Source of the DNA: Xanthobacter autotrophicus Py2
GTDB lineage: Bacteria; Pseudomonadota; Alphaproteobacteria; Rhizobiales; Xanthobacteraceae
Assembly: GCA_000017645.1 (NCBI GenBank)
Contig: CP000781.1
Span: forward strand, 2,963,501-3,027,500
Length of the DNA: 64,000 bases
Reading direction: 5' to 3'
The notes under the pieces are model-generated. The model had not been told where the DNA came from and did no database searches. It saw only the letters and a program-made list of their open reading frames with translations. A program made the position numbers and the translations under genes. This document shows, one piece after another, positions 1-64,000 of the stretch (positions are counted from its first letter, which is position 1; every line of letters starts with the position of its first letter).

Positions 1-177
1 CGTCGCCCTGAGCTTGCTCAATGTGGCGACGCGCGCCGCCAGGCCATGATCGCGGGCCACAGCGTCAGCGACGAGGGCCGCTCGTCGGGGATCAAGCTCC
101 TGATCGACATAAGCGTTCAGAATCTCCCAGGTCATGGTGTCTGGGAGACTCTCGGATATCGGCTTTTCATCTGGCAT
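1..177 (-). CDS. Anti-sigma factor, N-terminal part (cut by window edge)
   Basis: The reverse frame opens with ATG at 177 and runs off the window start, giving 59 residues. The visible part contains YVDQELDP and a helical stretch with ARDHGLAARV, the usual look of the cytoplasmic N-terminal helices of ECF anti-sigma factors that clamp their sigma factor. The start codon lies 11 bases inside the 3' end of the upstream ECF sigma gene, so the two are translationally coupled, the normal arrangement for a sigma/anti-sigma pair. No membrane segment or zinc motif can be judged because the rest lies outside the window. The alternative is another small sigma-operon partner. Confidence 0.7.
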   Translation of the reverse strand, partial: MPDEKPISESLPDTMTWEILNAYVDQELDPRRAALVADAVARDHGLAARVATLSKLRAT

Positions 178-748
178 GGCGTCTGTCTGTCGCAATGGGG
201 CGAATGTTGTCGGCCGTAATCCGGTCGAGCAGCGCCGCCCGCGCACGGCTCAAGCGGCTCATCACAGTCCCGAGGGGAATATCGAGTATTTCCGCGGCCT
301 CCACATAGCGGAAGCCGGCAAGATCAACGATCTCGATGATTTCGCGATAGACCGGCTCGATCTGTGCAACAGCCTGCCGCACGGTAATTTCAGCGATCAA
401 CCTGTCATCGTAATTCCAAACGGTTCCGTCCAATGGTTTGACTGCAGAATCGTCACACCGCACTTTGGCGCGGCGGAAATCATCAATCCAGGCGTTTCGA
501 ATAACCTTGAACAGATATATACGGGCGGCAATTTCGTCGCAGGGGGGCGAGGCGCTTGCAAGCGCTTTCACTGCACACGTCTGCACCAAATCTGAAGCGG
601 ATTCCCGGTCGCCCGTCAGGCGCAGGGCATAGCCCCAAAGGAGGCTCCAATTCTTCAACAGGTGCTGTTCAATGCGTCGAAGCAATCGCTGTTCACCATG
701 TCGTCTCTGCGCCGATAAAGCCGGACTGAACCCGTGAACGGTTCTCAA
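167..748 (-). CDS. ECF-family RNA polymerase sigma factor
   Basis: A 193-residue protein with the two ECF domains. Region 2 (about residues 25-95) carries the -10 recognition helix, with GDRESASDLVQ and FKVIRNAWIDDFRR. Region 4 (about 125-185) carries a helix-turn-helix around GFRYVEAAEILDIPLGTVMS for -35 binding. Length is normal for the family. The open frame begins with TTG at 748 with a weak ribosome site, and an internal TTG near LLRRIEQ is possible, so the start is uncertain. It overlaps the anti-sigma gene downstream. The signal that releases the sigma factor cannot be told from the sequence. Confidence 0.88.
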   Translation of the reverse strand: MRTVHGFSPALSAQRRHGEQRLLRRIEQHLLKNWSLLWGYALRLTGDRESASDLVQTCAVKALASASPPCDEIAARIYLFKVIRNAWIDDFRRAKVRCDDSAVKPLDGTVWNYDDRLIAEITVRQAVAQIEPVYREIIEIVDLAGFRYVEAAEILDIPLGTVMSRLSRARAALLDRITADNIRPIATDRRHAR

Positions 749-878
749 TCATAGCAGCCTGCAGAGGTTACTTCCATCGCCGAGCTTCTGACAGGGCCAG
801 TGGATCAGCGGCCGATGTCGAAACAGCCGCATCGACCGCAGATGCGAAGCCGCGCCGGTATTGATCGAACGAGTGAGG

Positions 879-1097
879 TCACGAGTGACGCCGACGTCTT
901 GCCTCGCGCGCTACTGCCTCGACCAGGGTCGCGAGGCAGCCACGGAGAAGCACGCCCTCACCCAGCAATGGCTCGACGCGCAGCGTAAGGAAGAGGCCGG
1001 CTACGATTGCGACAAGCACCAGAGTCGTCGTGGTCAGGCTGGCATCGGCGAGAAACATCCCGAGCAGTTCCTTAGCGACTTCGGAAATGATGCTCAT
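879..1097 (-). CDS. Small single-span membrane protein, unknown function
   Basis: A 72-residue protein starting at ATG 1097 behind a GGTGGAA ribosome site. Residues about 18-42 (TTTTLVLVAIVAGLFLTL) form one hydrophobic span, and the tail is Arg-rich (AREARRRRHS), suggesting a cytoplasmic C-terminus. The product is not recognised. An IS701-type transposase remnant begins within about 10 bases upstream of its start, so its native promoter has probably been displaced and it may be unexpressed. Confidence 0.45.
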   Translation of the reverse strand: MSIISEVAKELLGMFLADASLTTTTLVLVAIVAGLFLTLRVEPLLGEGVLLRGCLATLVEAVAREARRRRHS

Positions 1098-1104
1098 CGT
1101 GCGA

Positions 1105-1967
1105 TTTCCACCGTTTATGGAGCATGCCGGCGTGCCGGAGATCTGGCGCAAGGCACGCACGAAGCCTGAGATGGCGCTCGAAGAGATCGATCGGCTGACG
1201 GCAGTGGGCGTGCGGTTTGGAACCGTGCTTGCCGATGCCGGCTATGGCCTCTCTGCGCCGTTCCGTCAGGGGCTCAGCGCACGCAAACTTCTCTGGACCG
1301 TCGGCATTCCCAGGCACCAGAAGGTCTATCCGATCGATGTCTCTCTGATCTTTCCGGTAGCCGGCCATGGTCGCCCGCGCAAAAACCCGATCCCCGACAC
1401 GCTGTCGATCCCAGCCGAGACAATGTTGGCCGATGCGTCCTGGACGAGCTTGAGTTGGCGCATCGGGACGAAGGGGCCGCTGGAGGCCGCCTTTGCCGCC
1501 ACGCGCATCCGGGTCGCCGACGGCGAGCCGCAGCGCATCCTCGTCAAGGGGCAGCAGCACATGCCCGGCGAGGAAGCGTGGCTGATCGGTGAGTTGAGAT
1601 CGTCCGGCGAGCGCAAGTACTATCTGTCCAACCTGCCAGGCGACACCGAGCTGAAGACGCTTGCGGCCTCCATCAAGGCGCGTTGGGTGTGCGAGCAGGC
1701 ACATCAGCAAATGAAGGAGGAACTCGGTCTCGACCACATCGAGGGCGGCAAGGGCTCCACCGACATGCGCTGATGACCATGATCGCCTATGCCTTCTTCC
1801 AGCACCGGCGCCTGGCCCAAGCCAGGCGGGAAAAAAGAGTCCATCGCGGACCGCCTCAACCGAGCCTGCCGGCCGTCAGACGCGCCGTCATCGCGGCTCT
1901 CCTACCAAAGCCGCCGCCAGAGCGATGTCCGCACTGCCGCATAAGGTTTCGAGGGAGCCATCGATGA
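1105..1967 (+). pseudogene. IS701-family DDE transposase remnant
   Basis: Reading frames here match the middle and end of IS701-type transposases: VLADAGYG (a catalytic-Asp block), RWVCEQAHQQMKEELGLDH (the C-terminal catalytic-Glu region), then HRHALMTMIAYAFFQHRRL and PHCR near the end. The N-terminal third of the usual roughly 400-residue protein is missing, and the frame shifts near 1740-1770, where the EGGKGSTDMR ending replaces the expected continuation and the C-terminal part resumes in another frame. No terminal repeats were found. This is a dead transposon scar that marks the region as a site of repeated insertion. Confidence 0.8.
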
Positions 1968-2239
1968 AACTGCCAAAGTAGTGCTTGGTCGCATGGCGCA
2001 GCGATGCAGAGCCGAACATATGCCTTATGCCTTGCACGAAGTCTCGTCGTTCGTGGCGCCGGGAGCGGCGGTATTTTCCAAAGTGTCGGTCCGTCCCACA
2101 GGCCAAATACACTGGGTCGCCCCGCCGGGGCCGATCATCCCGCCTCCACCAGGCGGATCACCTGCGCCAGATGATGATCGTTGATATCTCCATGACAGGG
2201 AACCTCGCGCCAGATGGGGGGCTGGGTACCTGGGGCGCG

Positions 2240-2668
2240 CTAGGTCACCGACTCATTATGTCGCAACCAGATGCGGATTGAGGCGAGTTTGACGAGAGCG
2301 AGGTAGTTGTCGTCGTGCTTTTCGAAGCGTGTGGCGACGGCCCTGAAATGCTTGAGCTTGTTGAAGAAGCGTTCGACCAGGTTGCGGTAGCGGTAGAGCC
2401 AGGGGCTGAAGGCCGGGATGTTTACCCGGTTCGGCATGGGTTTGATGTTGGCCCAGGCGCCGCGCTCGGCCATTTCCACTCGCAGGGCGTCACTGTCATA
2501 GCCTCGGTCGGCGAGCAGGATCTGGTTTGCGCCGAGGCTGTCCAGCAGATCAGCAGCACTGCGACCATCATGCGCCTGGCCTTCAGTCAGCTTGAGCGCG
2601 ATGGGGTTGCCGTTGGCGTCCACCACGGCGTGGATCTTGGTGGTCAGTCCGCCGCGCGAGCGCCCCAT
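2240..2668 (-). CDS. IS5-family transposase, second frame (orfB)
   Basis: Encodes the C-terminal catalytic half, with LLADRGYDSDALR (second Asp) and YRYRNLVERFFNKLKHFR (the Y-2-R-3-E motif with catalytic Glu). The last codons read into the end of the element, and the stop TAG at 2240-2242 is completed by the flanking TA target and the neighbouring host base. The element therefore borrows its stop codon from the insertion site. Confidence 0.85.
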   Translation of the reverse strand: MGRSRGGLTTKIHAVVDANGNPIALKLTEGQAHDGRSAADLLDSLGANQILLADRGYDSDALRVEMAERGAWANIKPMPNRVNIPAFSPWLYRYRNLVERFFNKLKHFRAVATRFEKHDDNYLALVKLASIRIWLRHNESVT

Positions 2669-3110
2669 GCATCGGGCAGGAGTGACGTCCCCAGCGACGG
2701 CTTCCGCCGCACCCCCTTTTTGACGTTGGCCGCGTGCTGATGAACGCGGATCGACGAACTGTCGATCATCTGCAGGTCGCCATCATAGGCCCGCGAGACA
2801 GCCGCGAACAGCCGATCCCAGACACCGGCCTTCCGCCAGCGCACAAAGCGGTTGTAGCAGGTCGTACACGGCCCGTAGCGCTCAGGGATGTCGGCCCAGG
2901 GAGAGCCGGTGCGCAGCCGCCAGAAAATCCCATTGAGCACCCTGCGGTCATCGACACGCGCCACACCCCGCGGCTTGTTCGGCAACAGCGGCGCGATGAT
3001 CGACCACTCGAAGTCCGTGATCTCGTAGCGACGTGGCTTCATGGCAGCACCTCCGGCTACCTTGAATCAGCCAACGCCGCGTCGGCGCTACAGTTTTATG
3101 GGTTGATGAC
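2243..3110 (-). mobile_element. IS5-family (IS427-like) insertion sequence, about 868 bp
   Basis: The element is bounded by imperfect terminal inverted repeats: GGTCACCGACTCATTA at the left end, and GGTCATCAACCCATAA read inward from the right end on the other strand. TA dinucleotides flank both ends (2241-2242 and 3111-3112), consistent with the TA duplication known for this group. It encodes a two-frame transposase on the minus strand joined by an A5G5 slippery run. Neither frame shows internal stops, so the element may still be functional. Confidence 0.82.
2644..3042 (-). CDS. IS5-family transposase, first frame (orfA)
   Basis: Encodes 132 residues including the N-terminal DNA-binding helices (ITDFEWSIIAPLLP), WRLRTGSPWADIPERYGP, and the first catalytic Asp block (MIDSSSIRVHQ). 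Protein continuity with orfB is restored by a -1 shift at the A5G5 run (plus-strand 2712-2721), after VKKG. In the shifted frame the product reads through to MGRSRGGLTTK. This is the classic programmed-frameshift design of IS427-type elements, so the orfA stop is expected, not damage. Confidence 0.85.
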   Translation of the reverse strand: MKPRRYEITDFEWSIIAPLLPNKPRGVARVDDRRVLNGIFWRLRTGSPWADIPERYGPCTTCYNRFVRWRKAGVWDRLFAAVSRAYDGDLQMIDSSSIRVHQHAANVKKGVRRKPSLGTSLLPDAWGARAAD

Positions 3111-3144
3111 CTAAAGAGTACCTTGGGTGGAGATAGCGCAAACG

Positions 3145-3159
3145 TAGTGATCATCACTA
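3145..3159. promoter_or_regulatory. Perfect 7-1-7 palindrome, possible operator
   Basis: TAGTGAT-C-ATCACTA is a perfect inverted repeat of 7-base arms with one spacer base, lying 34 bases outside the IS5 element. No intact gene starts next to it, so the regulator and target are unknown. It may be a leftover control site of a gene lost from this zone. Confidence 0.25.
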
Positions 3160-3279
3160 TCGGTCGCGGCCCGCCAGCAACCGTTTTCACAGCCCCCCAT
3201 ATCCCCCTAAATCGCTTGCGAAAATCGCTTAAATTCAAGGCATTGCCGACTGATTTGGGCCGGTGCTGGATTTGCGCCT

Positions 3280-3329
3280 GAGGTACTCGCGAGGCACCTT
3301 TTGAGGTACGCCGAGGTACCACGTACCTC
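3280..3329. repeat. Helically phased GAGGTAC repeats
   Basis: GAGGTAC occurs at 3280, 3303 and 3313, a one-mismatch copy GAGGCAC at 3291, and an inverted copy GTACCTC at 3323. Spacings are 11, 12, 10 and 10 bases, close to one DNA turn. Such phased short repeats are typical of iterons or of integrase/excisionase arm sites. A further GTACCTC lies near 3636, next to an integrase-like remnant. Confidence 0.5.
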
Positions 3330-3479
3330 AGACAAGCGCCTGTTGAGAAGGTGACGGCCAGGACGCTTGCGAGCGTCAAAAGCCCTGGTAGATACGCGAC
3401 GGATGAGGCTGGGCTGTCGCTGATCGGCCGCGCCGCAAACTCATGCGTCTCAAGGCGTTGGGCGTTCCGGTACCGGTAG

Positions 3480-3692
3480 CGCATTGCGGGTGACGCTGCG
3501 TCCAAACAATTCTCGGGTGGTCTCGTTTTACCTGACAACGCGCATGCGAAGGTGTCCCTTGCTGACGCCAAACGGAAAGCCATTGAGCTTCGCGCGGCTG
3601 TCGCACGCAGCGAACCGCCGCACCTCGACGTTGTCGTACCTCAGGCGCCAGAGTTGCCGACATTCGGCGCTGTAGCCGGCAGCAGGCAGTGA
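3480..3692 (+). pseudogene. Integrase-like N-terminal fragment (degenerate)
   Basis: The frame ending at TGA 3690-3692 contains AKVSLADAKRKAIELRAAVA followed by EPP and LPTFGAVAG. This resembles the segment of tyrosine recombinases where the arm-binding domain ends (SLAEAR..A..LRA....G.DP) and the core-binding domain begins (TFGAVA). The frame opens directly after a stop at 3477-3479 with no start codon, and no catalytic domain follows. The match is by eye only. It could be an unrelated short frame, but the phased repeats upstream fit an integration module. Confidence 0.35.
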
Positions 3693-3934
3693 TCTCGACG
3701 CACGGCATCAACCCAACACTCCTCCCAATGGATAACTTTGAAACTTTTTGCGCAGAGCGTCGGGAGGCTCTCCTCAAGCTTATCGAAGGTGTCGCGGGTA
3801 AGCCGGCCTATAGCGGCGAGGCCGCCCCGACAGAAGGTGGACCCGTTGGGCTCGCCGAGTCGGACGAGGACCTAGAGGGTGAGATTGTGGAGGATGAAGG
3901 CGAGCTGGCCGCAAACGACCTTGAGCCGGCCTAG
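3689..3934 (+). pseudogene. C-terminal remnant, possibly of a DUF262/GmrSD-type protein
   Basis: An 81-residue frame from GTG 3689 with INPTLLPMDNFETFCAERR, LLKLIEGVAGKPAY and a very acidic tail (ESDEDLEGEIVEDEGE). The R..LL.LIE...GK pattern resembles the extreme C-terminus of DUF262/GmrSD-like nucleases. Upstream, the frame lacks recognisable domain sequence, so this is probably the tail of a deleted gene. The family suggestion is weak. Confidence 0.3.
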
Positions 3935-4390
3935 CCGGCGCTGACGTGCGCCGACGGTACTGAACGTCCGGTTTCCAGTACAGCGCCAACTTCTGTTGTC
4001 GCGCGAGGCGGCTGCGGCGTCCGTTGACCCGTTGCTGACAACAGATTCGGCCGCTTCCTGGCGCCCTGCTTGGTTTACCCACGCCGTACAGTGCAAGCCG
4101 CCCGCCTCGAGACGAGGTGCCGAAGCAGCGCGCCAGGAGCACCGCCGACGCCGTCAGTCGGCTGCGGGACCACGACGTGGTGCCCGGCGCCCTGGAGACC
4201 GACGTCGATCGCGCCGGGCTGCCCAGAGACTGTTCAAGCGGCTGACCTCGCTCGGTGCGCCGGCAAGCTCTGCGGCCGGTCGGCTTCAACTTCCACAGGC
4301 CGTGGCAGTGGCCAATTCGGAGAGAGGGCGATGGCATCTGCTCCACGTGCGCGGACGCCAGTTGCGACGTCCGCGCACGGTTGTTTCAGC
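3935..4390. other. No gene seen
   Basis: About 456 bases with no frame of credible protein sequence on either strand; open frames here have biased, low-complexity Arg/Ala content. It separates the insertion-rich zone from the first acyl-CoA dehydrogenase and probably holds that gene's 3' untranslated end. Confidence 0.6.
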
Positions 4391-5755
4391 TTATTCGGCC
4401 GCGGATACGAACGGAGTGGAGCCGGAATTGGAGTATTGGCGGTCCCAGTCGGCAACGGTGCCGATGCTCTCCATCGACTTTTCGAAGACGATCGTGCTGT
4501 CCTCCATCACCGCCCGCGGATTGAACCCCTCGTCGGCAATGACGCCGTGAACGCGGCGGCGCTGCATGCCCATGTTGCCGCCGTCATAGATGGGCAGGAC
4601 GGAGGCCTCCCGCAGGAAACGGCCGAACGGATACTCGGTGCTGAGGCTATTTACACCCACCACCTGCATGCACTTGTAGATGACGTCAAACATGGCCTCG
4701 GTGGTGTTGATCTTGCACATGGCGCCGACGAGCTCGGCATGCTGCTCATGCTTGTCGAGATAGTCCGAGGCGCGCCAGCAGAAATAGCGGGCCGATTCGA
4801 TCTTGGCGGCACAGTCGCCGAGAATGTAGCCGACATTCTGGAAGCGGATGATCGGTGTCAGGGAGCCCGCCGTGTTGGCCTTGCAGAACTTGAGGGCGGC
4901 CTCGTAGGCCGAGCGGGCCATGCCCACCGCCGCGATGCCGGCCACGGGGCCGGACCAGGCGAAATTGCGGTTGATGACGAAATCGCCATTGCCGGCCGCG
5001 CCGGGCAGAAGGTTGTCGACCGGAACGCGCGCGTTGTCGAAGGTGATGAGGGCGTTGGACGCGGTACGGTGCCCCTCCTTGTTGACGAATTCATACGAGA
5101 TGCCGGGCGTTCCGCGCTCGACCACGATGGCGGACAGGCCCTTGGTGCCGCCGACGTCGCCGTCGGTCCGCACGATCACCGTCTGCGCATTGACCCCCTT
5201 GGCATCCCAGCCACCTGCCGAAGACCATTTCTTCCGGCCATTGAGGATATAATGGTCACCGTCGCGGGTCGCAGTCAGCCCGATACCCGCAGGCCGCGGG
5301 AAAGGGTTGTCGAAATTCGCGGTGCCGCCGGTGCCGCCCGGAGGCTCGCCGGCGGTCCAGCCGCCTAGGAATTCGCCGGTCGGGTCGGAGGTGGCCGCGC
5401 CGATGAAGCGCTTCTTCTGCTCCTCGGTGCCATACCAGGCGACCGGCATCAGGCCGAGGCCATTGCAGAGCACGGTGCAGGCAAAGCCAGGATCGACGGC
5501 GCAGATCTCTTCGGCCGCGATGGTCAAATCGAGGCACGAGAGGCCGCCGCCGCCATATTCCTTCGGCAGCATGGCCATGGCGATGCCGGCCTTGTACGCC
5601 TCGACATAGGCGCCCTTGGTCCTGGCATGGGCCAGCAGAGGATCTGGCTCGCGATCTGCCTCGGGAACGACGGGAGCCAGCACATTCTCTGCAAATTCGC
5701 GAGCCATCGCCTGGATCTGCCGTTGTTCCGGCGACATGGTGAAGTCGATTGCCAT
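4391..5755 (-). CDS. Acyl-CoA dehydrogenase family protein (copy 1)
   Basis: A 454-residue FAD-dependent acyl-CoA dehydrogenase, expected to remove hydrogens alpha-beta to a CoA thioester (or act on a related acid). Visible are LPKEYGGGGLSCLDL and EEICAVDPGFA (N-terminal helical domain), WTAGEPPGGTGGTANFD (flavin-contact strand region) and LREASVLPIYDGGNMGMQRR at the C-terminal domain. The usual catalytic Glu of the IYEGT motif is Asp here (IYDGG). Start ATG 5755 follows AAGGGGAA at good spacing; longer in-frame starts lack homology. A consensus-like sigma-70 promoter lies about 120 bases upstream. It is a paralogue of the gene at 6704-7999, and a SufR-like regulator is divergent from it. Substrate unknown. 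Confidence 0.85.
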   Translation of the reverse strand: MAIDFTMSPEQRQIQAMAREFAENVLAPVVPEADREPDPLLAHARTKGAYVEAYKAGIAMAMLPKEYGGGGLSCLDLTIAAEEICAVDPGFACTVLCNGLGLMPVAWYGTEEQKKRFIGAATSDPTGEFLGGWTAGEPPGGTGGTANFDNPFPRPAGIGLTATRDGDHYILNGRKKWSSAGGWDAKGVNAQTVIVRTDGDVGGTKGLSAIVVERGTPGISYEFVNKEGHRTASNALITFDNARVPVDNLLPGAAGNGDFVINRNFAWSGPVAGIAAVGMARSAYEAALKFCKANTAGSLTPIIRFQNVGYILGDCAAKIESARYFCWRASDYLDKHEQHAELVGAMCKINTTEAMFDVIYKCMQVVGVNSLSTEYPFGRFLREASVLPIYDGGNMGMQRRRVHGVIADEGFNPRAVMEDSTIVFEKSMESIGTVADWDRQYSNSGSTPFVSAAE

Positions 5756-5873
5756 TGAAGTTCCCCTTCGTTGTTGTTCCGCTCGCACCGTCCATGGCCG
5801 CGCAGACCCGTTCGCCGCGACGGGTGTCGGGCGTGGCGGAAAGGCGATGTCAGGACGGCGTGCGAACGATGAA

Positions 5874-5902
5874 ATGCTAGTTTCGACATAAAAAACTGTC
5901 AA
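5874..5902 (-). promoter_or_regulatory. Sigma-70-type promoter for acyl-CoA dehydrogenase copy 1
   Basis: On the minus strand, TTGACA (5897-5902) is followed after exactly 17 bases by TAGCAT (5874-5879). The -35 box is perfect and the spacing ideal. It lies in the AT-rich divergent region between the dehydrogenase and the regulator at 6017, about 120 bases before the dehydrogenase start. Confidence 0.6.
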
Positions 5903-6016
5903 AAGAATATTGTGATTAAAAGGGCGCCAGGCTGTGCCCGTTTCGGCGGCTCCGCGACGGCATCGCGGCCCCGACGCTTTTGGCAAGATACGTTGTGGAG
6001 TAAAGGGTTCGCTTCT

Positions 6017-6688
6017 ATGATGGTTGAAGTATCATGTGAGGATTCAACCGTGCTCAGCGGGGGAGACACCCAGCGCCGGCTGCTTGCGCAGCTTCTTGAA
6101 GTCAAATCCGGCCTCTCCGTCGATGAGCTGGCCGGGCGGCTCGATATCAGTCGCAGCGCCGTCAAGCAGCACTTGTCGGGTCTGGAGCGCGACGGCTATG
6201 TCGCACGAGGCTCGGCCCGCAAGACCGGCGGCCGGCCGGAGCAGATTTATGTGCTGACCGAAAGCGGGATCGGCATATTTCCCAAGCAATATTCCTGGTT
6301 CTCGCGGATCCTGCTCCAGACGCTGCGTGGGCGCATCGGCGATGCCGACCTGGGCGAGTTCATGTTCAATCTCGGGGTCGACATGTCGGCCATGGCGCTG
6401 CCGCGCATCACCGGCAAGACGCGGATCGAGCGCATCGTCGAGATCGTTCGGATCATGAATGAAACCGGCTTTGTCGCGCAGACTGTTCCTGACGAAGAGC
6501 CAGGTAAGCTTCCGCGTATCGAGTGCCGGAACTGCGTCTATCACGACCTATCGAAGGATTATCCGGAGGTGTGCCAGTTCGACATCGGTTTCATCAGTGG
6601 CCTGATGGGTGCGGGTGTGGACCAGGAGGAGTGCATGCAGCGGGATGATGGGCAGGTCTGCCGCTTCCGCTTCGTACCCCTCGCCTGA
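6017..6688 (+). CDS. HTH regulator with Cys-rich C-terminus (COG2345/SufR-like)
   Basis: A 223-residue protein with an N-terminal winged helix-turn-helix (about residues 33-65, LSVDELAGRLDISRSAVKQH) and YVARGSARKTGGRPEQIYVL as the wing. The C-terminus has five cysteines at about 170, 173, 186, 206 and 215 (spacing C-2-C-12-C-19-C-8-C), the place where SufR-type proteins hold an Fe-S cluster. It may therefore sense iron, oxygen or redox state. ATG 6017 (or 6020) is preferred because longer starts add unrelated sequence. It is divergent from acyl-CoA dehydrogenase copy 1 and convergent with copy 2 (15-base gap), so it probably controls one or both. Confidence 0.8.
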   Translation: MMVEVSCEDSTVLSGGDTQRRLLAQLLEVKSGLSVDELAGRLDISRSAVKQHLSGLERDGYVARGSARKTGGRPEQIYVLTESGIGIFPKQYSWFSRILLQTLRGRIGDADLGEFMFNLGVDMSAMALPRITGKTRIERIVEIVRIMNETGFVAQTVPDEEPGKLPRIECRNCVYHDLSKDYPEVCQFDIGFISGLMGAGVDQEECMQRDDGQVCRFRFVPLA

Positions 6689-6703
6689 CGGCGGCGTGCG
6701 GCG

Positions 6704-7999
6704 CTATCTCAGGGTCTTGTCGAACGGTGTCGGCGATAGGTCCATGAAAGCGCGCGGATCGAAATCGGGATGGCGCATGACGGACCAGATCTTGCGCATC
6801 TGCATGCCCAGATTGCCCGCGTCATAGAGAGGGAAGACGGCGGCCTCGCGCAGGTAGCGCTCCAGCGGATGCCGCCGGTCGAGGGCATTCACCCCCATGA
6901 CCCGCATGGCCCCAAACACAGCGCCGAACAACGTTTCTCCACAAAAGACCTTTGCCATGGCGCAGATGGCATGGCCCTGGCTCTCGTTGCGGTCGAGATA
7001 GTGCGCCGCCTTCCAGGCGAAGGCACGGCAGGCCTCGATCTTCATCGCCACGTCGGCGAGCGCATAGCCGACCGCCTGATGGTTGATGATCGGCTCCGGG
7101 CCGCCGGCGGTGTGGGTCTTCGCCCAGTCGAGCACGTACTCATAGGCGGACCGCGCGACCCCGACCGCGGCGATGGCGGCCACCGGGCCGGACCAGGTGA
7201 AGGCGCGGGCAATCGCGAGGTCGCCATCGCCGATCGCAAAGGCGTTCTCCTCCGGCACGCGGCAATCCTGGAAGACGATGGAATTGTTCTGGCAGATGCG
7301 GTGGCCGATCTTGGAGATAGGCGGCTCGTAGAAGACACCGGCCGTGCCCCGCGGCACGATGATCGCCGACAGCCCTTCCGTGCCGCCGCGCTTCGGGGTG
7401 GTGCGGACGATGCAGATATTGATGTTTGCGCCCGCGAGGTCCCAGCCGCCGGCATTGCAGGGCCAATATTTGCGGCCATTCAGGATGTATTCGCCATTCT
7501 TGCGGTCATGGGTCGCCGTCAGCGAAACGCCCGCCGGCCACGGCGCCGGATGGTCGAAATTGGCGGTGCCCCCGGGCGACCCCGCCGCCTCGCTGACCGT
7601 CCACGCCGCAAGATATTCGCCGCGCGGATCGCCCGTCGCCGCCGTCAGCCACTTCTGCTTCTGCCGCTCGTTGCCGAACCAGACCAAGGGCATGAGGGCG
7701 AGGCCATTGACCAGAAGGATGGTTGCGAAGCCCGGGTCCACGGCGCAGATCTCTTCGGCAACCACCTGGAGATCAAGGCTGCTGATGCCGCCGCCGCCAT
7801 AGCGCTTGGGGACGAATCCCATGGCGAAGCCCAGCTTGTAGGCTTCCACGTAGGCGCCCTTCATGTCCTGGAAGGCCTTCTGCGGGTCCGGCTCCTCGTC
7901 AGCTCGCCGGACACGGGGGGCGAGGATGTCGTTGGCGAACTCCCGCGCTACGGTCCGCAGCCGCTTCTGGTTTGCCGTGAGCGTGAAGTCGATCGGCAT
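6704..7999 (-). CDS. Acyl-CoA dehydrogenase family protein (copy 2)
   Basis: A 431-residue paralogue of the 4391-5755 product, sharing KGAYVEAYK, EEICAVDPGFA, the PGGTANFD block, and WSGPVA followed by IAAVG and ARSAYE. The C-terminal motif is LREAAVFPLYDAGNLGMQ, again with Asp where most family members have the catalytic Glu. ATG 7999 follows GGGAGA at 6 bases. Upstream lies a 9-base inverted repeat (8023-8054) that may be its operator. The role may be dehydrogenation of a cyclic or branched acyl-CoA, but substrate and cofactor partner are not visible. Confidence 0.85.
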   Translation of the reverse strand: MPIDFTLTANQKRLRTVAREFANDILAPRVRRADEEPDPQKAFQDMKGAYVEAYKLGFAMGFVPKRYGGGGISSLDLQVVAEEICAVDPGFATILLVNGLALMPLVWFGNERQKQKWLTAATGDPRGEYLAAWTVSEAAGSPGGTANFDHPAPWPAGVSLTATHDRKNGEYILNGRKYWPCNAGGWDLAGANINICIVRTTPKRGGTEGLSAIIVPRGTAGVFYEPPISKIGHRICQNNSIVFQDCRVPEENAFAIGDGDLAIARAFTWSGPVAAIAAVGVARSAYEYVLDWAKTHTAGGPEPIINHQAVGYALADVAMKIEACRAFAWKAAHYLDRNESQGHAICAMAKVFCGETLFGAVFGAMRVMGVNALDRRHPLERYLREAAVFPLYDAGNLGMQMRKIWSVMRHPDFDPRAFMDLSPTPFDKTLR

Positions 8000-8022
8000 A
8001 ATCGGTCTCCCAACAGGTAAAG

Positions 8023-8054
8023 CCTCTTTTGAGCAATTTATATGCCAAAAGAGG
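8023..8054. promoter_or_regulatory. 9-bp inverted repeat upstream of acyl-CoA dehydrogenase copy 2
   Basis: CCTCTTTTG (8023-8031) and CAAAAGAGG (8046-8054) form perfect arms separated by 14 AT-rich bases, 24 to 55 bases upstream of the ATG at 7999. Position and symmetry fit an operator for a dimeric repressor overlapping the promoter. It does not resemble a terminator. Confidence 0.4.
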
Positions 8055-8114
8055 TTCGGGAATTGCGGCTCTCGGCGACCATGCCTAACGATCTCGCCGG
8101 GTGGAAGTCAGCCG

Positions 8115-8187
8115 CTGATGCGCGACGGCGGGGCGATCGTCCTGACCAGCTCAACCACCGACAGCGCGGCGTTCTCGGCCTGGCAAA
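8115..8187 (+). pseudogene. Short-chain dehydrogenase fragment
   Basis: About 24 codons read LMRDGGAIVLTSSTTDSAAF, which matches the SDR strand and catalytic-Ser region (GG.IV..SS). No Rossmann start, YxxxK motif or C-terminal part is present. It runs directly into the azoreductase fragment, so it is recombination debris. Confidence 0.45.
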
Positions 8188-8403
8188 AGACAAGAAAGTG
8201 ATCCGGATTGTGGCTTCTGGGGGTGTTTTACAGACGGTCCGTGGCGTCCCTGGGACTATGTCGAACCTTACCTCCGTCAAATCCTCGGGTTCATTGGCAT
8301 CACGGATGTGCGGACCATGCGCGTCGAAGGGATGAACAGCCCGGGCCGAGCTGCCAGCGCGGTGCCCAGGGGAATCGAAGCCGTTGGAGAGCTGGCCCTT
8401 TAG
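8174..8403 (+). pseudogene. FMN-dependent NADH-azoreductase C-terminal fragment, frameshifted
   Basis: One frame has KDKKVIRIVASGGV, like the central strand and RGG loop of AzoR. After a frameshift near 8230 another frame has PWDYVEPYLRQILGFIGITD and VRTMRVEGMN, the conserved C-terminal part of AzoR, ending at TAG 8401-8403. The N-terminal FMN-binding half is missing. The gene is non-functional. Confidence 0.6.
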
Positions 8404-8422
8404 CGCGGCTCACACTTCCAAT

Positions 8423-8566
8423 CGAACGACCGACTGGGGCGTCATAGCCATCCGCGAACGCCGGCATCAGCGCTTCCCAGGCGTCACCCTCGACGAAAAT
8501 CACGCCGCGCGAGAACAGCAGCTCGGGGCACGTTGCGGTCAAGCGCTTTGACGTTCGGAAAGGCTT
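8423..8566 (-). pseudogene. Possible OLD-family nuclease (TOPRIM) fragment
   Basis: The minus frame has PELLFSRGVIFVEGDAWEAL followed by MPAFA. This resembles the start of the TOPRIM domain in OLD-family ATP-dependent nucleases (RGVLFVEGD.E..L.P). Nothing else of the gene is present: the ATPase half is absent and the frame soon overlaps the azoreductase scrap on the other strand. Recognition is by one short motif only. Confidence 0.3.
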
Positions 8567-8769
8567 CGAGCGCCTTGGTGCCGATGTGCAGAAGTTAATT
8601 TGGCTTCAAAGCCTCAACCCGCCCCATACAGACCGCCCGGAAACGGGGAGCAGGTCAACGTTGCCTGGTTGCGGGTAAAGCGGGAATCTGGCGCGGTGCT
8701 CCTGGCTTGGCCCAGCGGCAGATCCCGCGGCGGGTGAGCGGGCTCCGGTCGAAGAACGTTTGCGACAGT

Positions 8770-9666
8770 TCACGCAGTTTCGGAGCGGGTCCGCGACGGA
8801 TCCGCCCGGTATGCCCGCGGGCTCACGCCCAGGTGCCGGGTGAAGAAGCGGGTGAAATAGGCGGGATCCTCGAAGCCCAGGCCGAATGCGATCTCCGCCA
8901 CGGTCATGGACGTGTAGGCGAGATGCCTTCGTGCTTCGAGAGCGAGGCGCTCTTGCACGATACCCAGGGCCGAACGACCGGTCACGCGCCGGCACACGCG
9001 GCTCAAGTGGGGTACGCTCACCCCGAGCCGCCGGGCGCGATCGGTGAGGCTGGGATGGCGGCGAAAATCCTCCTCCACCTGGGCGGTGAAGCGCTCCACG
9101 AGCTGGACGCCGGCGAATGCCAGGTCGTCGTCGTCCGGCCGACCCGCGGCCAAAGTTCGGTGGAACCACACCAGGACCAGACCGGCGAAGGCGGTAAGTG
9201 CCTCGCGCCGGCTGGCGCCGTGTTCACCGGATTCGACAAGCGCGAGTTCGAGCGTGGTCCGCAACTGCCCCGCCTGTGCCGGCGTGACCGCCAGCACCAG
9301 CGGCGCCTTGAACAGGCTGCGCCACTGGGTCTTGGGAGATGACCAGTGGTCGAGCACCGCGGCGGGCACGCTGGCCACGTAGCCGTCGGTGTGCGGGGCG
9401 AATTCGAAAGCGTGGACCACCAGCGGCGGCATGGCGATGGCCGTGCCGGGGCCGAGGGCGTGGACGGTTCCATCAATGACGGCCGTACCGCCTCCCTCCG
9501 CGATGAAGAAGAACTGGTAGAGGTCGCCGTGGCGGTGCGAGCGGATGCGCCAGTCATACTTGGCGCTGCGTGCCGTGATGGTCTCCACGTGCAGTTCGTC
9601 GGGAAAGCCATCCGCGCTCTCGCCGTAGAGGGCGTAGGCGGGCACCGGGGGCGCGGCGCGTCTCAT
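8770..9666 (-). CDS. pobR: AraC-family activator, PobR-like
   Basis: A 298-residue AraC-type regulator with a cupin-like N-terminal sensor domain (SHRHGDLYQFFFIAEGGG) and a C-terminal double helix-turn-helix (about residues 200-290), including LGVSVPHLSRVCRRVTG and EIAFGLGFEDPAYFTRFFTR. It is divergent from pobA across about 245 bases, the standard layout for PobR activating 4-hydroxybenzoate hydroxylase in response to 4-hydroxybenzoate. ATG 9666 is chosen because CGGACG lies upstream at fair spacing; an in-frame ATG at 9717 has no ribosome site. A paralogue is at 21842-22735. Confidence 0.82.
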   Translation of the reverse strand: MRRAAPPVPAYALYGESADGFPDELHVETITARSAKYDWRIRSHRHGDLYQFFFIAEGGGTAVIDGTVHALGPGTAIAMPPLVVHAFEFAPHTDGYVASVPAAVLDHWSSPKTQWRSLFKAPLVLAVTPAQAGQLRTTLELALVESGEHGASRREALTAFAGLVLVWFHRTLAAGRPDDDDLAFAGVQLVERFTAQVEEDFRRHPSLTDRARRLGVSVPHLSRVCRRVTGRSALGIVQERLALEARRHLAYTSMTVAEIAFGLGFEDPAYFTRFFTRHLGVSPRAYRADPSRTRSETA

Positions 9667-9890
9667 TGGCACGTCCGATAGGTTCGATTTATCCAAGAGA
9701 GTGCGCGAAGGTTCCATTCCGCGCAAGCCGGCCACGCGCCATTCTCACCAGTGCCGACGCCGCGCGCGACGCGGCGCGAGAATGGGTCTGTGGCCGCCTT
9801 CCTGCCAGAGCCGCGGTCCTGCTCTCTCCATTGCTCAACCTGAAAAAAACATGGGACTGCGTCGGCACGTCGAAGGCGCTCCGCGCGTAG

Positions 9891-11084
<1,194 letters not shown>

Positions 11085-11118
11085 AGCCCGTTGCCGCCCG
11101 TCGGCCGCCGCCGCGTCG

Positions 11119-12180
11119 TCAGGATGCTGCAGGAAAACGCAGGGCCTCGATGAGCGCGAAGGCGGTGCGGGTGGCCGCGCCGGCGGTCGTCACCAACTGG
11201 GGCAGGATCATCCACTCCAGGGTCCAGGCGGCGCCGGACCGCTCGTTCTCGTGCACCAGGGCCTGGTCGAGGCCGCCCTGGAGGGTGGCGGCGAAGCGCG
11301 CCAGGGTCACCAGGATCTCGGCGCCCACGGGATTGTTCTTCTCCGGCATCGCGGAGGAGCCGCCGCCGCCGGCGATGGTCACCTCGCCCACCTCGTTCTG
11401 GGCCATGAGGGCGATATCGGCGCCGAACTTGCCAAGCGAACCGGCCAGCAGCGCGCACCAATGCCCATAGGCGGCGATAGCGTCCCGCTCGGCATGGGTG
11501 GCGCGCGGCGCGGCGCCTAGGCCGAGCCGGGTTGCGAGGCCGTCTGCCACGCGCCCGGCGGCTTCGCCCAGCTCGGCCCGGTTGCCCACAGCGCCCCCGA
11601 GCTGCACCCGGAACAGATCGTCCGCCACCGCCGGAAAACGGGCCCGGTGCCGCGCCAGGGGCTCGCGCCAGGTGGCAACCTTGTGGGCGAGGGTGATGGG
11701 CCGCGCCCGCTGCATGCGCGTATGGCCCGTCAGCGCCAGAGCGCCGGTGGTGGAGGCGAGACGATCGAAGCTGCCGACCAGCGCGTCGAGGCGTGCCAGC
11801 AGGATGTCGGAGGCCGCCTTCAGGCGCAGGAACAGGCTGGTGTCGATCACATCCTGGCTGGTCGAGCCCTTGTGCACGAAGCCCGCATGGGGCTCGCCCA
11901 CCGCCGCGCGCAGCCGGCGCACCAGCTCCGGGATCACCACGCCGTCGCGGGCCACTGCGGCGGCCAGATCCGCGGGTGCGACGGCGATGCTGCGTGCCGC
12001 CTGCGCGATGGCAGCGGCCGCCTCGTGCGGAATGACGCCGGCCTCCGCCTCCGCCTCCGCCAGCGCGGCTTCGAAACGGAGCATGGCGGCGATGTCGGCT
12101 TCGGCGGTGAAGGCCGCGGCGATGGCATCATCGCCAAGGAGTGGCCGCAGGAAGGGGTGCTCGAACACGGACACGCTCAT
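11119..12180 (-). CDS. pcaB: 3-carboxy-cis,cis-muconate cycloisomerase
   Basis: A 353-residue fumarase/aspartase-superfamily protein that lactonises 3-carboxymuconate, the product of protocatechuate 3,4-dioxygenase. Motifs are HKGSTSQDVIDT, GHTRMQRARP and the signature GGSSAMPEKNNPVGAEI with the catalytic-Ser loop. It is somewhat shorter than the roughly 450-residue Pseudomonas enzyme but normal for alphaproteobacteria. ATG 12180 follows GAGGAAGG. It lies 85 bases downstream of the LysR gene on the same strand, so the two are probably co-transcribed, apart from the pcaCHG operon on the other strand. Confidence 0.93.
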   Translation of the reverse strand: MSVSVFEHPFLRPLLGDDAIAAAFTAEADIAAMLRFEAALAEAEAEAGVIPHEAAAAIAQAARSIAVAPADLAAAVARDGVVIPELVRRLRAAVGEPHAGFVHKGSTSQDVIDTSLFLRLKAASDILLARLDALVGSFDRLASTTGALALTGHTRMQRARPITLAHKVATWREPLARHRARFPAVADDLFRVQLGGAVGNRAELGEAAGRVADGLATRLGLGAAPRATHAERDAIAAYGHWCALLAGSLGKFGADIALMAQNEVGEVTIAGGGGSSAMPEKNNPVGAEILVTLARFAATLQGGLDQALVHENERSGAAWTLEWMILPQLVTTAGAATRTAFALIEALRFPAAS

Positions 12181-12265
12181 GGATCTGGGGCCTTCCTCGG
12201 GAACGAAACGGGCCGCAAGCTCCACTGCGGCGCGCTCTGGCGTCAAGCCTGTTGTGTGGTCCGGC

Positions 12266-13177
12266 TCACAGGGCGCGGGCAACCTCGCGCAGGGCCTCGA
12301 GGAAGATCGCGGCCTGCGGCAGGGGAGCGTGTCCCGCCCGCGTGGTGAGGCCCACCGGGCCGCCGGATATGGACATGGACAGGGGGAGGCGCACCAGTGT
12401 GCCGGCGTCGAGATCGCCAGCCACCACCCCGTGGGAGATGACCCACACCGCGTCACTGGCGCCGACATAGGCCCGCGAGAAGCTCGCATCGGTGGTCTCG
12501 ATGCGCTCGGCGGGGCCGGCCAGGCCTTCCATCAGGAACAGCCGGTCGATCTCGGGACGAATGATGGAGCCCGGTCCCGGCATGATGAAGGGATGGCGGG
12601 CAAGCTCCACGAGCCCCACCGGGTGGCCGGTGTCGGCTGGGTGGCCGCGCCGCGCCACGAAGACGATGGGCTCGGAATACAGGTGCTCGAAGGTCAGGCC
12701 CATCATGGCCTTGGGCTCGGCGAGGCGGCCCACCACCAGATCGAGGCGGCCCTCGGTCAGCAGGTCGAGAAGCCAGCCGTTGGACCCGGCCTCGATGGCG
12801 ATGGTGGCATCGAGGCCCATCTCCTTCGCCCGCCGGATCGCCCCGGGCATGATCCGCGCCGCCACCGTGGGCAGCGCGCCGACTTTGAGCACCACATCGC
12901 CGGCGGCCGGCCGTCGCAGCGTGTCGATGCCGCGTCCCAGTTCCGCGAAGGCCGCCCCGGCATGGGTGCGGAAGGCGATGCCCTGCGGTGTCAGCACGGC
13001 GCCGCCGCGGCCGCGCTCGAACAGCGGCGCGCCGAGGATGTCCTCCAGTTCCGCGATGGCCCGCGACACCGCCGGCTGGGTGAGGCCGAGCGCATCGGCT
13101 GCGCGGCCGAACCCGGACCGTGCCGCCACCTCCAGGAAGCAGGCGATGTGGCGCAGCTTCATGCGTCCGTCGATCAT
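12266..13177 (-). CDS. pcaQ: LysR-family regulator, PcaQ-like
   Basis: A 303-residue LysR protein. The N-terminal helix-turn-helix covers GRAADALGLTQPAVSRAIAE (about residues 24-43), and the rest is the periplasmic-binding-like effector domain. The opening MIDGRMKLRHIACFLEVA resembles PcaQ-type proteins (MIDGR.K.RH...FLEV). Divergent from pcaC and followed by pcaB, it most likely activates the pca genes with a pathway intermediate (carboxymuconolactone in characterised PcaQ) as inducer. A 12-base palindrome sits directly against its start codon, suggesting autoregulation. The exact PcaQ assignment is by context. Confidence 0.85.
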   Translation of the reverse strand: MIDGRMKLRHIACFLEVAARSGFGRAADALGLTQPAVSRAIAELEDILGAPLFERGRGGAVLTPQGIAFRTHAGAAFAELGRGIDTLRRPAAGDVVLKVGALPTVAARIMPGAIRRAKEMGLDATIAIEAGSNGWLLDLLTEGRLDLVVGRLAEPKAMMGLTFEHLYSEPIVFVARRGHPADTGHPVGLVELARHPFIMPGPGSIIRPEIDRLFLMEGLAGPAERIETTDASFSRAYVGASDAVWVISHGVVAGDLDAGTLVRLPLSMSISGGPVGLTTRAGHAPLPQAAIFLEALREVARAL

Positions 13178-13352
13178 GGGTATGCATACCAAAATTGCAT
13201 GGATAGATAGAAAAATATCATTTTCCATATCATGCGCTACATGAAACTCTCGCGGCGATCCCAAACGGTGCCAGCCGGATCGTCCCAAGCGTGCGCCTGC
13301 ACGTTTAGTCCAAGTTTGCCCGGCAGGCACCGCGCCCAGATGAGGCCGTCCC
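13178..13352. promoter_or_regulatory. LysR/pcaC divergent control region
   Basis: Contains the perfect palindrome GGTATGCATACC (13179-13190), one base upstream of the LysR start, and two direct copies of ATATCAT (13215 and 13227, period 12) in an AT-rich patch. The latter is the kind of site found at LysR-controlled promoters. Which sequence is the real binding site is not known. Confidence 0.45.
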
Positions 13353-13775
13353 GTGACACTTCCCACTGACCGCTCCTCGCGCTGGACCACCGGAATGGCA
13401 ACCCGCCGCTCCGTGCTCGGCGACACCTATGTGGACGCGGCGTCCGCCCGTACCACGCCATTCGACGAGGGGTTCCAGACCTTCATCACCGAAGGCGCCT
13501 GGGGGTCGGTCTGGTCGCGGCCGGGCCTTACCAGGCGCGAGCGGTCCATGATCACCATCGCGCTTCTGGCGGCGCTGGGGCATGACGAGGAAGTGGCCAT
13601 GCACGTGCGCGCCACCCGCAATACCGGCGCGAGCGCCGAGGATGTCGCCGAGGCGCTCCTGCATGTGGCGGTCTATGCCGGCGTGCCGGCGGCGAACCGC
13701 GCCTACAAGATCGCCAAGGATGTCTACGCGCAAGCGCGTACCGACGGCGACGCACAGGGAGAAAACCATGGTTGA
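13353..13775 (+). CDS. pcaC: 4-carboxymuconolactone decarboxylase
   Basis: A 140-residue member of the CMD/AhpD family, converting gamma-carboxymuconolactone to 3-oxoadipate enol-lactone. It shows [19 protein letters not shown] and [13 protein letters not shown] followed by [20 protein letters not shown], all typical of PcaC. GTG 13353 is used after GATGAGG; an ATG 14 codons on is possible. It overlaps pcaH by 8 bases, forming pcaC-pcaH-pcaG. The enol-lactone hydrolase pcaD, needed next, is not in the window. Confidence 0.93.
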
Positions 13776-14493
13776 GACGGGCGATTTCATGCGCCGGGAC
13801 CGAGGCTGGCATCCGCCGGCCTTCACCCCCGGCTACAAGACCAGCGTGCTGCGCTCGCCGCGCTTCGCGCTGGTGTCGCTGGAGCAGGGCATCGGCGAGA
13901 AGGCCGGCCCGATTTTTCCGCGGTCCGGCCTCGATCCGCTCGACAATGACCTCATCCGCAATTTTTCCAAGGGCGGCGAGGCCATCGGCGAGCGCATCGT
14001 GGTGCACGGCCGGGTGCTCGACGAGAGCGGCCGTCCGGTGCCCGACACCCTCATCGAGGTGTGGCAGGCCAATGCCGGCGGGCGCTACCGGCACAAGAAC
14101 GACAGCTATCTCGCCCCGCTCGATCCGAACTTCGGCGGCGTCGGTCGCTGCCTCACCGATTCCGAGGGCCGCTATGCCTTCCGCACCATCCGCCCCGGCC
14201 CCTATCCGTGGCGCAACAACGGCTCGGACTGGCGGCCGGCGCACATCCATTTTTCCGTCTTCGGCGAAGCCTTCGTGCAGCGGCTGATCTCCCAGCTGTA
14301 TTTCGAGGGCGATCCGCTGATCCCGCTGTGCCCCATCATCAATACCATTCCGGACAAGGCCGCCGTTGAGCGGCTGGTCGCCCGCCTCGACATGGGCCAG
14401 CAGATGCCGTTCGACGCGCTGGCCTACCGCTTCGACATCGTGCTGCGTGGACGCCGGCAGACGTTCTTCGAGAACAAGAGGGAGGGGCACTGA
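13768..14493 (+). CDS. pcaH: Protocatechuate 3,4-dioxygenase, beta subunit
   Basis: A 241-residue iron-binding subunit of the intradiol dioxygenase that cleaves protocatechuate to 3-carboxy-cis,cis-muconate. Fe(III) ligands of the family are visible: Tyr in GGRYRHKND, Tyr in PGPYPWRNN, and both His in [14 protein letters not shown] 13768 follows GGGAGAAAA and overlaps the end of pcaC. The stop overlaps the pcaG start by one base (TGATG), ensuring balanced subunit synthesis. Confidence 0.96.
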
Positions 14494-15083
14494 TGCCGGT
14501 CGAATACCTCAAGGAAACCCCGTCGCAGACCGGCGGCCCCTATGTGCATATCGGCACGCTGCCGGCGGTGGCGGGCCTGCCTGTCCGCACGCAGGAGAAC
14601 CTGTCCATCCTCGCCTCCGGCAGCGTTCCGGGCGAGCGGATCCGCATCCTCGGCACGGTGTGGGACGGCTCGGGCCACCCGGTGAAGGACGCGCTGGTGG
14701 AGCTGTGGCAGGCCGACGGCGATGGGCGTCACGACAATCCGGACTTCCTGGGCTTCGGCCGCGCCGCCGCCGACTTTGCCACCGGGGAATGGAGCTTCGA
14801 CACCATCCGGCCGGGCGTGCTGCCCTGGCGCGACGGGCGTCCCCAGGCGCCCCACGTCTCGCTGCTCATCTTCGCCCGCGGCATCAATATTCACCTGCAC
14901 ACCCGCATGTATTTCTCCGATGAGGCGGAGGCGAATGCTGGTGACCCGGTGCTGAAGTCCATCGAGCAGGTGGGGCGGCGCGACACCCTCGTGGGCCTGC
15001 GGGGCGATGCGGACGGTGTCGCCACCTACCGCTTTGACATCCGCCTGCAGGGCGAAAACGAGACCGTCTTCTTCGACATGTAA
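14493..15083 (+). CDS. pcaG: Protocatechuate 3,4-dioxygenase, alpha subunit
   Basis: A 196-residue partner of PcaH in the (alpha-beta-Fe) complex. It has the same fold (GTVWDGSGHPVKDALVELWQ, PGVLPWRDGRPQAPH) but lacks the full iron-ligand set, as alpha subunits do. It overlaps pcaH by one base. About 56 bases separate it from the transporter downstream. Confidence 0.95.
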   Translation: MPVEYLKETPSQTGGPYVHIGTLPAVAGLPVRTQENLSILASGSVPGERIRILGTVWDGSGHPVKDALVELWQADGDGRHDNPDFLGFGRAAADFATGEWSFDTIRPGVLPWRDGRPQAPHVSLLIFARGINIHLHTRMYFSDEAEANAGDPVLKSIEQVGRRDTLVGLRGDADGVATYRFDIRLQGENETVFFDM

Positions 15084-15139
15084 CCAAAAACACCAAGCCG
15101 GCCGCCGCGTGTTGCGGCGGACCGGCGCGGGAGGAAACC

Positions 15140-16507
15140 ATGACCACGCCAGCGGAGCGGACGATCGACGTCCGCCGGTTTCTTGATGAACAGCCCATCT
15201 CCGGCTTCCAGTGGCTGATCTTCGCCCTGTGCTTCGCGATCGTCCTGCTGGATGGCTTCGATACTGCCGCCATCGGCTATATCGCCCCCTCGCTCCTGGG
15301 CGAATGGAACATCGCCAAGGCGGATCTGGCCCCGGTGCTCAGCGCCGCCCTGTTCGGCCTCGCCGGCGGGGCCTTGTGCTCCGGGCCCCTGGCCGACCGC
15401 TTCGGCCGCAAGCTGGTGCTGCTCGCGGCTGCGGGCGTGATGGGCGTCGCCAGCCTCGTGGCCGCCACCGCAGGCAGCCTCGATGCGCTGGTGATCTGGC
15501 GTTTCGTCACCGGTCTCGGCCTCGGCGCCGCCATGCCGAATGCCGTGACGCTGGTGAGCGAATACTGTCCGGCCAAGCGCCGTGCACTCGTCACCAATGC
15601 CATGTTCTGTGGCTTCCCCCTGGGCGCGGCGGCCGGCGGCTTCGTCGCAGCCTGGATGATCCCGCACTTCGGCTGGCGCAGCGTGCTGGACCTCGGCGGC
15701 ATCGCCCCGCTTCTGCTCGTGGCGGTGATGATTGTCCTGCTCCCGGAATCGGTCCGTCACCTTGCCCAGCATGGTGCCCCGGCGGAGAAGATCGGCCGCA
15801 TTCTCCGGCGCATTTCCGCTGCCGCGAAGGGGGCGACCCGTTTCGTGCTCAATGAAGGCGAGGGCGCTGCGGAAGCCGGCCGGCGCGGCATCACCGTGGT
15901 GTTTTCCGCGCCCTATATCCTCGGCACGCTGTGCCTGTGGGTCGCCTATTTCATGGGCCTGGTCATCTTTTACGGCCTCATCAACTGGATGCCGATCATC
16001 CTGCGCGACAGCGGCATCAGTCCCACCCAGGCGACACTCATTTCGGCCCTGTTCCCGCTTGGTGGCCTCGGCGCCATCCTGGCCGGCTGGCTCATGGATC
16101 GCTTCCATGCCGATCTGGTGGTGGCCGCCGGCTTCCTGCTCACGGCGCTGGCGGTCTATGCCATCGGCCAGGTGGTGGGCCAGGTCGGCCCGCTCACGGC
16201 GGCGGTCTTCATTGCCGGAACCGTCATGAACACCGCGCAATCCTCTCTGCCCGCGTTGGCCGCCATGTTCTATCCGACCCGGGGCCGGGCCACCGGGGTG
16301 GCCTGGATGCTCGGCATCGGCCGGTTCGGCGGCATTGCCGGCTCGTTCCTGGTGGCCGAGCTCGGGCGGCGGCAGCTCGGCACCGCGGCGGTGTTCCTGG
16401 TGATGGCGGGACCTGCCCTGATCGCCACCCTCGCCATCCTCACCAAGGCGTGGCTGGGCCCCAAGCCTGATGCCTCGGCCGGCCCGGTGCCCTCGCTCGG
16501 CCACTGA
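15140..16507 (+). CDS. pcaK: Aromatic-acid:H+ symporter (MFS, AAHS family)
   Basis: A 455-residue, 12-span inner-membrane transporter. AAHS markers are the DGFDTA motif in the first span (about residues 35-40) and GPLADRFGRK in the loop after span 2. The likely cargo is 4-hydroxybenzoate or protocatechuate, given its place behind pcaCHG and good GGAGGAAAC ribosome site. It may instead carry the related hydroaromatic acid served by the next operons. It is convergent with the SDR at 16564. Confidence 0.87.
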   Translation: MTTPAERTIDVRRFLDEQPISGFQWLIFALCFAIVLLDGFDTAAIGYIAPSLLGEWNIAKADLAPVLSAALFGLAGGALCSGPLADRFGRKLVLLAAAGVMGVASLVAATAGSLDALVIWRFVTGLGLGAAMPNAVTLVSEYCPAKRRALVTNAMFCGFPLGAAAGGFVAAWMIPHFGWRSVLDLGGIAPLLLVAVMIVLLPESVRHLAQHGAPAEKIGRILRRISAAAKGATRFVLNEGEGAAEAGRRGITVVFSAPYILGTLCLWVAYFMGLVIFYGLINWMPIILRDSGISPTQATLISALFPLGGLGAILAGWLMDRFHADLVVAAGFLLTALAVYAIGQVVGQVGPLTAAVFIAGTVMNTAQSSLPALAAMFYPTRGRATGVAWMLGIGRFGGIAGSFLVAELGRRQLGTAAVFLVMAGPALIATLAILTKAWLGPKPDASAGPVPSLGH

Positions 16508-16563
16508 GCCCCGCGAGCGCACCGCGTGACCCTCTTCCAGGCTCCGGCCGGGCGCGCATCGTC

Positions 16564-17337
16564 TCAGCCTGCCGGTGGTGGAAAAGCATCGCCTGCATCG
16601 CCGAAGGCCTGCCATCCGCCATCGACCGAGAGCACGGTGCCGGTCACGTAGCGCGCCGCGGGAGACACGAGGAACGCCACCGCCTGCGCGATGTCGTCCG
16701 GCTGCGCCAGGAAGCCTAGCGGAATGCGACGGCGGATGCGACCGAGGTCGATCCTGCCGTCGCGCTCCAGGGCCTTCACGAGGGCGGTCTCCACATAGCC
16801 GGGCGCCACCGCGTTGACCCGGATGCCGGCGGGCCCAAACTCGCACGCCATGCTTCGCGTCAGGGCGACCACGCCCGCCTTGGCCGCCCCATAGGCATTG
16901 CGGCGGGGCAGGCCGGTGATGCCGGCGATGGAGCTGAGGTTGACGATTGAGCCGCTGCGCCGGGGCAGCATCACCCGCGCGGCCTCCCGCGAGACGAGGA
17001 ACACCCCGGTGAGGTCCACGTCGAGGATCTTGCGGAAGCGCGCCGCGTCCTGCTCCACCGTGGGCAGGTGGGTGTCGGCGATGCCGGCATTGTTCACCAC
17101 CGCGTCGAGACCGCCGAAGGCGGCCACCGCCCGCCGCATCGCCTCGGCCACGTCCTCCTCCACCGACACGTCGGCGCGGACCGCGAGATGGCCTGCGCCC
17201 AGTTCTGCGGCCCGCGCGGCGGCGGCGCCCTCGTCGAGATCGACCAGGGCGAGGCGCCAGCCCGTGGCCGCCAAGGTGCGTGCAATAGCCCAGCCGATAC
17301 CGTCGGCCGCGCCTGTGATCAATGCGGAAGGGCTCAT
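16564..17337 (-). CDS. Short-chain dehydrogenase/reductase
   Basis: A 257-residue classical SDR, NAD(P)-dependent. Cofactor motif TGAADGIG (residues 8-15), then NNAG, catalytic Ser in VNLSSIAG, and Tyr/Lys in YGAAK. Asp at the end of the second strand (ALVDLDEG) favours NAD(H). Last gene of operon A; its ATG overlaps the stop of the preceding SDR by 4 bases. Likely oxidises a ring alcohol of the cluster's substrate or a pathway intermediate; substrate unknown. Confidence 0.88.
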   Translation of the reverse strand: MSPSALITGAADGIGWAIARTLAATGWRLALVDLDEGAAAARAAELGAGHLAVRADVSVEEDVAEAMRRAVAAFGGLDAVVNNAGIADTHLPTVEQDAARFRKILDVDLTGVFLVSREAARVMLPRRSGSIVNLSSIAGITGLPRRNAYGAAKAGVVALTRSMACEFGPAGIRVNAVAPGYVETALVKALERDGRIDLGRIRRRIPLGFLAQPDDIAQAVAFLVSPAARYVTGTVLSVDGGWQAFGDAGDAFPPPAG

Positions 17338-18152
17338 GGCGCGGTCTCTCCGAAGCCGGGACGCGGCACGAGGCTCATCAGGGTCTGGGACAGGCCGCCG
17401 TCCACCACGATCTCCTGACCGTTGACATAGGACGCCCGCCCGCTCGCCAGGAACACGGCGACGTCGGCGATGTCCGAGGGCTGGCCGATGCGGCGCACCG
17501 GCACCATCGCTTCGCGTTTCTCGGCAATACCCGGTGCGGTGTAGAAGGGCTCGCTCAGGGGTGTGCGCACGAGGCCGGGGCTGACCACGTTGGAGCGCAC
17601 GCCGCGCGGCCCCCATTCGAAGGCGATCTGCCGCGACAGCATGGAGACCGCCGCCTTGCCCGGGCTGTAGGCGCCGCTGAACGGCTGGGGCTCGCTGGCG
17701 GCGATGGACGAGATGTGCACGATGGCGCCCGCGCCTTTCTCCAGCATGGCCGCACCAAAGGCGCGGGTGGTGAGGAAATAGCCGGTGAGGTTCACCTTCA
17801 GCATGTGCTCCCAGTCCGCCGTGGAGACCATGTCGATGCCGCCGGGCCGCAGGATGCCGGCATTGTTGACGAGGATGTCCGCCCCCCCGAATGCGGCCAG
17901 CGTTGCCGCCGCAGCCGAGGCGATGCTGGCCTCTTCGGAGATGTCGCATTGAAGCGCCAGCGCCCGCCCGCCCAGCTTCTCCACCTCGGTCTTGGTTTCG
18001 GCGCAGGTGTCCGGATTCCTGTCGGCAAGAGCAAGGTTCGCGCCGGCCTGCGCGAAGGCGAGCGCCACGGCGCGTCCGATGCCGCCGCCGGCACCGGTGA
18101 CGACGCATGTGAGGCCTCGAAGGCCGAGCCAGGCGGTGTCGGGCGCGCTCAT
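17334..18152 (-). CDS. Short-chain dehydrogenase/reductase (operon A copy)
   Basis: A 272-residue classical SDR with TGAGGGIG, NNAG, catalytic Ser in HISSIAA and YSPGK. It is strikingly similar to the operon B SDR at 23695-24498: both have SSGAY or FSGAY, FEWGPRGVRSNVVSPGLV or VEWGPRGVRSNVVSPGLV, PGI.EKREA and a PRPG ending. They are therefore duplicates serving related substrates. Asp after the second strand (LADRN) suggests NAD. It overlaps the NIPSNAP gene by 4 bases at its start and the next SDR by 4 bases at its end. Confidence 0.88.
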   Translation of the reverse strand: MSAPDTAWLGLRGLTCVVTGAGGGIGRAVALAFAQAGANLALADRNPDTCAETKTEVEKLGGRALALQCDISEEASIASAAAATLAAFGGADILVNNAGILRPGGIDMVSTADWEHMLKVNLTGYFLTTRAFGAAMLEKGAGAIVHISSIAASEPQPFSGAYSPGKAAVSMLSRQIAFEWGPRGVRSNVVSPGLVRTPLSEPFYTAPGIAEKREAMVPVRRIGQPSDIADVAVFLASGRASYVNGQEIVVDGGLSQTLMSLVPRPGFGETAP

Positions 18153-18505
18153 TGGGCCGCTCCTTCGTTGCCGAGGAAGCGGGCGACCGACGCGAGGTCG
18201 ATCTTCTTGATGAAGCGGTTCTCCTGCGCCACCAGCAGGTGGCCGGAGGCCGAAAGATAGGCCGGCCAGTCGGGATCGGCATCGCGCGCGATGCGGCGCC
18301 GGTCATAGTCGGCGAGGCTGTCATACCCCCACAGGTGCACAACCTGGTTCTGCGGGCCGATGTCGCCGGCGAAAAAAGCGATGGGCGGCCCGAGGTGTCG
18401 CAATTGCACCGGCATGGCGAGGGTGTCGAAGATCTCGATGAACTCGCCGAGGCCGCGGGGCTTGATGGTGTAGATGCGCAAGTCCGCGATACGGTATCCG
18501 GTCAT
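18149..18505 (-). CDS. NIPSNAP-family protein
   Basis: A 118-residue dimeric alpha+beta-barrel protein of the NIPSNAP type. Visible are IADLRIYTIKPRGLGEFIE, PQNQVVHLWGYDSLADYDRR and a C-terminal helix. ATG 18505 follows AAGGA. Single-domain NIPSNAP proteins occur in many catabolic clusters without an assigned activity; a role in binding or isomerising a cyclic intermediate is possible but unproven. A double-domain relative is in operon B at 25377. Confidence 0.8.
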   Translation of the reverse strand: MTGYRIADLRIYTIKPRGLGEFIEIFDTLAMPVQLRHLGPPIAFFAGDIGPQNQVVHLWGYDSLADYDRRRIARDADPDWPAYLSASGHLLVAQENRFIKKIDLASVARFLGNEGAAQ

Positions 18506-18528
18506 GACAATCCTTGATGAGTTTTGCA

Positions 18529-18553
18529 CCCCGGAGCGGTTTCGGCTCCGGGG
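18529..18553 (-). terminator. Intercistronic hairpin after the operon A binding-protein gene
   Basis: CCCCGGAGC and GCTCCGGGG form a perfect 9-base stem around a 7-base loop, between the binding-protein stop (18588) and the NIPSNAP start. No U-run follows, so it is more likely an mRNA-stabilising or partially terminating hairpin that keeps the binding protein in excess. A similar hairpin follows the other binding-protein gene. Confidence 0.5.
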
Positions 18554-18587
18554 ATGCACGTCGCGGAGCCCAGGGGGCCGGGCGAAT

Positions 18588-19832
18588 TCAGGTCTTCACG
18601 AAGGGGCAGCCGCCTTCGGCGACAGGCCGGAAGGCCTCTTCGGCCGGGATGGTGGAGACGAGCTTGTAGATGTCGCCGGGGGCTTTGCTCTCGGCGGGAG
18701 CCTTCACCGAGAACAGATAGGCTGGGTGGATCTTGCGCCCGTCCTCACGCACGCGGCCGGGGCCGAAACAGTCGTCGTCCGTGGGCATCTGCTTCATGGC
18801 GGCGATGGTGTCTCGCCCGGATGCCTTGGCGCGGGCCACGCCCAGCGCCTTCACCGCCTTGAGATAATGGGTGACGCCGGAATAATCCCCGGCCTGGCTC
18901 ATGTTTGGAAACACGCCCGCCGGCAGCTTCGGAGCGATGCGCTTCATGAAGGCGCGGGTGCGGTCGTTGAGGTCCCAGTAGAAGGTTTCGGTGAGGGAGA
19001 GGCCGTGGGCCACCGGCAGGCCCATGGCGATCACGTCGGTGATGTATCCCACGGTGGCGGCGAGGCGGACCTTGCCGCCGGCGTCGAGGCCGAATTCCTG
19101 CGCCTGCTTCAGGCAGGTGATGAGCTCGGTGCCGGAATTGCAGAAGGCCACCACGTTGGCGCCGGAGGCCTGGGCCTGCAGCAGGAAGGAGGAGAAATCC
19201 GCGGTCGAGCCGTAGGGATATTTCACCGCGCCCGCCACCTTGCCGCCGGAGGCCTCTACGAAGCGGGTGGCATCCGCCTGGGCGGCATTGCCGAAGGCAT
19301 AGTCTGCGGTGACGAAGAACCACTTCGTGCCGCCGGTCTTCACCAGCGCCGTGGCGGTGGAATGGGCGAGGCACCAGCTGTCCCAGCTCCAGTGCAGGAG
19401 ATTGGGGCTGCAGCTCTTGCCGGTGAGATCGGAACTGCCCGCGGAGGTGACGATGGAGACCTTGTCGCGCTCCTGCAGGATGCCGCGCGAGCCCAGCGCG
19501 ATGGCGCTGTTGCCCACGTTGGTGATGACGTCGATGCCGTCCTCGTCGAACCATTTGCGGATGATGGTGAGGCCCACGTCCGGCTTGTTCTGGTGGTCCG
19601 CCACGACCAACTCGACCCGGATGCCCGGATTGGCGGCGGTGAACTCCTCAATGGCCTGCCGGGTGCAGGCGACGCTGGTCGGTCCTTCCACATCGCGATA
19701 GATGCCGGACATGTCGGTGATGTGGCCGATGCGGATGGTGTCGTCCGCGGCGCGCGCCCTCCCCGCCGGACCGAGCCCGAACGCGGTAACGGCAAGGCTT
19801 GTGCCGAGAAAGCTCCTGCGATCCATGGCCAT
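18588..19832 (-). CDS. ABC-transporter substrate-binding protein (leucine-binding type), orphan
   Basis: A 414-residue periplasmic binding protein of the branched-chain amino-acid (HAAT) class. The signal peptide has the twin-arginine-like MDRRSFLGTSLAVTAFGLGP and cleavage near ARA-AD. The mature part has IRIGHITDMSGIYRD, the usual ligand-loop start. No permease or ATPase adjoins it in operon A, so it may feed the LivH/LivMGF system of operon B or serve as a second specificity. The cargo is probably an aromatic or alicyclic acid by context. Confidence 0.88.
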   Translation of the reverse strand: MAMDRRSFLGTSLAVTAFGLGPAGRARAADDTIRIGHITDMSGIYRDVEGPTSVACTRQAIEEFTAANPGIRVELVVADHQNKPDVGLTIIRKWFDEDGIDVITNVGNSAIALGSRGILQERDKVSIVTSAGSSDLTGKSCSPNLLHWSWDSWCLAHSTATALVKTGGTKWFFVTADYAFGNAAQADATRFVEASGGKVAGAVKYPYGSTADFSSFLLQAQASGANVVAFCNSGTELITCLKQAQEFGLDAGGKVRLAATVGYITDVIAMGLPVAHGLSLTETFYWDLNDRTRAFMKRIAPKLPAGVFPNMSQAGDYSGVTHYLKAVKALGVARAKASGRDTIAAMKQMPTDDDCFGPGRVREDGRKIHPAYLFSVKAPAESKAPGDIYKLVSTIPAEEAFRPVAEGGCPFVKT

Positions 19833-19874
19833 GGCGTTTTTCCCTTATGGTTTATTGTCTTATCTTTGTTTTCG

Positions 19875-21587
19875 TCAGTGGGCGGAGACGCCGGCCAGGT
19901 GCCGCCCGGTGACATAGCCCGACGTCATGATGGGCCCGAGCGTGATGCCGGCGCCGGGATAGTTGCCGCCCATGATGCTCGCCGCATCGTTGCCCACGGC
20001 GTAGAGCCCGGCGATGGGGGCTGCGTTCGTGTCCAGCACCCGACCGAGCGGGTCGGTGGACAGCCCGTCGAAGGTACCGAGATCACCCATGAAGATCTTC
20101 ACCGCATAGAACGGCCCTTGATCGATGGGCGCCACCGTGGGGTTGGGCTTGTGGTCGGGGTCGCCGAGATAGCGGTTGAAGGCGGTGGAGCCGCGGTGGA
20201 ATGCCGGGTCCTCGCCCTTTACGGCGCCCACATTGTAGGTGCGCACTGTCTCTTCCAGGCCGGCGGCATCAATGCCGGCCGCGCGGGCGAGGTCGGCCAG
20301 CGTGCGACCCTTCAGCAGATAGCCGGAGCGGGTATAGAGCGAGGTCGGCACCGGAGCGGGCTTGGCAAAGCCGAGGCCGTACTTGCGGAGGGTGGCATGG
20401 TCGCAGACCAGCCAGGCGACGGTCTCGCCCTCCCCCTCGCTGTCGGCGATCATGGCGGCGCCCACGTCGTGGTAGGAATTGGCCTCGTTGGTGAAGCGGC
20501 GGCCGTGCCGGTTCACCGCGATGACGCCGGGCTTGTAGCGGTCCACGAGGTGGGGGAATACACCGAAGCGTCCGTTGCCGAGGGGCACTTTCGACACCGG
20601 CATCCAGGCCGCCGCATCGGGAAAGCGCGCCTCGAACTGCCCACCCACGGTTTCCGCGAGGCGGATGCCATCGCCGGTATTGCCCTCAGGGGTGGGGGAG
20701 ACATGGGCGCCGCCACGCCGGCGGTGGGGATAGATGCCCGCAAGGCGCGCCTCGTCGTGGGGGAAGCCGCCACAGGCCAGCACCACCCCCCGTCGCGCGG
20801 TGATGCGCTGGGTGCCGGAGGCGTCCTTCACGACGGCGCCGGTCACCGCGCCATCCTTGACGATCAGCTTTTCGGCGGCTGTGCCGGTGCGGATCGCAAT
20901 GCCGCAGTCGAAGGCCGATTTGGCGAGGCGGGCCGCCAGAGCGTTGCCGCTCGTGACCTGGACCCCGCGCCGGTACAAAAGAAGGTCCTTCAGGTGATTG
21001 GCAAGGCGCTTCGCCACATAGAGCGCGGAGGTCAGCGAGCGCGTGGCGTTGAAGAAATGCTTCAGTTCATTGTTGGATGAATTGAACATCATGCCGATGA
21101 AGGTGATGGTCGCGAGCGGCGGCTTGAGCCGGTTCATCTCGCCTCCAAGGCCGCGCGCATCATAGGGCGCGGCGACGACGGAGCGGCCGATATCCACGCC
21201 GCCCGGCAGATCCGGATGGTAGTCGGGATAGGCGGAGGCGACGAACTTCACCTCGGTCTCGCGCTCGAAGAAGTCGAGCATGCGCGGGCCGTTGTCGAGA
21301 AAGTACTCGATCGCGTCCTCGCGGTAGAAGTTGCCGGTCTCGGTCTTCAGGTAGAGCCGGGCGGCGTCTCGCGTGTCGGTGATGCCCTGCGCCGCAGCAT
21401 GGGGATTTCCAGGGATCCACAGCACGCCGCCCGAAAAGGCGGTGGTGCCGCCGAAATGCTCCTCCTTCTCCACCACGACGACGTCGAGGCCGTGCTTCCT
21501 CGCGGTGACCGCCGTGGACAGGCCGCCGGCTCCGGACCCGATGACCAGCACGTCGCACACGAGAGGGGCGTGTTCGCTCAAAGACAT
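19875..21587 (-). CDS. KstD-like FAD-dependent ring dehydrogenase (operon A)
   Basis: A 570-residue flavoprotein of the fumarate-reductase/3-ketosteroid-dehydrogenase superfamily. FAD motif GSGAGG at residues 17-22, then EKEEHFGGTTAFSGGVLWIP. The C-terminal GLYAVGNDAASIMGG and NYPGAGITLGP (Tyr about 543) correspond to the KstD flavin loop and its catalytic Tyr. Family members remove hydrogens next to a ring ketone; 4-oxocyclohexanecarboxylate desaturases belong here. No signal peptide. ATG 21587 follows GAGGAG. First gene of operon A, divergent from the AraC gene. Two paralogues lie in operon B. Aromatisation of a keto-cyclohexane acid is inferred. Confidence 0.87.
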   Translation of the reverse strand: MSLSEHAPLVCDVLVIGSGAGGLSTAVTARKHGLDVVVVEKEEHFGGTTAFSGGVLWIPGNPHAAAQGITDTRDAARLYLKTETGNFYREDAIEYFLDNGPRMLDFFERETEVKFVASAYPDYHPDLPGGVDIGRSVVAAPYDARGLGGEMNRLKPPLATITFIGMMFNSSNNELKHFFNATRSLTSALYVAKRLANHLKDLLLYRRGVQVTSGNALAARLAKSAFDCGIAIRTGTAAEKLIVKDGAVTGAVVKDASGTQRITARRGVVLACGGFPHDEARLAGIYPHRRRGGAHVSPTPEGNTGDGIRLAETVGGQFEARFPDAAAWMPVSKVPLGNGRFGVFPHLVDRYKPGVIAVNRHGRRFTNEANSYHDVGAAMIADSEGEGETVAWLVCDHATLRKYGLGFAKPAPVPTSLYTRSGYLLKGRTLADLARAAGIDAAGLEETVRTYNVGAVKGEDPAFHRGSTAFNRYLGDPDHKPNPTVAPIDQGPFYAVKIFMGDLGTFDGLSTDPLGRVLDTNAAPIAGLYAVGNDAASIMGGNYPGAGITLGPIMTSGYVTGRHLAGVSAH

Positions 21588-21751
21588 GAAAAGGCTCCTC
21601 CTCGACACGCGCCGGGCGTGTGAAGTCCGCGCTTCCTGTGCGCAAAAGACGTTGTGTGATCGCATGGCACCGCGGTGCCGACGCACTGGCGTCGCTCACT
21701 CCGCGGCTGGCTTGACCAGCTCTTCGACGGCTCGTTGTTGTCCCATGGATA

Positions 21752-21769
21752 GGCCCGCCAAAACGGGCC
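21752..21769. promoter_or_regulatory. Inverted repeat in the operon A/AraC divergent region
   Basis: GGCCCG (21752-21757) and CGGGCC (21764-21769) flank CCAAAA, about 165 bases upstream of the flavoprotein and 73 bases upstream of the AraC gene. It could be a regulator site or a leader hairpin of the AraC transcript. Confidence 0.3.
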
Positions 21770-21841
21770 GACAATGGATGAAAGCAAAATCCTGTTGTAC
21801 TTTTCGTAAGGCAGCAGCATCCTCGTGGTCGCGTCACGACA

Positions 21842-22735
21842 ATGCTGCACTTGCGAATGACACGGCAAAATGTGATCCCGAGCTTCTTTCTTTACGACGA
21901 AGCCTTGGCAGATGTGGATCTCGACTTCCTCCATGTGGAAGCCATCCGGATCCGCTCAAGCGTGCATGATTGGACGATCCGTCCACATGCCCATCCCGAG
22001 CACGTCCAGTTCCTGTTCGTGACCGAGGGCGGTGGGCGGATCCGCGTGGAGGATGACGAGTGGCAGCTTGATCCGCCCACGGTGGTGGTCATCCCCCCGA
22101 CGGCGGTCCACGAAATCCGCTTTGAACCGGGCTCGGACGGCTTCGCGCTTACGATCGCCGCCTCCTACGTGACGGCGATGGCGCAGACGGATCCCGCATT
22201 TGCCGATGTACCCGCCGCCGGCCTCTATCCGGCCCAGGGGCCCGATGGCGACGGATACGGCCTGCTGGATGCCTTCCAGTGGCTGGAACGGGAATTCATC
22301 GGCGCGGCGCCGGGGCGGAGAGCGGCCATCGGCGCACACTTTCTGCGGGTGCTGGTCGCGCTGGCCCGGCTGAAGGATGGCGGTGCGCCGGCGGGAGGGC
22401 CGCTGATGCGCCGCGATGCCGATATCGTGGTGCGCTATCGCCGGCTCATCGAGGAGCATTTCCGGCAGGCACAGCCGCTCACCTTTTATGCCGACGGGCT
22501 CAACATCACCTATGCCCGCCTCAACGCCGCCTGCCGGGCAGTGGCGGGCAAGAGCGCGCTGAAGCTCATGCACGACCGCCTGATGATCGAAGCCAAGCGC
22601 AACCTGCTCTACACGAGCATGAGCGTCGGCGAGGTGGGCCACGCCCTTGGCTTTCAGGATCCGGCTTATTTCTCCCGCTTCTTCACCCGCCATGCCGGGC
22701 GCTCACCGGCAGCGTTCCGCGCCGCACCGCGATAG
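21842..22735 (+). CDS. AraC-family regulator of operon A, PobR paralogue
   Basis: A 297-residue AraC protein with a cupin-like sensor half (RPHAHPEHVQFLFVTEGGG) and C-terminal double HTH ending in VGEVGHALGFQDPAYFSRFF. Sensor spacing and the DPAYF.RFFTRH.G.SP signature match the PobR-like protein at 8770, so both probably sense small carboxylated ring compounds. It is divergent from operon A, which it presumably activates. Its 3' end is 11 bases from the convergent end of operon B. Confidence 0.85.
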   Translation: MLHLRMTRQNVIPSFFLYDEALADVDLDFLHVEAIRIRSSVHDWTIRPHAHPEHVQFLFVTEGGGRIRVEDDEWQLDPPTVVVIPPTAVHEIRFEPGSDGFALTIAASYVTAMAQTDPAFADVPAAGLYPAQGPDGDGYGLLDAFQWLEREFIGAAPGRRAAIGAHFLRVLVALARLKDGGAPAGGPLMRRDADIVVRYRRLIEEHFRQAQPLTFYADGLNITYARLNAACRAVAGKSALKLMHDRLMIEAKRNLLYTSMSVGEVGHALGFQDPAYFSRFFTRHAGRSPAAFRAAPR

Positions 22736-22746
22736 GACGCAGGCGC

Positions 22747-23655
22747 TCACGCCCGCGCGGCGGCCCGCCCCCGGTAATAGGCGATGGTGGCGGCGATGCC
22801 GGTGTCGAGGGACGTTTCCGGCAAGTCCGGCAACACGGAGGAAAGGTGATCCGGCGCCAGCTCCCCGGCGATGGGCATGGGAGCGCCGGTGGCGGTGATG
22901 CGCGCATCGGGCACCTCACGCCGGATGGCGGCGATCACCGCATCGACGGTCGCGGGGCGTCCGGCCAGATTGAAGGCGTGCGCGCCTGGCAGCGGGGCAA
23001 ACAGAGCCTGCTCGAAGGCCACCGCCACGTCGTCCACATAGATCATGCCGGTTGAGCCCACATAGGGGATCACATAGGGCGCGCCCTGCGCGGCGGCGCG
23101 GCAGGCAAGCGTCGGCCCGGCGCTGGCGCCTTCCTCGCCGCGGCCCGGCCCGTAGACGATGAAGGGCCGGAAGCCGATGCTGGCGATGCGATGGTCTTCC
23201 CAATACGCCCGGGCGCTGCCTTCGCAGGCGAGCTTGAAGGCGCCGTAGTGGGTGGTGGGGCAGGGGATGTGTCCGTCCCGCGGCCCGAACACGCCCGCCG
23301 AACTCGCATAGACGACGCGCGGCATGCCCTCGCGCCGGGCGGCCTCGAAGGCGTTGAGCGTGCCGATGAGGTTGATCTGGGCGCCCTTCACCGGATCCGA
23401 CCGGCAGGCGGGCGTGAGGATGCCGGCCATGTGCACGATCCCGCCGCAGCCCCGCGCGGCCGCATGCACGGCGTCTGTGTCGCGGATATCGGCCAACCGC
23501 CAATCCACCTCGCGTGCGAGGTCGCCCAGGATGTCGCGCACGGCGGCGCTGTCGCTGGCGATGTCGAGGACGCGCACGGCGACGCTGCGCCGGAGCAGGC
23601 GGCGGATGATCCAGGCGGCGATGAATCCGGTGCCGCCGGTGACGAGGACCTTCAT
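22747..23655 (-). CDS. NAD-dependent epimerase/dehydratase (extended SDR)
   Basis: A 302-residue extended SDR with TGGTGFIAAW at the N-terminus (TGxxGxxG), Asp in VLDIASD favouring NAD, catalytic Ser in VYASSAG and Tyr/Lys in HYGAFK. Such proteins act on nucleotide sugars or on cyclic or aryl alcohols. In this cluster an alcohol dehydrogenase or dehydratase role on a ring intermediate is plausible. It follows the SDR by 39 bases and is the last gene of operon B. Confidence 0.85.
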   Translation of the reverse strand: MKVLVTGGTGFIAAWIIRRLLRRSVAVRVLDIASDSAAVRDILGDLAREVDWRLADIRDTDAVHAAARGCGGIVHMAGILTPACRSDPVKGAQINLIGTLNAFEAARREGMPRVVYASSAGVFGPRDGHIPCPTTHYGAFKLACEGSARAYWEDHRIASIGFRPFIVYGPGRGEEGASAGPTLACRAAAQGAPYVIPYVGSTGMIYVDDVAVAFEQALFAPLPGAHAFNLAGRPATVDAVIAAIRREVPDARITATGAPMPIAGELAPDHLSSVLPDLPETSLDTGIAATIAYYRGRAAARA

Positions 23656-23694
23656 GGTTGAACCTCTGGTCCAATCGTGGTTGGAGGGGGCGCC

Positions 23695-24498
23695 TTAGTA
23701 TCCCGGTCTCGGGATGTGGCCCATGAGGGAGCGCCTGAGGCCGCCATCCACGACGATCTCCTCCCCGTTGATGTAGGACGCCCGCGCGCTGGCGAGGAAG
23801 ACCACGGCGGCGGCGGAATCCTCCGGCGTTCCGATGCGCCGCGCGGGTACGAACGCCTCGCGCTTCTCGCGTATGCCGGGAACGGCGTAGAAGGCGGCGC
23901 TCATGGGCGCCTCCACGAGGCCCGGGCTGACCACATTGGAGCGCACGCCGCGGGGTCCCCATTCCACCGCCAACTGCTGGGACAGCATGATAAGGGCGGC
24001 CTTGGCCGCGCTGTAGGCGCCGCTGGATGGCTGCACATTGCTCCCCGCGATGGAGGAGATGTGCACCAGCGCTCCCGAGCCCCGTGCGAGCATGCCCGCG
24101 CCGAAAGCCTGTGCGGTGCGCAGGCAGCCGGTGAGGTCCACGTCGAGCTGGGCCTGCCAATCGGCGGGGTCCAGGGTGTCGAGGGCGCCGGGGTGCATGA
24201 CCGCCGCATTGTTGACGAGCACGTCCACCGGCCCCACGGCGTCTTCCACCCAGCCGGCCGCCTCGGCGACGCTGGCGGTGTCCGCCACATCGCAGGCACG
24301 AACCGCGCTGCGCTTACCGTCGGGATCGATGGTCGCGGCCGCCGCGGCGAGAGCTGGAGCAGAGCGGCCCAGCAGCACCACCCGTGCGCCGACGGCCAGG
24401 AACTCCCGCGCGATGGCGAGGCCGATGCCCCGCCCGCCACCCGTCACCACGCACAGCCGGTCCCTGAGGCCCAGCCAGTCCCCGTTCTCCTGCGCCAT
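23695..24498 (-). CDS. Short-chain dehydrogenase/reductase (operon B copy)
   Basis: A 267-residue classical SDR with TGGGRGIG, NNAA in place of NNAG, Ser in HISSIAG and YSAAK. It is a close duplicate of the operon A SDR at 17334, including the GEEIVVDGGL and PRPGY C-terminus. An Arg in LLGRSA after the second strand suggests possible NADP use, unlike its duplicate with Asp, so the two may differ in cofactor or direction. It follows the TIM-barrel gene by 33 bases. Confidence 0.87.
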   Translation of the reverse strand: MAQENGDWLGLRDRLCVVTGGGRGIGLAIAREFLAVGARVVLLGRSAPALAAAAATIDPDGKRSAVRACDVADTASVAEAAGWVEDAVGPVDVLVNNAAVMHPGALDTLDPADWQAQLDVDLTGCLRTAQAFGAGMLARGSGALVHISSIAGSNVQPSSGAYSAAKAALIMLSQQLAVEWGPRGVRSNVVSPGLVEAPMSAAFYAVPGIREKREAFVPARRIGTPEDSAAAVVFLASARASYINGEEIVVDGGLRRSLMGHIPRPGY

Positions 24499-24531
24499 CG
24501 CGGCGTTCCTTCCTGATGGTTGTTGTTCTGC

Positions 24532-25365
24532 TCAGACGGCGACCGGCCGGCGTTGCTCGATCGCGTGGACGACCCGCCGTGCGCGCTCCAGTGCGAGGCG
24601 CGCCCATTCCTCGATGCCGAGGCGCGGCTTCTCGGTCACGTTGGGCAGTTCCAGGCTGACGGGGAGATCATGCGGCAGTACGGAGAACATGCTGGCAAGG
24701 TCGATGCCGCCGTCGCCCGGCAGCAGGCGCTCGGCGCGGGCGGTGTGGATGAGGCCTTCGGTGGTGGCCGGGACTTCGGCCGGCGCGTCGCACATCTGGG
24801 CGTAGTGCAGCAGATGGCGCGGAATGGCGGCAAGATCGGCGAGGGTCGTCGCCGAGCGGGCGGTGTGCAGCGCATCCACCAGGATGCCGCCGTTGGGCGC
24901 GCCCGCCGCCGTGACGATGCGCAGGGCGGTCTTCGCGTCCGGCACATGGGTCCACGGCATGAATTCAAGGTCTGCCGTCAGCCCATAGGGCTGAGCCGCC
25001 GCGCAGAAGGCGGCATAGGACTGGACGAGGCGTGCCTCTTCGGGATCGTCCCCCGCCACCAGCACCGCGCGGGCCGAAAGCCGCCCGCACAGATCGAGGA
25101 AGGCCGCCACGTCCTCCACGCGGAAATCGGGGCCGATCCGCACGATCTCCATGTCGAAGAGGGTGACGCCGGTATCGGCCAGGCGCGCCCGCGTTTCCCG
25201 CTCCGCGGCGGGATCGTGGAGCAGCGGGTTGACCTCGCCGCCCGGCGCGGCCGGCAGCGCCCTGAGGCCGACCGCGCCATAACCGAGACGATGGGCGAGC
25301 AGGACCGCATCCGGTGCGTCGAGGGGCGCGCTCGTGAGATAGGCCAGCGAATAGACAGGCTCCAC
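24532..25365 (-). CDS. Sugar-phosphate isomerase-like TIM-barrel protein
   Basis: A 277-residue AP-endonuclease-2-like TIM barrel. Likely metal ligands are Glu in DLEFMPW, Asp and His in LVDALHTARS, and Glu in SLELPNVTEK; a Gln (YAQMCD) takes the place where many relatives have His. This superfamily includes 3-dehydroshikimate dehydratases of the AsbF/QuiC type, which make protocatechuate. Next to an AroE-like gene and the pca block such a role is conceivable, but isomerase or epimerase activity is equally possible. GTG 25365 follows GGAGGT at 6 bases, so the long ATG-less upstream frame is not used. Confidence 0.75.
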   Translation of the reverse strand: MEPVYSLAYLTSAPLDAPDAVLLAHRLGYGAVGLRALPAAPGGEVNPLLHDPAAERETRARLADTGVTLFDMEIVRIGPDFRVEDVAAFLDLCGRLSARAVLVAGDDPEEARLVQSYAAFCAAAQPYGLTADLEFMPWTHVPDAKTALRIVTAAGAPNGGILVDALHTARSATTLADLAAIPRHLLHYAQMCDAPAEVPATTEGLIHTARAERLLPGDGGIDLASMFSVLPHDLPVSLELPNVTEKPRLGIEEWARLALERARRVVHAIEQRRPVAV

Positions 25366-25376
25366 GGCCGACCTCC

Positions 25377-25988
25377 TCAGGTGAGCGGCGAGATGGCGGT
25401 GGGCAAGGCGATGACCGAGCGCATGTCGCCGGTGAGAAGCGCCGGCCCGCCGGGCGGCGGCCATACCCCTTCGGCAACCGAGCGGGCGCGCTTCTCGGCG
25501 CGGTCATCGAGGCTGGCATAGGGCCAGATGTGGGTGATGCGGGGCGTGCCCTCCAGCGCATACATGGCGATGGTGAGGGGAGAGAGGGCCAGGCGCCCCG
25601 GGAGCGCCGGGCCCCATACGCGCTCCACCGCCGGCAGGCAGCCGTGCTTCACGCGATAGGTGCGGATCTCGTAGACCGGGCCGTATTTGCCGGGCACCAC
25701 CGGCTGGGAGAAGGAATAGGGCGCATAGCCCGTGAACTCCATCTCGACGATGGCGTCGCCCGCGCCGAAGGGATCGGTGGCGCCGTGGATGCGGGCGCGG
25801 TCGGCCTGCATCTCGGCGTCGTCGGCAAAGCTGCGGAATACGATGACGCGGTTGAGGTCCCCGATCTCGCTGACGAAGCAGCCGAGCAGCGTGCCGGCGC
25901 CCGGCGTCTTCGCATGGGCCTCGATGCCGGCGGTCACCGCAGGCACCGTGCCGAAGCGGATGGTGAGGGACAAAAGTTCATAACGCAT
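25377..25988 (-). CDS. Tandem double-domain NIPSNAP-family protein
   Basis: A 203-residue protein made of two NIPSNAP-like domains, about residues 1-97 (YELLSLTIRFGTVPA, LNRVIVFRSFADDAEMQ) and 104-203 (VYEIRTYRVKHGCLPAVER, ITHIWPYASLDDRAEKR). The fused pair should fold as an intramolecular version of the usual dimer. Its start overlaps the end of the upstream flavoprotein by 11 bases and its end is 11 bases before the TIM-barrel gene, so it is an integral operon member. Function unknown. Confidence 0.78.
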   Translation of the reverse strand: MRYELLSLTIRFGTVPAVTAGIEAHAKTPGAGTLLGCFVSEIGDLNRVIVFRSFADDAEMQADRARIHGATDPFGAGDAIVEMEFTGYAPYSFSQPVVPGKYGPVYEIRTYRVKHGCLPAVERVWGPALPGRLALSPLTIAMYALEGTPRITHIWPYASLDDRAEKRARSVAEGVWPPPGGPALLTGDMRSVIALPTAISPLT

Positions 25989-27777
25989 GGGACTCTCCGG
26001 GCGGACGCGGCTGTCCGCGGTCGATGGTGTCGGAAGGAAGGGGGGTGCCGCTGGCGTGGTGCGCGGCGACGAAGCCGAAGGTCATGGCCGGGCCGAGGGT
26101 GATGCCGCCCGCCGGATAGCGCCCGCCCATCATGCTCGACATGTCGTTGCCCACCGCATAGAGGCCGGCGATGGGGCTGCCCGAAGCGTCCAGCACCCGG
26201 GCATGGGCGTCGGTGGCGAGGCCGGCGAAGGTGCCGAGGCTGCCGGCCACCACCTTCACCGCATAAAACGGTCCGCGGGCGATGGGCGCGACGCAGGGAT
26301 TGGGCCGGTGCGCCGCGTCGCCCTGCACCCGGTTGTAGAGGCTGGAGCCGCGGCCGAAGGCGGGGTCCTCGCCGCGCGCGGCGGCGCGGTTATAATCCGC
26401 AAGGGTCTGTTCCAGCCCGTCGGCATCGATGCCGCAGGCGCGGGCCAGCTCGGCGAAGCTGTTGCCGCGCTTCAGATATCCACTGGCGAGCCACGGGCGC
26501 AGCGGGAACGGCCGGGGCCGCGTGCGGCCGAGGCCGTAGTGGCGCTGGAAGGCATGATCGCAGATCATCCAGGCTTCCACGGGCGCGCCAGGGGGCGTTG
26601 CCGCCAGTAGCGCGCGCATCACGTCGTGGTAGGAATCGGCTTCGTTGGTGAAACGTTGCCCGTCCGCGCGCACCATGATGAGGCCGGGCTTCGCGCGTTC
26701 GACGAGGTGGGGATAGGACGCCGGGGTGCCACTGGCCTGTGGGACCAGCGACACCGGTGCCCAGGCGCCGGCGTCCGAGAGGTCCGTACGCAAGCAGCCG
26801 CCAGCGGCCTCCCCCAGACGAATGCCGTCGCCGCTGTTGGTCTGCGGCGCCGCCGACCAGTGCTCGCGGCCGGTCGGTGCGTGGGGAAACAGCGCCGCCT
26901 TGCGAGCGAGGTCATGGGGAAAGCCGCCGCTCGCCAGCACCACGCCGCGCCGGGCGTGGATCTCATGCAGCGTTTCTCCGGAGCCCGCGATGATGCCCGC
27001 CACGCGCCCTTCTTCCACCAGCACCTCGCTGGCCGGGCACGAGGTCAGGATGGTCACGCCCAGATCGTCGGCCGATTTCAGCAGGCGGGCGATGAGGGCG
27101 TTGCCGTTGACCAGCTTCATGCCGCGGCCGTGGCGCGCCACGTCGATGAAATGGCGCAGGATGCGCCCGGCGGCATGGGTGAAGGAGGAGGCATTGCGCG
27201 TGGCCTCCAGGAAATGGAGCATGTCGCGCCCTGAGGCGATGCCCATCCCGAAGGGCGAGATGAGGTCAAGGGGCGCGCGCAGGTCGCAAATGCGCGCGCC
27301 GAGCAGCCGTCCGTCGAACGGCGCCGCGCACAGCGAGCGCCCGCCCTTGGCCGCACCGGGCGAGGTGTCGTGAAAATCGGGAACGGCGTTGCCGTCCACG
27401 AAGGCGAGGCTGGTGTTGCGGCGGAAGAAGTCCACCATGCGCGGACCCTGCTCCAGCAGCATGGTGGCCAGGGCCTCGTCATAGGCATTGCCCAGCTCGG
27501 CCTTCAGATAGGTGCGCGGCGCCTTGATGTCCTCGACGATCCCGGCCTCCACAGCCAGCGGATTGCGCGGGATCCACATCCATCCGCCGGACCAGGCGGT
27601 GGTGCCGCCGATCTTGGCATCCTTCTCCACCACGACCACCTCAAGGCCGAGGAGAGCGGCGGTGACGGCGGTGGCGAGGCCACCCGCTCCCGAGCCAATC
27701 ACCACGAGGTCGTAGGTTCTCGTCGGGTGATTGCGTGCGGCGCCGGAGGGCGCGATGGGGCCCGGATGCGGGTTCAT
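25978..27777 (-). CDS. KstD-like FAD-dependent ring dehydrogenase (operon B, second)
   Basis: A 599-residue flavoprotein with GSGAGGLATAV, EKDAKIGGTTAWSGGWMWIP and the C-terminal GLYAVGNDMSSMMGG and RYPAGGITLGP, whose Tyr aligns with the KstD catalytic Tyr. An N-terminal extension of about 25 residues and a C-terminal tail of about 20 lie outside the core. ATG 27777 overlaps the stop of the preceding flavoprotein by 4 bases. Two consecutive, divergent KstD-like enzymes suggest two ring dehydrogenations, or two regio- or stereo-specificities, in one pathway. Confidence 0.87.
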   Translation of the reverse strand: MNPHPGPIAPSGAARNHPTRTYDLVVIGSGAGGLATAVTAALLGLEVVVVEKDAKIGGTTAWSGGWMWIPRNPLAVEAGIVEDIKAPRTYLKAELGNAYDEALATMLLEQGPRMVDFFRRNTSLAFVDGNAVPDFHDTSPGAAKGGRSLCAAPFDGRLLGARICDLRAPLDLISPFGMGIASGRDMLHFLEATRNASSFTHAAGRILRHFIDVARHGRGMKLVNGNALIARLLKSADDLGVTILTSCPASEVLVEEGRVAGIIAGSGETLHEIHARRGVVLASGGFPHDLARKAALFPHAPTGREHWSAAPQTNSGDGIRLGEAAGGCLRTDLSDAGAWAPVSLVPQASGTPASYPHLVERAKPGLIMVRADGQRFTNEADSYHDVMRALLAATPPGAPVEAWMICDHAFQRHYGLGRTRPRPFPLRPWLASGYLKRGNSFAELARACGIDADGLEQTLADYNRAAARGEDPAFGRGSSLYNRVQGDAAHRPNPCVAPIARGPFYAVKVVAGSLGTFAGLATDAHARVLDASGSPIAGLYAVGNDMSSMMGGRYPAGGITLGPAMTFGFVAAHHASGTPLPSDTIDRGQPRPPGESHAL

Positions 27778-29495
27778 GGCCGCTGCTCCCCGGCTTGGCA
27801 GGCATGGCGCACGGCGCGATAGGCGAAGGTGATGGCCGGGCCGATGGTGATGCCCGGGCCGGGATAGGTCCCGCCCATGATGGACTGGGCCTCGTTGCCG
27901 CAGGCATAGAGGCCGGGAACCGGGCTGCCGTCCTCCTTCAGCACCCGCGCCCATTCGTCGATGACGAGGCCGGTGGCTGCACCGATGTCGCCGGGATAGA
28001 GCCGCACGGCGTAGAAGGGCGCGGTATCGATCGGGCCGAGGGTGGGATTGGGACCGTGCGCCGCATCGCCGTTGATCCGGTGATAGGCGGTGGTGCCGCG
28101 ACCGAACTGCGTATCGACACCGGTCTTGGCAAAGGTGTTCATGGCGCCGACTGTTTCTTCCAATACGGCGGCATCCATGTTCAGCTTCGCAGCGAGGGCG
28201 GCGATGGTGGGCGCTTCCACCAGATAGCCGTCGTCGAGGAACGGCTTCAGGTTGCGCGTGCCCATGCGCACCATGCCGAGGCCAAATCTCTTCAGGCCCA
28301 CCGCATCGGTGATGATGAAGCAGGGGATGGTCGGCCGATCCCGGTTCGCCGCGAACATGGCCTTGCCGAACTGGTGATAGGAGGTGGATTCGTTCACGAA
28401 GCGCCGCCCGGTCTGGTCCACGCACACGGTGCCTGGCTTGGAGCGGTCCATCACGAAATGGGGGAAGACCGCGGTGGAACCGTCGGCGCGGCGGCGCACC
28501 GAGACCGGCGCCCAGAAGGCCGGCTGGTCGCCCCCCGTGCCGAAGCGGGCGCCGAGCTTCAGGGCGAGGTCCTGCATGGCGCCGGTATGCCCGGGCGCGG
28601 CCGGGCTGTAGGCGGGTGTCGGCTTGGGCAGAAGCTCGGCACGGCGGGTGGGGTGGCGGTTGAAGCCGCCCGCCGCGATCACGAGGCCACGACGGACGCG
28701 GATCTGCCGCTCCGCGCCGTTCTGCGCCACGGTGACGCCTTCCACGCCGCCCCGCCCCGCGTCGACGGCGCGGACGGTGGCCTCCAGCAGGATCGGGACG
28801 TTGCGCGCCTTCAGGGATGCGAGCATGCGCCCGATCAGGGCGTTTCCCATCACCAGCCGGCTGCCGCGCCGCTGCGCCAGCCGGTCGCGGCCGTACCAGG
28901 CGAGGATCGAGGCGGCATGCCGGAAGGAGCGCCACGACTTCGTCAGTCCCAGCAGGTGCCCGATGTCGGTGCGGTCGATCATCATGCCGCCGAAGATGGT
29001 GAATTCCGGGATCGGCGGCCGGATGCGCGCGAGGTCTGCGCCGAGGCTGCGACCGTCGAAGGGCACCGGCTCCAGCGCCCGCCCGCGCAGGGTGGCGCCC
29101 TCATGGTCCTGCTCGTAGTCGGGATGGGTGGCGTAGGGGCGAAAGCGCACCTGCGACTGGTCTTCGAGGGTGGCGATGGCCTGCGGCCCGCTCTCCAGGA
29201 AGGCGCGCCGCAGCACCGCCGGGGAACGGTTGCCCACCACGCCATCCAGGAAGTGCTCGGCCTTATCGAGACTGTCATCCACCGCCACCTCGGAGGAGTG
29301 CCGGTTCATGGGGATCCAGGTGGTGGCAGCGGACAAGGCGGTGGTGCCGCCGACATATTCGGTGCGCTCCACCAGCAGCACCTTCAGGCCGGCGATGGCG
29401 GCGAACAGCGCCGTCGCCATTCCGCCGGCTCCGGAGCCGACGACGACGAGGTCATGGACATCGTCTGGGGGGAGGGCATCCAGGGTGGTGATCAT
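27774..29495 (-). CDS. KstD-like FAD-dependent ring dehydrogenase (operon B, first)
   Basis: A 573-residue flavoprotein with GSGAGGMATAL, ERTEYVGGTTALSAATTWIP, GLYACGNEAQSIMGG and TYPGPGITIGP, the last identical in layout to 3-ketosteroid dehydrogenases. It begins 9 bases after the AroE-like gene and overlaps the next flavoprotein by 4 bases. SAATTW replaces the SGG.(L/M)W of the other two copies, so its active-site entrance probably differs. The substrate is inferred to be a keto- or hydroxy-cyclohexane acid. Confidence 0.87.
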   Translation of the reverse strand: MITTLDALPPDDVHDLVVVGSGAGGMATALFAAIAGLKVLLVERTEYVGGTTALSAATTWIPMNRHSSEVAVDDSLDKAEHFLDGVVGNRSPAVLRRAFLESGPQAIATLEDQSQVRFRPYATHPDYEQDHEGATLRGRALEPVPFDGRSLGADLARIRPPIPEFTIFGGMMIDRTDIGHLLGLTKSWRSFRHAASILAWYGRDRLAQRRGSRLVMGNALIGRMLASLKARNVPILLEATVRAVDAGRGGVEGVTVAQNGAERQIRVRRGLVIAAGGFNRHPTRRAELLPKPTPAYSPAAPGHTGAMQDLALKLGARFGTGGDQPAFWAPVSVRRRADGSTAVFPHFVMDRSKPGTVCVDQTGRRFVNESTSYHQFGKAMFAANRDRPTIPCFIITDAVGLKRFGLGMVRMGTRNLKPFLDDGYLVEAPTIAALAAKLNMDAAVLEETVGAMNTFAKTGVDTQFGRGTTAYHRINGDAAHGPNPTLGPIDTAPFYAVRLYPGDIGAATGLVIDEWARVLKEDGSPVPGLYACGNEAQSIMGGTYPGPGITIGPAITFAYRAVRHACQAGEQRP

Positions 29496-29504
29496 GGCGC
29501 CGGC

Positions 29505-30311
29505 TCAAGCGTTGGAGTCGGTGTGCAGCAGGAAGTCCACCATCTTCTCCTGCAGGGCGAAGTACATCTCGGTGCCGGTGGAGGTGGGGCAGCCGGCGGC
29601 GCGGGCGGCGGCGATCAGCGGCGACACCGCCGGCTGGGTGATGACGCAGCCCACATGGGTCGCGGGCACGAGCCTCGTCACATCCACGGGCAGCGGATCG
29701 CCCTCCTTCATGCCCATGGGCGTGGCGTTGGCGACGAGGTCGAAGCCAGCGGGATCGGTGGAACCCGCCACCGCCCGGCCCTTGCCGAGGGTGTTGAGGC
29801 GGGCGACGAGGGCATCGCGCCGCGCCACATCGGCGTCATGGATGGCGAGCTCGGCAACGCCCGCATCGATCAGGGCGAGAGCGATGGCGGAACCCGCGCC
29901 GCCCGCCCCAACCAGCAGCGCCCGCTTGCCGTCAGGATCGAAGCCCGCATTGACCGCGGCGCTGACGAAGCCGAGGCCGTCCACGATGTCGCCATACCAA
30001 CCGCCTTCGGGTCGCTGGCGCATGATGTTCACCGAGCCGATGAAGGCGGCGCGGTCGGAGGCTTCGGCGCAGTGGGAGAAGCAGCCGAACTTGTGGGGCA
30101 CGGTGACGACGACGCCGCCGAGATTTTTCAGCTTGCCCGAGACGGCAAGCAGGTCGCCGAGATCCCCGGTTCCCACCTGCACCGGCACAAGGATGCCGTC
30201 ATGATTGCGGGAGAGAAAAGCTGCCGTCATGCCGGCGGGGGATTTCACCTGGGCGATCGGATCGCCGACGATGATGTAGAGGCGGGTGGCGCCGGACAGG
30301 TCGATGTTCAT
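29505..30311 (-). CDS. Shikimate/quinate dehydrogenase-like protein (AroE family), divergent
   Basis: A 268-residue AroE-family NAD(P) oxidoreductase. The catalytic Lys is kept in VTVPHK (residue 74), as is the catalytic Asp (residue 111) in GDIVDGLGF. The nucleotide motif is GAGGAG at 135-140. Differences from biosynthetic AroE are clear: the usual SLSP carboxylate-binding pair is VKSP (first Ser lost), NTDG is IVDG, and AVNT is SVNI. These changes and the catabolic operon point to a shikimate-like but different hydroxylated ring acid. It lies 26 bases after the transporter fusion; ATG 30311 follows GGAG. Housekeeping AroE is unlikely. Confidence 0.85.
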   Translation of the reverse strand: MNIDLSGATRLYIIVGDPIAQVKSPAGMTAAFLSRNHDGILVPVQVGTGDLGDLLAVSGKLKNLGGVVVTVPHKFGCFSHCAEASDRAAFIGSVNIMRQRPEGGWYGDIVDGLGFVSAAVNAGFDPDGKRALLVGAGGAGSAIALALIDAGVAELAIHDADVARRDALVARLNTLGKGRAVAGSTDPAGFDLVANATPMGMKEGDPLPVDVTRLVPATHVGCVITQPAVSPLIAAARAAGCPTSTGTEMYFALQEKMVDFLLHTDSNA

Positions 30312-30337
30312 GGGGGGCTCCGTGGAGATGGCGCGCG

Positions 30338-32866
30338 TCAGCTGGCCGCGGCGATGAGGTCTTCGCCCTGCACCACGCCCAGGAGGCGGGCCTGCAGGGC
30401 GTGATCGGCTTCGAGCCGCCCGGCGTCGCCGGCGAAGGCCACCTGCCCGTTCACCAGGACATAGGCGCGGTCGACGATGGGCAGGACGGTTTCGGTGTGG
30501 TGCTCGACGATCACCATGGCCACCTTGCCGCGCAGCTTCACGAGGGCTTCCATGACCTCGTTGACCACCGCGGGCGCGAGGCCCTCGAACGGCTCGTCGA
30601 GCAGGATGAGCCTGGACGGCATCACCAGGGCGCGGGCAATGGCCACCATCTGGCGCTCGCCGCCGGAGAGGTTCTCCGCCCGCGCCGCCTGGCGGGTCTT
30701 GAGCCGGGGGAACAGCTCGAACACCTCGTCCAGGCTGATGCCGCCGGGCCGGGCCGCCAGTTGCAGGTTCTCCACCACCGTCAGGTTGGGGAACAGGCGG
30801 CGGCCCTCCGGCACCAGGGAGATGCCGCGGCGGTTGATCTCGTAGGGGCGCAGGCCGGTCAGCGCCTCGCCCTTCAGCTTAAGCTCGCCGGCGGCGAGGG
30901 GCAGGCTGCCGGTGAGGGCACGCAGGGTCGTGGTCTTGCCCACGCCGTTGCGGCCAAGCAGCGCCACCGCCTCGCCCTCGTGCACCACGAGATCGATGCC
31001 GGCGAGGACGCTGGAGCCGTTGTAGCCGGCAACCATGCCCCTGGCTTCGAGGAGGATCGGGGCGGCGGCATGGGCTTGGCGCTCCACCGCCGGAGGGGCG
31101 GCGCGCTCGCCGTCCTTGGCTGCGCCGAGATAGGCGGCGATCACCTCCGGATGGGCGGCCACCTCCAGCGGCGGCCCGTCGGCGACGATACGGCCCTGGT
31201 GCAGCACCGAGATGCGATCGGAGATGGCAAGGACGCGGTCGATGTCGTGCTCGATGAGCAGCACCGCATGGCTGCGCGACAATCGCTTGATGAGATCGGC
31301 CACCACCACGCGGTCCGCCTCGGCGAGACCGGCCAGCGGTTCGTCCAGGAGCAGCAGCTTGGAGTCGATGGAAAGCGTCACGGCGATCTCCAGCAGGCGC
31401 TTGGCGCCGTGAGGCAGATCGGCGCTGCGCGCGGCCGCCTTGTCGGCGAGGCCCACGGCGTCGAGCAGCGACCAGGCCCGGGCGTTGATCGCATCCAGGC
31501 TATGGGCGTCCACGAACAGGCCCCGCGCCCCGCGACGCTGCGCCTGCACCGCGACGCGCACGTTCTCGAACACGGTCAGGTGGGGGAAGATGGACAGGAT
31601 CTGGAACGAGCGGCCCATGCCGAGCCTGGCCCGGGCGTGAAGCGGCAGGTGGGTGACGTCCGCTCCCTCGAACAGGACCTGTCCGGCTGTTGGCGGCAGC
31701 ACGCCCGTGAGCATGTTGAAGAAGGTGGTCTTGCCGGCGCCGTTCGGCCCGATGATGGTGTGCAGCGTGTTGGGATAGACGGTAAAATCGATGCTCCTGG
31801 CCGTGACGAGACTGCCGAAGCTCTTGTTCAGCCCCCGCGTTTCGAGGATCGGTTTGCGCGGATCGAGCGCCTGCAATGCGCTGGAATACGGCACGATAAG
31901 CCCGGGGCGCGGTGGGATGGTGTTGCGTGTCAGGGTCCAGCGCTCGCAGCGGAACAGCCGCTGGACGAGGCCCTGGATGCCTTCCGGAGAGACCAGCGCG
32001 AAGGCGATGAGCAGCGGAGCAAAGATCAGCCACCAGTTTTCGGTGATGGCGGAGAGGCGGTTTTCAAGCACGATGAAGGTGATGGCGCCCCACAGCGGGC
32101 CGAGGAAGTGGTGCACGCCGCCGAGCACCGTCATCAGCAGGCTGTCGCCGGCATGCTGCCAGCCGAGATTGTTGGCATAGACGCCCTGCAGCAGGAAGGT
32201 GAGCAGCGCGCCGGCATAGCCGACCACGACTGCGCACAGGGTGAAGCCCACGAGCCGCACGCGGTAGACGTCATAGCCGAGGCTCGCCGCCCGCACGTCG
32301 TTGTCACGCACCGCCTGGAGCACGCGCCCGAACGGCGCGTGGGCGAGGCGCCACAGCAGCCACATCACCCCGACCACGGTCGCCACCACGAAGACATGGA
32401 AGGTCAACGGGCTCTCCATGAGCGGTCGCGGGACGCCCTGGATGCCGTTCTCGCCGCCGGTGACGGAGGTCCATTTGAAGGCGATCTCGAACGCGATCTG
32501 CGAGCAGGCGAGCGTCAGCAGGGAAAAATAGAGCCCCTTGCGCCTCAGGATGACAGCGCCGATGCCAAGGCCCAACACGGCGGCGAACACCATCGACAGG
32601 CCCAGCGCGCCGATCTCGTTGCCGCCGAGCCCAAGGATGAAGTAGGCCGCAGCATAGCTTGTACAGCCGAAGAAGACCGATGCGCCGAAGGGCACGAGGC
32701 CGGTGTAGCCGATCAGCAGGTTCACCCCGGCGCCGTAGAGCGCGTAGATGGCGATCTGGGTGACGAGCTGGATCGGGGCGCCGAGGGCGAGCCACAGCGC
32801 GCTGAGCGCGCCCAGCACCACGGCGGTCCACAGGACGGGATGGAGGAGTACGGCGCGGAGGGTCAT
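30338..32866 (-). CDS. LivM-LivG-LivF triple fusion: ABC permease plus two ATPases
   Basis: An 842-residue protein joining three usually separate subunits. Residues 1-305 are a LivM-type permease with about 8-9 spans (YALYGAGVNLLIGYTGLVPF, GGVHHFLGPLWGA). Residues about 340-585 are a LivG-type ATPase with Walker A GPNGAGKT (373-380), a degenerate signature LPHGAKR (484-490) and Walker B LLLLDEP. Residues about 603-842 are a LivF-type ATPase with GRNGVGKT (638-645), the canonical LSGGERQ and LILLDEP. Separate genes are the rule in HAAT transporters. It overlaps LivH by 4 bases. It energises uptake of the cluster's acid substrate, by inference. Confidence 0.92.
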   Translation of the reverse strand: MTLRAVLLHPVLWTAVVLGALSALWLALGAPIQLVTQIAIYALYGAGVNLLIGYTGLVPFGASVFFGCTSYAAAYFILGLGGNEIGALGLSMVFAAVLGLGIGAVILRRKGLYFSLLTLACSQIAFEIAFKWTSVTGGENGIQGVPRPLMESPLTFHVFVVATVVGVMWLLWRLAHAPFGRVLQAVRDNDVRAASLGYDVYRVRLVGFTLCAVVVGYAGALLTFLLQGVYANNLGWQHAGDSLLMTVLGGVHHFLGPLWGAITFIVLENRLSAITENWWLIFAPLLIAFALVSPEGIQGLVQRLFRCERWTLTRNTIPPRPGLIVPYSSALQALDPRKPILETRGLNKSFGSLVTARSIDFTVYPNTLHTIIGPNGAGKTTFFNMLTGVLPPTAGQVLFEGADVTHLPLHARARLGMGRSFQILSIFPHLTVFENVRVAVQAQRRGARGLFVDAHSLDAINARAWSLLDAVGLADKAAARSADLPHGAKRLLEIAVTLSIDSKLLLLDEPLAGLAEADRVVVADLIKRLSRSHAVLLIEHDIDRVLAISDRISVLHQGRIVADGPPLEVAAHPEVIAAYLGAAKDGERAAPPAVERQAHAAAPILLEARGMVAGYNGSSVLAGIDLVVHEGEAVALLGRNGVGKTTTLRALTGSLPLAAGELKLKGEALTGLRPYEINRRGISLVPEGRRLFPNLTVVENLQLAARPGGISLDEVFELFPRLKTRQAARAENLSGGERQMVAIARALVMPSRLILLDEPFEGLAPAVVNEVMEALVKLRGKVAMVIVEHHTETVLPIVDRAYVLVNGQVAFAGDAGRLEADHALQARLLGVVQGEDLIAAAS

Positions 32867-33732
32867 TCGAAGCGCTCCCACTTCTCGCCGAAGAGGCCGC
32901 GGGGGCGCGCGATGAGGACGACGGCCATGAGCACGTACATCGCGACGCCGGACCAATCGGGATAGAATTGAACTGTCAGGGCGGTGACGAGGCCCACCAT
33001 GAGGCCGGCGACGATGGCGCCGCGGTAGGATCCGAGGCCGCCGATGGTGACGATGACGAAGGCCGGCATGATCGCCGCCGCGCCGATGGCGGGGCTTACC
33101 GTCCAGAGCGGGCCGGCCAGCATGCCGGCAAGGCCGGCGAGCAGGCAGCCGATGCCGAACACGCCTGAAAGCACGATGGGCAGGTTTATGCCGAGCAGGC
33201 CCACCATCTCGGGATCACGCGAGCCCGCTCGGATGATGCGGCCGAACGGCGTGAAGGCAAGGAACGCCCAGAACGCGACCAGCGCTGCGATGGTCACGCA
33301 CAAAACCGCCACGCGGTAGGTGGTGATCAGGATCGCACCCCATTCCACGAAGCCGGCCAGCGGCCTCGGCGGGCTGAAGGGCTGGGGTGCGCCGCCGAAG
33401 ACGAGGCGGAGCACCGCTTCCACCAGCAGGGCCAGCGCGAAGGTGAGGATCAGGCTGATGAGCGGCTCCTTGTCATAGAGCCGCCGGATCAGAACCATCT
33501 CCACGACCATGCCGATGAGGCCGGTGAGCAGCGGCGCCAGCAGCGCCGCGCCCCATCCGAACTGTTGCGTCAGCACCAGGGCGAGATAGGCGCCGATGGC
33601 GAAGAAGGCGCCGTGCGCAAAGTTCACGATGCCCAGCATGCCGAAGATGATCGACAGGCCGACAGCAATCAGAACGTAGAGAAATCCTAGTACCAGGCCA
33701 TTTACCGCCTGCGATAAGATCATGTCGAGCAT
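32863..33732 (-). CDS. LivH-type ABC permease
   Basis: A 289-residue inner-membrane permease of the branched-chain amino-acid class, with NGLVLGFLYVLIAVGLSIIF and GMLGIVNFAHGAFFAIGAY at the N-terminus and TIGGLGSYRGAIVAGL near the C-terminus. It pairs with the LivM domain of the fusion. ATG 33732 is preferred over 33738 because GAGGAC then lies 8 bases upstream. It is separated from its binding-protein gene by about 93 bases containing a strong hairpin. Confidence 0.9.
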   Translation of the reverse strand: MLDMILSQAVNGLVLGFLYVLIAVGLSIIFGMLGIVNFAHGAFFAIGAYLALVLTQQFGWGAALLAPLLTGLIGMVVEMVLIRRLYDKEPLISLILTFALALLVEAVLRLVFGGAPQPFSPPRPLAGFVEWGAILITTYRVAVLCVTIAALVAFWAFLAFTPFGRIIRAGSRDPEMVGLLGINLPIVLSGVFGIGCLLAGLAGMLAGPLWTVSPAIGAAAIMPAFVIVTIGGLGSYRGAIVAGLMVGLVTALTVQFYPDWSGVAMYVLMAVVLIARPRGLFGEKWERFE

Positions 33733-33769
33733 TACCATGTCCTCGTGGGGGCAGCCGCGCGCGACCGGT

Positions 33770-33791
33770 CGCGGTCCCGCGTGGGACCGCG
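33770..33791 (-). terminator. Intercistronic hairpin after the operon B binding-protein gene
   Basis: CGCGGTCCC and GGGACCGCG form a perfect 9-base stem with a GCGT loop, 35 bases downstream of the binding-protein stop and upstream of LivH. No U-tract follows. Like the hairpin at 18529 it probably protects or partly terminates the message so that binding protein exceeds membrane components. Confidence 0.5.
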
Positions 33792-33825
33792 TCCAGGACT
33801 CCGCGCGCCGCGAAGCAGCGGATGC

Positions 33826-35079
33826 TCAGATGCTTTCCATCTTGCAGGCCGAGGCGCTCTCGGGGCCGTAGAGGGCGTTCGCCTCGGCCTCGGTCTTCGG
33901 CACCTCCGCCTTGACGTCGAAGAAGTCCCACTTGTCGGTAATCTTCGGCTTCACGCCGAGCACGACCACGGTGCTCGTCAACTGGTGGTCGAAGGGCCGG
34001 AAGGAGATCTCGCGCGTCCCGCCGCGCTTGGTCTGCCAGCGCTCGATTGCGTTGACGACCGCCGTCGGGTCCGTGGAGCCGGCGGCCTCGATGGAATCAA
34101 GAAGGATGTTGGTGCCGAACCATCCCATCCAGGCCTTGTCGGCTGGAGGGCGATTGTATTTCTTCTCGTATGCCGCCGTCATGGCCTGTTCATCTGGCGG
34201 ATTGGCGGGGTTCTTGTAGTACCAGGTGCTGGTGTAGAGACCGTCGGCGGCCTCGGGTCCCACGCCCCACAGGTCGGTGTTGCCTACCGCAATTTCCGCG
34301 AACGGGATGCGACCACGCATGCCCAGTTCGTTCCATTGCTTCAGGAAGCCCATGAGGTCGCTGCCGGCGATGCCGCCGATGACGACGTCGGGCTTGGCGG
34401 CGCGAATCTTCAGAATGAAGGAGGAGAAGTCCTGCGTGCCCACGGGCACGTCATCGGCACCCACGATGGTGCCGCCGTTGTCCTTGGCGTACTGGCCGAA
34501 GAAGCGCTTGACGTCCTGGCCGAAGGCATAGGCGGCTGTCAGCAGGTACCATTTCTTGCCGATGGCGGCGGCCTGGGGGGCCAGCACCCGGGCCTGCACC
34601 TCCACCGGGGCCTGGGTGCGGAAAGTGTAGCGATTGCAGGACGCTCCGGTCAGGGCGTCGGCCGCGGCATTGGTCGCTATGAAGGGCACCTTTGCCTTCT
34701 TGGCCACCGCCGAGATGGCGAAGGCGTGGGACGAGAGCGCCCCGCCGACAAGGCCGGCCACCTTGTGCTCGCCGACCAGGCGCTCGGCATTCTGCTGGGC
34801 GCCCTGTGGATTGGGTTCATCCAGCCAGACAATCTCCGTCGGCCGCCCGAGCAGGGTGCCGCCGCGTTGTTCCAGCGCAAGGAAGCTGCCCTGGGCGAGA
34901 TGCTCGGACTGGCCGACGATGGGGCCGGTCTTGCCGTAGAGCATGCCAATGCGGATCGGCTCGGCTGCATGGGCGCGGCTGACCCACGGCATGGCGATGG
35001 CGCCGGCGGTCGCGCCGAGCAGCAGGTTGCGTCGATTGATGGCGAATGCGCCGGAGCGCGGACTCGTTTCGTCGCCCAT
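33826..35079 (-). CDS. ABC-transporter substrate-binding protein (leucine-binding type), operon B
   Basis: A 417-residue periplasmic binding protein. The Tat-type signal has NRRNLLLGATAGAIAMP, with cleavage after AHA. The mature part begins EPIRIGMLYGKTGPIVGQS and includes VGGALSSHAFAISAVAKKAK, typical of the amide/aromatic-acid branch of the family. ATG 35079 follows GGGAGGACAGG. First gene of operon B, next to its LivH/LivMGF partners and divergent from the IclR regulator. Cargo unknown. Confidence 0.9.
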   Translation of the reverse strand: MGDETSPRSGAFAINRRNLLLGATAGAIAMPWVSRAHAAEPIRIGMLYGKTGPIVGQSEHLAQGSFLALEQRGGTLLGRPTEIVWLDEPNPQGAQQNAERLVGEHKVAGLVGGALSSHAFAISAVAKKAKVPFIATNAAADALTGASCNRYTFRTQAPVEVQARVLAPQAAAIGKKWYLLTAAYAFGQDVKRFFGQYAKDNGGTIVGADDVPVGTQDFSSFILKIRAAKPDVVIGGIAGSDLMGFLKQWNELGMRGRIPFAEIAVGNTDLWGVGPEAADGLYTSTWYYKNPANPPDEQAMTAAYEKKYNRPPADKAWMGWFGTNILLDSIEAAGSTDPTAVVNAIERWQTKRGGTREISFRPFDHQLTSTVVVLGVKPKITDKWDFFDVKAEVPKTEAEANALYGPESASACKMESI

Positions 35080-35191
35080 CCTGTCCTCCCTGGACACGGT
35101 TTTCCCGGAATGCCCGCTTTGCGGATTTTTTGGTGGTGGCCCGAATGCTCGCGATGGAGCGTTCGTCGGACGGCTCATTCGGTAGCATGAC

Positions 35192-35231
35192 TGGAATCGG
35201 ATTCCAATTTTATTTTTGGAACTGGATTCCA
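35192..35231. promoter_or_regulatory. Tandem IclR-type operators
   Basis: Two 15-base palindromes, TGGAATCGGATTCCA (35192-35206) and TGGAACTGGATTCCA (35217-35231), centred 25 bases apart. Both fit the TGGAA-N5-TTCCA layout known for E. coli IclR sites (TGGAAATNATTTCCA). They sit between the divergent binding-protein and IclR genes, 113 and 129 bases from the starts, as expected for control of operon B and autoregulation. Confidence 0.72.
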
Positions 35232-35359
35232 GTTTTATTGACCGCAGTCCCGGTCCCGTGAAAGGCTATGCCGTCTGCCGGTGCCCGGCCGCTGCGCGCG
35301 GAAGGGGCAAGTGCGCCGGTTGCAGTCGATCAGCGCCAGACCTATCAGTGGAGGCAGCA

Positions 35360-36352
35360 ATGCCCGGTGCAATGGCCCCTTCTGCCAAGACGTCGCTGCC
35401 CTCTGAAGTGGGTGCGGATCCCATCAAAGGCGGCCGGCAGCTCACCGTGCGGAATGGACAGCGTGACGAAGCCATGGACAAGAAACTCCCGCAAACCCCA
35501 GTCGAGAGCGACGCCGAGGCCAGCCCGAGCGGCCTTCTGGAACGGACCCTTGCGGTGCTGGAGTTGCTGGCGGTCCATGCCCACGGCCTGCCGCTCTACG
35601 AGGTGGCCGACCATCTCCGCATTCCGCGCAGCGCCACTCACCGCATCCTCAACAGCCTCGTGGAGCATGGATACGTGCGCCAGGAGCGTCAGCTCGGGGC
35701 CTATCTGCTCACGGCCAAGCTGACCTCCCTGGCCTTCACTTTCCTTGCCGCCAGCGGCATCACCGACTTCGCCCAGCCCATTCTCGACCGCCTCGCTCAC
35801 CAATCCGGGGAGCTGGTGCGCCTCGCGATGATCGATGGCCGTGAGCTGATCTGGGTGGCGAAATCCCAGGGCTCGCCCTTCGGGCTGCGCTATGACCCGG
35901 ACATGGGGCAGGTGGGTCGCCTGTCCTGTTCGGCCTCCGGGCACGCCTGGCTATCGTGCCTGCCGGAAGAGGAGGCGATCGCTCTGGTGGAGACACAGGG
36001 CTATGGCGCGCGCCGCGACTTCGGTCCGCGGGCGCCGGAAACCCGGACCGCGCTGTTGAAATATCTGCGCGTCGCCCGCAAGCGGGGCTTTGCCGTGACC
36101 GTGCAGACCTATACGCCGTGGATGAATGCCTGCGCCGCCCCAGTGCGCAGCATCGCCACCGGCGAAGTGACCGGAACGGTGGTGATCGCAGGGCCTAATG
36201 TGCGTCTCACCGAGGCGCGTATGCTGGAGCTCGGGTCGCTGCTGATGGAAGCGGCGCGCGAGCTGTCCATGGCAGTGAGCGCCTCCCCCGGCCTTTCCGC
36301 CCGGCGCGAGAGTGACCGATCGAGCTTCTTTGCGGGACCGGGCGAAGCCTGA
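35360..36352 (+). CDS. IclR-family transcriptional regulator
   Basis: A 330-residue IclR regulator. The winged HTH is around LLERTLAVLELLAVHAHGLP and HLRIPRSATHRILNSL. The C-terminal effector domain includes SGELVRLAMIDGRELIWVAK, a Cys region (LSCSASGHAWLSCLP) and NACAAPVRS. ATG 35360 is chosen because GGAGGCAGCA precedes it; an ATG at 35474 also leaves a full protein. It is divergent from operon B with two IclR-type palindromes between. The effector is probably the imported acid or its aromatic product. Confidence 0.9.
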   Translation: MPGAMAPSAKTSLPSEVGADPIKGGRQLTVRNGQRDEAMDKKLPQTPVESDAEASPSGLLERTLAVLELLAVHAHGLPLYEVADHLRIPRSATHRILNSLVEHGYVRQERQLGAYLLTAKLTSLAFTFLAASGITDFAQPILDRLAHQSGELVRLAMIDGRELIWVAKSQGSPFGLRYDPDMGQVGRLSCSASGHAWLSCLPEEEAIALVETQGYGARRDFGPRAPETRTALLKYLRVARKRGFAVTVQTYTPWMNACAAPVRSIATGEVTGTVVIAGPNVRLTEARMLELGSLLMEAARELSMAVSASPGLSARRESDRSSFFAGPGEA

Positions 36353-36392
36353 GCGGGGAGGGTGTCCGCTGAGACCGGCGAAATCGAGCGCC

Positions 36393-37149
36393 TTAGGGTC
36401 GAGACTCATGACCAGCCGCGATGCAGACGGCTGCGAGGACGTTGACGGCGTTGCGGTCGTATCGGGTGGCGACGCGGCGGAAGTCCTTGAGGCGGCAGAA
36501 CATGCGCTCGATGGCGTTTCGGTCGCGGTAGAGCACGGGCGAGAAACAGTTCTTCCAGCGCCGGTTGGCTTGGGCGGAATGTTGGGCATCGTGCCGTTCT
36601 CCTCGACCTGCCTGCGGATGGCGTTGCTGTCGTAGCCCTTGTCACCATGGAGGATGCGGGCGGCCGGCATCTGCCTCAGCAGGACCGCCCCCGCCGTGCA
36701 ATCGACGGCTTGGCCTCCAGTGAGCAGGAAGGCGATGCGCCTGCAGTCGCGATCAGTCAGCGCGTGGATCTTGGTCGTGCGCCCGCCGCGAGAGCGGCCG
36801 ATGGCTTGGTTGCGCTCCCCCTTTTCCGCCCGAGGCCGAGCGGTTGAGCCTTCACGGCGGAGCTATCGATAAGCACCCGGGCTGGAGGGCCGTCGGCGCT
36901 CGCCAGAGCATGGAAGAGATCGCCCCAAACGCCCTTGGCAGCCCAGCGGACATAACGGTTGTAGAGCGTCTTGCATGGCCCGTAGTCGGGCGGCGCGTCG
37001 ATCCAGTGCCCGCCGGACTTGAGAACATGGACGATGCCGCTGATCACCCGGCGATCGGCAACAGGCGGCTTGCCACGCGTGTCCGTCAGCAGATGCGGCG
37101 CGATCCGTGTGAATTGCGCATCCGTGAGCCAGAAACGATCCGGCTTCAT
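36393..37149 (-). pseudogene. IS5-family transposase, inactivated by a frameshift
   Basis: Starts at ATG 37149 (MKPDRFWLTDAQFTRIAPHL; VLIDSSAVKAQ with the first catalytic Asp). An A4G5 run (plus-strand 36817-36825) is the expected programmed shift leading to NQAIGRSRGGRTTKIHAL and HGDKGYDSNAIRRQ. A further one-base loss near 36570, where the AAGGCCAAC expected from the conserved KANRRWK has become AAGCCAAC, moves the rest (VLYRDRNAIERMFCRLKDFR, catalytic Glu) into a third frame. The stop TAA at 36393-36395 again uses the flanking TA. It is unlikely to make active transposase. Confidence 0.8.
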
Positions 37150-37219
37150 TCCGGCTTCCTCCCGGAAGCCGTGAATCACACCGCACTGGCTAAGCCAACC
37201 GATCTATGGGTCCGAGCCC
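36396..37219 (-). mobile_element. IS5-family (IS427-like) insertion sequence, degenerate, about 824 bp
   Basis: Terminal inverted repeats start GGGTCGAGACTCAT on the left and GGGCTCGGACCCAT inward from the right, with TA on both flanks (36394-36395, 37220-37221). Its transposase is only moderately similar to the one at 2243-3110, so these are two different elements. It lies 43 bases after the IclR gene, at the right edge of the catabolic region. Confidence 0.8.
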
Positions 37220-37221
37220 TA

Positions 37222-37438
37222 GGAGCCAGTCATCGGGCTGCCGAAGGATCTCTTGAAGATCCTTGGCGGTCTCGAAAACATTCGAACTGAATTTGTAAGT
37301 GGTCTGCTTTTCAGTTTCGAAGTTCCAGGATCCTACGAGGGCGCATTCACATCACGCGATCCCCGGACACAGCTCCGGCACCCTCGCCGCCGCCTGCATC
37401 ACCGTTGAAGTTGCCCGGATGAAACCAGGGCTCCCGGT
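37222..37438 (+). other. Short orphan reading frame after the IS, no known gene
   Basis: Beginning right after the element, one plus-strand frame reads EPVIGLPKDLLKILGGLENI and continues for about 60 codons to a TGA. It has no start codon or recognisable family. It could be the tail of a gene cut by the insertion, but the left flank of the IS does not supply a matching frame. Confidence 0.2.
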
Positions 37439-40279
37439 TCAATAGGCCTGCAACGCCAGCACACCACCCGGTCCGATCATCAGTCCCCAGGTCTCGTCGG
37501 AGCGTATCTCCACCTCGTCAGCATCGATCTTTCCCCCTGTCTTGATCGAATATTTGTATTTTCCGGGGGCGAGATCCAGGGCCGGCCCATCGGGACCCTT
37601 GGTTCCGGCGTTGGCCGCGACCTTGATCGTGCGGTTATTGAAGGTGAGCGAGGCGTCCTCGGGCATGATATTGCCGAACATCACGTGGGCCTTTCCGGCC
37701 GGCGGCAGGATGCCCGCTTTGCGGGCCGCCTCGGGATTTTTCACAGAGAGGTTGACGGTCGTCTCATTGCCCTTTCGGCCGAGCTTCAACGCGGCCGGCC
37801 CGTCCGGGGAGGCGAAGCGAACCGTCGCACGGTCGGCTGCAACCACCACGCTTTTGGCGTCCTCTTTCCAGTTTCGAGTACCGAGCTCACGGCGATAGAA
37901 TTCAAGCACCACGGAGAGATCGAGCGGTACATTGGCGTTGAGCTCGCGCCGGAACGGTGTCTGCGTTCCTTCTGACATGGTGTGGCGCTTGGGAACGGGC
38001 AGCCCCGCGCTTTCCTCGACGATGAGATCGTCCGCCGACGGCGCCGGCGTCGGCGCGCTGCCCGCGCTTCGGTTTCCTGCGGCAGGCGCGTCGGGCTTCG
38101 CGGCCGCCACCTGCAGGCCCGAGCCGCGCGCATTCACATTGGTGCTGGGGCCCATCTTCATCACTGTGATGGAGAGATCCTTGTTCCCCTTGGCGAATTG
38201 AAGCTGCGCCATGTTGGCGTTGTTGATCACGCTCGGCTTCGCGCGCCATCCGGACCGCTGCAGGGCCGACCGGAAAAACTCGGCGATCGACTTGACGCTG
38301 GAGGCGCTCGCGAACTGGAGGGTGCCGTCCTCTCCGTCGAAATCGATATCCTGCGCCGTCTCGGGGAGCGGAATGGGGGCATTGCCGCCGGCAAGCGGCT
38401 GCAGGGGCTGGACGGCGTCGTCGGCCCCGCGCGCGGCGGCCGGCGGCTGGATGGGGACCCCGGCTTGCGCCTCGGCGTCGCGCATCATCTGCTGGGCCTG
38501 CTGCAGCATGTCGTTGACCGAGGCGGAGCCGGCCACGCTCTGGGGCTTGGGCTTGGTGATCTTCTCAATGAGGCTGACAGTCGTCAGCCCGTACTGGCGG
38601 GCGAGCTTTAAAGACGCCGTGCCCTCGGGAAAGGTGAAATTCACCTCCGCGTCCTCCGGCCCGACCATGGCGCGCGCATCTTCTTTCCACCCGCGCGCGG
38701 AAAGGGCACCCCGGTAGAACGACAACACCGCCTCAAGGCTCGCCATGACCTGGGCGTGGATTTCCCGCCCGGTCCCGCCATTGGTGCCACCCGCGTTCTT
38801 GCGCGGCTTGGGCACCGGCAGGCCGAAAATGTCATTATCGGCTTCGAGCGACTGTAGCTCCGCGAAGGCGGGCGCTTTCAGCTCGACCTGCGTCCTGCCC
38901 TGGCCGGTGGTCCGCAGGACGAGCATGAGCGGCCGGACATTGCCGCGCATGAAATAGGCGATGTCGCCATTGGCGGGCTTGGGATCGAGCTTCGCATTCG
39001 GCCATTTGGTGGCGATGTCCGCTTCCGGGAGCGGCTCCCAGTCGCTGGCGGCAAGCGTGCGGGCATAGAATTCGCGCAGGCTCTGCGGTGTGCCGCCCGA
39101 GATCAGGCTGAGATAGGGCCGATGCTCGTCGAACATCACCTCGGCGGCGTCCTCCGCAACCGGCGGAGCGAATTGCAGCCGATCGGCCATGTATTCGACT
39201 GTGGTCTGGTCCGTGTTTTCCTCGTTCCGGCCGGGCGAAATGGTGAAACGAACCGAAAGGCCCTGCTGTCCTTTGATGAAGGTCAGCCAGGTCGAATGCC
39301 GGTCATCCAGCGGAACCAGATAGAAAGTCCAGCCCTGAGCGGCCAGCAGCGCCTTGATCGCCGCGGTGGTGGCGGGAACATTGCCGGGAACCGAATAGGA
39401 CACACGCTCGGCGGTCGACTTCCCGGTGTCGCGCGCGCCGGGGAGGCGCGGCAGATCGGACACGGCGACCGGCGGCGCGACATTGTCGCGACCCAGATAG
39501 ACTTGGCGCTCGTTCGCAAGAACGCTGATCGGCTGGGGCTTGATCTCGACTCTGACCTTTCCGGCATCGGTCTTTTGCAGCACCAGCGCCAGGGTCGCCT
39601 TCGGCTCCTGGTCGCTGACGAAGTAAGCGAAGCCGCCCCTCTCATGGAGCGTTCCCGAAGGACCTCCCGGCGCCTGCTTGCCATTGGCCTTTGCCGACCA
39701 CAGGACCCAGCCGCGGCTGGCGAGTTCCTGGCGGTAGAAGTCGAGAAGCTTTTCCACCGGCTCGCCACTGACCAGGCTCAGGGATGGCCGGTCGGGCGAA
39801 TATTCGATATCGGCGGCATCGGCGGTGAACGGCAGGTCCACCTTCAGCGGCACGGCGGAATACTGCACGCTGATGGCGTTGTTCTGGGCCGGGGCGACCG
39901 TGATGAAGACGTTGAGGGCCTGCCGTCCCTTTTTCAGCGTCAGTGTCCTCATTGTCGGATTTTCGGCAGACGCGGTGTTGGGGGCGGCATATTTTTGCCA
40001 GCCGAGAGCGACCAGCGCCTTTTCCACCGCGTCAGCCGTCGGGCCGATCGCCTGGGGCGAGACGAAGATCGTTGTGAACGGGCTGGCGAAAACGTCCTTG
40101 GCGCCGGGAAGGCGGGGGAGCTTGCTGGCGTCGAAATCGCCGATGTCGACACGATCCGGCGCCTGGGCCCGGGAGGGCAGGCACCCCGCGGCGGACACCG
40201 CGACGAGCGCGCAAAATGCCAGAAGATGACGGCGGTGGCCGCCTCGCATCCTGCTGAAGCTCACCATTTCGCCTGTCAT
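37439..40279 (-). CDS. Large exported repeat protein, possible lipoprotein
   Basis: A 946-residue protein of unknown function. The signal sequence is followed by Cys33 in a weak lipobox (VSAAGC), so it may be lipid-anchored. At least five clear copies of a module centred on F(Y/F)R..L...(G/N)W occur near residues 181, 404, 521, 668 and 793 (DFYRQELASRGW, SFYRGALSARGW, EFYRRELGTRNW and so on), with two weaker ones near 86 and 308. LPRLPGA occurs at 54 and 276. A Pro-rich linker region is near 610-640 and 725-750, and the last 80 residues form a separate beta-rich domain. ATG 40279 follows GGAGGCGAGA. Probably a periplasmic or surface structural protein. Confidence 0.75.
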   Translation of the reverse strand: MTGEMVSFSRMRGGHRRHLLAFCALVAVSAAGCLPSRAQAPDRVDIGDFDASKLPRLPGAKDVFASPFTTIFVSPQAIGPTADAVEKALVALGWQKYAAPNTASAENPTMRTLTLKKGRQALNVFITVAPAQNNAISVQYSAVPLKVDLPFTADAADIEYSPDRPSLSLVSGEPVEKLLDFYRQELASRGWVLWSAKANGKQAPGGPSGTLHERGGFAYFVSDQEPKATLALVLQKTDAGKVRVEIKPQPISVLANERQVYLGRDNVAPPVAVSDLPRLPGARDTGKSTAERVSYSVPGNVPATTAAIKALLAAQGWTFYLVPLDDRHSTWLTFIKGQQGLSVRFTISPGRNEENTDQTTVEYMADRLQFAPPVAEDAAEVMFDEHRPYLSLISGGTPQSLREFYARTLAASDWEPLPEADIATKWPNAKLDPKPANGDIAYFMRGNVRPLMLVLRTTGQGRTQVELKAPAFAELQSLEADNDIFGLPVPKPRKNAGGTNGGTGREIHAQVMASLEAVLSFYRGALSARGWKEDARAMVGPEDAEVNFTFPEGTASLKLARQYGLTTVSLIEKITKPKPQSVAGSASVNDMLQQAQQMMRDAEAQAGVPIQPPAAARGADDAVQPLQPLAGGNAPIPLPETAQDIDFDGEDGTLQFASASSVKSIAEFFRSALQRSGWRAKPSVINNANMAQLQFAKGNKDLSITVMKMGPSTNVNARGSGLQVAAAKPDAPAAGNRSAGSAPTPAPSADDLIVEESAGLPVPKRHTMSEGTQTPFRRELNANVPLDLSVVLEFYRRELGTRNWKEDAKSVVVAADRATVRFASPDGPAALKLGRKGNETTVNLSVKNPEAARKAGILPPAGKAHVMFGNIMPEDASLTFNNRTIKVAANAGTKGPDGPALDLAPGKYKYSIKTGGKIDADEVEIRSDETWGLMIGPGGVLALQAY

Positions 40280-40734
40280 TCTCGCCTCCAGGGGAAGGGC
40301 CTTGCGCCGAAAGGCAAAACGACCTTCGACGCCGATGCTTCCCATGAATACGGCAGATTGTGAAGGCCCCGCTTCAGCAAAACGCGTCTCTCAGGCTGAT
40401 GTCGCCTGAGATGATAGAGAAATGCATTCTATATGGCGGTAGCTTTCAACCGCACTTGCGCGTTCAATGGCGGCATCGCGCGCTCGATTATTGGCTTTTG
40501 ACATGGACTTATTGCGGAGTCACAGGCAATAGGCCGCCGCAACCTGCAGGTTGTTGGCAAAATGAGCACAGATGTCCGGTTGCTGAACGGATGCCGGCCG
40601 AGGCTCACGGGCCCCGGCCGGCGTCGGCAAGTGGATCATCTGCGACCACCCAAGGCCCCATCAGCCTCCGGCCGCACTCCGTCGGAGGGGGGCCAACACG
40701 GCCGGCGGCTCGCCTCACCTGCTCCAACGTTCCC
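40280..40734. other. Intergenic region with a 14-bp palindrome
   Basis: About 455 bases without a credible gene. It holds the perfect palindrome CAACCTGCAGGTTG (40540-40553), of a kind often used as an operator, about 260 bases upstream of the repeat-protein gene. AT-rich sequence at 40410-40440 may carry that gene's promoter. Confidence 0.4.
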
Positions 40735-42936
40735 TCACGCTTCCACCCACAGCGCGATATCGCCGCGCCGGTCCAGCACCGACAGGGCCGGCGACCCTCC
40801 GGCGCGCTGGATGCGCACGTCCAGCATCTCGCCGCCCAGCGAGAGGCGGCGCAGCACCAGATCGTCGAGGAATTCCGGCAGTTCCGGCCGGGCGAAGGTG
40901 ACGCGGCAGGCGTCGATGTCGAACCCCAGCCCCAGCGTCGCCTGAAGCAGCGCCAGCGGGGCGGCCGCCGCCCAGGCCTGCGGTGCGCAGGCGACGGGAT
41001 AGGACACCGGCCCCTGGCTGCGCTGGCGCGCAAAGCCGCAGAACAGTTCCGGCAGCCGGCGCAGGTCGAACGAGATGGAGGCCCGCAGCAGGCTCTCGAA
41101 GATGCGCGCGGCCTCCCGGCGGAAGCCGGCACGGGCAAGGCCCATGGCGATCACCGCATTGTCGTGGGGCCACACCGAGCCGTTGTGATAGCTCATGGGA
41201 TTATAGCGCGCCTCGCCGGCGGCGATGGTGCGCACCCCCCAGCCGGAAAAGGACGCGCCGCTCATGAGCTGGGCGGCCACCGCCGCCGTCCGCCCAGGCA
41301 GGGCGATGCCGGTGAACAGCGCGTGCCCGGCATTGGAGCTCCTGACCCGGCACGGCCGCTTCTCGCCGTCGAGCGCAAGCACGTAAGTGCCGAGCCCCAC
41401 ATCGAAAAAGGCGGCGTCGAAGGCATCGCGCAGAAGATCAGCCTTGCGCTCGAACACCATGGCGTCGGGCGCCTGCCCGAGGCGGCGGGCGATGGAGGCC
41501 GCCGCCTGCCAGGCGCCGAACACATAGGCCTGCACCTCCACCAGCGCGATGGGGCCGCGCGCCAGCCGGCCGTCGGCGTGGAAGACCGAATCGTGGCTGT
41601 CCTTCCAGCCCTGGTTCACCAGCCCGTCGCCGCTCCTGCGGCCATATTCCACGAAGCCGTCGCCGTCGCGGTCGCCATAGTCGGTGATCCACCCCAGCGC
41701 CGCCGCCACCGCCGGCCACAGCAGGCGCGCGGTGTCGAGATCTCCGGTGCGCTCCACATAGGCGCCGGCGAGCATGACGAACAAGGGCGTGGAATCCACG
41801 CTGCCGTAATAGCGGCGGAACGGCACCTCGCCGAGTTCCGCCATCTCCCCGAACCGCACCTCATGGAGGATCTTGCCGGGCTCGGCGTCGGCCGCGGGGT
41901 CGACGGTGTCGGCCTGGTTGGCGGCGAGGTGGAGCAGCACGCCACGGGCAATCGCCGGGTCCATCCACATGGTCTCGAAGGCGGTGATCAGCGCGTCGCG
42001 CCCGAACACGGTGCTGAACCACGGCACCCCCGCATAGGGATAGGCGCCCTCGGGGGTGTCGGTGATGAGGATGGCGAGGTCGCTGACGGCGCGTTTCATG
42101 GCGTCGTTGAAATGCTGGTTGGAGGAGGTGACCTCCGCCGCCCGCGCCACCCTCGCCCTGAGCGTCGCGCGGGACGCGCGCAGGGCCCGGCGGAAGGTGA
42201 GTTTGGCGCCGCCATGGGGCTCGGCCCCGTCGCAGCGGATCTCGATGTAGATCACCTGCGTGGCGCCGGGGGCAAGGTCGATGCTGTAGCGGACCTGTGA
42301 CCCGTCCAGCTCGCGGGGGGCCGGCTCGAAGTGGAGGCCGGTGCGCCGCACCGTGCCGTCTAGCCCGGTGTAGGACAGACGCACGCCGTCGCGGGCCAGC
42401 AGCGGGGCGTGGCGCACGCCGCGCCGGCTGCGCCTGGCGCCGCGCACCTCGAACAGGTCGGCGAAATCGGCATCGAAGGAAAAGGCGATGTCCACCCGTC
42501 GCGGCACCACGTCGAAATTGTGCAGCGACACGCATTCGTGGCAGCCGGAGCGGAACAGGAAGCGCGAGCGGCGGATGTGGATGAGGTCGTGCAGCAGCGC
42601 CTCGCCGCCGTCCCGGCCGGGCAGGTCGGGATTGGTGAGGTCGCAGGTGAGGGTGGCGTTGTCCTCGCGCACCGTGGAGCTGAGCAGCAGCGGGCGCACC
42701 CCCTCGATGGTGAGGAAGAAGTGCGAGAGGTGGCGGGTGTCGCGATGGAACAGGCCATGGTTGCTGGCCAGCCCCGGCACGGCATCGCCATGGGCGTCGA
42801 ACACGGCGAAAGTGTCGTCGTGCTTCAGGGTGCGCGGCGTGGTTTCGATCTGCGAGGCGCTGGCGGCGATGACATAGTCCGGCTCGCGATCTTCGGGCGC
42901 GGCCACCGCCGCCGCGACGTCAGCGAATGGCGTCAT
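40735..42936 (-). CDS. Glycogen-debranching-type (amylo-alpha-1,6-glucosidase-like) protein
   Basis: A 733-residue protein with the N-terminal beta domain of bacterial GDE-like proteins (FAVFDAHGDAVPG, GLFHRDTRHLSHF, LHNFDVVPRRVDI) and a C-terminal (alpha/alpha)6 barrel: PYAGVPWFSTVFGRDALITA, GYRGSVDS-type loop, GWKDSHDSVFHADG, YHNGSVWPHDNA. It probably hydrolyses or processes alpha-glucans; family members near GT4 enzymes are often linked to storage or stress glucans. ATG 42936 overlaps the glycosyltransferase stop by 17 bases; a start three codons earlier is also possible. Confidence 0.82.
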   Translation of the reverse strand: MTPFADVAAAVAAPEDREPDYVIAASASQIETTPRTLKHDDTFAVFDAHGDAVPGLASNHGLFHRDTRHLSHFFLTIEGVRPLLLSSTVREDNATLTCDLTNPDLPGRDGGEALLHDLIHIRRSRFLFRSGCHECVSLHNFDVVPRRVDIAFSFDADFADLFEVRGARRSRRGVRHAPLLARDGVRLSYTGLDGTVRRTGLHFEPAPRELDGSQVRYSIDLAPGATQVIYIEIRCDGAEPHGGAKLTFRRALRASRATLRARVARAAEVTSSNQHFNDAMKRAVSDLAILITDTPEGAYPYAGVPWFSTVFGRDALITAFETMWMDPAIARGVLLHLAANQADTVDPAADAEPGKILHEVRFGEMAELGEVPFRRYYGSVDSTPLFVMLAGAYVERTGDLDTARLLWPAVAAALGWITDYGDRDGDGFVEYGRRSGDGLVNQGWKDSHDSVFHADGRLARGPIALVEVQAYVFGAWQAAASIARRLGQAPDAMVFERKADLLRDAFDAAFFDVGLGTYVLALDGEKRPCRVRSSNAGHALFTGIALPGRTAAVAAQLMSGASFSGWGVRTIAAGEARYNPMSYHNGSVWPHDNAVIAMGLARAGFRREAARIFESLLRASISFDLRRLPELFCGFARQRSQGPVSYPVACAPQAWAAAAPLALLQATLGLGFDIDACRVTFARPELPEFLDDLVLRRLSLGGEMLDVRIQRAGGSPALSVLDRRGDIALWVEA

Positions 42937-44032
42937 GGACGGCATCGGTCCCGACAAGGCGCAGCTCGGGCTTGGGTGAGCGCAGGAGCGCTGGGGCGGT
43001 CTCCCGGGTGCCGGCGAGGCGCTGGTAGACGGCCTCATAATCCTTCGCCATGCGCTCCGCCGAGAAGCGGCGCTCGAAGGTGCGCCGGATGGTCGAGCGG
43101 TCGAGGCGGGAAAGGTCGCCCACCCGCTCCAGCGCCTCCTCCACGCTGTCCACGAGATAGCCGGTGACGCCGTCTTCCAGCACCTCGGGCACCGAGCCGC
43201 GGGAAAAGGCGATGACCGGCGTGCCGCAGCTCATGGCCTCGATCATCACCAGCCCGAACGGTTCCGGCCAGTCGATGGGGAACAGCAGGGCCGCGGCGTT
43301 GCCGAGGAATGTCGCCTTCTGGCGCTCGTCGATCTCGCCGATGAACTCCACGTTGGGATTGGCCTCCACCATGGGACGGATCATGTCCTCCCAATAGGCC
43401 TGGTCGGCGCGGTCCACCTTGGCGGCGATCTTCAGCGGCATGCCGGCGCGCGCGGCGATGGCGATGGCCCGGTCCGGCCGTTTCTCCGGCGAGATGCGGC
43501 CGAGGAAGGCGAGATAGTCACCGCCCTTCGGGTTGAAGGGCAGGAGGTCCTTGGGCAGGCCGTGATGGATGGTGGCTGCCCAGTTCACCGGCGGCATGGG
43601 GGTGCGCTGGTGATCAGAGATGGAGATCAGCGGATAGTCGGCGAAATTCGAATAGAGTCGATGGGCAGCGGGCAGGTCGAGCCGGCCGTGCAGGGTGGTG
43701 AGGCACTGGCCCCGATGCGCGCGCAGCACCGGATAGTGCAGCAGGTCCACATGCGCGTGGATCACGTCGAAATCCTCCGCGCGCTTGCGCACCTCCTCCA
43801 GCATGAGCAGGTGGTAGAGCACCGGGTCCACCGGGCCCGAAGTGAGGCGCAGGCCGGTGTCGCACATGGCTTCCAGCGCAGCGGAGGTGAGTGAATCGCC
43901 GCTGGCGAACAAGGTCACCTCGTGGCCCGCGCGCACCAGCTCCTCGGTGAGATAGGAGACGATCCGCTCGGTGCCGCCATAGCGGCGGGGTGGTACGCTT
44001 TCGATCAGCGGGGCGACCTGGGCGATGCGCAT
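42920..44032 (-). CDS. GT4-family glycosyltransferase
   Basis: A 370-residue GT-B glycosyltransferase. The N-terminal glycine-rich acceptor loop is RRYGGTERIVSYL, the donor half has LGRISPEKRPDRAI and PFGLVMIEAMSCGTPVIAF with the E-x7-E-type nucleotide-sugar site. ATG 44032 follows GCAGGAGAGA. It overlaps and precedes the debranching-type gene, so both likely serve one glucan or glycoconjugate route. Confidence 0.88.
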   Translation of the reverse strand: MRIAQVAPLIESVPPRRYGGTERIVSYLTEELVRAGHEVTLFASGDSLTSAALEAMCDTGLRLTSGPVDPVLYHLLMLEEVRKRAEDFDVIHAHVDLLHYPVLRAHRGQCLTTLHGRLDLPAAHRLYSNFADYPLISISDHQRTPMPPVNWAATIHHGLPKDLLPFNPKGGDYLAFLGRISPEKRPDRAIAIAARAGMPLKIAAKVDRADQAYWEDMIRPMVEANPNVEFIGEIDERQKATFLGNAAALLFPIDWPEPFGLVMIEAMSCGTPVIAFSRGSVPEVLEDGVTGYLVDSVEEALERVGDLSRLDRSTIRRTFERRFSAERMAKDYEAVYQRLAGTRETAPALLRSPKPELRLVGTDAVHDAIR

Positions 44033-44690
44033 GGCTCTCTCCTGCGGCCGTGGGGGTGTCCCCGCCAAGGCCGGCCGTTGAAACGAAAAATTAAGGTTCT
44101 GTGGAAAGAACGTGCGGAAAGCCTCCAAGGTTTCCCGCAGTGCGGAAAAAGAGCGGCACCGATCACCCGCGCCGGGCCTTGCGCCCGCAGGTGCTCCAGC
44201 GGAAGGCGCGGGACCGGGCGGGTATCGCGATGGCGCGCAACTGCGCCGCGCATGGCGCCACCGGCGCCCATCACGACCGGGCGATTGAGGCATGGGGCGC
44301 TGGCGGAAGCGCTTCCGTCCGACGGGATCGCGCTCTAGGATGGTTAGCGAGCGTACGCTCGTCGGTTTCGCCGGCGGCGTCCCGCGCCCCACCTGAACCG
44401 TTCAACCGGATGTTCCCCCAGATGCCTTCCTTGACTTGCCGACCGGTATTCGGCGCATCCGTGCGCGGACCGTTGGAGCCAAGCCGGGCATCGCCTTAAA
44501 GCGTTTTCGAGCGAAGTGGATACCGGTTCGCGTGAAGAAAACGCGTCAACACAAGCCTCTGGAGCAATTGCGTGAGCCCGGGCGAGCGGAAATGGCTCCA
44601 GGAGCTTCGAGCTAAATCGTTACAAATCGCGCGGTCGGCTGCCATGGCCGCGCCGTGCCGCACTTCCTACAGGTCTTGAGGAGGCTCCCC
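44033..44690. other. Intergenic region with palindromes
   Basis: About 658 bases without a gene. Contains the palindrome CGAGCGTACGCTCG (44348-44361) and the repeat at 44501-44544. Promoters for the glycosyltransferase (left) and the aldehyde dehydrogenase (right) must lie here. Confidence 0.5.
44501..44544. repeat. Rhizobial-type intergenic palindromic repeat
   Basis: GCGTTTTC and GAAAACGC are perfect 8-base arms around GAAGTGGATACCGGTTCGCG. This sequence is familiar as an intergenic repeat scattered through Hyphomicrobiales genomes (from memory, not searched). Confidence 0.6.
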
Positions 44691-46139
44691 ATGAGTTCCG
44701 ACGTCACCTATCCCGACGTTCAGCTGCACATCGACGGCGTTTGGCGCGACGCCGACGGCGGCAAGCGCATCCCCGTCATCAATCCGGCCACCGAGGAAGA
44801 GATCGGCAGCGTCGCCCATTGCTCCATCGCCGACCTCGACGAGGCGCTGGCCGCAACCGAGCGCGGCTTTGCCACCTGGAGCCGCACCTCTGCCTTCGAG
44901 CGCTCCAAGCTCATGCGCAAGGCGGCCGATATCCTGCGCGAGCGCGCCAATTCCATCGCCCGCCTGATGACCCTGGAGCAGGGCAAGCCCCTGCCCGAGG
45001 CGCGGATGGAGACGCTGGCTGCCGCTGATGTCATCGACTGGTTCGCGGAAGAGGCGCGCCGCGCCTATGGCCGGGTCATCCCCGCCCGCGCGCCCGGCGT
45101 GTACCAGCTGGTCATCAAGGAGCCGGTAGGTCCGGTGGCGGCGTTCACGCCGTGGAACTTCCCCATCAACCAGGTGGTGCGCAAGCTGTGCGGCGCGCTG
45201 GCGGCGGGCTGCTCCATCATCGTGAAGGCGCCGGAAGAGACCCCGGCCTCCCCGGCCGAGCTGATCCGCGCCTTCGTGGATGCGGGCGTGCCCAAGGGCG
45301 TCATCGCCCTGGTCTATGGCGTGCCGGCGGAAGTGAGCGAATATCTCATCCCGCACCCGGTCATCCGCAAGATCACCTTCACCGGCTCCACCCCGGTGGG
45401 CAAGAAGCTGGCGGCGCTGGCCGGCGCGCACATGAAGCGCGTGACCATGGAGCTGGGCGGCCACTCCCCGGTCATCGTGTTCGACGATGCGGACGTACAG
45501 GCGGCCGCCAAGCAGATCGCCACGGCGAAGTTCCGCAATGCCGGCCAGGTGTGCGTGTCGCCCACGCGCTTCCTGGTGCAGGAGAAGGTCTATGAGCAGT
45601 TCGTGGACACCTTCGTCACCGTCGCCAAGGCGGTGAAGGTGGGCAATGGGCTGGACGAGGGCACCACCATGGGCCCGCTCGCCAACGACCGCTGCATTCC
45701 GGCCATGGAGGCGCTCATCGCCGACGCCCGGCAGAAGGGCGCGGAGGTGAAGACCGGCGGCTCGCGCATCGGCAACAAGGGCTATTTCTTCGAGCCCACC
45801 GTGGTCACCGGCGTCACCCGCGAGATGCGCATGATGAACGAGGAGCCGTTCGGCCCCCTCGCCATGCTGCTGCCCTTCGCCGATTTCGACGAGGCCATCA
45901 CCGAGGCCAACCGGCTGCCTTATGGCCTTGCCTCTTACGCCTACACCAGCTCGGCCAAGACCGCGCAGGCGGTGGCGCACCAGGTGCAGGCGGGCATGAT
46001 GACCATCAACCACCTGGGCCTTGCCCTGCCGGAAGTGCCGTTCGGCGGCGTGCGCGATTCCGGCTACGGCTCGGAAGGCGGCTCGGAGGCCATCGAGGCG
46101 TATCTCAACCCGAAGTTCGTCTCCCAGGCCGGGGTCTGA
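44691..46139 (+). CDS. NAD(P)-dependent aldehyde dehydrogenase, semialdehyde type
   Basis: A 482-residue ALDH. N-terminal [15 protein letters not shown], cofactor region [14 protein letters not shown] and FTGSTPVGK, catalytic Glu in MELGGHSP, catalytic Cys in NAGQVCVSP. Length and ends resemble the succinate-semialdehyde/NAD-aldehyde dehydrogenase group used in the PhnY/GabD-like families. ATG 44691 follows AGGAGG. It stands alone; the substrate cannot be fixed. Confidence 0.87.
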
Positions 46140-46212
46140 ACGGGCAGCGCCGGCGTCCGCGCCGGCGCTTGTCGTCCCTTGACCCGGCGGCGGTGACCCC
46201 GACCCCTTTCCG

Positions 46213-46326
46213 CCGTCATCCCCCGGCTCGACCGGGGATCCATGGTGCGGCCGGGCCGGACCTGCGGACCCCGGCACCGCGCCTGCGGCTCGGCGTGGAT
46301 GCCCCGGTCAAGCCGGGGCATGACGG
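46213..46326. repeat. Dispersed palindromic element, copy 1
   Basis: Outer ends CCGTCATCCCCCGG and CCGGGGCATGACGG form near-perfect arms, with internal CGGCGTGGATG. It lies between the aldehyde dehydrogenase (+) and a minus-strand gene, so it may fold as a two-way terminator. Further copies are at 47033, 57262, 60197 and 61876. Confidence 0.7.
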
Positions 46327-46355
46327 CGTGAAGAGGTGGGCACGGCGCGCCTTCT

Positions 46356-46871
46356 CTACCGTTCGGTGAGGAAGGTCATCAGCACCTTGTCGTCCTCGCC
46401 CACGAGGCAGAGGAAGCGGTGGGCCTTGTCGGAGCGGTCGCGCTGGATATAGGCCTCGCCCATCAGCACCCCGGTCACGCGCGTGCTGCCTACCGACACG
46501 TCGGCCTTGGCGATGGTGAGGCCGTCCATGTCGATGAAGATGTCCGAGATCGAGGGCGAGCGCGCCTTCAGCCGCTCCAGCGCGTGCGCCTTGCAGGCCA
46601 CCGCCCGCTCTGCGTCCTCCGGCGCCTCGGCCTCCGCCTCCTTCACCGCCTGTTCGCTCGCCGCGGCCGGGGCCGCCGGCACGGCGGGAACCGGCACGGG
46701 CGGAGGCAGCGGGGCCGCCTGGCCGGGACCGGCCGGGCGCGGCGGCACAGGGTCAGCCGCCTGCTGGGCGGCGGCGGGGGTGGTCAGGGCAAGGTCGAAG
46801 GCAAAGCTCGCGCCGAGCGCAAGTGCCAGCGCGGCCGTGAGGACAAGAGGGGCGCGTGAACCGCTTCGCAT
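46356..46871 (-). CDS. Exported Pro/Ala-rich protein, unknown function
   Basis: A 171-residue protein with a signal peptide (LVLTAALALALGASFAF, cleavage about AAA-Q), a Pro/Ala linker (residues about 38-75), and a compact C-terminal domain (residues about 90-171) with RSPSISDIFIDMDGLTIAK and GEAYIQRDRSDKAHRFLC. ATG 46871 follows CGGAGA. Looks like a small periplasmic protein of alphaproteobacteria; no function can be given. Confidence 0.7.
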   Translation of the reverse strand: MRSGSRAPLVLTAALALALGASFAFDLALTTPAAAQQAADPVPPRPAGPGQAAPLPPPVPVPAVPAAPAAASEQAVKEAEAEAPEDAERAVACKAHALERLKARSPSISDIFIDMDGLTIAKADVSVGSTRVTGVLMGEAYIQRDRSDKAHRFLCLVGEDDKVLMTFLTER

Positions 46872-47032
46872 CAGCCGTCTCCGGAACAGGTCTTTTGGAG
46901 ACAACGCCAGCGCGGCCGTTTGGTGCCACCACACGCTTCAGCTTGTTGGGGGGTGACGGCCTCTGTCTTTGACCGATGCCATCTTTTCTCCCAGGCGCTC
47001 CGCGCGGGCTTCTGGCTTCAAGGTTGCAACCG

Positions 47033-47143
47033 CGTCATGCCCGGCCTTGTGCCGGGTATCCACGCCGAGCCGCTGATGCGGCCCGTTCAAGGCTGTTCCC
47101 GGCCGCACCGCGTGGATGGCCGGGACAAGCCCGGCCATGACGA
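47033..47143. repeat. Dispersed palindromic element, copy 2
   Basis: Bounded by CGTCATGCCCGG and CCGGCCATGACG, with internal GTATCCACGCC and GCGTGGATGGCC also mutually inverted. Same family as 61876-61985, with different central spacer. Confidence 0.75.
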
Positions 47144-47208
47144 CTGGAGAAATGGCAATCTATTGCCTCCAGCCGCCCTCAGCGCAAAACCGGTCAGCGC
47201 AAAGCCTC

Positions 47209-48024
47209 TCAGCGCACGTGGCGGCCGGTGAGGGCGAAGCAGAAGGCGTCGAGCAGCTCGGCTTCCTGCTCCTTCAGCACCCCGTCGGCGCTGATGACGC
47301 GCATACCTGCGCGCAGCAGGGTGGCGATGGCCTCGGTGCCGCTCTGAAACAGGGTGTCGAGGGCGAAATCCACCGCCTCGGCGGTGGGCCGCAGGCGGGC
47401 CACATAGGCGGCGAGGCGCTCGCGCTCGGCGCCGGTGAGGTCGAGGTCCTCCGCCGCGCAGGCGCGCTCGCAGAAGAACACGATCTCCTCCACCTCTGCG
47501 GCCCCCACGTCCCGGTCGGCGCGAGCCAGCGCCGCCAGCAGCGTCACCCCGGCCTTGCGGATGATGACGCGGATGCGGTCCCAGCGCAGGTCGGCGTCTT
47601 CCTCGGCAGGCGCCAGGATGGCGTCCTTGGGCCAGAGGAAGCCGAAGGTCTCGTAGAAGAAGCGCACCAGCGGCTCGCGCTTGGCCCCGTCGAGGTCAGT
47701 GACGGCGGTGATGCGATCAACGCGGAAGGCGCGGGCGGCCTGCCGCTCGTGGCACTTGGCGATGAGGATGGGCACGCCCTCCACATTGCGCTGCACCGCC
47801 CAGACCGAGATGCGGCGATGGCTGGCATTGCCCGCATGGTCCACATAATCGATGGCGAAGGCCTGCCCGTCCGCCGGGTCGTGATCCTCCGGCGCCTCGG
47901 CGGCCAGGGCGTCGTGGGGGTCGTCGTGGGGCACGGCGAGCCGGTCCGCGTGGGCATAGAAGGGCGCGCCCAGCAGCTCCACGCGATCGAGGAGGAAGGA
48001 CTTGAGCGAGGTGATGGCGTTCAT
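47209..48024 (-). CDS. WYL-domain/TerB-like protein
   Basis: A 271-residue cytoplasmic protein. Residues about 40-120 form a WYL-like sensor fold (RRISVWAVQRNVEG, AFRVDRITAVTDLDG). The C-terminal half is helical and TerB-like (VTLLAALARADRDVGAAEVE, GMRVISADGVLKEQEAELL). There is no HTH domain. ATG 48024 has only a weak ribosome site. It is one member of a WYL/TerB group seen in Hyphomicrobiales; a ligand- or stress-sensing role is only a guess. Confidence 0.72.
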   Translation of the reverse strand: MNAITSLKSFLLDRVELLGAPFYAHADRLAVPHDDPHDALAAEAPEDHDPADGQAFAIDYVDHAGNASHRRISVWAVQRNVEGVPILIAKCHERQAARAFRVDRITAVTDLDGAKREPLVRFFYETFGFLWPKDAILAPAEEDADLRWDRIRVIIRKAGVTLLAALARADRDVGAAEVEEIVFFCERACAAEDLDLTGAERERLAAYVARLRPTAEAVDFALDTLFQSGTEAIATLLRAGMRVISADGVLKEQEAELLDAFCFALTGRHVR

Positions 48025-48172
48025 GGGCGGCTCGCGGATTCCGGCCGGACGTTCCGTGTCCGCATCCTTGATAGCCGGCAGACGAGCGCCGATAAAGCGC
48101 CATTGCGAATCCCGCCGCCCTCCGGACCTACCCGCGTAGGGAAGGGGAGGCCGAAGCCGCCGCCCCCCTCGC

Positions 48173-48997
48173 TCAGTCCCACACAGGCGCCAGCCCCTCG
48201 GGGCTGACGATGCGCCCGTCCGGGTGGGCGAGGGCGCAGATGGCGGCCATCTCCGCCTCGGTGAGCGCGAAGTCGAAGATGGCGGCATTCTCGGCGGCGC
48301 GGGCCTCGCTCACGGTCTTGGACAGGGCGACGAAGCCCTCCTGCTGCACCACCCAGCGCAGCACCACCTGCGCCACCGTGCGCTTGTGGGCGGCGGCGAT
48401 GTCCTTCAACACCGGATCGGCGAACACCTTGCCATCCGCCATGGCGTAATAGGCGGTGAGGGAGAGACCGGCGGCGCGGGCAGCCCGGATCACCTTCGAC
48501 TGGTCGATATAGGGGTGGAACTCGATCTGGTTGGTCACCAGCGGCCCGTCGGACAGGGCGATCGCCTCCGCCATCAGCGCGGTGTTGAAGTTGGACACGC
48601 CCATGTGGCGCACCTTGCCGGCGGCCCGCACCGCATTGAGCGCGCCGATCTGCTCGGCCAGGGGCACCGCCGGGTTGGGCCAGTGCAGCAGCAGCAGGTC
48701 CACATAGTCCGTCTTCAGCTTCTTCAGGCTCTCGTCCACCGAGGCGAGGAAGGCGTCGTGGGCATAGTTGCTCACCCACACCTTGGTGGTGAGGAAGATG
48801 TCGCCCCGCTTCACGCCGGACGACGCAATGCCTTCGCCCACCTCGGCCTCGTTGCCGTAGATCTGCGCGGTGTCGATGTGGCGGAAGCCGAGCTTCAGGG
48901 CGGCGGGCACCATGCGCAGGGTATCAGCCGCCGAGACGCGGAAGGTGCCGAAGCCGAGGGCGGGGATCTCAGCGCCATTGGCGGTCACATTATGCAT
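48173..48997 (-). CDS. Aldo/keto reductase
   Basis: A 274-residue AKR TIM barrel with the tetrad: Asp and Tyr in HIDTAQIYGNE, Lys in FLTTKVW, His in LLLLHWPNP. NADPH-binding C-terminal part is ALSKTVSEARAAEN. Reduces aldehydes or ketones, similar to 2,5-diketo-gluconate reductase types. It follows the MFS gene by 14 bases, and AAGGAAACAGC precedes ATG 48997, so the two form an operon under the divergent LysR. Confidence 0.9.
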   Translation of the reverse strand: MHNVTANGAEIPALGFGTFRVSAADTLRMVPAALKLGFRHIDTAQIYGNEAEVGEGIASSGVKRGDIFLTTKVWVSNYAHDAFLASVDESLKKLKTDYVDLLLLHWPNPAVPLAEQIGALNAVRAAGKVRHMGVSNFNTALMAEAIALSDGPLVTNQIEFHPYIDQSKVIRAARAAGLSLTAYYAMADGKVFADPVLKDIAAAHKRTVAQVVLRWVVQQEGFVALSKTVSEARAAENAAIFDFALTEAEMAAICALAHPDGRIVSPEGLAPVWD

Positions 48998-49011
48998 GCT
49001 GTTTCCTTTGT

Positions 49012-50193
49012 TCAGACGGGGCAGGCGACAGCGCGGGCGCGGTTGTCCAATGCGGCGCTCCAAACCGTCAGCCCCAGCGCTCCGGCCACCATGAGGGCGC
49101 CCACCACCGGCGTGGCGCCGAGGCCCAGCTTTGAGGATACCGCCAGCCCGCCGATCCAGGCCCCAAGCGCAATGCCCAGGTTGAACGCCGCGATGTTGAG
49201 GGCGGACGCGGTATCCACCGCCCCCGGACGATAGCGCTTCGCCAGCTCCACCACATAGATCTGCAGCCCCGGCACATTGGCGAACGACAGGAAGCCGAGC
49301 GCCGCCAGCGTCACCAGCGTAAGCACCGGAGATGGCGCGGTGAAGAAGAAGGCCACCAGCACCAGCGCCTGAAGCGTGAACAGGATGGTCAGCGCCCTCA
49401 CCGGATCGCGGTCGGCGATGCGCCCGCCGGAGAGGTTCCCCACCGCGATGGCAAGGCCGTAGAGAATGAGGATGAGGCTCACCTGCGCCGCGGCGAAGCC
49501 GGTGACGGTCTCCAGGATGGCGGCCAGATAGGTGAAGGCCACGAAGGTGCCGCCATAGCCGAGCGCGGTCATGCCGAACACCAGCAGCAGCCGGCCGGAG
49601 CCCAGCACCCGCACCTGATCGAGCAGGGAGGCGGCGGGCGCCTTGCGGATGTTGGACGGCAGCAGCAGGGCGATGGCGGCAAAAGCGATGATGCCCAGCA
49701 GCGCCACGCCCCAGAAGGTGGCGCGCCAGCCGAAGCTCTGGCCGATGAAGGTGCCGAGCGGCACGCCGGTGACGATGGCCACCGTCAGCCCCATGAACAT
49801 GAGGGCGATGGCCGAGGCGCGGCGGTTCTCCGGCACCAGATCGGCGGCGATGGTGGCGCCCACCGAGAAGAACACGCCGTGGGCGAAGGCGGAGAGCACC
49901 CGCGCCACCAGCAGCCATTCATAGGTGGGGCTGAGCGCGGCCGCGGTATTGCCGGCGATGAACAGGGCCATCAGGCCGAGCAGCAGCGGCTTGCGCGCCA
50001 TGCCGCCGGTGAGCGCGGTCAGCACCGGCGCGCCGAAGGTGACGCCCAGCGCATAGACGCTGACGATCAGCCCGGCGATGGGCAGGGTGATGCCGAGGTC
50101 GGTGGCCACTGTCGGCAACAGCCCGACGATGACGAATTCCGTGGTGCCGATGGCATAGGCGGCGATGGTGAGGGCATAGAGCGCAAGGGGCAT
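49012..50193 (-). CDS. MFS efflux transporter (DHA1/AraJ-like)
   Basis: A 393-residue, 12-span transporter beginning LYALTIAAYAIGTTEFVIVG, the hallmark of AraJ/YdhP-type DHA1 exporters of sugars, drugs or metabolites. ATG 50193 follows AAGGAC. It is in an operon with the aldo/keto reductase and divergent from a LysR gene. Confidence 0.88.
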   Translation of the reverse strand: MPLALYALTIAAYAIGTTEFVIVGLLPTVATDLGITLPIAGLIVSVYALGVTFGAPVLTALTGGMARKPLLLGLMALFIAGNTAAALSPTYEWLLVARVLSAFAHGVFFSVGATIAADLVPENRRASAIALMFMGLTVAIVTGVPLGTFIGQSFGWRATFWGVALLGIIAFAAIALLLPSNIRKAPAASLLDQVRVLGSGRLLLVFGMTALGYGGTFVAFTYLAAILETVTGFAAAQVSLILILYGLAIAVGNLSGGRIADRDPVRALTILFTLQALVLVAFFFTAPSPVLTLVTLAALGFLSFANVPGLQIYVVELAKRYRPGAVDTASALNIAAFNLGIALGAWIGGLAVSSKLGLGATPVVGALMVAGALGLTVWSAALDNRARAVACPV

Positions 50194-50270
50194 GGCGATG
50201 TCCTTAGAGCCCGCGCCGAAGAGATCGCATGACGATCTCATCGGATAACGCGGTCTCTTTCTTAGAGTTA

Positions 50271-50296
50271 GAGCGCGATCCGATCGGATCGCGCTC
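50271..50296. repeat. Perfect 26-bp palindrome (rhizobial-type)
   Basis: The sequence GAGCGCGATCCGA and its exact reverse complement are fused without spacer. It lies in the divergent MFS/LysR region. The motif resembles common Hyphomicrobiales intergenic palindromes, so it may be a repeat and not a specific operator. Confidence 0.6.
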
Positions 50297-50443
50297 CAGG
50301 AGCCGGCGGCGGCTCAATGGAAACCGGCGCCGGAGCCGGCACCACTTGCACCGCAACATGAGCGCCCTTGCGCTTTTACTGAACCGCCTATTATGTAAAA
50401 GCGGCTTTGAATTCGGTTCACAGCTGCTGGCGAGGCGGGCCCC

Positions 50444-51376
50444 TTGGACAATCGCGCGGGCGAGATGGTGGTGTTCGTGGCGGCGGCGGAAACGCAGGGC
50501 TTTTCGGCCGCCGGCCGCAAGCTCGGCCTGTCGCCGTCCGCCGTGAGCAAGCTGGTGACGCGGCTGGAGGATCGGCTGGGCACGCCCCTGTTCGTGCGCT
50601 CCACCCGGCAATTGCAGCTCACCGCCGAGGGCGCGCTCTATCTGGAGCGGGCGCGGCGCATCCTCGCCGAGATCGACGACACCGAGCGCCTGATCGCCAC
50701 CGGCGCCGGGGCGGTGCCGCGCGGGCGGCTGCGCATCAGCGCCTCGGTGGCGTTCGGCGAGATGTGCGTGCTGCCCCGCGTGCCGCGCTTTCTCGAACTC
50801 TATCCGCAGGTGGAGCTGGACATCTCCCTGAGCGATGCGGTCATCGACCTGGTGGACGAGCGCACCGACATCGCTATCCGCACCGGTCGGCTGAGGGATT
50901 CGACCCTGAAGGCGCGGAAGCTGTTCGAGATCGGCCGGGTCATCGTGGCCTCGCCCGCCTATCTGGAGCGCCACGGCGTGCCGCAGCATCCCGAAGACCT
51001 CGCGCGGCACCTGTGCCTGTGCTTCAACTTCCGCCGCTCGCCGGAGGACTGGCCGTTCCGCGATCCCGAGAGCGGCAAGGCCTTCACCCAGGCGGTTTCA
51101 GGCACGGCGCTGGGTAACAGCGGCGTGGTGCTGCGCCGGCTGGCCCTCGACGGGGCGGGGCTGGCGCGCCTCGGCCGCTATCACGTGCGGGGCGACCTCG
51201 CCGCCGGAACGCTGGTGAGCGTGCTGGAGGAGTTCAACGCCGGCGACATCGAGCCCATCCACGCGGTCTATGTGGGCCACGCGCACCTCGCCGCCCGCAT
51301 TCGCGCCTTCGTGGACTTCCTCGCCGACGCCATCAGGCAGGAGACGGAACCGACGGAAGGCTCAGGCGGGCGTTAG
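50444..51376 (+). CDS. LysR-family regulator
   Basis: A 310-residue LysR protein. HTH at FSAAGRKLGLSPSAVSKLVT, effector domain after about residue 90 (GRLRISASVAFGEMCVLPRV). It starts at TTG 50444 after GAGGCGGG; an ATG 7 codons on is possible. Divergent from the MFS-AKR operon, its likely target, and overlaps the Fe-S gene tail-to-tail by 15 bases. Confidence 0.87.
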   Translation: MDNRAGEMVVFVAAAETQGFSAAGRKLGLSPSAVSKLVTRLEDRLGTPLFVRSTRQLQLTAEGALYLERARRILAEIDDTERLIATGAGAVPRGRLRISASVAFGEMCVLPRVPRFLELYPQVELDISLSDAVIDLVDERTDIAIRTGRLRDSTLKARKLFEIGRVIVASPAYLERHGVPQHPEDLARHLCLCFNFRRSPEDWPFRDPESGKAFTQAVSGTALGNSGVVLRRLALDGAGLARLGRYHVRGDLAAGTLVSVLEEFNAGDIEPIHAVYVGHAHLAARIRAFVDFLADAIRQETEPTEGSGGR

Positions 51377-52732
51377 ATCCAGAGCGTCGCGCAAGAGCAG
51401 GGCGATGTGGCGGGCCTTGCGGCCGGAGCCGTGCTCGATCTGGTGGCGGCAGGAAAAGCCGTTGGCGATGAGCGGGGCGTCCTGCGGCGCCGCGCGCATG
51501 GCGGGCAAAAGGGCCAGTTCCGCCATCTGCATGGAGGCGTCGTAATGCTCGGCCTCCAGCCCGAAGCTGCCAGCCATGCCGCAGCAGCTGGTCTCCACGA
51601 TGTCGTAGGAGAAGCCGGGGATGAAGCCGAGCACCTTGCGCGTCGCCTTCATCACCCCGAACGCCTTCTGGTGGCAGTGGCCGTGCAGCACCGCCTTCGG
51701 GCCGGGCAAAGGCTTCAGCCGCATCCGCAGCCCCTTGTTCTGGTGCTCGCGGGCGAGGAACTCCTCCAGCAGGAACAATTGCTTGCCCAGCGCCCCCACC
51801 TCCGGCCCGAGGCCGAGGCTGTAAAGCTCGTCGCGCAGGGAGAGCAGGCACGAGGGCTCCAGCCCGATGATGGGGGTCTGCGCCGCGATCTCCTTGCGGA
51901 AGGCCGCGAGCACGCGCTGTCCCTCGCCACGTGCCTTCTCCACCATGCCGGTGGTCAGGTACGTGCGGCCGCAGCACAGGGGCCGGTCGGGCTCGGCATC
52001 GGCGGGATCGGGCTGGGCGATGCGCACGCTATAGCCGGCGTGGGTCAGCACCGCGTGGGCGGCCTCCGCCACCTCCGGCTCGAAATGGTGGCAGAAGGTG
52101 TCCACGAACAGGATCACCTCGCCGCGTGGGGCCGGGGCGTGTGCCGGCGTGGGCACGGCAGACGGCTCCGCATAGGGGCGGGGCGCCGGCTCGGGGATGG
52201 CGCGGCGGGCGCTGATGCCCAGCAGCTTTTCTGCGGCCTGGGTCAGAAGCCGCGACCGGTTGCGCAGCATGATGGCGAGGCGCAGCAGGCGGCGGTGGCG
52301 GCCGGTCCATTCCGGCACCCCGCCGAACAGCCGGGTGCGCCGGGGCACGCCTTTGATCTCGTGGCGCTGGGCGAGGTACTCGGTCTTGATCAGCGTCATG
52401 TCCACGGCGCTGGGGCATTCCTTCTTGCAGGCCTTGCAGGACACGCACAGGTCCATGGCCGCGTCGAGCCGGGGATCGGCGAAGGCGTTGGCGTCGGTGC
52501 CGTCGTTCAGCGCCGCCTTGAAGGCGGCGACGCGGGCTTCCGTGGAATGGTCCTTGTCGCCGGTAATGCGGTAGCTCGGGCACATGACGCCCTTGCCGGT
52601 ATTGCGACAATCGCGGCTGTGCATGCACACGGCCACCGCCTTCGCGTAGTTCCCGCCGGTGGCGGGAATGCCGGAATAGGCGTCGCCGATGCCATATGTG
52701 TCGTAAGCCGACCAGTCGAGGAAGGTTTTCAT
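51362..52732 (-). CDS. Fe-S oxidoreductase, stand-alone C-terminal half of a YdiJ/GlpC-type dehydrogenase
   Basis: A 456-residue protein with the ferredoxin-like CVSCKACKKECP (about residues 95-106), an incomplete second Cys cluster with CMHSRDC and GVMCPSYR, and the two CCG domains (LCCGRTYL and SCCGMAGSFG). This layout equals the C-terminal half of FAD-linked 2-hydroxyacid dehydrogenases, yet no FAD-binding half is next to it. It may pair with a partner encoded elsewhere. ATG 52732 has a weak ribosome site. Confidence 0.82.
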   Translation of the reverse strand: MKTFLDWSAYDTYGIGDAYSGIPATGGNYAKAVAVCMHSRDCRNTGKGVMCPSYRITGDKDHSTEARVAAFKAALNDGTDANAFADPRLDAAMDLCVSCKACKKECPSAVDMTLIKTEYLAQRHEIKGVPRRTRLFGGVPEWTGRHRRLLRLAIMLRNRSRLLTQAAEKLLGISARRAIPEPAPRPYAEPSAVPTPAHAPAPRGEVILFVDTFCHHFEPEVAEAAHAVLTHAGYSVRIAQPDPADAEPDRPLCCGRTYLTTGMVEKARGEGQRVLAAFRKEIAAQTPIIGLEPSCLLSLRDELYSLGLGPEVGALGKQLFLLEEFLAREHQNKGLRMRLKPLPGPKAVLHGHCHQKAFGVMKATRKVLGFIPGFSYDIVETSCCGMAGSFGLEAEHYDASMQMAELALLPAMRAAPQDAPLIANGFSCRHQIEHGSGRKARHIALLLRDALDLTPA

Positions 52733-52916
52733 GCCGCGGGCCCCGTTCGCGCCCGGCGAAGCAAGATGCGTACCCGAGGCGAAGAGGGCCGGCTCCAGGG
52801 CACGAGAAGGGCGATGGCGCCCCGGAGCCGGTTCCACGGTGCGTCACTGGACGACGCACGCACCGCAGCTCGGAAAAACGATGGGATGGCCACGCCCGTG
52901 TGCTTTGCGCAGGGGC

Positions 52917-52967
52917 CAAGCCCGCGTGGCGCTTGAGCGTGTCGAGCCCCGCGCGGCGCCTGAGCGT
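52917..52967. repeat. Two tandem near-palindromic repeats
   Basis: CAAGCCCGCGTGGCGCTTGA followed by GCGT (52917-52940), then a variant with CGAGCCCCGCGCGGCGCCTG and AGCGT (52943-52967). A third copy lies at 63386-63409. They directly follow the ccdA stop on the minus strand and may end or protect its message. Confidence 0.55.
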
Positions 52968-53705
52968 CTAAAACCGCGTGGTGAGGGTGGTGAGCCAGGC
53001 CGGGGAGGCGGCCACCAGCGCCGATTCCAGTCGCTTGTCGGTCCCGGTGAGGATCATCATGCCCACCAGCACCAGAACCAGCCCCAGCACCGCCTTCGCC
53101 CCCTTTCCGGCGCCCAGCAGGCGGCCGCGCCAGCGCGCCAGCGCCGGGCGGAACAAGGTGCCCAGCAGCGCCAGGGGCAGGCCGGCGCCGAGGCCGAACA
53201 GGGCCATTACCCCCGCCACCTGCGGCAGGCTCTGCCCCTGTGCCGCCAGCACGGAGGCGGCTCCCAGGGTGGGACCGACGCAGGGGCTCCACACCGCCCC
53301 GAGCAGCAGGCCCACGGCGAACTGACCGCCGATGCCGGCGCGGGAGAAACCGTCGAGCCGGCGGGCCGCAAGGTCGCTCACCGGCCCGCCGGCGGCAGCG
53401 AGGCGGGTCTGAAGCTGCGGCACCGCCAGCACGGTGCCGATGCCCACCATCAACAGCGCGGCGAGGATGCGGAACACATCGCCCTCCAGGCCGATGGCAT
53501 AGCCGATGGTGGCCACGAACAGCCCGATGGTGACGAAGGAGATGGCCACCCCCGCCGCCAGCGCCACCGGCGCCAGGCGATGCTCGGCCGCCGCCGCCCC
53601 GAGCACGATGGGCAGGAGCGGCACCACGCAGGGCGAGAGCACGGAGAGGACCCCCGCCATGAAGGCGAGGGCGAAGCTGCCGAAGGCGAGGCTTTCGAGG
53701 GCCAT
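52968..53705 (-). CDS. ccdA: CcdA/DsbD-type transmembrane thiol reductant transporter
   Basis: A 245-residue inner-membrane protein with about 6 spans and the paired conserved motifs LSPCVVPLLP (residues about 23-32) and WSPCVGPTLG. These Cys residues pass electrons from cytoplasmic thioredoxin to periplasmic partners. It follows a thioredoxin-like gene by 7 bases, which is its likely partner, serving cytochrome c maturation or other periplasmic thiols. Confidence 0.9.
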   Translation of the reverse strand: MALESLAFGSFALAFMAGVLSVLSPCVVPLLPIVLGAAAAEHRLAPVALAAGVAISFVTIGLFVATIGYAIGLEGDVFRILAALLMVGIGTVLAVPQLQTRLAAAGGPVSDLAARRLDGFSRAGIGGQFAVGLLLGAVWSPCVGPTLGAASVLAAQGQSLPQVAGVMALFGLGAGLPLALLGTLFRPALARWRGRLLGAGKGAKAVLGLVLVLVGMMILTGTDKRLESALVAASPAWLTTLTTRF

Positions 53706-53712
53706 GATCGCC

Positions 53713-54114
53713 TCAGATGGCGTGGGAGAGCAGGGCCTCGATGGAGCCCTTGTGGGTGTCGCCCACGGAGCGCCCGGTCTCGGTGGTGCCCTTGAAGGTG
53801 ATCAGGGTGCTCTGGTCGCGCGCCTTGAAGCTCTTCACCGCGTCCTTCTGGCTGTCGAAGTCCACGCGGAACACCACCATCTCCTTGAACTGGGGCTGGC
53901 TCAGCAGTTCCGACAGGATGGGGGCCTGTGCGGCGCAGACCGGGCACCACGAAGCGTGGATCTCCACCAGGATGGGCTTGCCCGCATGCTGGGCGGCCTG
54001 GAAGGCGGCGGGGGTATAGGTGGTGTGCTCGGGCTCGGCGAAGGCCATGGCGGACGCGCCGGCGACGAGGGCGGCGGCAAGCGACAAGGCGAGGGTGGCA
54101 CGACGGGTGAACAT
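53713..54114 (-). CDS. Periplasmic thioredoxin-like protein
   Basis: A 133-residue protein with a signal peptide (FTRRATLALSLAAALVAG, cleavage about AFA-E) and a thioredoxin active site WCPVC near residues 56-60, with DF in RVDFDSQ and a Thr in STLITF before the usual cis-Pro position. It forms an operon with ccdA. Confidence 0.88.
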   Translation of the reverse strand: MFTRRATLALSLAAALVAGASAMAFAEPEHTTYTPAAFQAAQHAGKPILVEIHASWCPVCAAQAPILSELLSQPQFKEMVVFRVDFDSQKDAVKSFKARDQSTLITFKGTTETGRSVGDTHKGSIEALLSHAI

Positions 54115-54465
54115 GTGTCTTCAGCTCCACGTCCCGAAGATTTTCGTGCGGCGCACCTGCGCCGGCACGGCAGGCCCGGCGCTGGGGAGCGCCGGGGGCG
54201 GCCCTGAGGGGGCCGACACCGGGATTTCGCCGGGGGGCGGCTCGGGGTTACAGGCGGGCGGCGTGGTCACACCGAGTTGATCTTTTCCGGATCGGCCGAG
54301 CCGGGTGCGCCGCGTGACGCCTCGCCCGTTCACACGGCAGCCCCTTTCCGGTAGATGAGCGTGAGGCGCCGTCCGCGCTCCCTCCTTGGTTTCGAGGCGG
54401 ATCAGCCGTCGGGGCGATCAAGACCCCGGCGGATCCGGCTCTGGCTGGCTCGAAAGGTGTGTTCC
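54115..54465. other. Intergenic region with a hairpin
   Basis: About 351 bases between the divergent thioredoxin-like and maf genes, with no credible gene. CCGGCGCT and AGCGCCGG (54176-54195) form an 8-base stem with a GGGG loop; its role is unknown. Confidence 0.4.
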
Positions 54466-55086
54466 GTGACCGATCAGGTGAAGCTCGTGCTTGCTTCAGG
54501 CTCGCCCCGCCGGCTGGCGCTGCTCAATCAGGCGGGGATCGAGCCGGACCTGCTCATGCCCGCCGACGTGGACGAGACCCCCGAGCGCGGCGAGCTGCCG
54601 CGCCGCCTCGCCCAGCGCCTGTCGGAAGCCAAGGGCAGGCTGGTGGCCCAGCGCGCCAAGGACGCCGAGATGAACGCGCTCGTTCTCTCCGCCGACACGG
54701 TGGTGGCGGTGGGCCGGCGCATCCTGCCGAAGCCTGACCTCGAGGACGAGGCGGAGGCTTGCCTGCGCCTGCTCTCGGGCCGCACCCACCGGGTCTATAC
54801 CGGGGTGTGCCTGGTGGACCTGAAGGGCCGCGCCCACACCCGGCTGGTGGAAAGCCGGGTGCGCTTCAAGCGCCTGTCGCGGGACGAGATCACCGATTAC
54901 CTCGCTTGCGGCGAATGGCGGGGCAAGGCCGGCGGTTACGCCATCCAGGGCATCGCCGGATCGTTCGTGGTGAAGCTGGTGGGCTCCTACAGCAATGTGG
55001 TGGGCCTGCCTTTGTCGGAAACCATCGGTCTGTTGTCCGGCCAGGGCTATGACGTGCGCGCCGGCTGGGTGGAGCGCGCCGCATGA
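54466..55086 (+). CDS. maf: Maf-like nucleoside triphosphate pyrophosphatase
   Basis: A 206-residue house-cleaning enzyme that hydrolyses non-canonical NTPs. It shows [15 protein letters not shown] (residues 9-23), the acidic loop DVDETP, SADTVV and [15 protein letters not shown] 54466 follows AAAGGT. It overlaps yacG by 4 bases; the maf-yacG pair is usual in alphaproteobacteria. Confidence 0.92.
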
Positions 55087-55616
55087 GCGCGGACAAGGAC
55101 GGCGGCGACAAGCCCAAGGCCGCGAAGGCCGGGGCAGGGAAGGCCAAAAGTGGGGCGGCCAAGAGCGAGCCGGCCAAGAGCGGGGCGGTGAAGAGCGCTG
55201 TGGGGACCGGCGGCGACGCCAAGGCGGCCGCCCCGAAAACGGCCGCTCCCAAAAAGGCCCCGGCGCCGAAGACCTCCGCCTCAAGGACCGCCGCCTCAAA
55301 GACTCCCGCATCAAAGACTCCTGCCCCGAAGACGACCACGAAGGCGAGCGCGCCCAAAACCGCCTCGCCCAAGGCCGCAATTGACATGGCCTCGGCGGAC
55401 ACGCGCGCACCCGACGCGGCCGCCGGCACGCCGTCCGCCTCCAGATATGTGTCCAAGCCGTGCCCCATCTGCTCCAAACCCTCGGCGGAGCGCTTCCACC
55501 CCTTCTGCTCCAAGCGCTGCGCCGACGTGGACCTGCACCGCTGGCTCTCCGGCTCCTACGCCATCCCCGGCCGCCCGGAAGAGGAAGAGGACGGCGAGGC
55601 CCAGGACGAGGGGTGA
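55083..55616 (+). CDS. yacG: YacG zinc-ribbon protein with a long Lys/Ala/Pro-rich N-terminal extension
   Basis: A 177-residue protein; usual YacG is about 60-70. The last 60 residues hold the zinc ribbon CPICSKPS and [19 protein letters not shown], the gyrase-inhibitor motif. The first 115 or so are a basic low-complexity tract with repeated AAPK/TPAPK/ASKTP motifs, like a histone H1 tail, suggesting nonspecific DNA binding. The tract is in frame and the start is fixed by overlap with maf. The acidic tail is [12 protein letters not shown]. Confidence 0.88.
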
Positions 55617-55696
55617 GGGGCCTCCTCCCGCCCCCATCTTGACGGCGCCCCGAGCGCCGCGCGAGGTTGCCTTCCTCTGGGGATGAGGAGCGCATC

Positions 55697-57178
55697 ATGG
55701 CGGCGGCGGAACGGACGGCGGACCATTACCCTTCCTTCCGCACGCAGGCGCTGATCGACGGCGTGTTCGCGCCGGCCGCCTCGGGCCGCACCTTCGATGC
55801 CGTCAATCCGGCCACCGGCAAGGTCCTCGCGCAAGTGGCGGCCTGCGACAGCGCCGATGTGGACCGCGCCGTGAAGGCCGCCCGTGCCGCGTTCGAGGAT
55901 CGCCGCTGGGCGGGGCTGCGGCCGGTGGAGAGGAAGCGCATCCTCCAGCGCTTCGCCGAGCTGATCCGCGCCCATCGCGACGAGCTGGCGCTCACCGAAA
56001 CCCTCAACATGGGCAAGCCCATCGCCGATGCGCGCTCCATCGACGTGCGTGCGGCGGCGGACTGCTTCGCCTATTACGGGGAGTGCTGCGACAAGGTCTA
56101 TGGCGAGGTGGCGCCCACCACCGCCGATAACCTCGCCCTCGTGCTGCGCGAGCCCTTGGGCGTGGTGGGCTGCGTGACGCCGTGGAACTTCCCCATGATC
56201 ATGGCTGCCTGGAAGGTGGCTCCCGCTCTGGCAATGGGCAATTCCGTGGTGCTGAAGCCGGCGGAGGAAAGCCCCCTCACCGCGCTGCGCCTCGGCGAGC
56301 TGGCGCTGGAGGCGGGGGTGCCGGCCGGGGTGTTCAACGTGGTGCCGGGCCTCGGCGTGGAGGCCGGCAAGGCGCTGGGCCTGCACATGGACGTGGACGC
56401 CATCGCCTTCACCGGCTCCACCGAGGTGGGGCGCTACTTCCTGCGTTATTCCTCCGACAGCAACCTGAAGCGGGTGTTTCTTGAGCTGGGCGGCAAGACC
56501 GCCTTCGTGGTGGCCCACGACGTGCCCGACCTCGACGAGGTGGCGCAGGCGGTGGCCTCCGGCATCTTCTTCAATCAGGGCGAGATGTGCACGGCGGCCT
56601 CGCGGTTGCTGGTGGACAATCGCATCCGCGAGGACCTTGTCGCCCGCGTGGCGGCGCTGGCGCCGCGCTGGATGCCGGGCGATCCGCAGGACCCCGCGGC
56701 CCGCGCCGGCGCGGTGGTGAGCTTCGAGCATCAGGGACGGATTCTTTCCGCCATCGAGGAGGGCGTTGCCTCCGGAGCGCTGCTGGTCACCGGCGGCACG
56801 GCGGTGCGGCAGGAGACCGGAGGCGCCTTCGTGGCGCCCACCGTGTTCGATGGCGTGGTACCCTCATCCGCGCTGGCGCAGAAGGAGATCTTCGGCCCCG
56901 TGCTCTCGGTGATCGGCTTCGACGGGCTGGAGGAGGCGGTGGCGATCGCCAACGGCACCGTCTATGGCCTCGGCGCGGCGGTGTGGAGCGGCGATCTTTC
57001 CGCCGCGCACAAGGTCGCCCGGCGTTTCAAGGCCGGCATCGTCTATGTGAACTGCTTCGATGCCGACGACATCACCACCCCGTTCGGCGGCGTGAAGCAG
57101 TCCGGCTTCGGGCGCGACAAGTCCCTGCACGCGCTGGATAAGTATTGCGATCTGAAGACGGTATGGACGCGGCTTTAG
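55697..57178 (+). CDS. Aldehyde dehydrogenase, PuuC-like
   Basis: A 493-residue ALDH with VNPATGKVLAQVAACD, VTPWNFPMIMAAWK, FTGSTEVGR, catalytic Glu in LELGGKT and Cys in NQGEMCTAAS. Resembles gamma-glutamyl-gamma-aminobutyraldehyde/aminoaldehyde dehydrogenases. With the class III aminotransferase at 58187 it would oxidise an amine-derived aldehyde, a polyamine catabolic pair, though a TPMT gene lies between. ATG 55697 follows GAGGAG. Confidence 0.87.
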   Translation: MAAAERTADHYPSFRTQALIDGVFAPAASGRTFDAVNPATGKVLAQVAACDSADVDRAVKAARAAFEDRRWAGLRPVERKRILQRFAELIRAHRDELALTETLNMGKPIADARSIDVRAAADCFAYYGECCDKVYGEVAPTTADNLALVLREPLGVVGCVTPWNFPMIMAAWKVAPALAMGNSVVLKPAEESPLTALRLGELALEAGVPAGVFNVVPGLGVEAGKALGLHMDVDAIAFTGSTEVGRYFLRYSSDSNLKRVFLELGGKTAFVVAHDVPDLDEVAQAVASGIFFNQGEMCTAASRLLVDNRIREDLVARVAALAPRWMPGDPQDPAARAGAVVSFEHQGRILSAIEEGVASGALLVTGGTAVRQETGGAFVAPTVFDGVVPSSALAQKEIFGPVLSVIGFDGLEEAVAIANGTVYGLGAAVWSGDLSAAHKVARRFKAGIVYVNCFDADDITTPFGGVKQSGFGRDKSLHALDKYCDLKTVWTRL

Positions 57179-57261
57179 GGGTTACTGATACCTTCTGACG
57201 CGCGCTCCATCGCCCGGCTATTCGCAAGCAGGACGGAGCATTTCCAGACGTGGGCGCCTGA

Positions 57262-57306
57262 CCATAACCGTCATGCCCGGGTCAAGCCCGGCCATGACGG
57301 TTATGG
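57262..57306. repeat. Dispersed palindromic element, copy 3 (bidirectional terminator-like)
   Basis: CCATAACCGTCATG and CATGACGGTTATGG are perfect 14-base arms around CCCGGGTCAAGCCCGGC, itself nearly palindromic. It sits between the convergent ends of the aldehyde dehydrogenase and the TPMT gene and could terminate both. Confidence 0.75.
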
Positions 57307-57360
57307 GGGTCCTAAGCGCCTCGCCAATGTCGAGTGGTTGGGACAATCCCGCGCCCCCCT

Positions 57361-58002
57361 TCACGCCCGCTCCAGCAGCCAGACGTGCTCCACCGCCTCG
57401 CACTGGCCCTTGAGGCCGCCGGGCACCGGCGCTGTGTCTATCGCCGCAACCACGTAGTCGGCGCCATAGAGCGTGCGGGTCTCCTCCGGTGGGACGCTGA
57501 AGGGCGGGCCCGCCAGCAGCGGCTGGTCATACTCGAAGCACACCAGCAATTGCGGGGCGGTGTCGGTCAGCGCCACGAGGTGCGGGGCGTAGCGGGCGCG
57601 CATGTCCTTCGGCAGGGCGACGAGGGCGGCGCGGTCCCACACCGCATCCACCGGCCCGAGGGTGTCGGGGGTGAGCGCGAAGATGTCGCCCTGGAAAATG
57701 TCGAGGCCGGGGGCGCTGAAGCGCGTGTGCGCGCCTTGCGTCGTCACCTCAGGCACAACGCCCAGTTCCGCGAACAGCTCCTCCACCGCGATGCGGCTCA
57801 GCTCCGCGCCGGCCACCCGAAATCCTTCACCCAGCAGCCAGGCGATGTCCCGCGTCTTGCCGCACAAGGGCACGAACACGCGCGCGCCCGGCGCCACCGG
57901 CAGGCGGGGAAAATGCTTCACCAGGAAGGCGTTGGCCTTGCCTTCATGGAAGCCCTGAATCTGCTTGGTCTGCCATCTCGCGTGCCAGAAATCCGGTTCC
58001 AT
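57361..58002 (-). CDS. tpm: Thiopurine S-methyltransferase-family protein
   Basis: A 213-residue SAM-dependent methyltransferase starting MEPDFWHARW, the family signature, with FVPLCGKTRDIAWL and the SAM loop around GAELSRIAVEELF, DAVWDRAALVALP. Bacterial TPMTs methylate thiols and also selenium or tellurium compounds. It is divergent from the aminotransferase. Confidence 0.9.
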   Translation of the reverse strand: MEPDFWHARWQTKQIQGFHEGKANAFLVKHFPRLPVAPGARVFVPLCGKTRDIAWLLGEGFRVAGAELSRIAVEELFAELGVVPEVTTQGAHTRFSAPGLDIFQGDIFALTPDTLGPVDAVWDRAALVALPKDMRARYAPHLVALTDTAPQLLVCFEYDQPLLAGPPFSVPPEETRTLYGADYVVAAIDTAPVPGGLKGQCEAVEHVWLLERA

Positions 58003-58186
58003 CCGCGCCTCCCTTGCTTCATCCCGTCACATCGTCGACCGGTGCGCCCGCACCGGTGTTCAGCACATATGGGCGCGGCCCGGCTTTCGCGATATGACTT
58101 TCCACATTGAGCACGCGCCGATCAGATTGAATCAACATGATCGGATCCGGCTCGGAGTTTCGCGGTCCTCATCGGAGCAGCCCATC

Positions 58187-59623
58187 GTGACATCCGCCCC
58201 CCTCTCGAACTCGACGGCCCACTGGCGTGCGCTGGATGCGGCGCACCACCTCCACCCCTTCTCCGATACCAAGGCGCTCAACGCGGAAGGGGTGCGGGTC
58301 ATCACGCGGGCGGAAGGGGTCTATGTGTTCGACAGCGAGGGCAACAGGATCCTCGACGGCATGTCGGGCCTGTGGTGCTCTCAGGTTGGCCACGGGCGCC
58401 GCGCCATCGTGGATGCCATCGCCCAGCAGCTCCACCAGCTCGATTATTACAACACCTTCTTCAAGACCACCCATCCCGGCGCGGCGGAGCTGGCCGCCGC
58501 CATCTCGGACGTGGCGCCGGCGCACATGAACCATGTGTTCTTCACCTCCGGCGGGTCGGAGGCGGTGGACACGGTGCTGCGCATGGTGCGCCACTATTGG
58601 GCGGCGCTGGGCAAGCCGGAAAAGTCCATCTTCATCTCGCGGCGCAACGGCTATCACGGCTCCACCCTCGGCGGGGCCTCGCTGGGCGGCATGAAGCCCA
58701 TGCATGCCCAGGGCGGGCTGCCCATTCCCGGCATCATCCATGTGGCGCAGCCCTATTGGTGGGCCGAAGGCGGGGAGATGGGCCGCGAGGAGTTCGGCCT
58801 GTTCGCCGCCCGCGAGGTAGCCCGCGCCATCGACGAGGCGGGGCCGGAGAATGTGGCCGCCTTCATCGGCGAGCCGATCCAGGGGGCGGGCGGCGTCATC
58901 ATTCCGCCGGCCAATTACTGGCCGGAGGTGGAGAAGATCTGCCGCGAGCGTGATGTTCTTCTGGTGTGCGACGAGGTGATTTGCGGTTTCGGCCGCACCG
59001 GGCGGTGGTTCGGCGCTGATTTCATGGGCGTGAAGCCGGATCTCATCACCTTCGCCAAGGGCATCACCTCCGGCTACTTCCCCCTCGGCGGCGTCATCGT
59101 GGGCGACAAGGTGGCGGAAGGCTTCATCGAGCATGGTGGCGACTTCAACCACGGCTTCACCTATTCGGGCCATCCCGGCGGCTGCGCGGCGGCGCTGGCC
59201 AACCTTCGGATCATGCACGAGGAAAAGCTGGTGGAGCGGGTGCGCACCGACATCGGGCCGTACCTGCAGGAGCGCTGGCTGAAGCTCGCCGAGCATCCCC
59301 TGGTGGGCGAGGCGCGCATGGTGGGCCTCATCGGCGCGCTGGAGCTGACGCCGGAAAAGGCCTCCCGCGCGGCGTTCGCGGCGGAAGAGGGGACGGTGGG
59401 CCTGATCTGCCGCGATTTCTCGTTCAGGGAAGGGCTGGTGATGCGCGCGGTGCGCGACGGCATGATCCTCGCCCCGCCCTTCACTTTGTCCCACGAGGAG
59501 GCCGACGAACTGGTGGCCATCACCTGGCGGGTGCTGGATCTCACCTACGCGGAACTGCATAAACGCGGGATGATGGTTCCGGTTCCGCGGGTTCCTGCGC
59601 GTCCGGTCCAAGCTTCGGCCTGA
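58187..59623 (+). CDS. Class III omega-aminotransferase
   Basis: A 478-residue PLP enzyme with MSGLWCSQVGHGRRAIVDAI, SGGSEAVDTVLRMVRHYW, CDEVICGFGRTGRWFG and the PLP-binding Lys in ITFAKGITSGYFPLGGV. Resembles omega-amino acid:pyruvate and putrescine:pyruvate transaminases. GTG 58187 follows GGAGCAG. Likely works with the PuuC-like dehydrogenase upstream. Confidence 0.9.
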   Translation: MTSAPLSNSTAHWRALDAAHHLHPFSDTKALNAEGVRVITRAEGVYVFDSEGNRILDGMSGLWCSQVGHGRRAIVDAIAQQLHQLDYYNTFFKTTHPGAAELAAAISDVAPAHMNHVFFTSGGSEAVDTVLRMVRHYWAALGKPEKSIFISRRNGYHGSTLGGASLGGMKPMHAQGGLPIPGIIHVAQPYWWAEGGEMGREEFGLFAAREVARAIDEAGPENVAAFIGEPIQGAGGVIIPPANYWPEVEKICRERDVLLVCDEVICGFGRTGRWFGADFMGVKPDLITFAKGITSGYFPLGGVIVGDKVAEGFIEHGGDFNHGFTYSGHPGGCAAALANLRIMHEEKLVERVRTDIGPYLQERWLKLAEHPLVGEARMVGLIGALELTPEKASRAAFAAEEGTVGLICRDFSFREGLVMRAVRDGMILAPPFTLSHEEADELVAITWRVLDLTYAELHKRGMMVPVPRVPARPVQASA

Positions 59624-59796
59624 CCCGACTTAAGGACAGCCGCCAGTCTCGCGGTGGTGGGGCGACAAACATCAAGTTGTATCCCACCGCCGCGCTGCAC
59701 TGGATTTACCACCATTACATAAAACCTCGGGCACTTGGAACGAAAGCCCGTGGAAACCTGTTTCTGCTGCGAACGAAACGCAACAGGAGAGGTAAC

Positions 59797-60186
59797 ATGC
59801 GCAACAAGATTATCATCGGCTCGTTCGTGCTCGGCCTTCTTGCCCCCACCGCCGTGTTCGCACAGGCGTCCACCGCGACCGGTGCCATCGGCGGTGCGGC
59901 GGTCGGTGCCGTGGTGGGTGGGCCCGTGGGCGCGGTGGTGGGCGGCGCGGTCGGCGCCACCGTTGGCGCGGCCGCCGAGCCGCCCCAGGAGGTTCGCACC
60001 TATGTGGCAAAGGAGCGCCGCTCCTCGGTCCGTCTGGAGCGCGAGGTGGTGGTGGGCGAACCGCTGCCGCCCAACGTGACGCTCTACGAAATCCCCAGCA
60101 CCAACGACTATGAGTATACCGTGGTCAACGACCGCCGGGTGATCGTGGAACCGCGCACCCGCAAGGTGGTCTACATCGTGGAATGA
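59797..60186 (+). CDS. Secreted glycine-zipper protein with DUF1236-like domain
   Basis: A 129-residue protein. Signal peptide (MRNKIIIGSFVLGLLAPTAV, cleavage after FAQA), Gly/Ala/Val zipper (AVGAVVGGPVGAVVGGAVGA, residues about 33-60), and a C-terminal strand pattern (YEIPSTNDYEYTVVNDR, RTRKVVYIVE) typical of DUF1236. ATG 59797 follows GGAGAGG. Envelope-associated; function unknown. Confidence 0.82.
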   Translation: MRNKIIIGSFVLGLLAPTAVFAQASTATGAIGGAAVGAVVGGPVGAVVGGAVGATVGAAAEPPQEVRTYVAKERRSSVRLEREVVVGEPLPPNVTLYEIPSTNDYEYTVVNDRRVIVEPRTRKVVYIVE

Positions 60187-60196
60187 CGGTGACGCG

Positions 60197-60227
60197 CATC
60201 ATGCCCCGGCGACCCCGGGGCATGATG
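60197..60227. repeat. Dispersed palindromic element, copy 4 (bidirectional terminator-like)
   Basis: CATCATGCCCCGG and CCGGGGCATGATG are perfect 13-base arms with a CGACC loop, in the 54-base gap between convergent gene ends. Confidence 0.75.
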
Positions 60228-60240
60228 GCGTGAATGGCTG

Positions 60241-60840
60241 TCACGCCGCCGGCGTGGAGTCCGCGAAGTGGGGGCAGGCAGCGGCGAAAGCCTCGTACCA
60301 GGCAACGAGCCTGGGGTGATCCGCCCGCCACTTGCCCTCGAAGCGGAAATCGAACCAGCCCAGCGCGCAGGCGAGCGCGATGTCCCCCACCGTGATGGCG
60401 CCGTCGAACGGGACGGCGTCGGCCTCGAAGGCGTCGAGGGCGCGGCTCCGCTTGCCCTCCTGATGCTCCAGCCACTTGGGCTCGTGCTTCTCCACCGGCC
60501 GGAAGCGGCCCTCGTACAGCAGCAGGATGCCGGCATCCATCATGCCGTCCGCCAGCGCTTCCTTGCGCAGCGCGGCGATGCGCGCCTTGGGGTCGGCGGG
60601 CAGGATGCGGCCGCCGCCGGCCAGCATGTCGAGATAGGCGAGAATCACGGATGAATCGAACAGCACCTGCCCGTCATCGGTGAGCAGCGCCGGCACCTTG
60701 CCGAGGGGGTTCTGGCTGCGCAGGGTATCGTTGGGGTCCAGCGTGTCGGCGGGCTCGATCTCGAGCGTCTGGCCGAGGAGGGCGGCGGCGACACGCACCT
60801 TGCGCACGAAGGGCGAGGTGGCGGAAAAACGCAGCAGCAT
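60241..60840 (-). CDS. Glutathione S-transferase family protein
   Basis: A 199-residue GST. N-terminal thioredoxin-like domain with the active-site region RFSATSPFVRKVRVAA (Ser near residue 9) and the glutathione-binding NPLGKVPAL and DSSVILAYLD; C-terminal helical domain with AITVGDIALACALGW. ATG 60840. Monocistronic; substrate unknown. Confidence 0.9.
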   Translation of the reverse strand: MLLRFSATSPFVRKVRVAAALLGQTLEIEPADTLDPNDTLRSQNPLGKVPALLTDDGQVLFDSSVILAYLDMLAGGGRILPADPKARIAALRKEALADGMMDAGILLLYEGRFRPVEKHEPKWLEHQEGKRSRALDAFEADAVPFDGAITVGDIALACALGWFDFRFEGKWRADHPRLVAWYEAFAAACPHFADSTPAA

Positions 60841-60959
60841 GGGGCAGGTCCGGGGCTGAGGAGGGACCTCCCAGATAGCGCGCGGCCGCCTGCGCCGGAA
60901 GTCAAAAGGCGAAGGCCAAATCATCACAAGCAGGAATACATTTGCCCGCGTGGAGCGCC

Positions 60960-61820
60960 TCAGCCGCCGGGGGTGAGCCAGGAGACGCGGGCGCGGCCCT
61001 GTCCGTCGCGGGCCAAGAGCGGGGCGAGGGCATTGAGGATCGTGCGCATCTCGTCGGCCAGCGTGAAGGGCGGATTGACGATGATGAGCCCCGAGCCCGA
61101 CAGGACATCGAGGCTGCGCACGGTGGCGAAATCCAGCTCCACCCTGAGCGTCTTGGGCAGGCCGAGGCGGGCCACGTCGCGGCGGAAGGCATCCACCGCC
61201 TTCAGGTCCTTGATGGGATACCACAGCATGATGATGCCGGTGGCAAAGCGCTGGTAAGCAGCCTCCAGTCCCGCCACCAGGCGTTGGAACTCGCCCGGCT
61301 CCTCGAACGGCGGGTCCACCAGCACCAGCCCGCGCCGCTCGCGCGGCGGCAGGTGGGCGGCGATGCCCTGCCAGCCGTCCTGGGGCAGGATCTTCACCCG
61401 GTGATCCTCGCCCACGCGCTTTTCCAGCTTGGCCCGCTCTTCCTTGTGCAGCTCGCAGAACAGGAAGCGGTCTTGCGGCCGCGACAGGGCGAGCGCCAGC
61501 GCCGGCGACCCGGGATAAAGCCTGCGGCCGCCGGCGCGGGTGGCGCGTACCGCATCGAGATAGGGCGCAAGCAAGGCAGCGGCGGGCTTCGGCAGGGTGC
61601 CGGCGAGATCGGCGGCCAGCACCGCCTCGATGCCGGCATCGGCCTCCAGCGTGCGCTGGGCGTTGGCGCCATCGAGATCGTAGAGGCCCGCGCCGGCGTG
61701 GGTGTCGAGCACCCGGTAGGCGTTTTCCTTTTTGTTGAGATAGGCGAGCACGCGCGCAAGGGCAGCGTGCTTCATCACGTCGGCGGGATTCCCGGCATGG
61801 AACGAATGACGGTAATTCAT
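60960..61820 (-). CDS. rlmJ: 23S rRNA (adenine-2030-N6)-methyltransferase
   Basis: A 286-residue protein starting MNYRHSFHAGNPADVMKHA, the family hallmark, with SAM loop LDTHAGAGLYDL and catalytic LVDPPFEE (DPPF motif). It methylates 23S rRNA A2030 (E. coli numbering). Confidence 0.95.
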   Translation of the reverse strand: MNYRHSFHAGNPADVMKHAALARVLAYLNKKENAYRVLDTHAGAGLYDLDGANAQRTLEADAGIEAVLAADLAGTLPKPAAALLAPYLDAVRATRAGGRRLYPGSPALALALSRPQDRFLFCELHKEERAKLEKRVGEDHRVKILPQDGWQGIAAHLPPRERRGLVLVDPPFEEPGEFQRLVAGLEAAYQRFATGIIMLWYPIKDLKAVDAFRRDVARLGLPKTLRVELDFATVRSLDVLSGSGLIIVNPPFTLADEMRTILNALAPLLARDGQGRARVSWLTPGG

Positions 61821-61875
61821 GGGCTTGGCCTTAGCCGCCTTTTTGGAAATTCAAAAGGGCTAACCGCAACCCTCC

Positions 61876-61985
61876 CGTCTTGCCCGGGCTTGTCCCGGGC
61901 ATCCACGCCGAACCGCTTGCGATAGCTTTCGAAAGTTGATCCCAGCCTCTCCGCGTGGATGGCCGGGACAAGCCCGGCCATGACG
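61876..61985. repeat. Dispersed palindromic element, copy 5
   Basis: Ends CGTCTTGCCCGGGCTTGTCC and GGACAAGCCCGGCCATGACG are inverted, with internal ATCCACGCCG and CGCGTGGAT also inverted. It lies between rlmJ's promoter side and the RNase T2 end. Confidence 0.75.
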
Positions 61986-62053
61986 ATGGCAATGCGTTGC
62001 CGCGGTCTGCAAGGGCCCATGTGGGGCAATCGCCGAAACGGGCCCTAGCCGCC

Positions 62054-62716
62054 TCATTTGCCGCCGCGCACGGGCGGCATCACCATGCGCGACAGGCGGC
62101 AGGCGCGGCGGTCCACGTCGGGGCAGGCCCGGAAGGCGAGATCCTGGCTGAGGCAGATGCGCACCTCGGTCAGCCGGCGGCGGTCGCACTGCACCGAGAA
62201 CATGTCCGGCGACAGGCCGGGATTGGCGGCCCGGAAGGCGCTTTCCACGTCGGAGGGCGAGACCATGCGGTAGTCGTCGAGCCGGGTGAACTCGGCGGGG
62301 ATGGCCACCTTGTCCCGCGCCGCGCGCACGAGGTCGAAATAGGCCTGGGGCGAGAGGCCGGAGCAGGTACCGTGCTTCTTCCACTCATAGATGACGAGCC
62401 CCCGGCTCGGCATCACGTCCAGCATGCTTCTCACCAGCGGATTGGGCACATAGGGCGGCGGGCGCTGGCAGTCCTGCGGAAAGCCGCGCTCGTATTGCGG
62501 CCACAGGCCGTGGACCACGAAGGCGTAGGGGCGGGTAAGGTTGCACTGGGGCTCGTTGGCCGCCTTCTGGCCCTTGTCCTCGCAATAGGTGGGCGACCAG
62601 GACAGCGACAGCACGTAGAAGTCAAACCGGCCGGGCTCATGCCCCTGCGCCGCCGCCGGCAAAGCGGCGACGAGCAGACCAGCGAACAGGGTAAGGGCGA
62701 AGAGGGCGCGCCTCAC
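62054..62716 (-). CDS. Ribonuclease T2 family protein, exported
   Basis: A 220-residue periplasmic RNase with a signal peptide (FALTLFAGLLVAALPAAAQ) and both catalytic boxes: CAS I FVVHGLWPQY (His) and CAS II YEWKKHGTCSG (Glu, Lys, His). Cys pairs typical of the family are present. GTG 62716 overlaps the stop of the preceding gene by 4 bases, so it is co-transcribed with it. Confidence 0.92.
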   Translation of the reverse strand: MRRALFALTLFAGLLVAALPAAAQGHEPGRFDFYVLSLSWSPTYCEDKGQKAANEPQCNLTRPYAFVVHGLWPQYERGFPQDCQRPPPYVPNPLVRSMLDVMPSRGLVIYEWKKHGTCSGLSPQAYFDLVRAARDKVAIPAEFTRLDDYRMVSPSDVESAFRAANPGLSPDMFSVQCDRRRLTEVRICLSQDLAFRACPDVDRRACRLSRMVMPPVRGGK

Positions 62717-63234
62717 GGACCCGCCATCTTGCAGGACGGGGCATAGGCATAATTGCGGTCGAGGCCGACCACGCACCAATCCACGCCCCAGCTGGCGCCG
62801 ATGAAGCCGCCGTCCTCAATGATGGAATAATAGATGGCGCGCTTGCGGGCGTCGGTGGTGAAGACCGTGCCCTTGCAGTAGCGGCGCGGCTGGTATTGCG
62901 GTCCCCACGGACGGAACGCGATCTCGTGGACCTTCTCGAAGCCGGTGATGGTCAGATCGGACGCCCAGAACCGCCGCTCGGTCTCGGCGAATCGGCTGGC
63001 GATGAGGTCGAGGGCCTGCTGGTCCTCGCAGGCGGGCACCACGCCGGAATAATTGGGGCCGGAGAGCCAGAAATTCAGCTCAAGCAGGTTCGCCGCCTTG
63101 GCACCCGAGGCCCCGCCCATGGACACGAGCGCAAGCCCTGCCACGACCGCCGCAGCCTTCACTGCGCCGGATACCGTCGCGAGGGACATCGCGCGCTTCG
63201 CCTTCGCCGCTGCGCTCCGCGCCCGAATAACCAT
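62713..63234 (-). CDS. Exported protein of unknown function, paired with RNase T2
   Basis: A 173-residue protein with a long basic N-region and hydrophobic core (AAAVVAGLALVSMGG), cleaved about AKA-AN. The mature part has NYSGVVPACEDQQALDLIAS, EIAFRPWGPQYQPRRYCKG and ASWGVDWCVVGLDRNYAYAP with four Cys. ATG 63234 follows GGAGTGG. Overlap with the RNase gene suggests a functional pair, but no activity is evident. Confidence 0.78.
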   Translation of the reverse strand: MVIRARSAAAKAKRAMSLATVSGAVKAAAVVAGLALVSMGGASGAKAANLLELNFWLSGPNYSGVVPACEDQQALDLIASRFAETERRFWASDLTITGFEKVHEIAFRPWGPQYQPRRYCKGTVFTTDARKRAIYYSIIEDGGFIGASWGVDWCVVGLDRNYAYAPSCKMAGP

Positions 63235-63535
63235 GGTCCACTCCACTTCAGGCCCCCCGCCCGTGTCGGGCGAACTTGACGGGGGACGATGCGGCGGCGC
63301 TTTCGCCCGGTCAAGGACACGGCGGCAACACCTTGCGAGAAAATTAAGACCTATGGCCTGTGAGCTTTGCTCATGGGTCATTGGTCAAGCCCGCGCGGCG
63401 CTTGAGCGTACCCACCTGGCATCGGTCAACGACCGAGGCCGATGGCAGAACGCGGCGGTCCGGTCGTGCTCTCGCCGGAAAAGCGCGGCATGCTTGATCC
63501 CCGACTCACCATCCGTCGGCCGACCGGGAGGGTTC
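63235..63535. other. Divergent intergenic region with repeat copy
   Basis: About 301 bases without a gene, separating the secreted-protein operon from the PLP decarboxylase. It contains the third copy of the CAAGC...GCTTGAGCGT repeat at 63386-63409 (see 52917-52967). Confidence 0.5.
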
Positions 63536-64000
63536 ATGTCGCAGTCCCGCTTCGCCAGCGCGCCTCCACCCGCAGTTACCGCCGCCGTTGCGACGCCCCG
63601 CTTCGCCTCCGGCCGGGAGGCGGCGCTGCAACTGCGGCCGGACCAGCCGGTCTATTGCTTCCGCCCCCACGTGCTGGCCGCCGATGCCAGGGCCTTCGTC
63701 GAGGCCTTTCCCGGTAAGACCGCCTATGCGGTGAAGACCAATGGCGAGCCCATGGTGCTGGACGTGCTGGCCAAGGCCGGCATTTCCGCCTTCGACGTAG
63801 CCAGCCCCGCCGAGTTCGCTGCCGCCCGCGCCGCAGCTCCGGGGGCGGAGCTGCTCTACATGCATCCGGTGAAGGCCCAGTCCGACATCCGCCTCGCCCT
63901 GGAGCACTACCGCATCCGCTCGACCGCCCTCGACCATGAGGACGAGGTGGCCAAGATCGTGCGCATCGTGCGCGCGCTGGATCTGGACCCGGAAGACCTC
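63536..64000 (+). CDS. PLP-dependent ornithine/lysine decarboxylase family protein, N-terminal part
   Basis: Reads from ATG 63536, behind GGGAGGG, to the window end (155 residues). The fold-type III PLP-Lys motif is TAYAVKTN, followed by FDVASPAEFAAA and LLYMHPVKAQSDIRLA, matching alpha/beta-barrel ornithine/diaminopimelate-type decarboxylases. An ornithine decarboxylase is likeliest and would fit the polyamine-type genes at 55697 and 58187. Substrate choice needs the missing C-terminal part. Confidence 0.85.
   Translation, partial: MSQSRFASAPPPAVTAAVATPRFASGREAALQLRPDQPVYCFRPHVLAADARAFVEAFPGKTAYAVKTNGEPMVLDVLAKAGISAFDVASPAEFAAARAAAPGAELLYMHPVKAQSDIRLALEHYRIRSTALDHEDEVAKIVRIVRALDLDPEDL

Follow-up and report, generated by a model that had tools for sequence, protein, structure and literature searches.

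Xanthobacter autotrophicus Py2 carries two compact operons next to a 4-hydroxybenzoate/protocatechuate block, which raises the question of what compound the operons process and whether their product enters that block. The window analysed here is a 64,000-nucleotide stretch of contig CP000781.1 (assembly GCA_000017645.1, positions 2,963,501 to 3,027,500). The first-pass annotation had described two operons holding three KstD-like flavoproteins, three classical SDRs, one extended SDR, an AroE-like dehydrogenase, a TIM-barrel protein, two NIPSNAP proteins and an ABC importer. Gene calling and Pfam/NCBIfam scans found each of these genes where it had been placed, the importer having two binding proteins. 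In both operons, neighbouring genes lie less than 100 bp apart and several overlap. The starts of SDR1 and TIM were corrected to 17337 and 25365, and the ABC gene at 30338–32866 to a single fused protein.

8770..9645, minus strand: pobR-like AraC-type regulator, probably of pobA and divergent from it; HpaA-type AraC model 147.6 bits, under the cut-off of 274.65
9924..11084, plus strand: pobA, 4-hydroxybenzoate 3-monooxygenase; TIGR02360 660 bits, above the cut-off of 538.7
11119..12180, minus strand: pcaB; NF004631 511.6 bits, above the cut-off of 371; TIGR02426 354.7 against 355.75, 1 bit under
12266..13177, minus strand: pcaQ regulator; TIGR02424 cut-off passed
13395..15083, plus strand: pcaC, pcaH, pcaG; TIGR02425, TIGR02422 and TIGR02423 cut-offs passed
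15140..16507, plus strand: pcaK-like MFS transporter for aromatic acids; NF053517 481.8 bits, under the cut-off of 770
16564..17337, minus strand: SDR1, classical SDR, operon 1 (Pfam/NCBIfam scans)
17334..18152, minus strand: SDR2, classical SDR, operon 1, accompanying FAD1 (domain scans)
18149..18505, minus strand: NIP1, single-domain NIPSNAP (domain scan)
18588..19832, minus strand: SBP1, branched-chain-type ABC binding protein (domain scan)
19875..21560, minus strand: FAD1, KstD-like flavoprotein (FAD_binding_2), operon 1 (domain and model scans)
21872..22735, plus strand: AraC regulator in front of operon 1, divergent from FAD1
22747..23655, minus strand: extSDR, extended SDR (domain scan), present in 8 of 24 module loci
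23695..24498, minus strand: SDR3, classical SDR (domain scan), mostly missing from the X. oligotrophicus cluster
24532..25365, minus strand: TIM, PF01261 barrel with a QuiC-like metal site, core (domain scan, residue alignment)
25377..25988, minus strand: NIP2, two-domain NIPSNAP, core (domain scan)
25978..27777, minus strand: FAD2, KstD-like flavoprotein of PRK06134 type, core (domain and model scans)
27774..29495, minus strand: FAD3, KstD-like flavoprotein of PRK12843 type, core (domain and model scans)
29505..30311, minus strand: AroEl, shikimate-dehydrogenase-family oxidoreductase, core (domain and model scans)
30338..32866, minus strand: ABC importer, fused permease-ATPase-ATPase; ATPase parts pass the UrtD and UrtE models
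32863..33732, minus strand: ABC importer permease, LivH/UrtB-like (domain and model scans)
33826..35079, minus strand: SBP2, ABC binding protein; UrtA 82.8 bits, under 492.75
35408..36352, plus strand: IclR regulator in front of operon 2, divergent from it

The neighbouring pobA/pca block is genuine, as the annotation had proposed: PobA, PcaH, PcaG, PcaC and PcaQ pass their NCBIfam cut-offs. We consider it probable that the two operons form a catabolic module. Its substrate would be a cyclohexane carboxylate akin to quinate or shikimate, hydroxylated and saturated at least in part, which would be made aromatic to give protocatechuate or 4-hydroxybenzoate.

Five enzymes of operon 2 (FAD2, FAD3, NIP2, TIM and AroEl) form a core that recurs, with reshuffled gene order, at 24 loci spread over the Alpha-, Beta- and Gammaproteobacteria. 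By tblastn, FAD2, NIP2, TIM and AroEl are each present at all 24 and FAD3 at 23. Such conservation in more than one class of Pseudomonadota shows that the gene set is more than a chance assembly. Transporters have been exchanged between loci, an IclR gene was called in 19 of the 24, and a Gfo/Idh/MocA group is present in 10. The hosts are many unrelated soil and marine bacteria. Literature searches yielded no paper that we recognised as dealing with the module. The 24-locus set leaves aside L033 (a near-copy of the window), L073 (from the genome of L035) and L076 (from the genus of L075). The module was found in 11 of 17 NIP2-like loci (absent from L042, L043 and L046–L049), in 9 of 16 loci in the series L069–L084 and in two of 11 in L056–L066, where two others had FAD2 and NIP2 only and seven had none. 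Six loci out of 35 plasmid records were inspected, and all but L055 carried the module. The set of loci taken with long flanks includes G182 and G044 from the class matches but leaves out most of the others, together with G373, G389, G586, G684 and G817.

Operon 1 is linked to this core elsewhere as well. In five lineages FAD1 and its SDRs adjoin the core, and the AraC gene beside FAD1 is a conserved arrangement in other loci. With up to four candidates scored per genome, FAD1 matches above 60% identity occurred in only 3 of 297 genomes of the order, and in each the module lies no more than about 6 kb from the match. The best 120 listed FAD1 relatives go by the names FAD-dependent oxidoreductase, 3-oxosteroid 1-dehydrogenase or succinate dehydrogenase/fumarate reductase flavoprotein. 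SDR1 (227 bits) and SDR2 (235) pass a broad glucose 1-dehydrogenase model (cut-off 215).

The three flavoproteins fall into separate clades, that of FAD1 comprising only two sequences. They share their sequence family and a catalytic Tyr/Tyr/Gly with the 3-ketosteroid delta1-dehydrogenases (KstD; PDB 4c3x, 7p18). All 31 aligned sequences retain the equivalents of Tyr318, Tyr487 and Gly491, the KstD catalytic set, with the register taken from the PDB alignments of FAD3. At the equivalent of Tyr119, presumably also a KstD site, FAD1 and FAD3 have Tyr and FAD2 has Phe. These residues fit enzymes that would desaturate a ring next to a ketone. Unlike KstD itself, FAD2 and FAD3 match the PRK06134 and PRK12843 subfamilies and not the KstD models. 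Steroid-specific genes were not recognised among the genes scanned, and degradation of a steroid or terpenoid is unsupported by any of them.

In the Chc pathway, cyclohexanecarboxylate is converted through 4-oxocyclohexanecarboxylate to 4-hydroxybenzoate. This pathway resembles the module in using an alcohol dehydrogenase and KstD-like ring desaturases to aromatise a ring acid, whereas the module also includes an ABC importer as well as enzymes of the AroE-like, TIM-barrel and NIPSNAP types. The annotation had linked the locus to this pathway, a link that finds no support at family level. Against the NCBIfam models (NF053676, NF053677, NF053701, NF053702), FAD1, FAD2 and FAD3 score 595, 502 and 436 bits for ChcC2 (cut-off 900) and 364, 326 and 299 for ChcC1 (cut-off 1000). 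SDR1, SDR2 and SDR3 score 221, 178 and 165 for ChcB2 (cut-off 350; SDR1 was scanned 11 N-terminal residues short), and SDR1 scores 168 for ChcB1 (cut-off 400), a model absent from the best 25 matches of SDR2 and SDR3. On these scores, membership of the Chc pathway was rejected. A Proteobacterial version of it, in which an SDR would oxidise 4-hydroxycyclohexanecarboxylate to the 4-ketone and two desaturations would yield 4-hydroxybenzoate for PobA, balances exactly with one SDR and two KstD-like desaturases; ChcC2 is also the best-scoring functionally named model for FAD1, and pobA lies within 20 kb of the module in 6 of 14 genera. Given that every listed score for the four models is sub-threshold, we nevertheless regard this version as quite unlikely. 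AroEl, TIM and NIP2, present at every one of the 24 loci, are not known to have a role in the Chc pathway.

AroEl retains K74, D111 and N95, invariant in 15 of 15 sequences, as equivalents of Lys65, Asp102 and Asn86, which we take to be the active-site numbering of AroE/YdiB. The first carboxylate-binding Ser of shikimate dehydrogenase, presumably Ser14, is Val22 in all 15, and the second Ser is nearly invariant. AroEl falls short of the AroE cut-offs (115.9 against 200.2 bits for TIGR00507; 116.6 against 252 for NF001319), and its residues fit a predicted alcohol dehydrogenase. Its closest solved relative is PDB 4k28, of the shikimate dehydrogenase family (170 bits single, 248 bits profile), an entry with no function in its name and presumably a Pseudomonas putida protein using NAD+; the second phmmer match is 5-ketofructose reductase. 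AroE-family and PF01261 proteins act on sugars too, which counts against our preferred reading.

TIM is a single-domain protein that scores 34 bits against the two-domain NCBIfam QuiC model (cut-off 1200). Ten active-site residues are named for the DSD of QsuB and QuiC1 in PMC7442255. By that list, and assuming that QuiC1 and QsuB numbering match, TIM keeps six of the ten (E134, D164, H167, Q190, R213 and E239), has M136 for Leu136 and A209 for Ser206, and has no equivalent of Arg64 in the alignment, Leu97 being left out of the tally. On cut-off and residues, the assignment of TIM to QuiC was rejected, and the residues it keeps fit a putative metal-dependent dehydratase or isomerase. Its fold matches include IolI and sugar epimerases; among the nearest known systems is Lmo2234 (PDB 2g0w), at about 20% identity and of putative function. 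Foldseek matches of NIP2 were anthrone oxidase-like 5f9p, PenE 9kdp and NIPSNAP entries, at 10–34% identity that indicates fold likeness only. None of the core enzymes passed a curated cut-off for any family whose pathway role is known, Chc, QuiC and AroE included.

Quinate/shikimate catabolism (QuiC/QsuB, AroQ and a dehydrogenase) resembles the module in pairing an AroE-family dehydrogenase with a metal-dependent PF01261 barrel near pca, and a QuiC-like gene usually shares a genome with the module. It differs in that the module has a single-domain TIM lacking Arg64 and Ser206 and gives two to three flavin desaturases a central place. The annotation had set the locus apart from the classic quinate route, and this holds in so far as no dehydroquinate dehydratase (AroQ) is found among the scanned window genes and the Xanthobacter genome has no QuiC match at E<=1e-40. 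The contrast is weaker than had been thought, since 16 of the 21 distinct module genomes carry a full-length QuiC-like gene. Two AroQ genes lie in the Xanthobacter genome outside the scanned window set, one apparently adjoining putative accB/accC. AroQ at C1:2861955 was considered as a catabolic enzyme and rejected: its neighbours, judged by the starts of their sequences, read as a putative 4-hydroxyphenylacetate-hydroxylase-like pair and others, with no quinate cluster recognised. A variant of the known route, with AroEl as shikimate/quinate dehydrogenase, TIM as a single-domain 3-dehydroshikimate dehydratase, AroQ supplied from elsewhere and flavoproteins serving side substrates, appears unlikely. 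TIM would be redundant wherever a QuiC-like gene is already present, it lacks the two QuiC residues, and flavoproteins present at 24 (FAD2) and 23 (FAD3) of 24 loci are not accessories.

At a laxer threshold than the 600 bits or more applied to module genomes, a QuiC-like gene occurs in 63 of 398 genomes of a phylum sample unmatched for lifestyle and genome size, so that its frequency in module genomes represents an enrichment (Fisher 6e-9; by genus, 11/14 against 42/213, 1e-5). All QuiC-like matches in module genomes fell short of the 1200 bits set by the curated QuiC model (0 of 22 reached it). A full-length QuiC-like gene lies within 20 kb of the module in 4 of 14 genera, and rough chance figures under random placement are 3e-5 for this gene and 2e-8 for pobA. 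Marinobacterium has its full-length QuiC-like match at a distance of about 34 kb, with single-domain relatives nearer, at about 10 kb. G609 has a second copy of pobA that directly adjoins the module. In these searches, run without plasmid loci L050–L054, pobA above cut-off was missing from 7 of 22 module genome handles and pcaH from 9. Neither was found in G683 (=G821), G680, G780 and G819, and Nitrincola and both Marinomonas have pobA without pcaH, so the product may go elsewhere in such hosts. The pca, qui and pob genes are often clustered together, as in Acinetobacter, and the nearness of pobA may stem only from this habit. 4-Hydroxybenzoate as the sole product was rejected on this ground and because some module genomes lack pobA.

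The module might instead act on another cyclic polyol or natural product, such as a cyclitol or a fragment of a terpenoid or steroid, and yield something other than a C7 hydroxybenzoate, its nearness to pob/pca/qui reflecting ordinary catabolic clustering. The Gfo/Idh/MocA group, one member of which is IolG-like (117.6 bits against a cut-off of 355), the IolI and epimerase matches of TIM, and the lack of pobA and pcaH in some module genomes favour this explanation. The QuiC-like enrichment argues against it, as does the fact that in unrelated genera the module lies time and again beside quiC-like, pobA and pca genes, and we judge it quite unlikely.

From the computed gene content, catalytic-residue conservation, cross-class synteny and quiC-like/pobA/pca link, we infer for the preferred hydroaromatic-acid module a substrate, step order, product, NIP2 role and regulation. 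The ABC importer would take up the substrate, for example dihydroshikimate or 3,4-dihydroxycyclohexanecarboxylate. AroEl would oxidise a ring alcohol to a ketone, aided by extSDR, the SDRs or, in other hosts, the Gfo/Idh/MocA enzyme, and one or more KstD-type flavoproteins would remove hydrogens next to that ketone. TIM, as a metal-dependent enzyme, would dehydrate a beta-hydroxyketone (QuiC-like) or shift the ketone (IolI-like), and a reactive dienone or enol intermediate is probably handled by NIP2. The aromatic product, protocatechuate or 4-hydroxybenzoate, would pass to pobA/pca. Operon 2 is probably under IclR and operon 1 under AraC. Exactly three steps of oxidation or dehydration turn a saturated C7 ring acid aromatic; AroEl, FAD2, FAD3 and a dehydrating TIM would make four, so that a single simple C7 acid cannot pass once through each of these enzymes. 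The synteny with quiC-like, pobA and pca genes and the KstD-type and AroE-type catalytic residues support the annotation's idea that a hydroaromatic acid is taken up, dehydrogenated and aromatised, its substrate and product staying at the level of proposals.

Tentatively, Pseudomonadota may have in this module a further hydroaromatic route, so far undescribed, that accompanies the quinate pathway or takes its place. In it, reduced cyclitol acids (such as dihydroshikimate or dihydroxycyclohexanecarboxylates) would be aromatised oxidatively by paired KstD-type flavoproteins, acting with an AroE paralogue specific to the module, a barrel of QuiC/IolI-like type and a putatively catalytic tandem NIPSNAP. 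The cluster looks like an undescribed pathway from a saturated, hydroxylated six-ring acid to an aromatic acid that the cell can burn, and its five-gene core is a clear target for testing. If true, this would assign a function to bacterial families recorded only as FAD-dependent oxidoreductase, NIPSNAP family protein and sugar phosphate isomerase/epimerase, place a bacterial NIPSNAP protein in a metabolic context, and define the way in which reduced hydroaromatic acids serve bacteria of soil and sea and those associated with plants.

Gene calling and family scans recovered every gene that the first-pass annotation had assigned to a candidate ring-aromatisation pathway, with slight corrections to the starts. 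In this genome of 5.6 Mb on two contigs, the genes lie in two operons with intergenic gaps below 100 bp and several overlaps, directly to the right of the pobA/pca block (4-hydroxybenzoate/protocatechuate genes).

Gene order of the two operons
Operon 1, minus strand, AraC gene divergent: FAD1 (KstD-like flavoprotein), SBP1 (ABC binding protein), NIP1 (single-domain NIPSNAP protein), SDR2 and SDR1 (classical SDRs)
Operon 2, minus strand, IclR gene divergent: SBP2 (ABC binding protein), permease, fused permease/ATPases, AroEl (AroE-like dehydrogenase), FAD3 and FAD2 (KstD-like flavoproteins), NIP2 (two-domain NIPSNAP protein), TIM (PF01261 barrel), SDR3 (classical SDR), extSDR (extended SDR)

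Two Xanthobacter records share this cluster up to their contig limits, with 86-99% identity per protein. SDR3 seems to be dispensable in X. oligotrophicus 29k, since tblastn recovers only its last 36 residues there (locus L034:11454-11636). Transposase remnants (DUF4096 and DDE_Tnp_1; window 36757-37179 and 2240-2668) flank the pob/pca and module region on both sides. A large protein of up to 968 aa is encoded at 37439-40345; a lipoprotein-like signal and repeated domains were judged by eye, and a Pfam search gave no match.

Using NIP2 as a query, fetching the surroundings of its matches and marking genes by tblastn, we obtained 24 loci sharing a five-enzyme core. Of its genes, FAD2, NIP2, TIM and AroEl were detected in all 24 and FAD3 in 23, being absent from the Paracoccus locus (L050). 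Gene order is variable: Acidocella carries FAD2-NIP2-AroEl-TIM-FAD3, and in Marinomonas, Nitrincola and Limimaricola the module is split into two divergent halves flanking IclR. An IclR gene was called in 19/24 loci, extSDR occurs in 8/24, and 10/24 share a further gene group, the examined members of which encode Gfo/Idh/MocA enzymes (two by scan, three by annotation). NIP2 matches at E<=1e-25 occur in 12 of 398 phylum-sample genomes, not all of which hold the module, and many NIP2-like matches lack it in their surroundings.

The transporter type is swapped between loci. Xanthobacter, Acidocella, Paraburkholderia, Rhizobium and others have a branched-chain-type ABC transporter; Limimaricola has, by annotation, a tripartite tricarboxylate transporter, with homologous genes at five further loci including both Marinomonas; Diaphorobacter and genome G491 have an MFS transporter. 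The window encodes one fused LivM-LivG-LivF-type protein (842 aa; 30338-32866) instead of three separate ABC genes, and a comparable long fusion is found at module loci L036, L038, L040, L051, L053 and L069. The fused protein scores above the cut-offs of the UrtD and UrtE urea-transporter models, SBP2 falls below that of UrtA, and SDR1 and SDR2 exceed that of the "glucose 1-dehydrogenase" model, which describes a broad subfamily. We take the glucose 1-dehydrogenase, UrtD and UrtE models to be general and to provide no evidence for a ring acid.

Operon 1 belongs with the module. FAD1, SDR2 and the AraC gene, sometimes also SDR1, lie beside the core in the window, in Paracoccus (L050) and in genomes G477 (L056, L087), G609 (L085) and G574 (L086). 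FAD1 matches above 60% identity were confined to the window's genome, G609 and G574, all module genomes, in a 297-genome order sample with at most four candidates scored per genome. The three flavoproteins fall in separate clades, that of FAD1 comprising just two sequences.

Because the five core enzymes are co-inherited despite changes in gene order and transporter, we regard this as strong evidence for one pathway. As to the kind of pathway, the aromatisation reading finds support, and it is now narrowed to a conserved module with candidate substrates and products. None of the core enzymes passes the curated cut-off of a family with known pathway function, and no paper describing the module was recognised in the open-licence literature searched.

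The module genomes (22 handles, or 21 distinct genomes, as G821 duplicates G683) are enriched in relatives of the two-domain 3-dehydroshikimate dehydratase (QuiC-like), one sign of a link to hydroaromatic and protocatechuate metabolism. A full-length gene (>=600 bits) is present in 16/21, versus 63/398 phylum-sample genomes at a laxer threshold (Fisher 6e-9; by genus 11/14 versus 42/213, 1e-5). At the curated cut-off of 1200 bits there were matches in 0/22 handles and 10/398 sample genomes. The two-domain build (PF01261 plus HPPD domains) was confirmed for the sole copy checked, that of L075. In 4/14 genera the full-length gene lies about 20 kb or less from the module.

QuiC-like genes near the module
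G780 (L075): ~4 kb
Acidocella G826: ~5 kb from the ABC genes
Marinomonas G825 (L039/L096): ~4.5 kb
Nitrincola G827: ~16 kb

In G780 the QuiC-like gene and the module have a gene for a FosX-type fosfomycin hydrolase between them (L075:4402-4854; NCBIfam, above cut-off). Pairs of QuiC-like barrel proteins, accompanied by a Gfo/Idh/MocA-like gene, also occur near the module in Marinobacterium (L090:9466-11100) and Nitrincola (L088:8061-9680), perhaps a further hydroaromatic sub-pathway. No QuiC was found in the Xanthobacter genome. At L067:9943-16908 its second AroQ precedes a putative catabolic island, whose genes read like those of a 2-hydroxyacid reductase, a pair of the HpaB/HpaC kind and an ABC transporter.

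A pobA gene lies within 20 kb of the module in 6/14 genera (Xanthobacter, Marinobacterium, Acidocella, Nitrincola, G477 and G609), and in the first three pcaH is no more than about 10 kb away; in G609 the adjoining pobA is a second copy, another lying elsewhere. Simple random placement gives probabilities of about 3e-5 for QuiC-like genes and 2e-8 for pobA, rough values that ignore the general clustering of catabolic genes. Against this link stand the 7/22 handles without a pobA above cut-off, the 9/22 without pcaH and the lack of QuiC in Xanthobacter; G683 (=G821), G680, G780 and G819 yielded neither, and Nitrincola and both Marinomonas yielded pobA without pcaH.

Conversion of a saturated C7 ring acid to an aromatic product requires, by arithmetic, exactly three oxidation or dehydration events. 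AroEl, FAD2, FAD3 and a dehydrating TIM would supply four; therefore either TIM isomerises, or one flavoprotein acts per substrate, or the compound degraded is something other than a simple C7 acid. In the first case, 3,4-dihydroxycyclohexanecarboxylate could be converted to protocatechuate by AroEl, FAD2 and FAD3; in the second, dihydroshikimate could yield protocatechuate via AroEl, a single flavoprotein and TIM.
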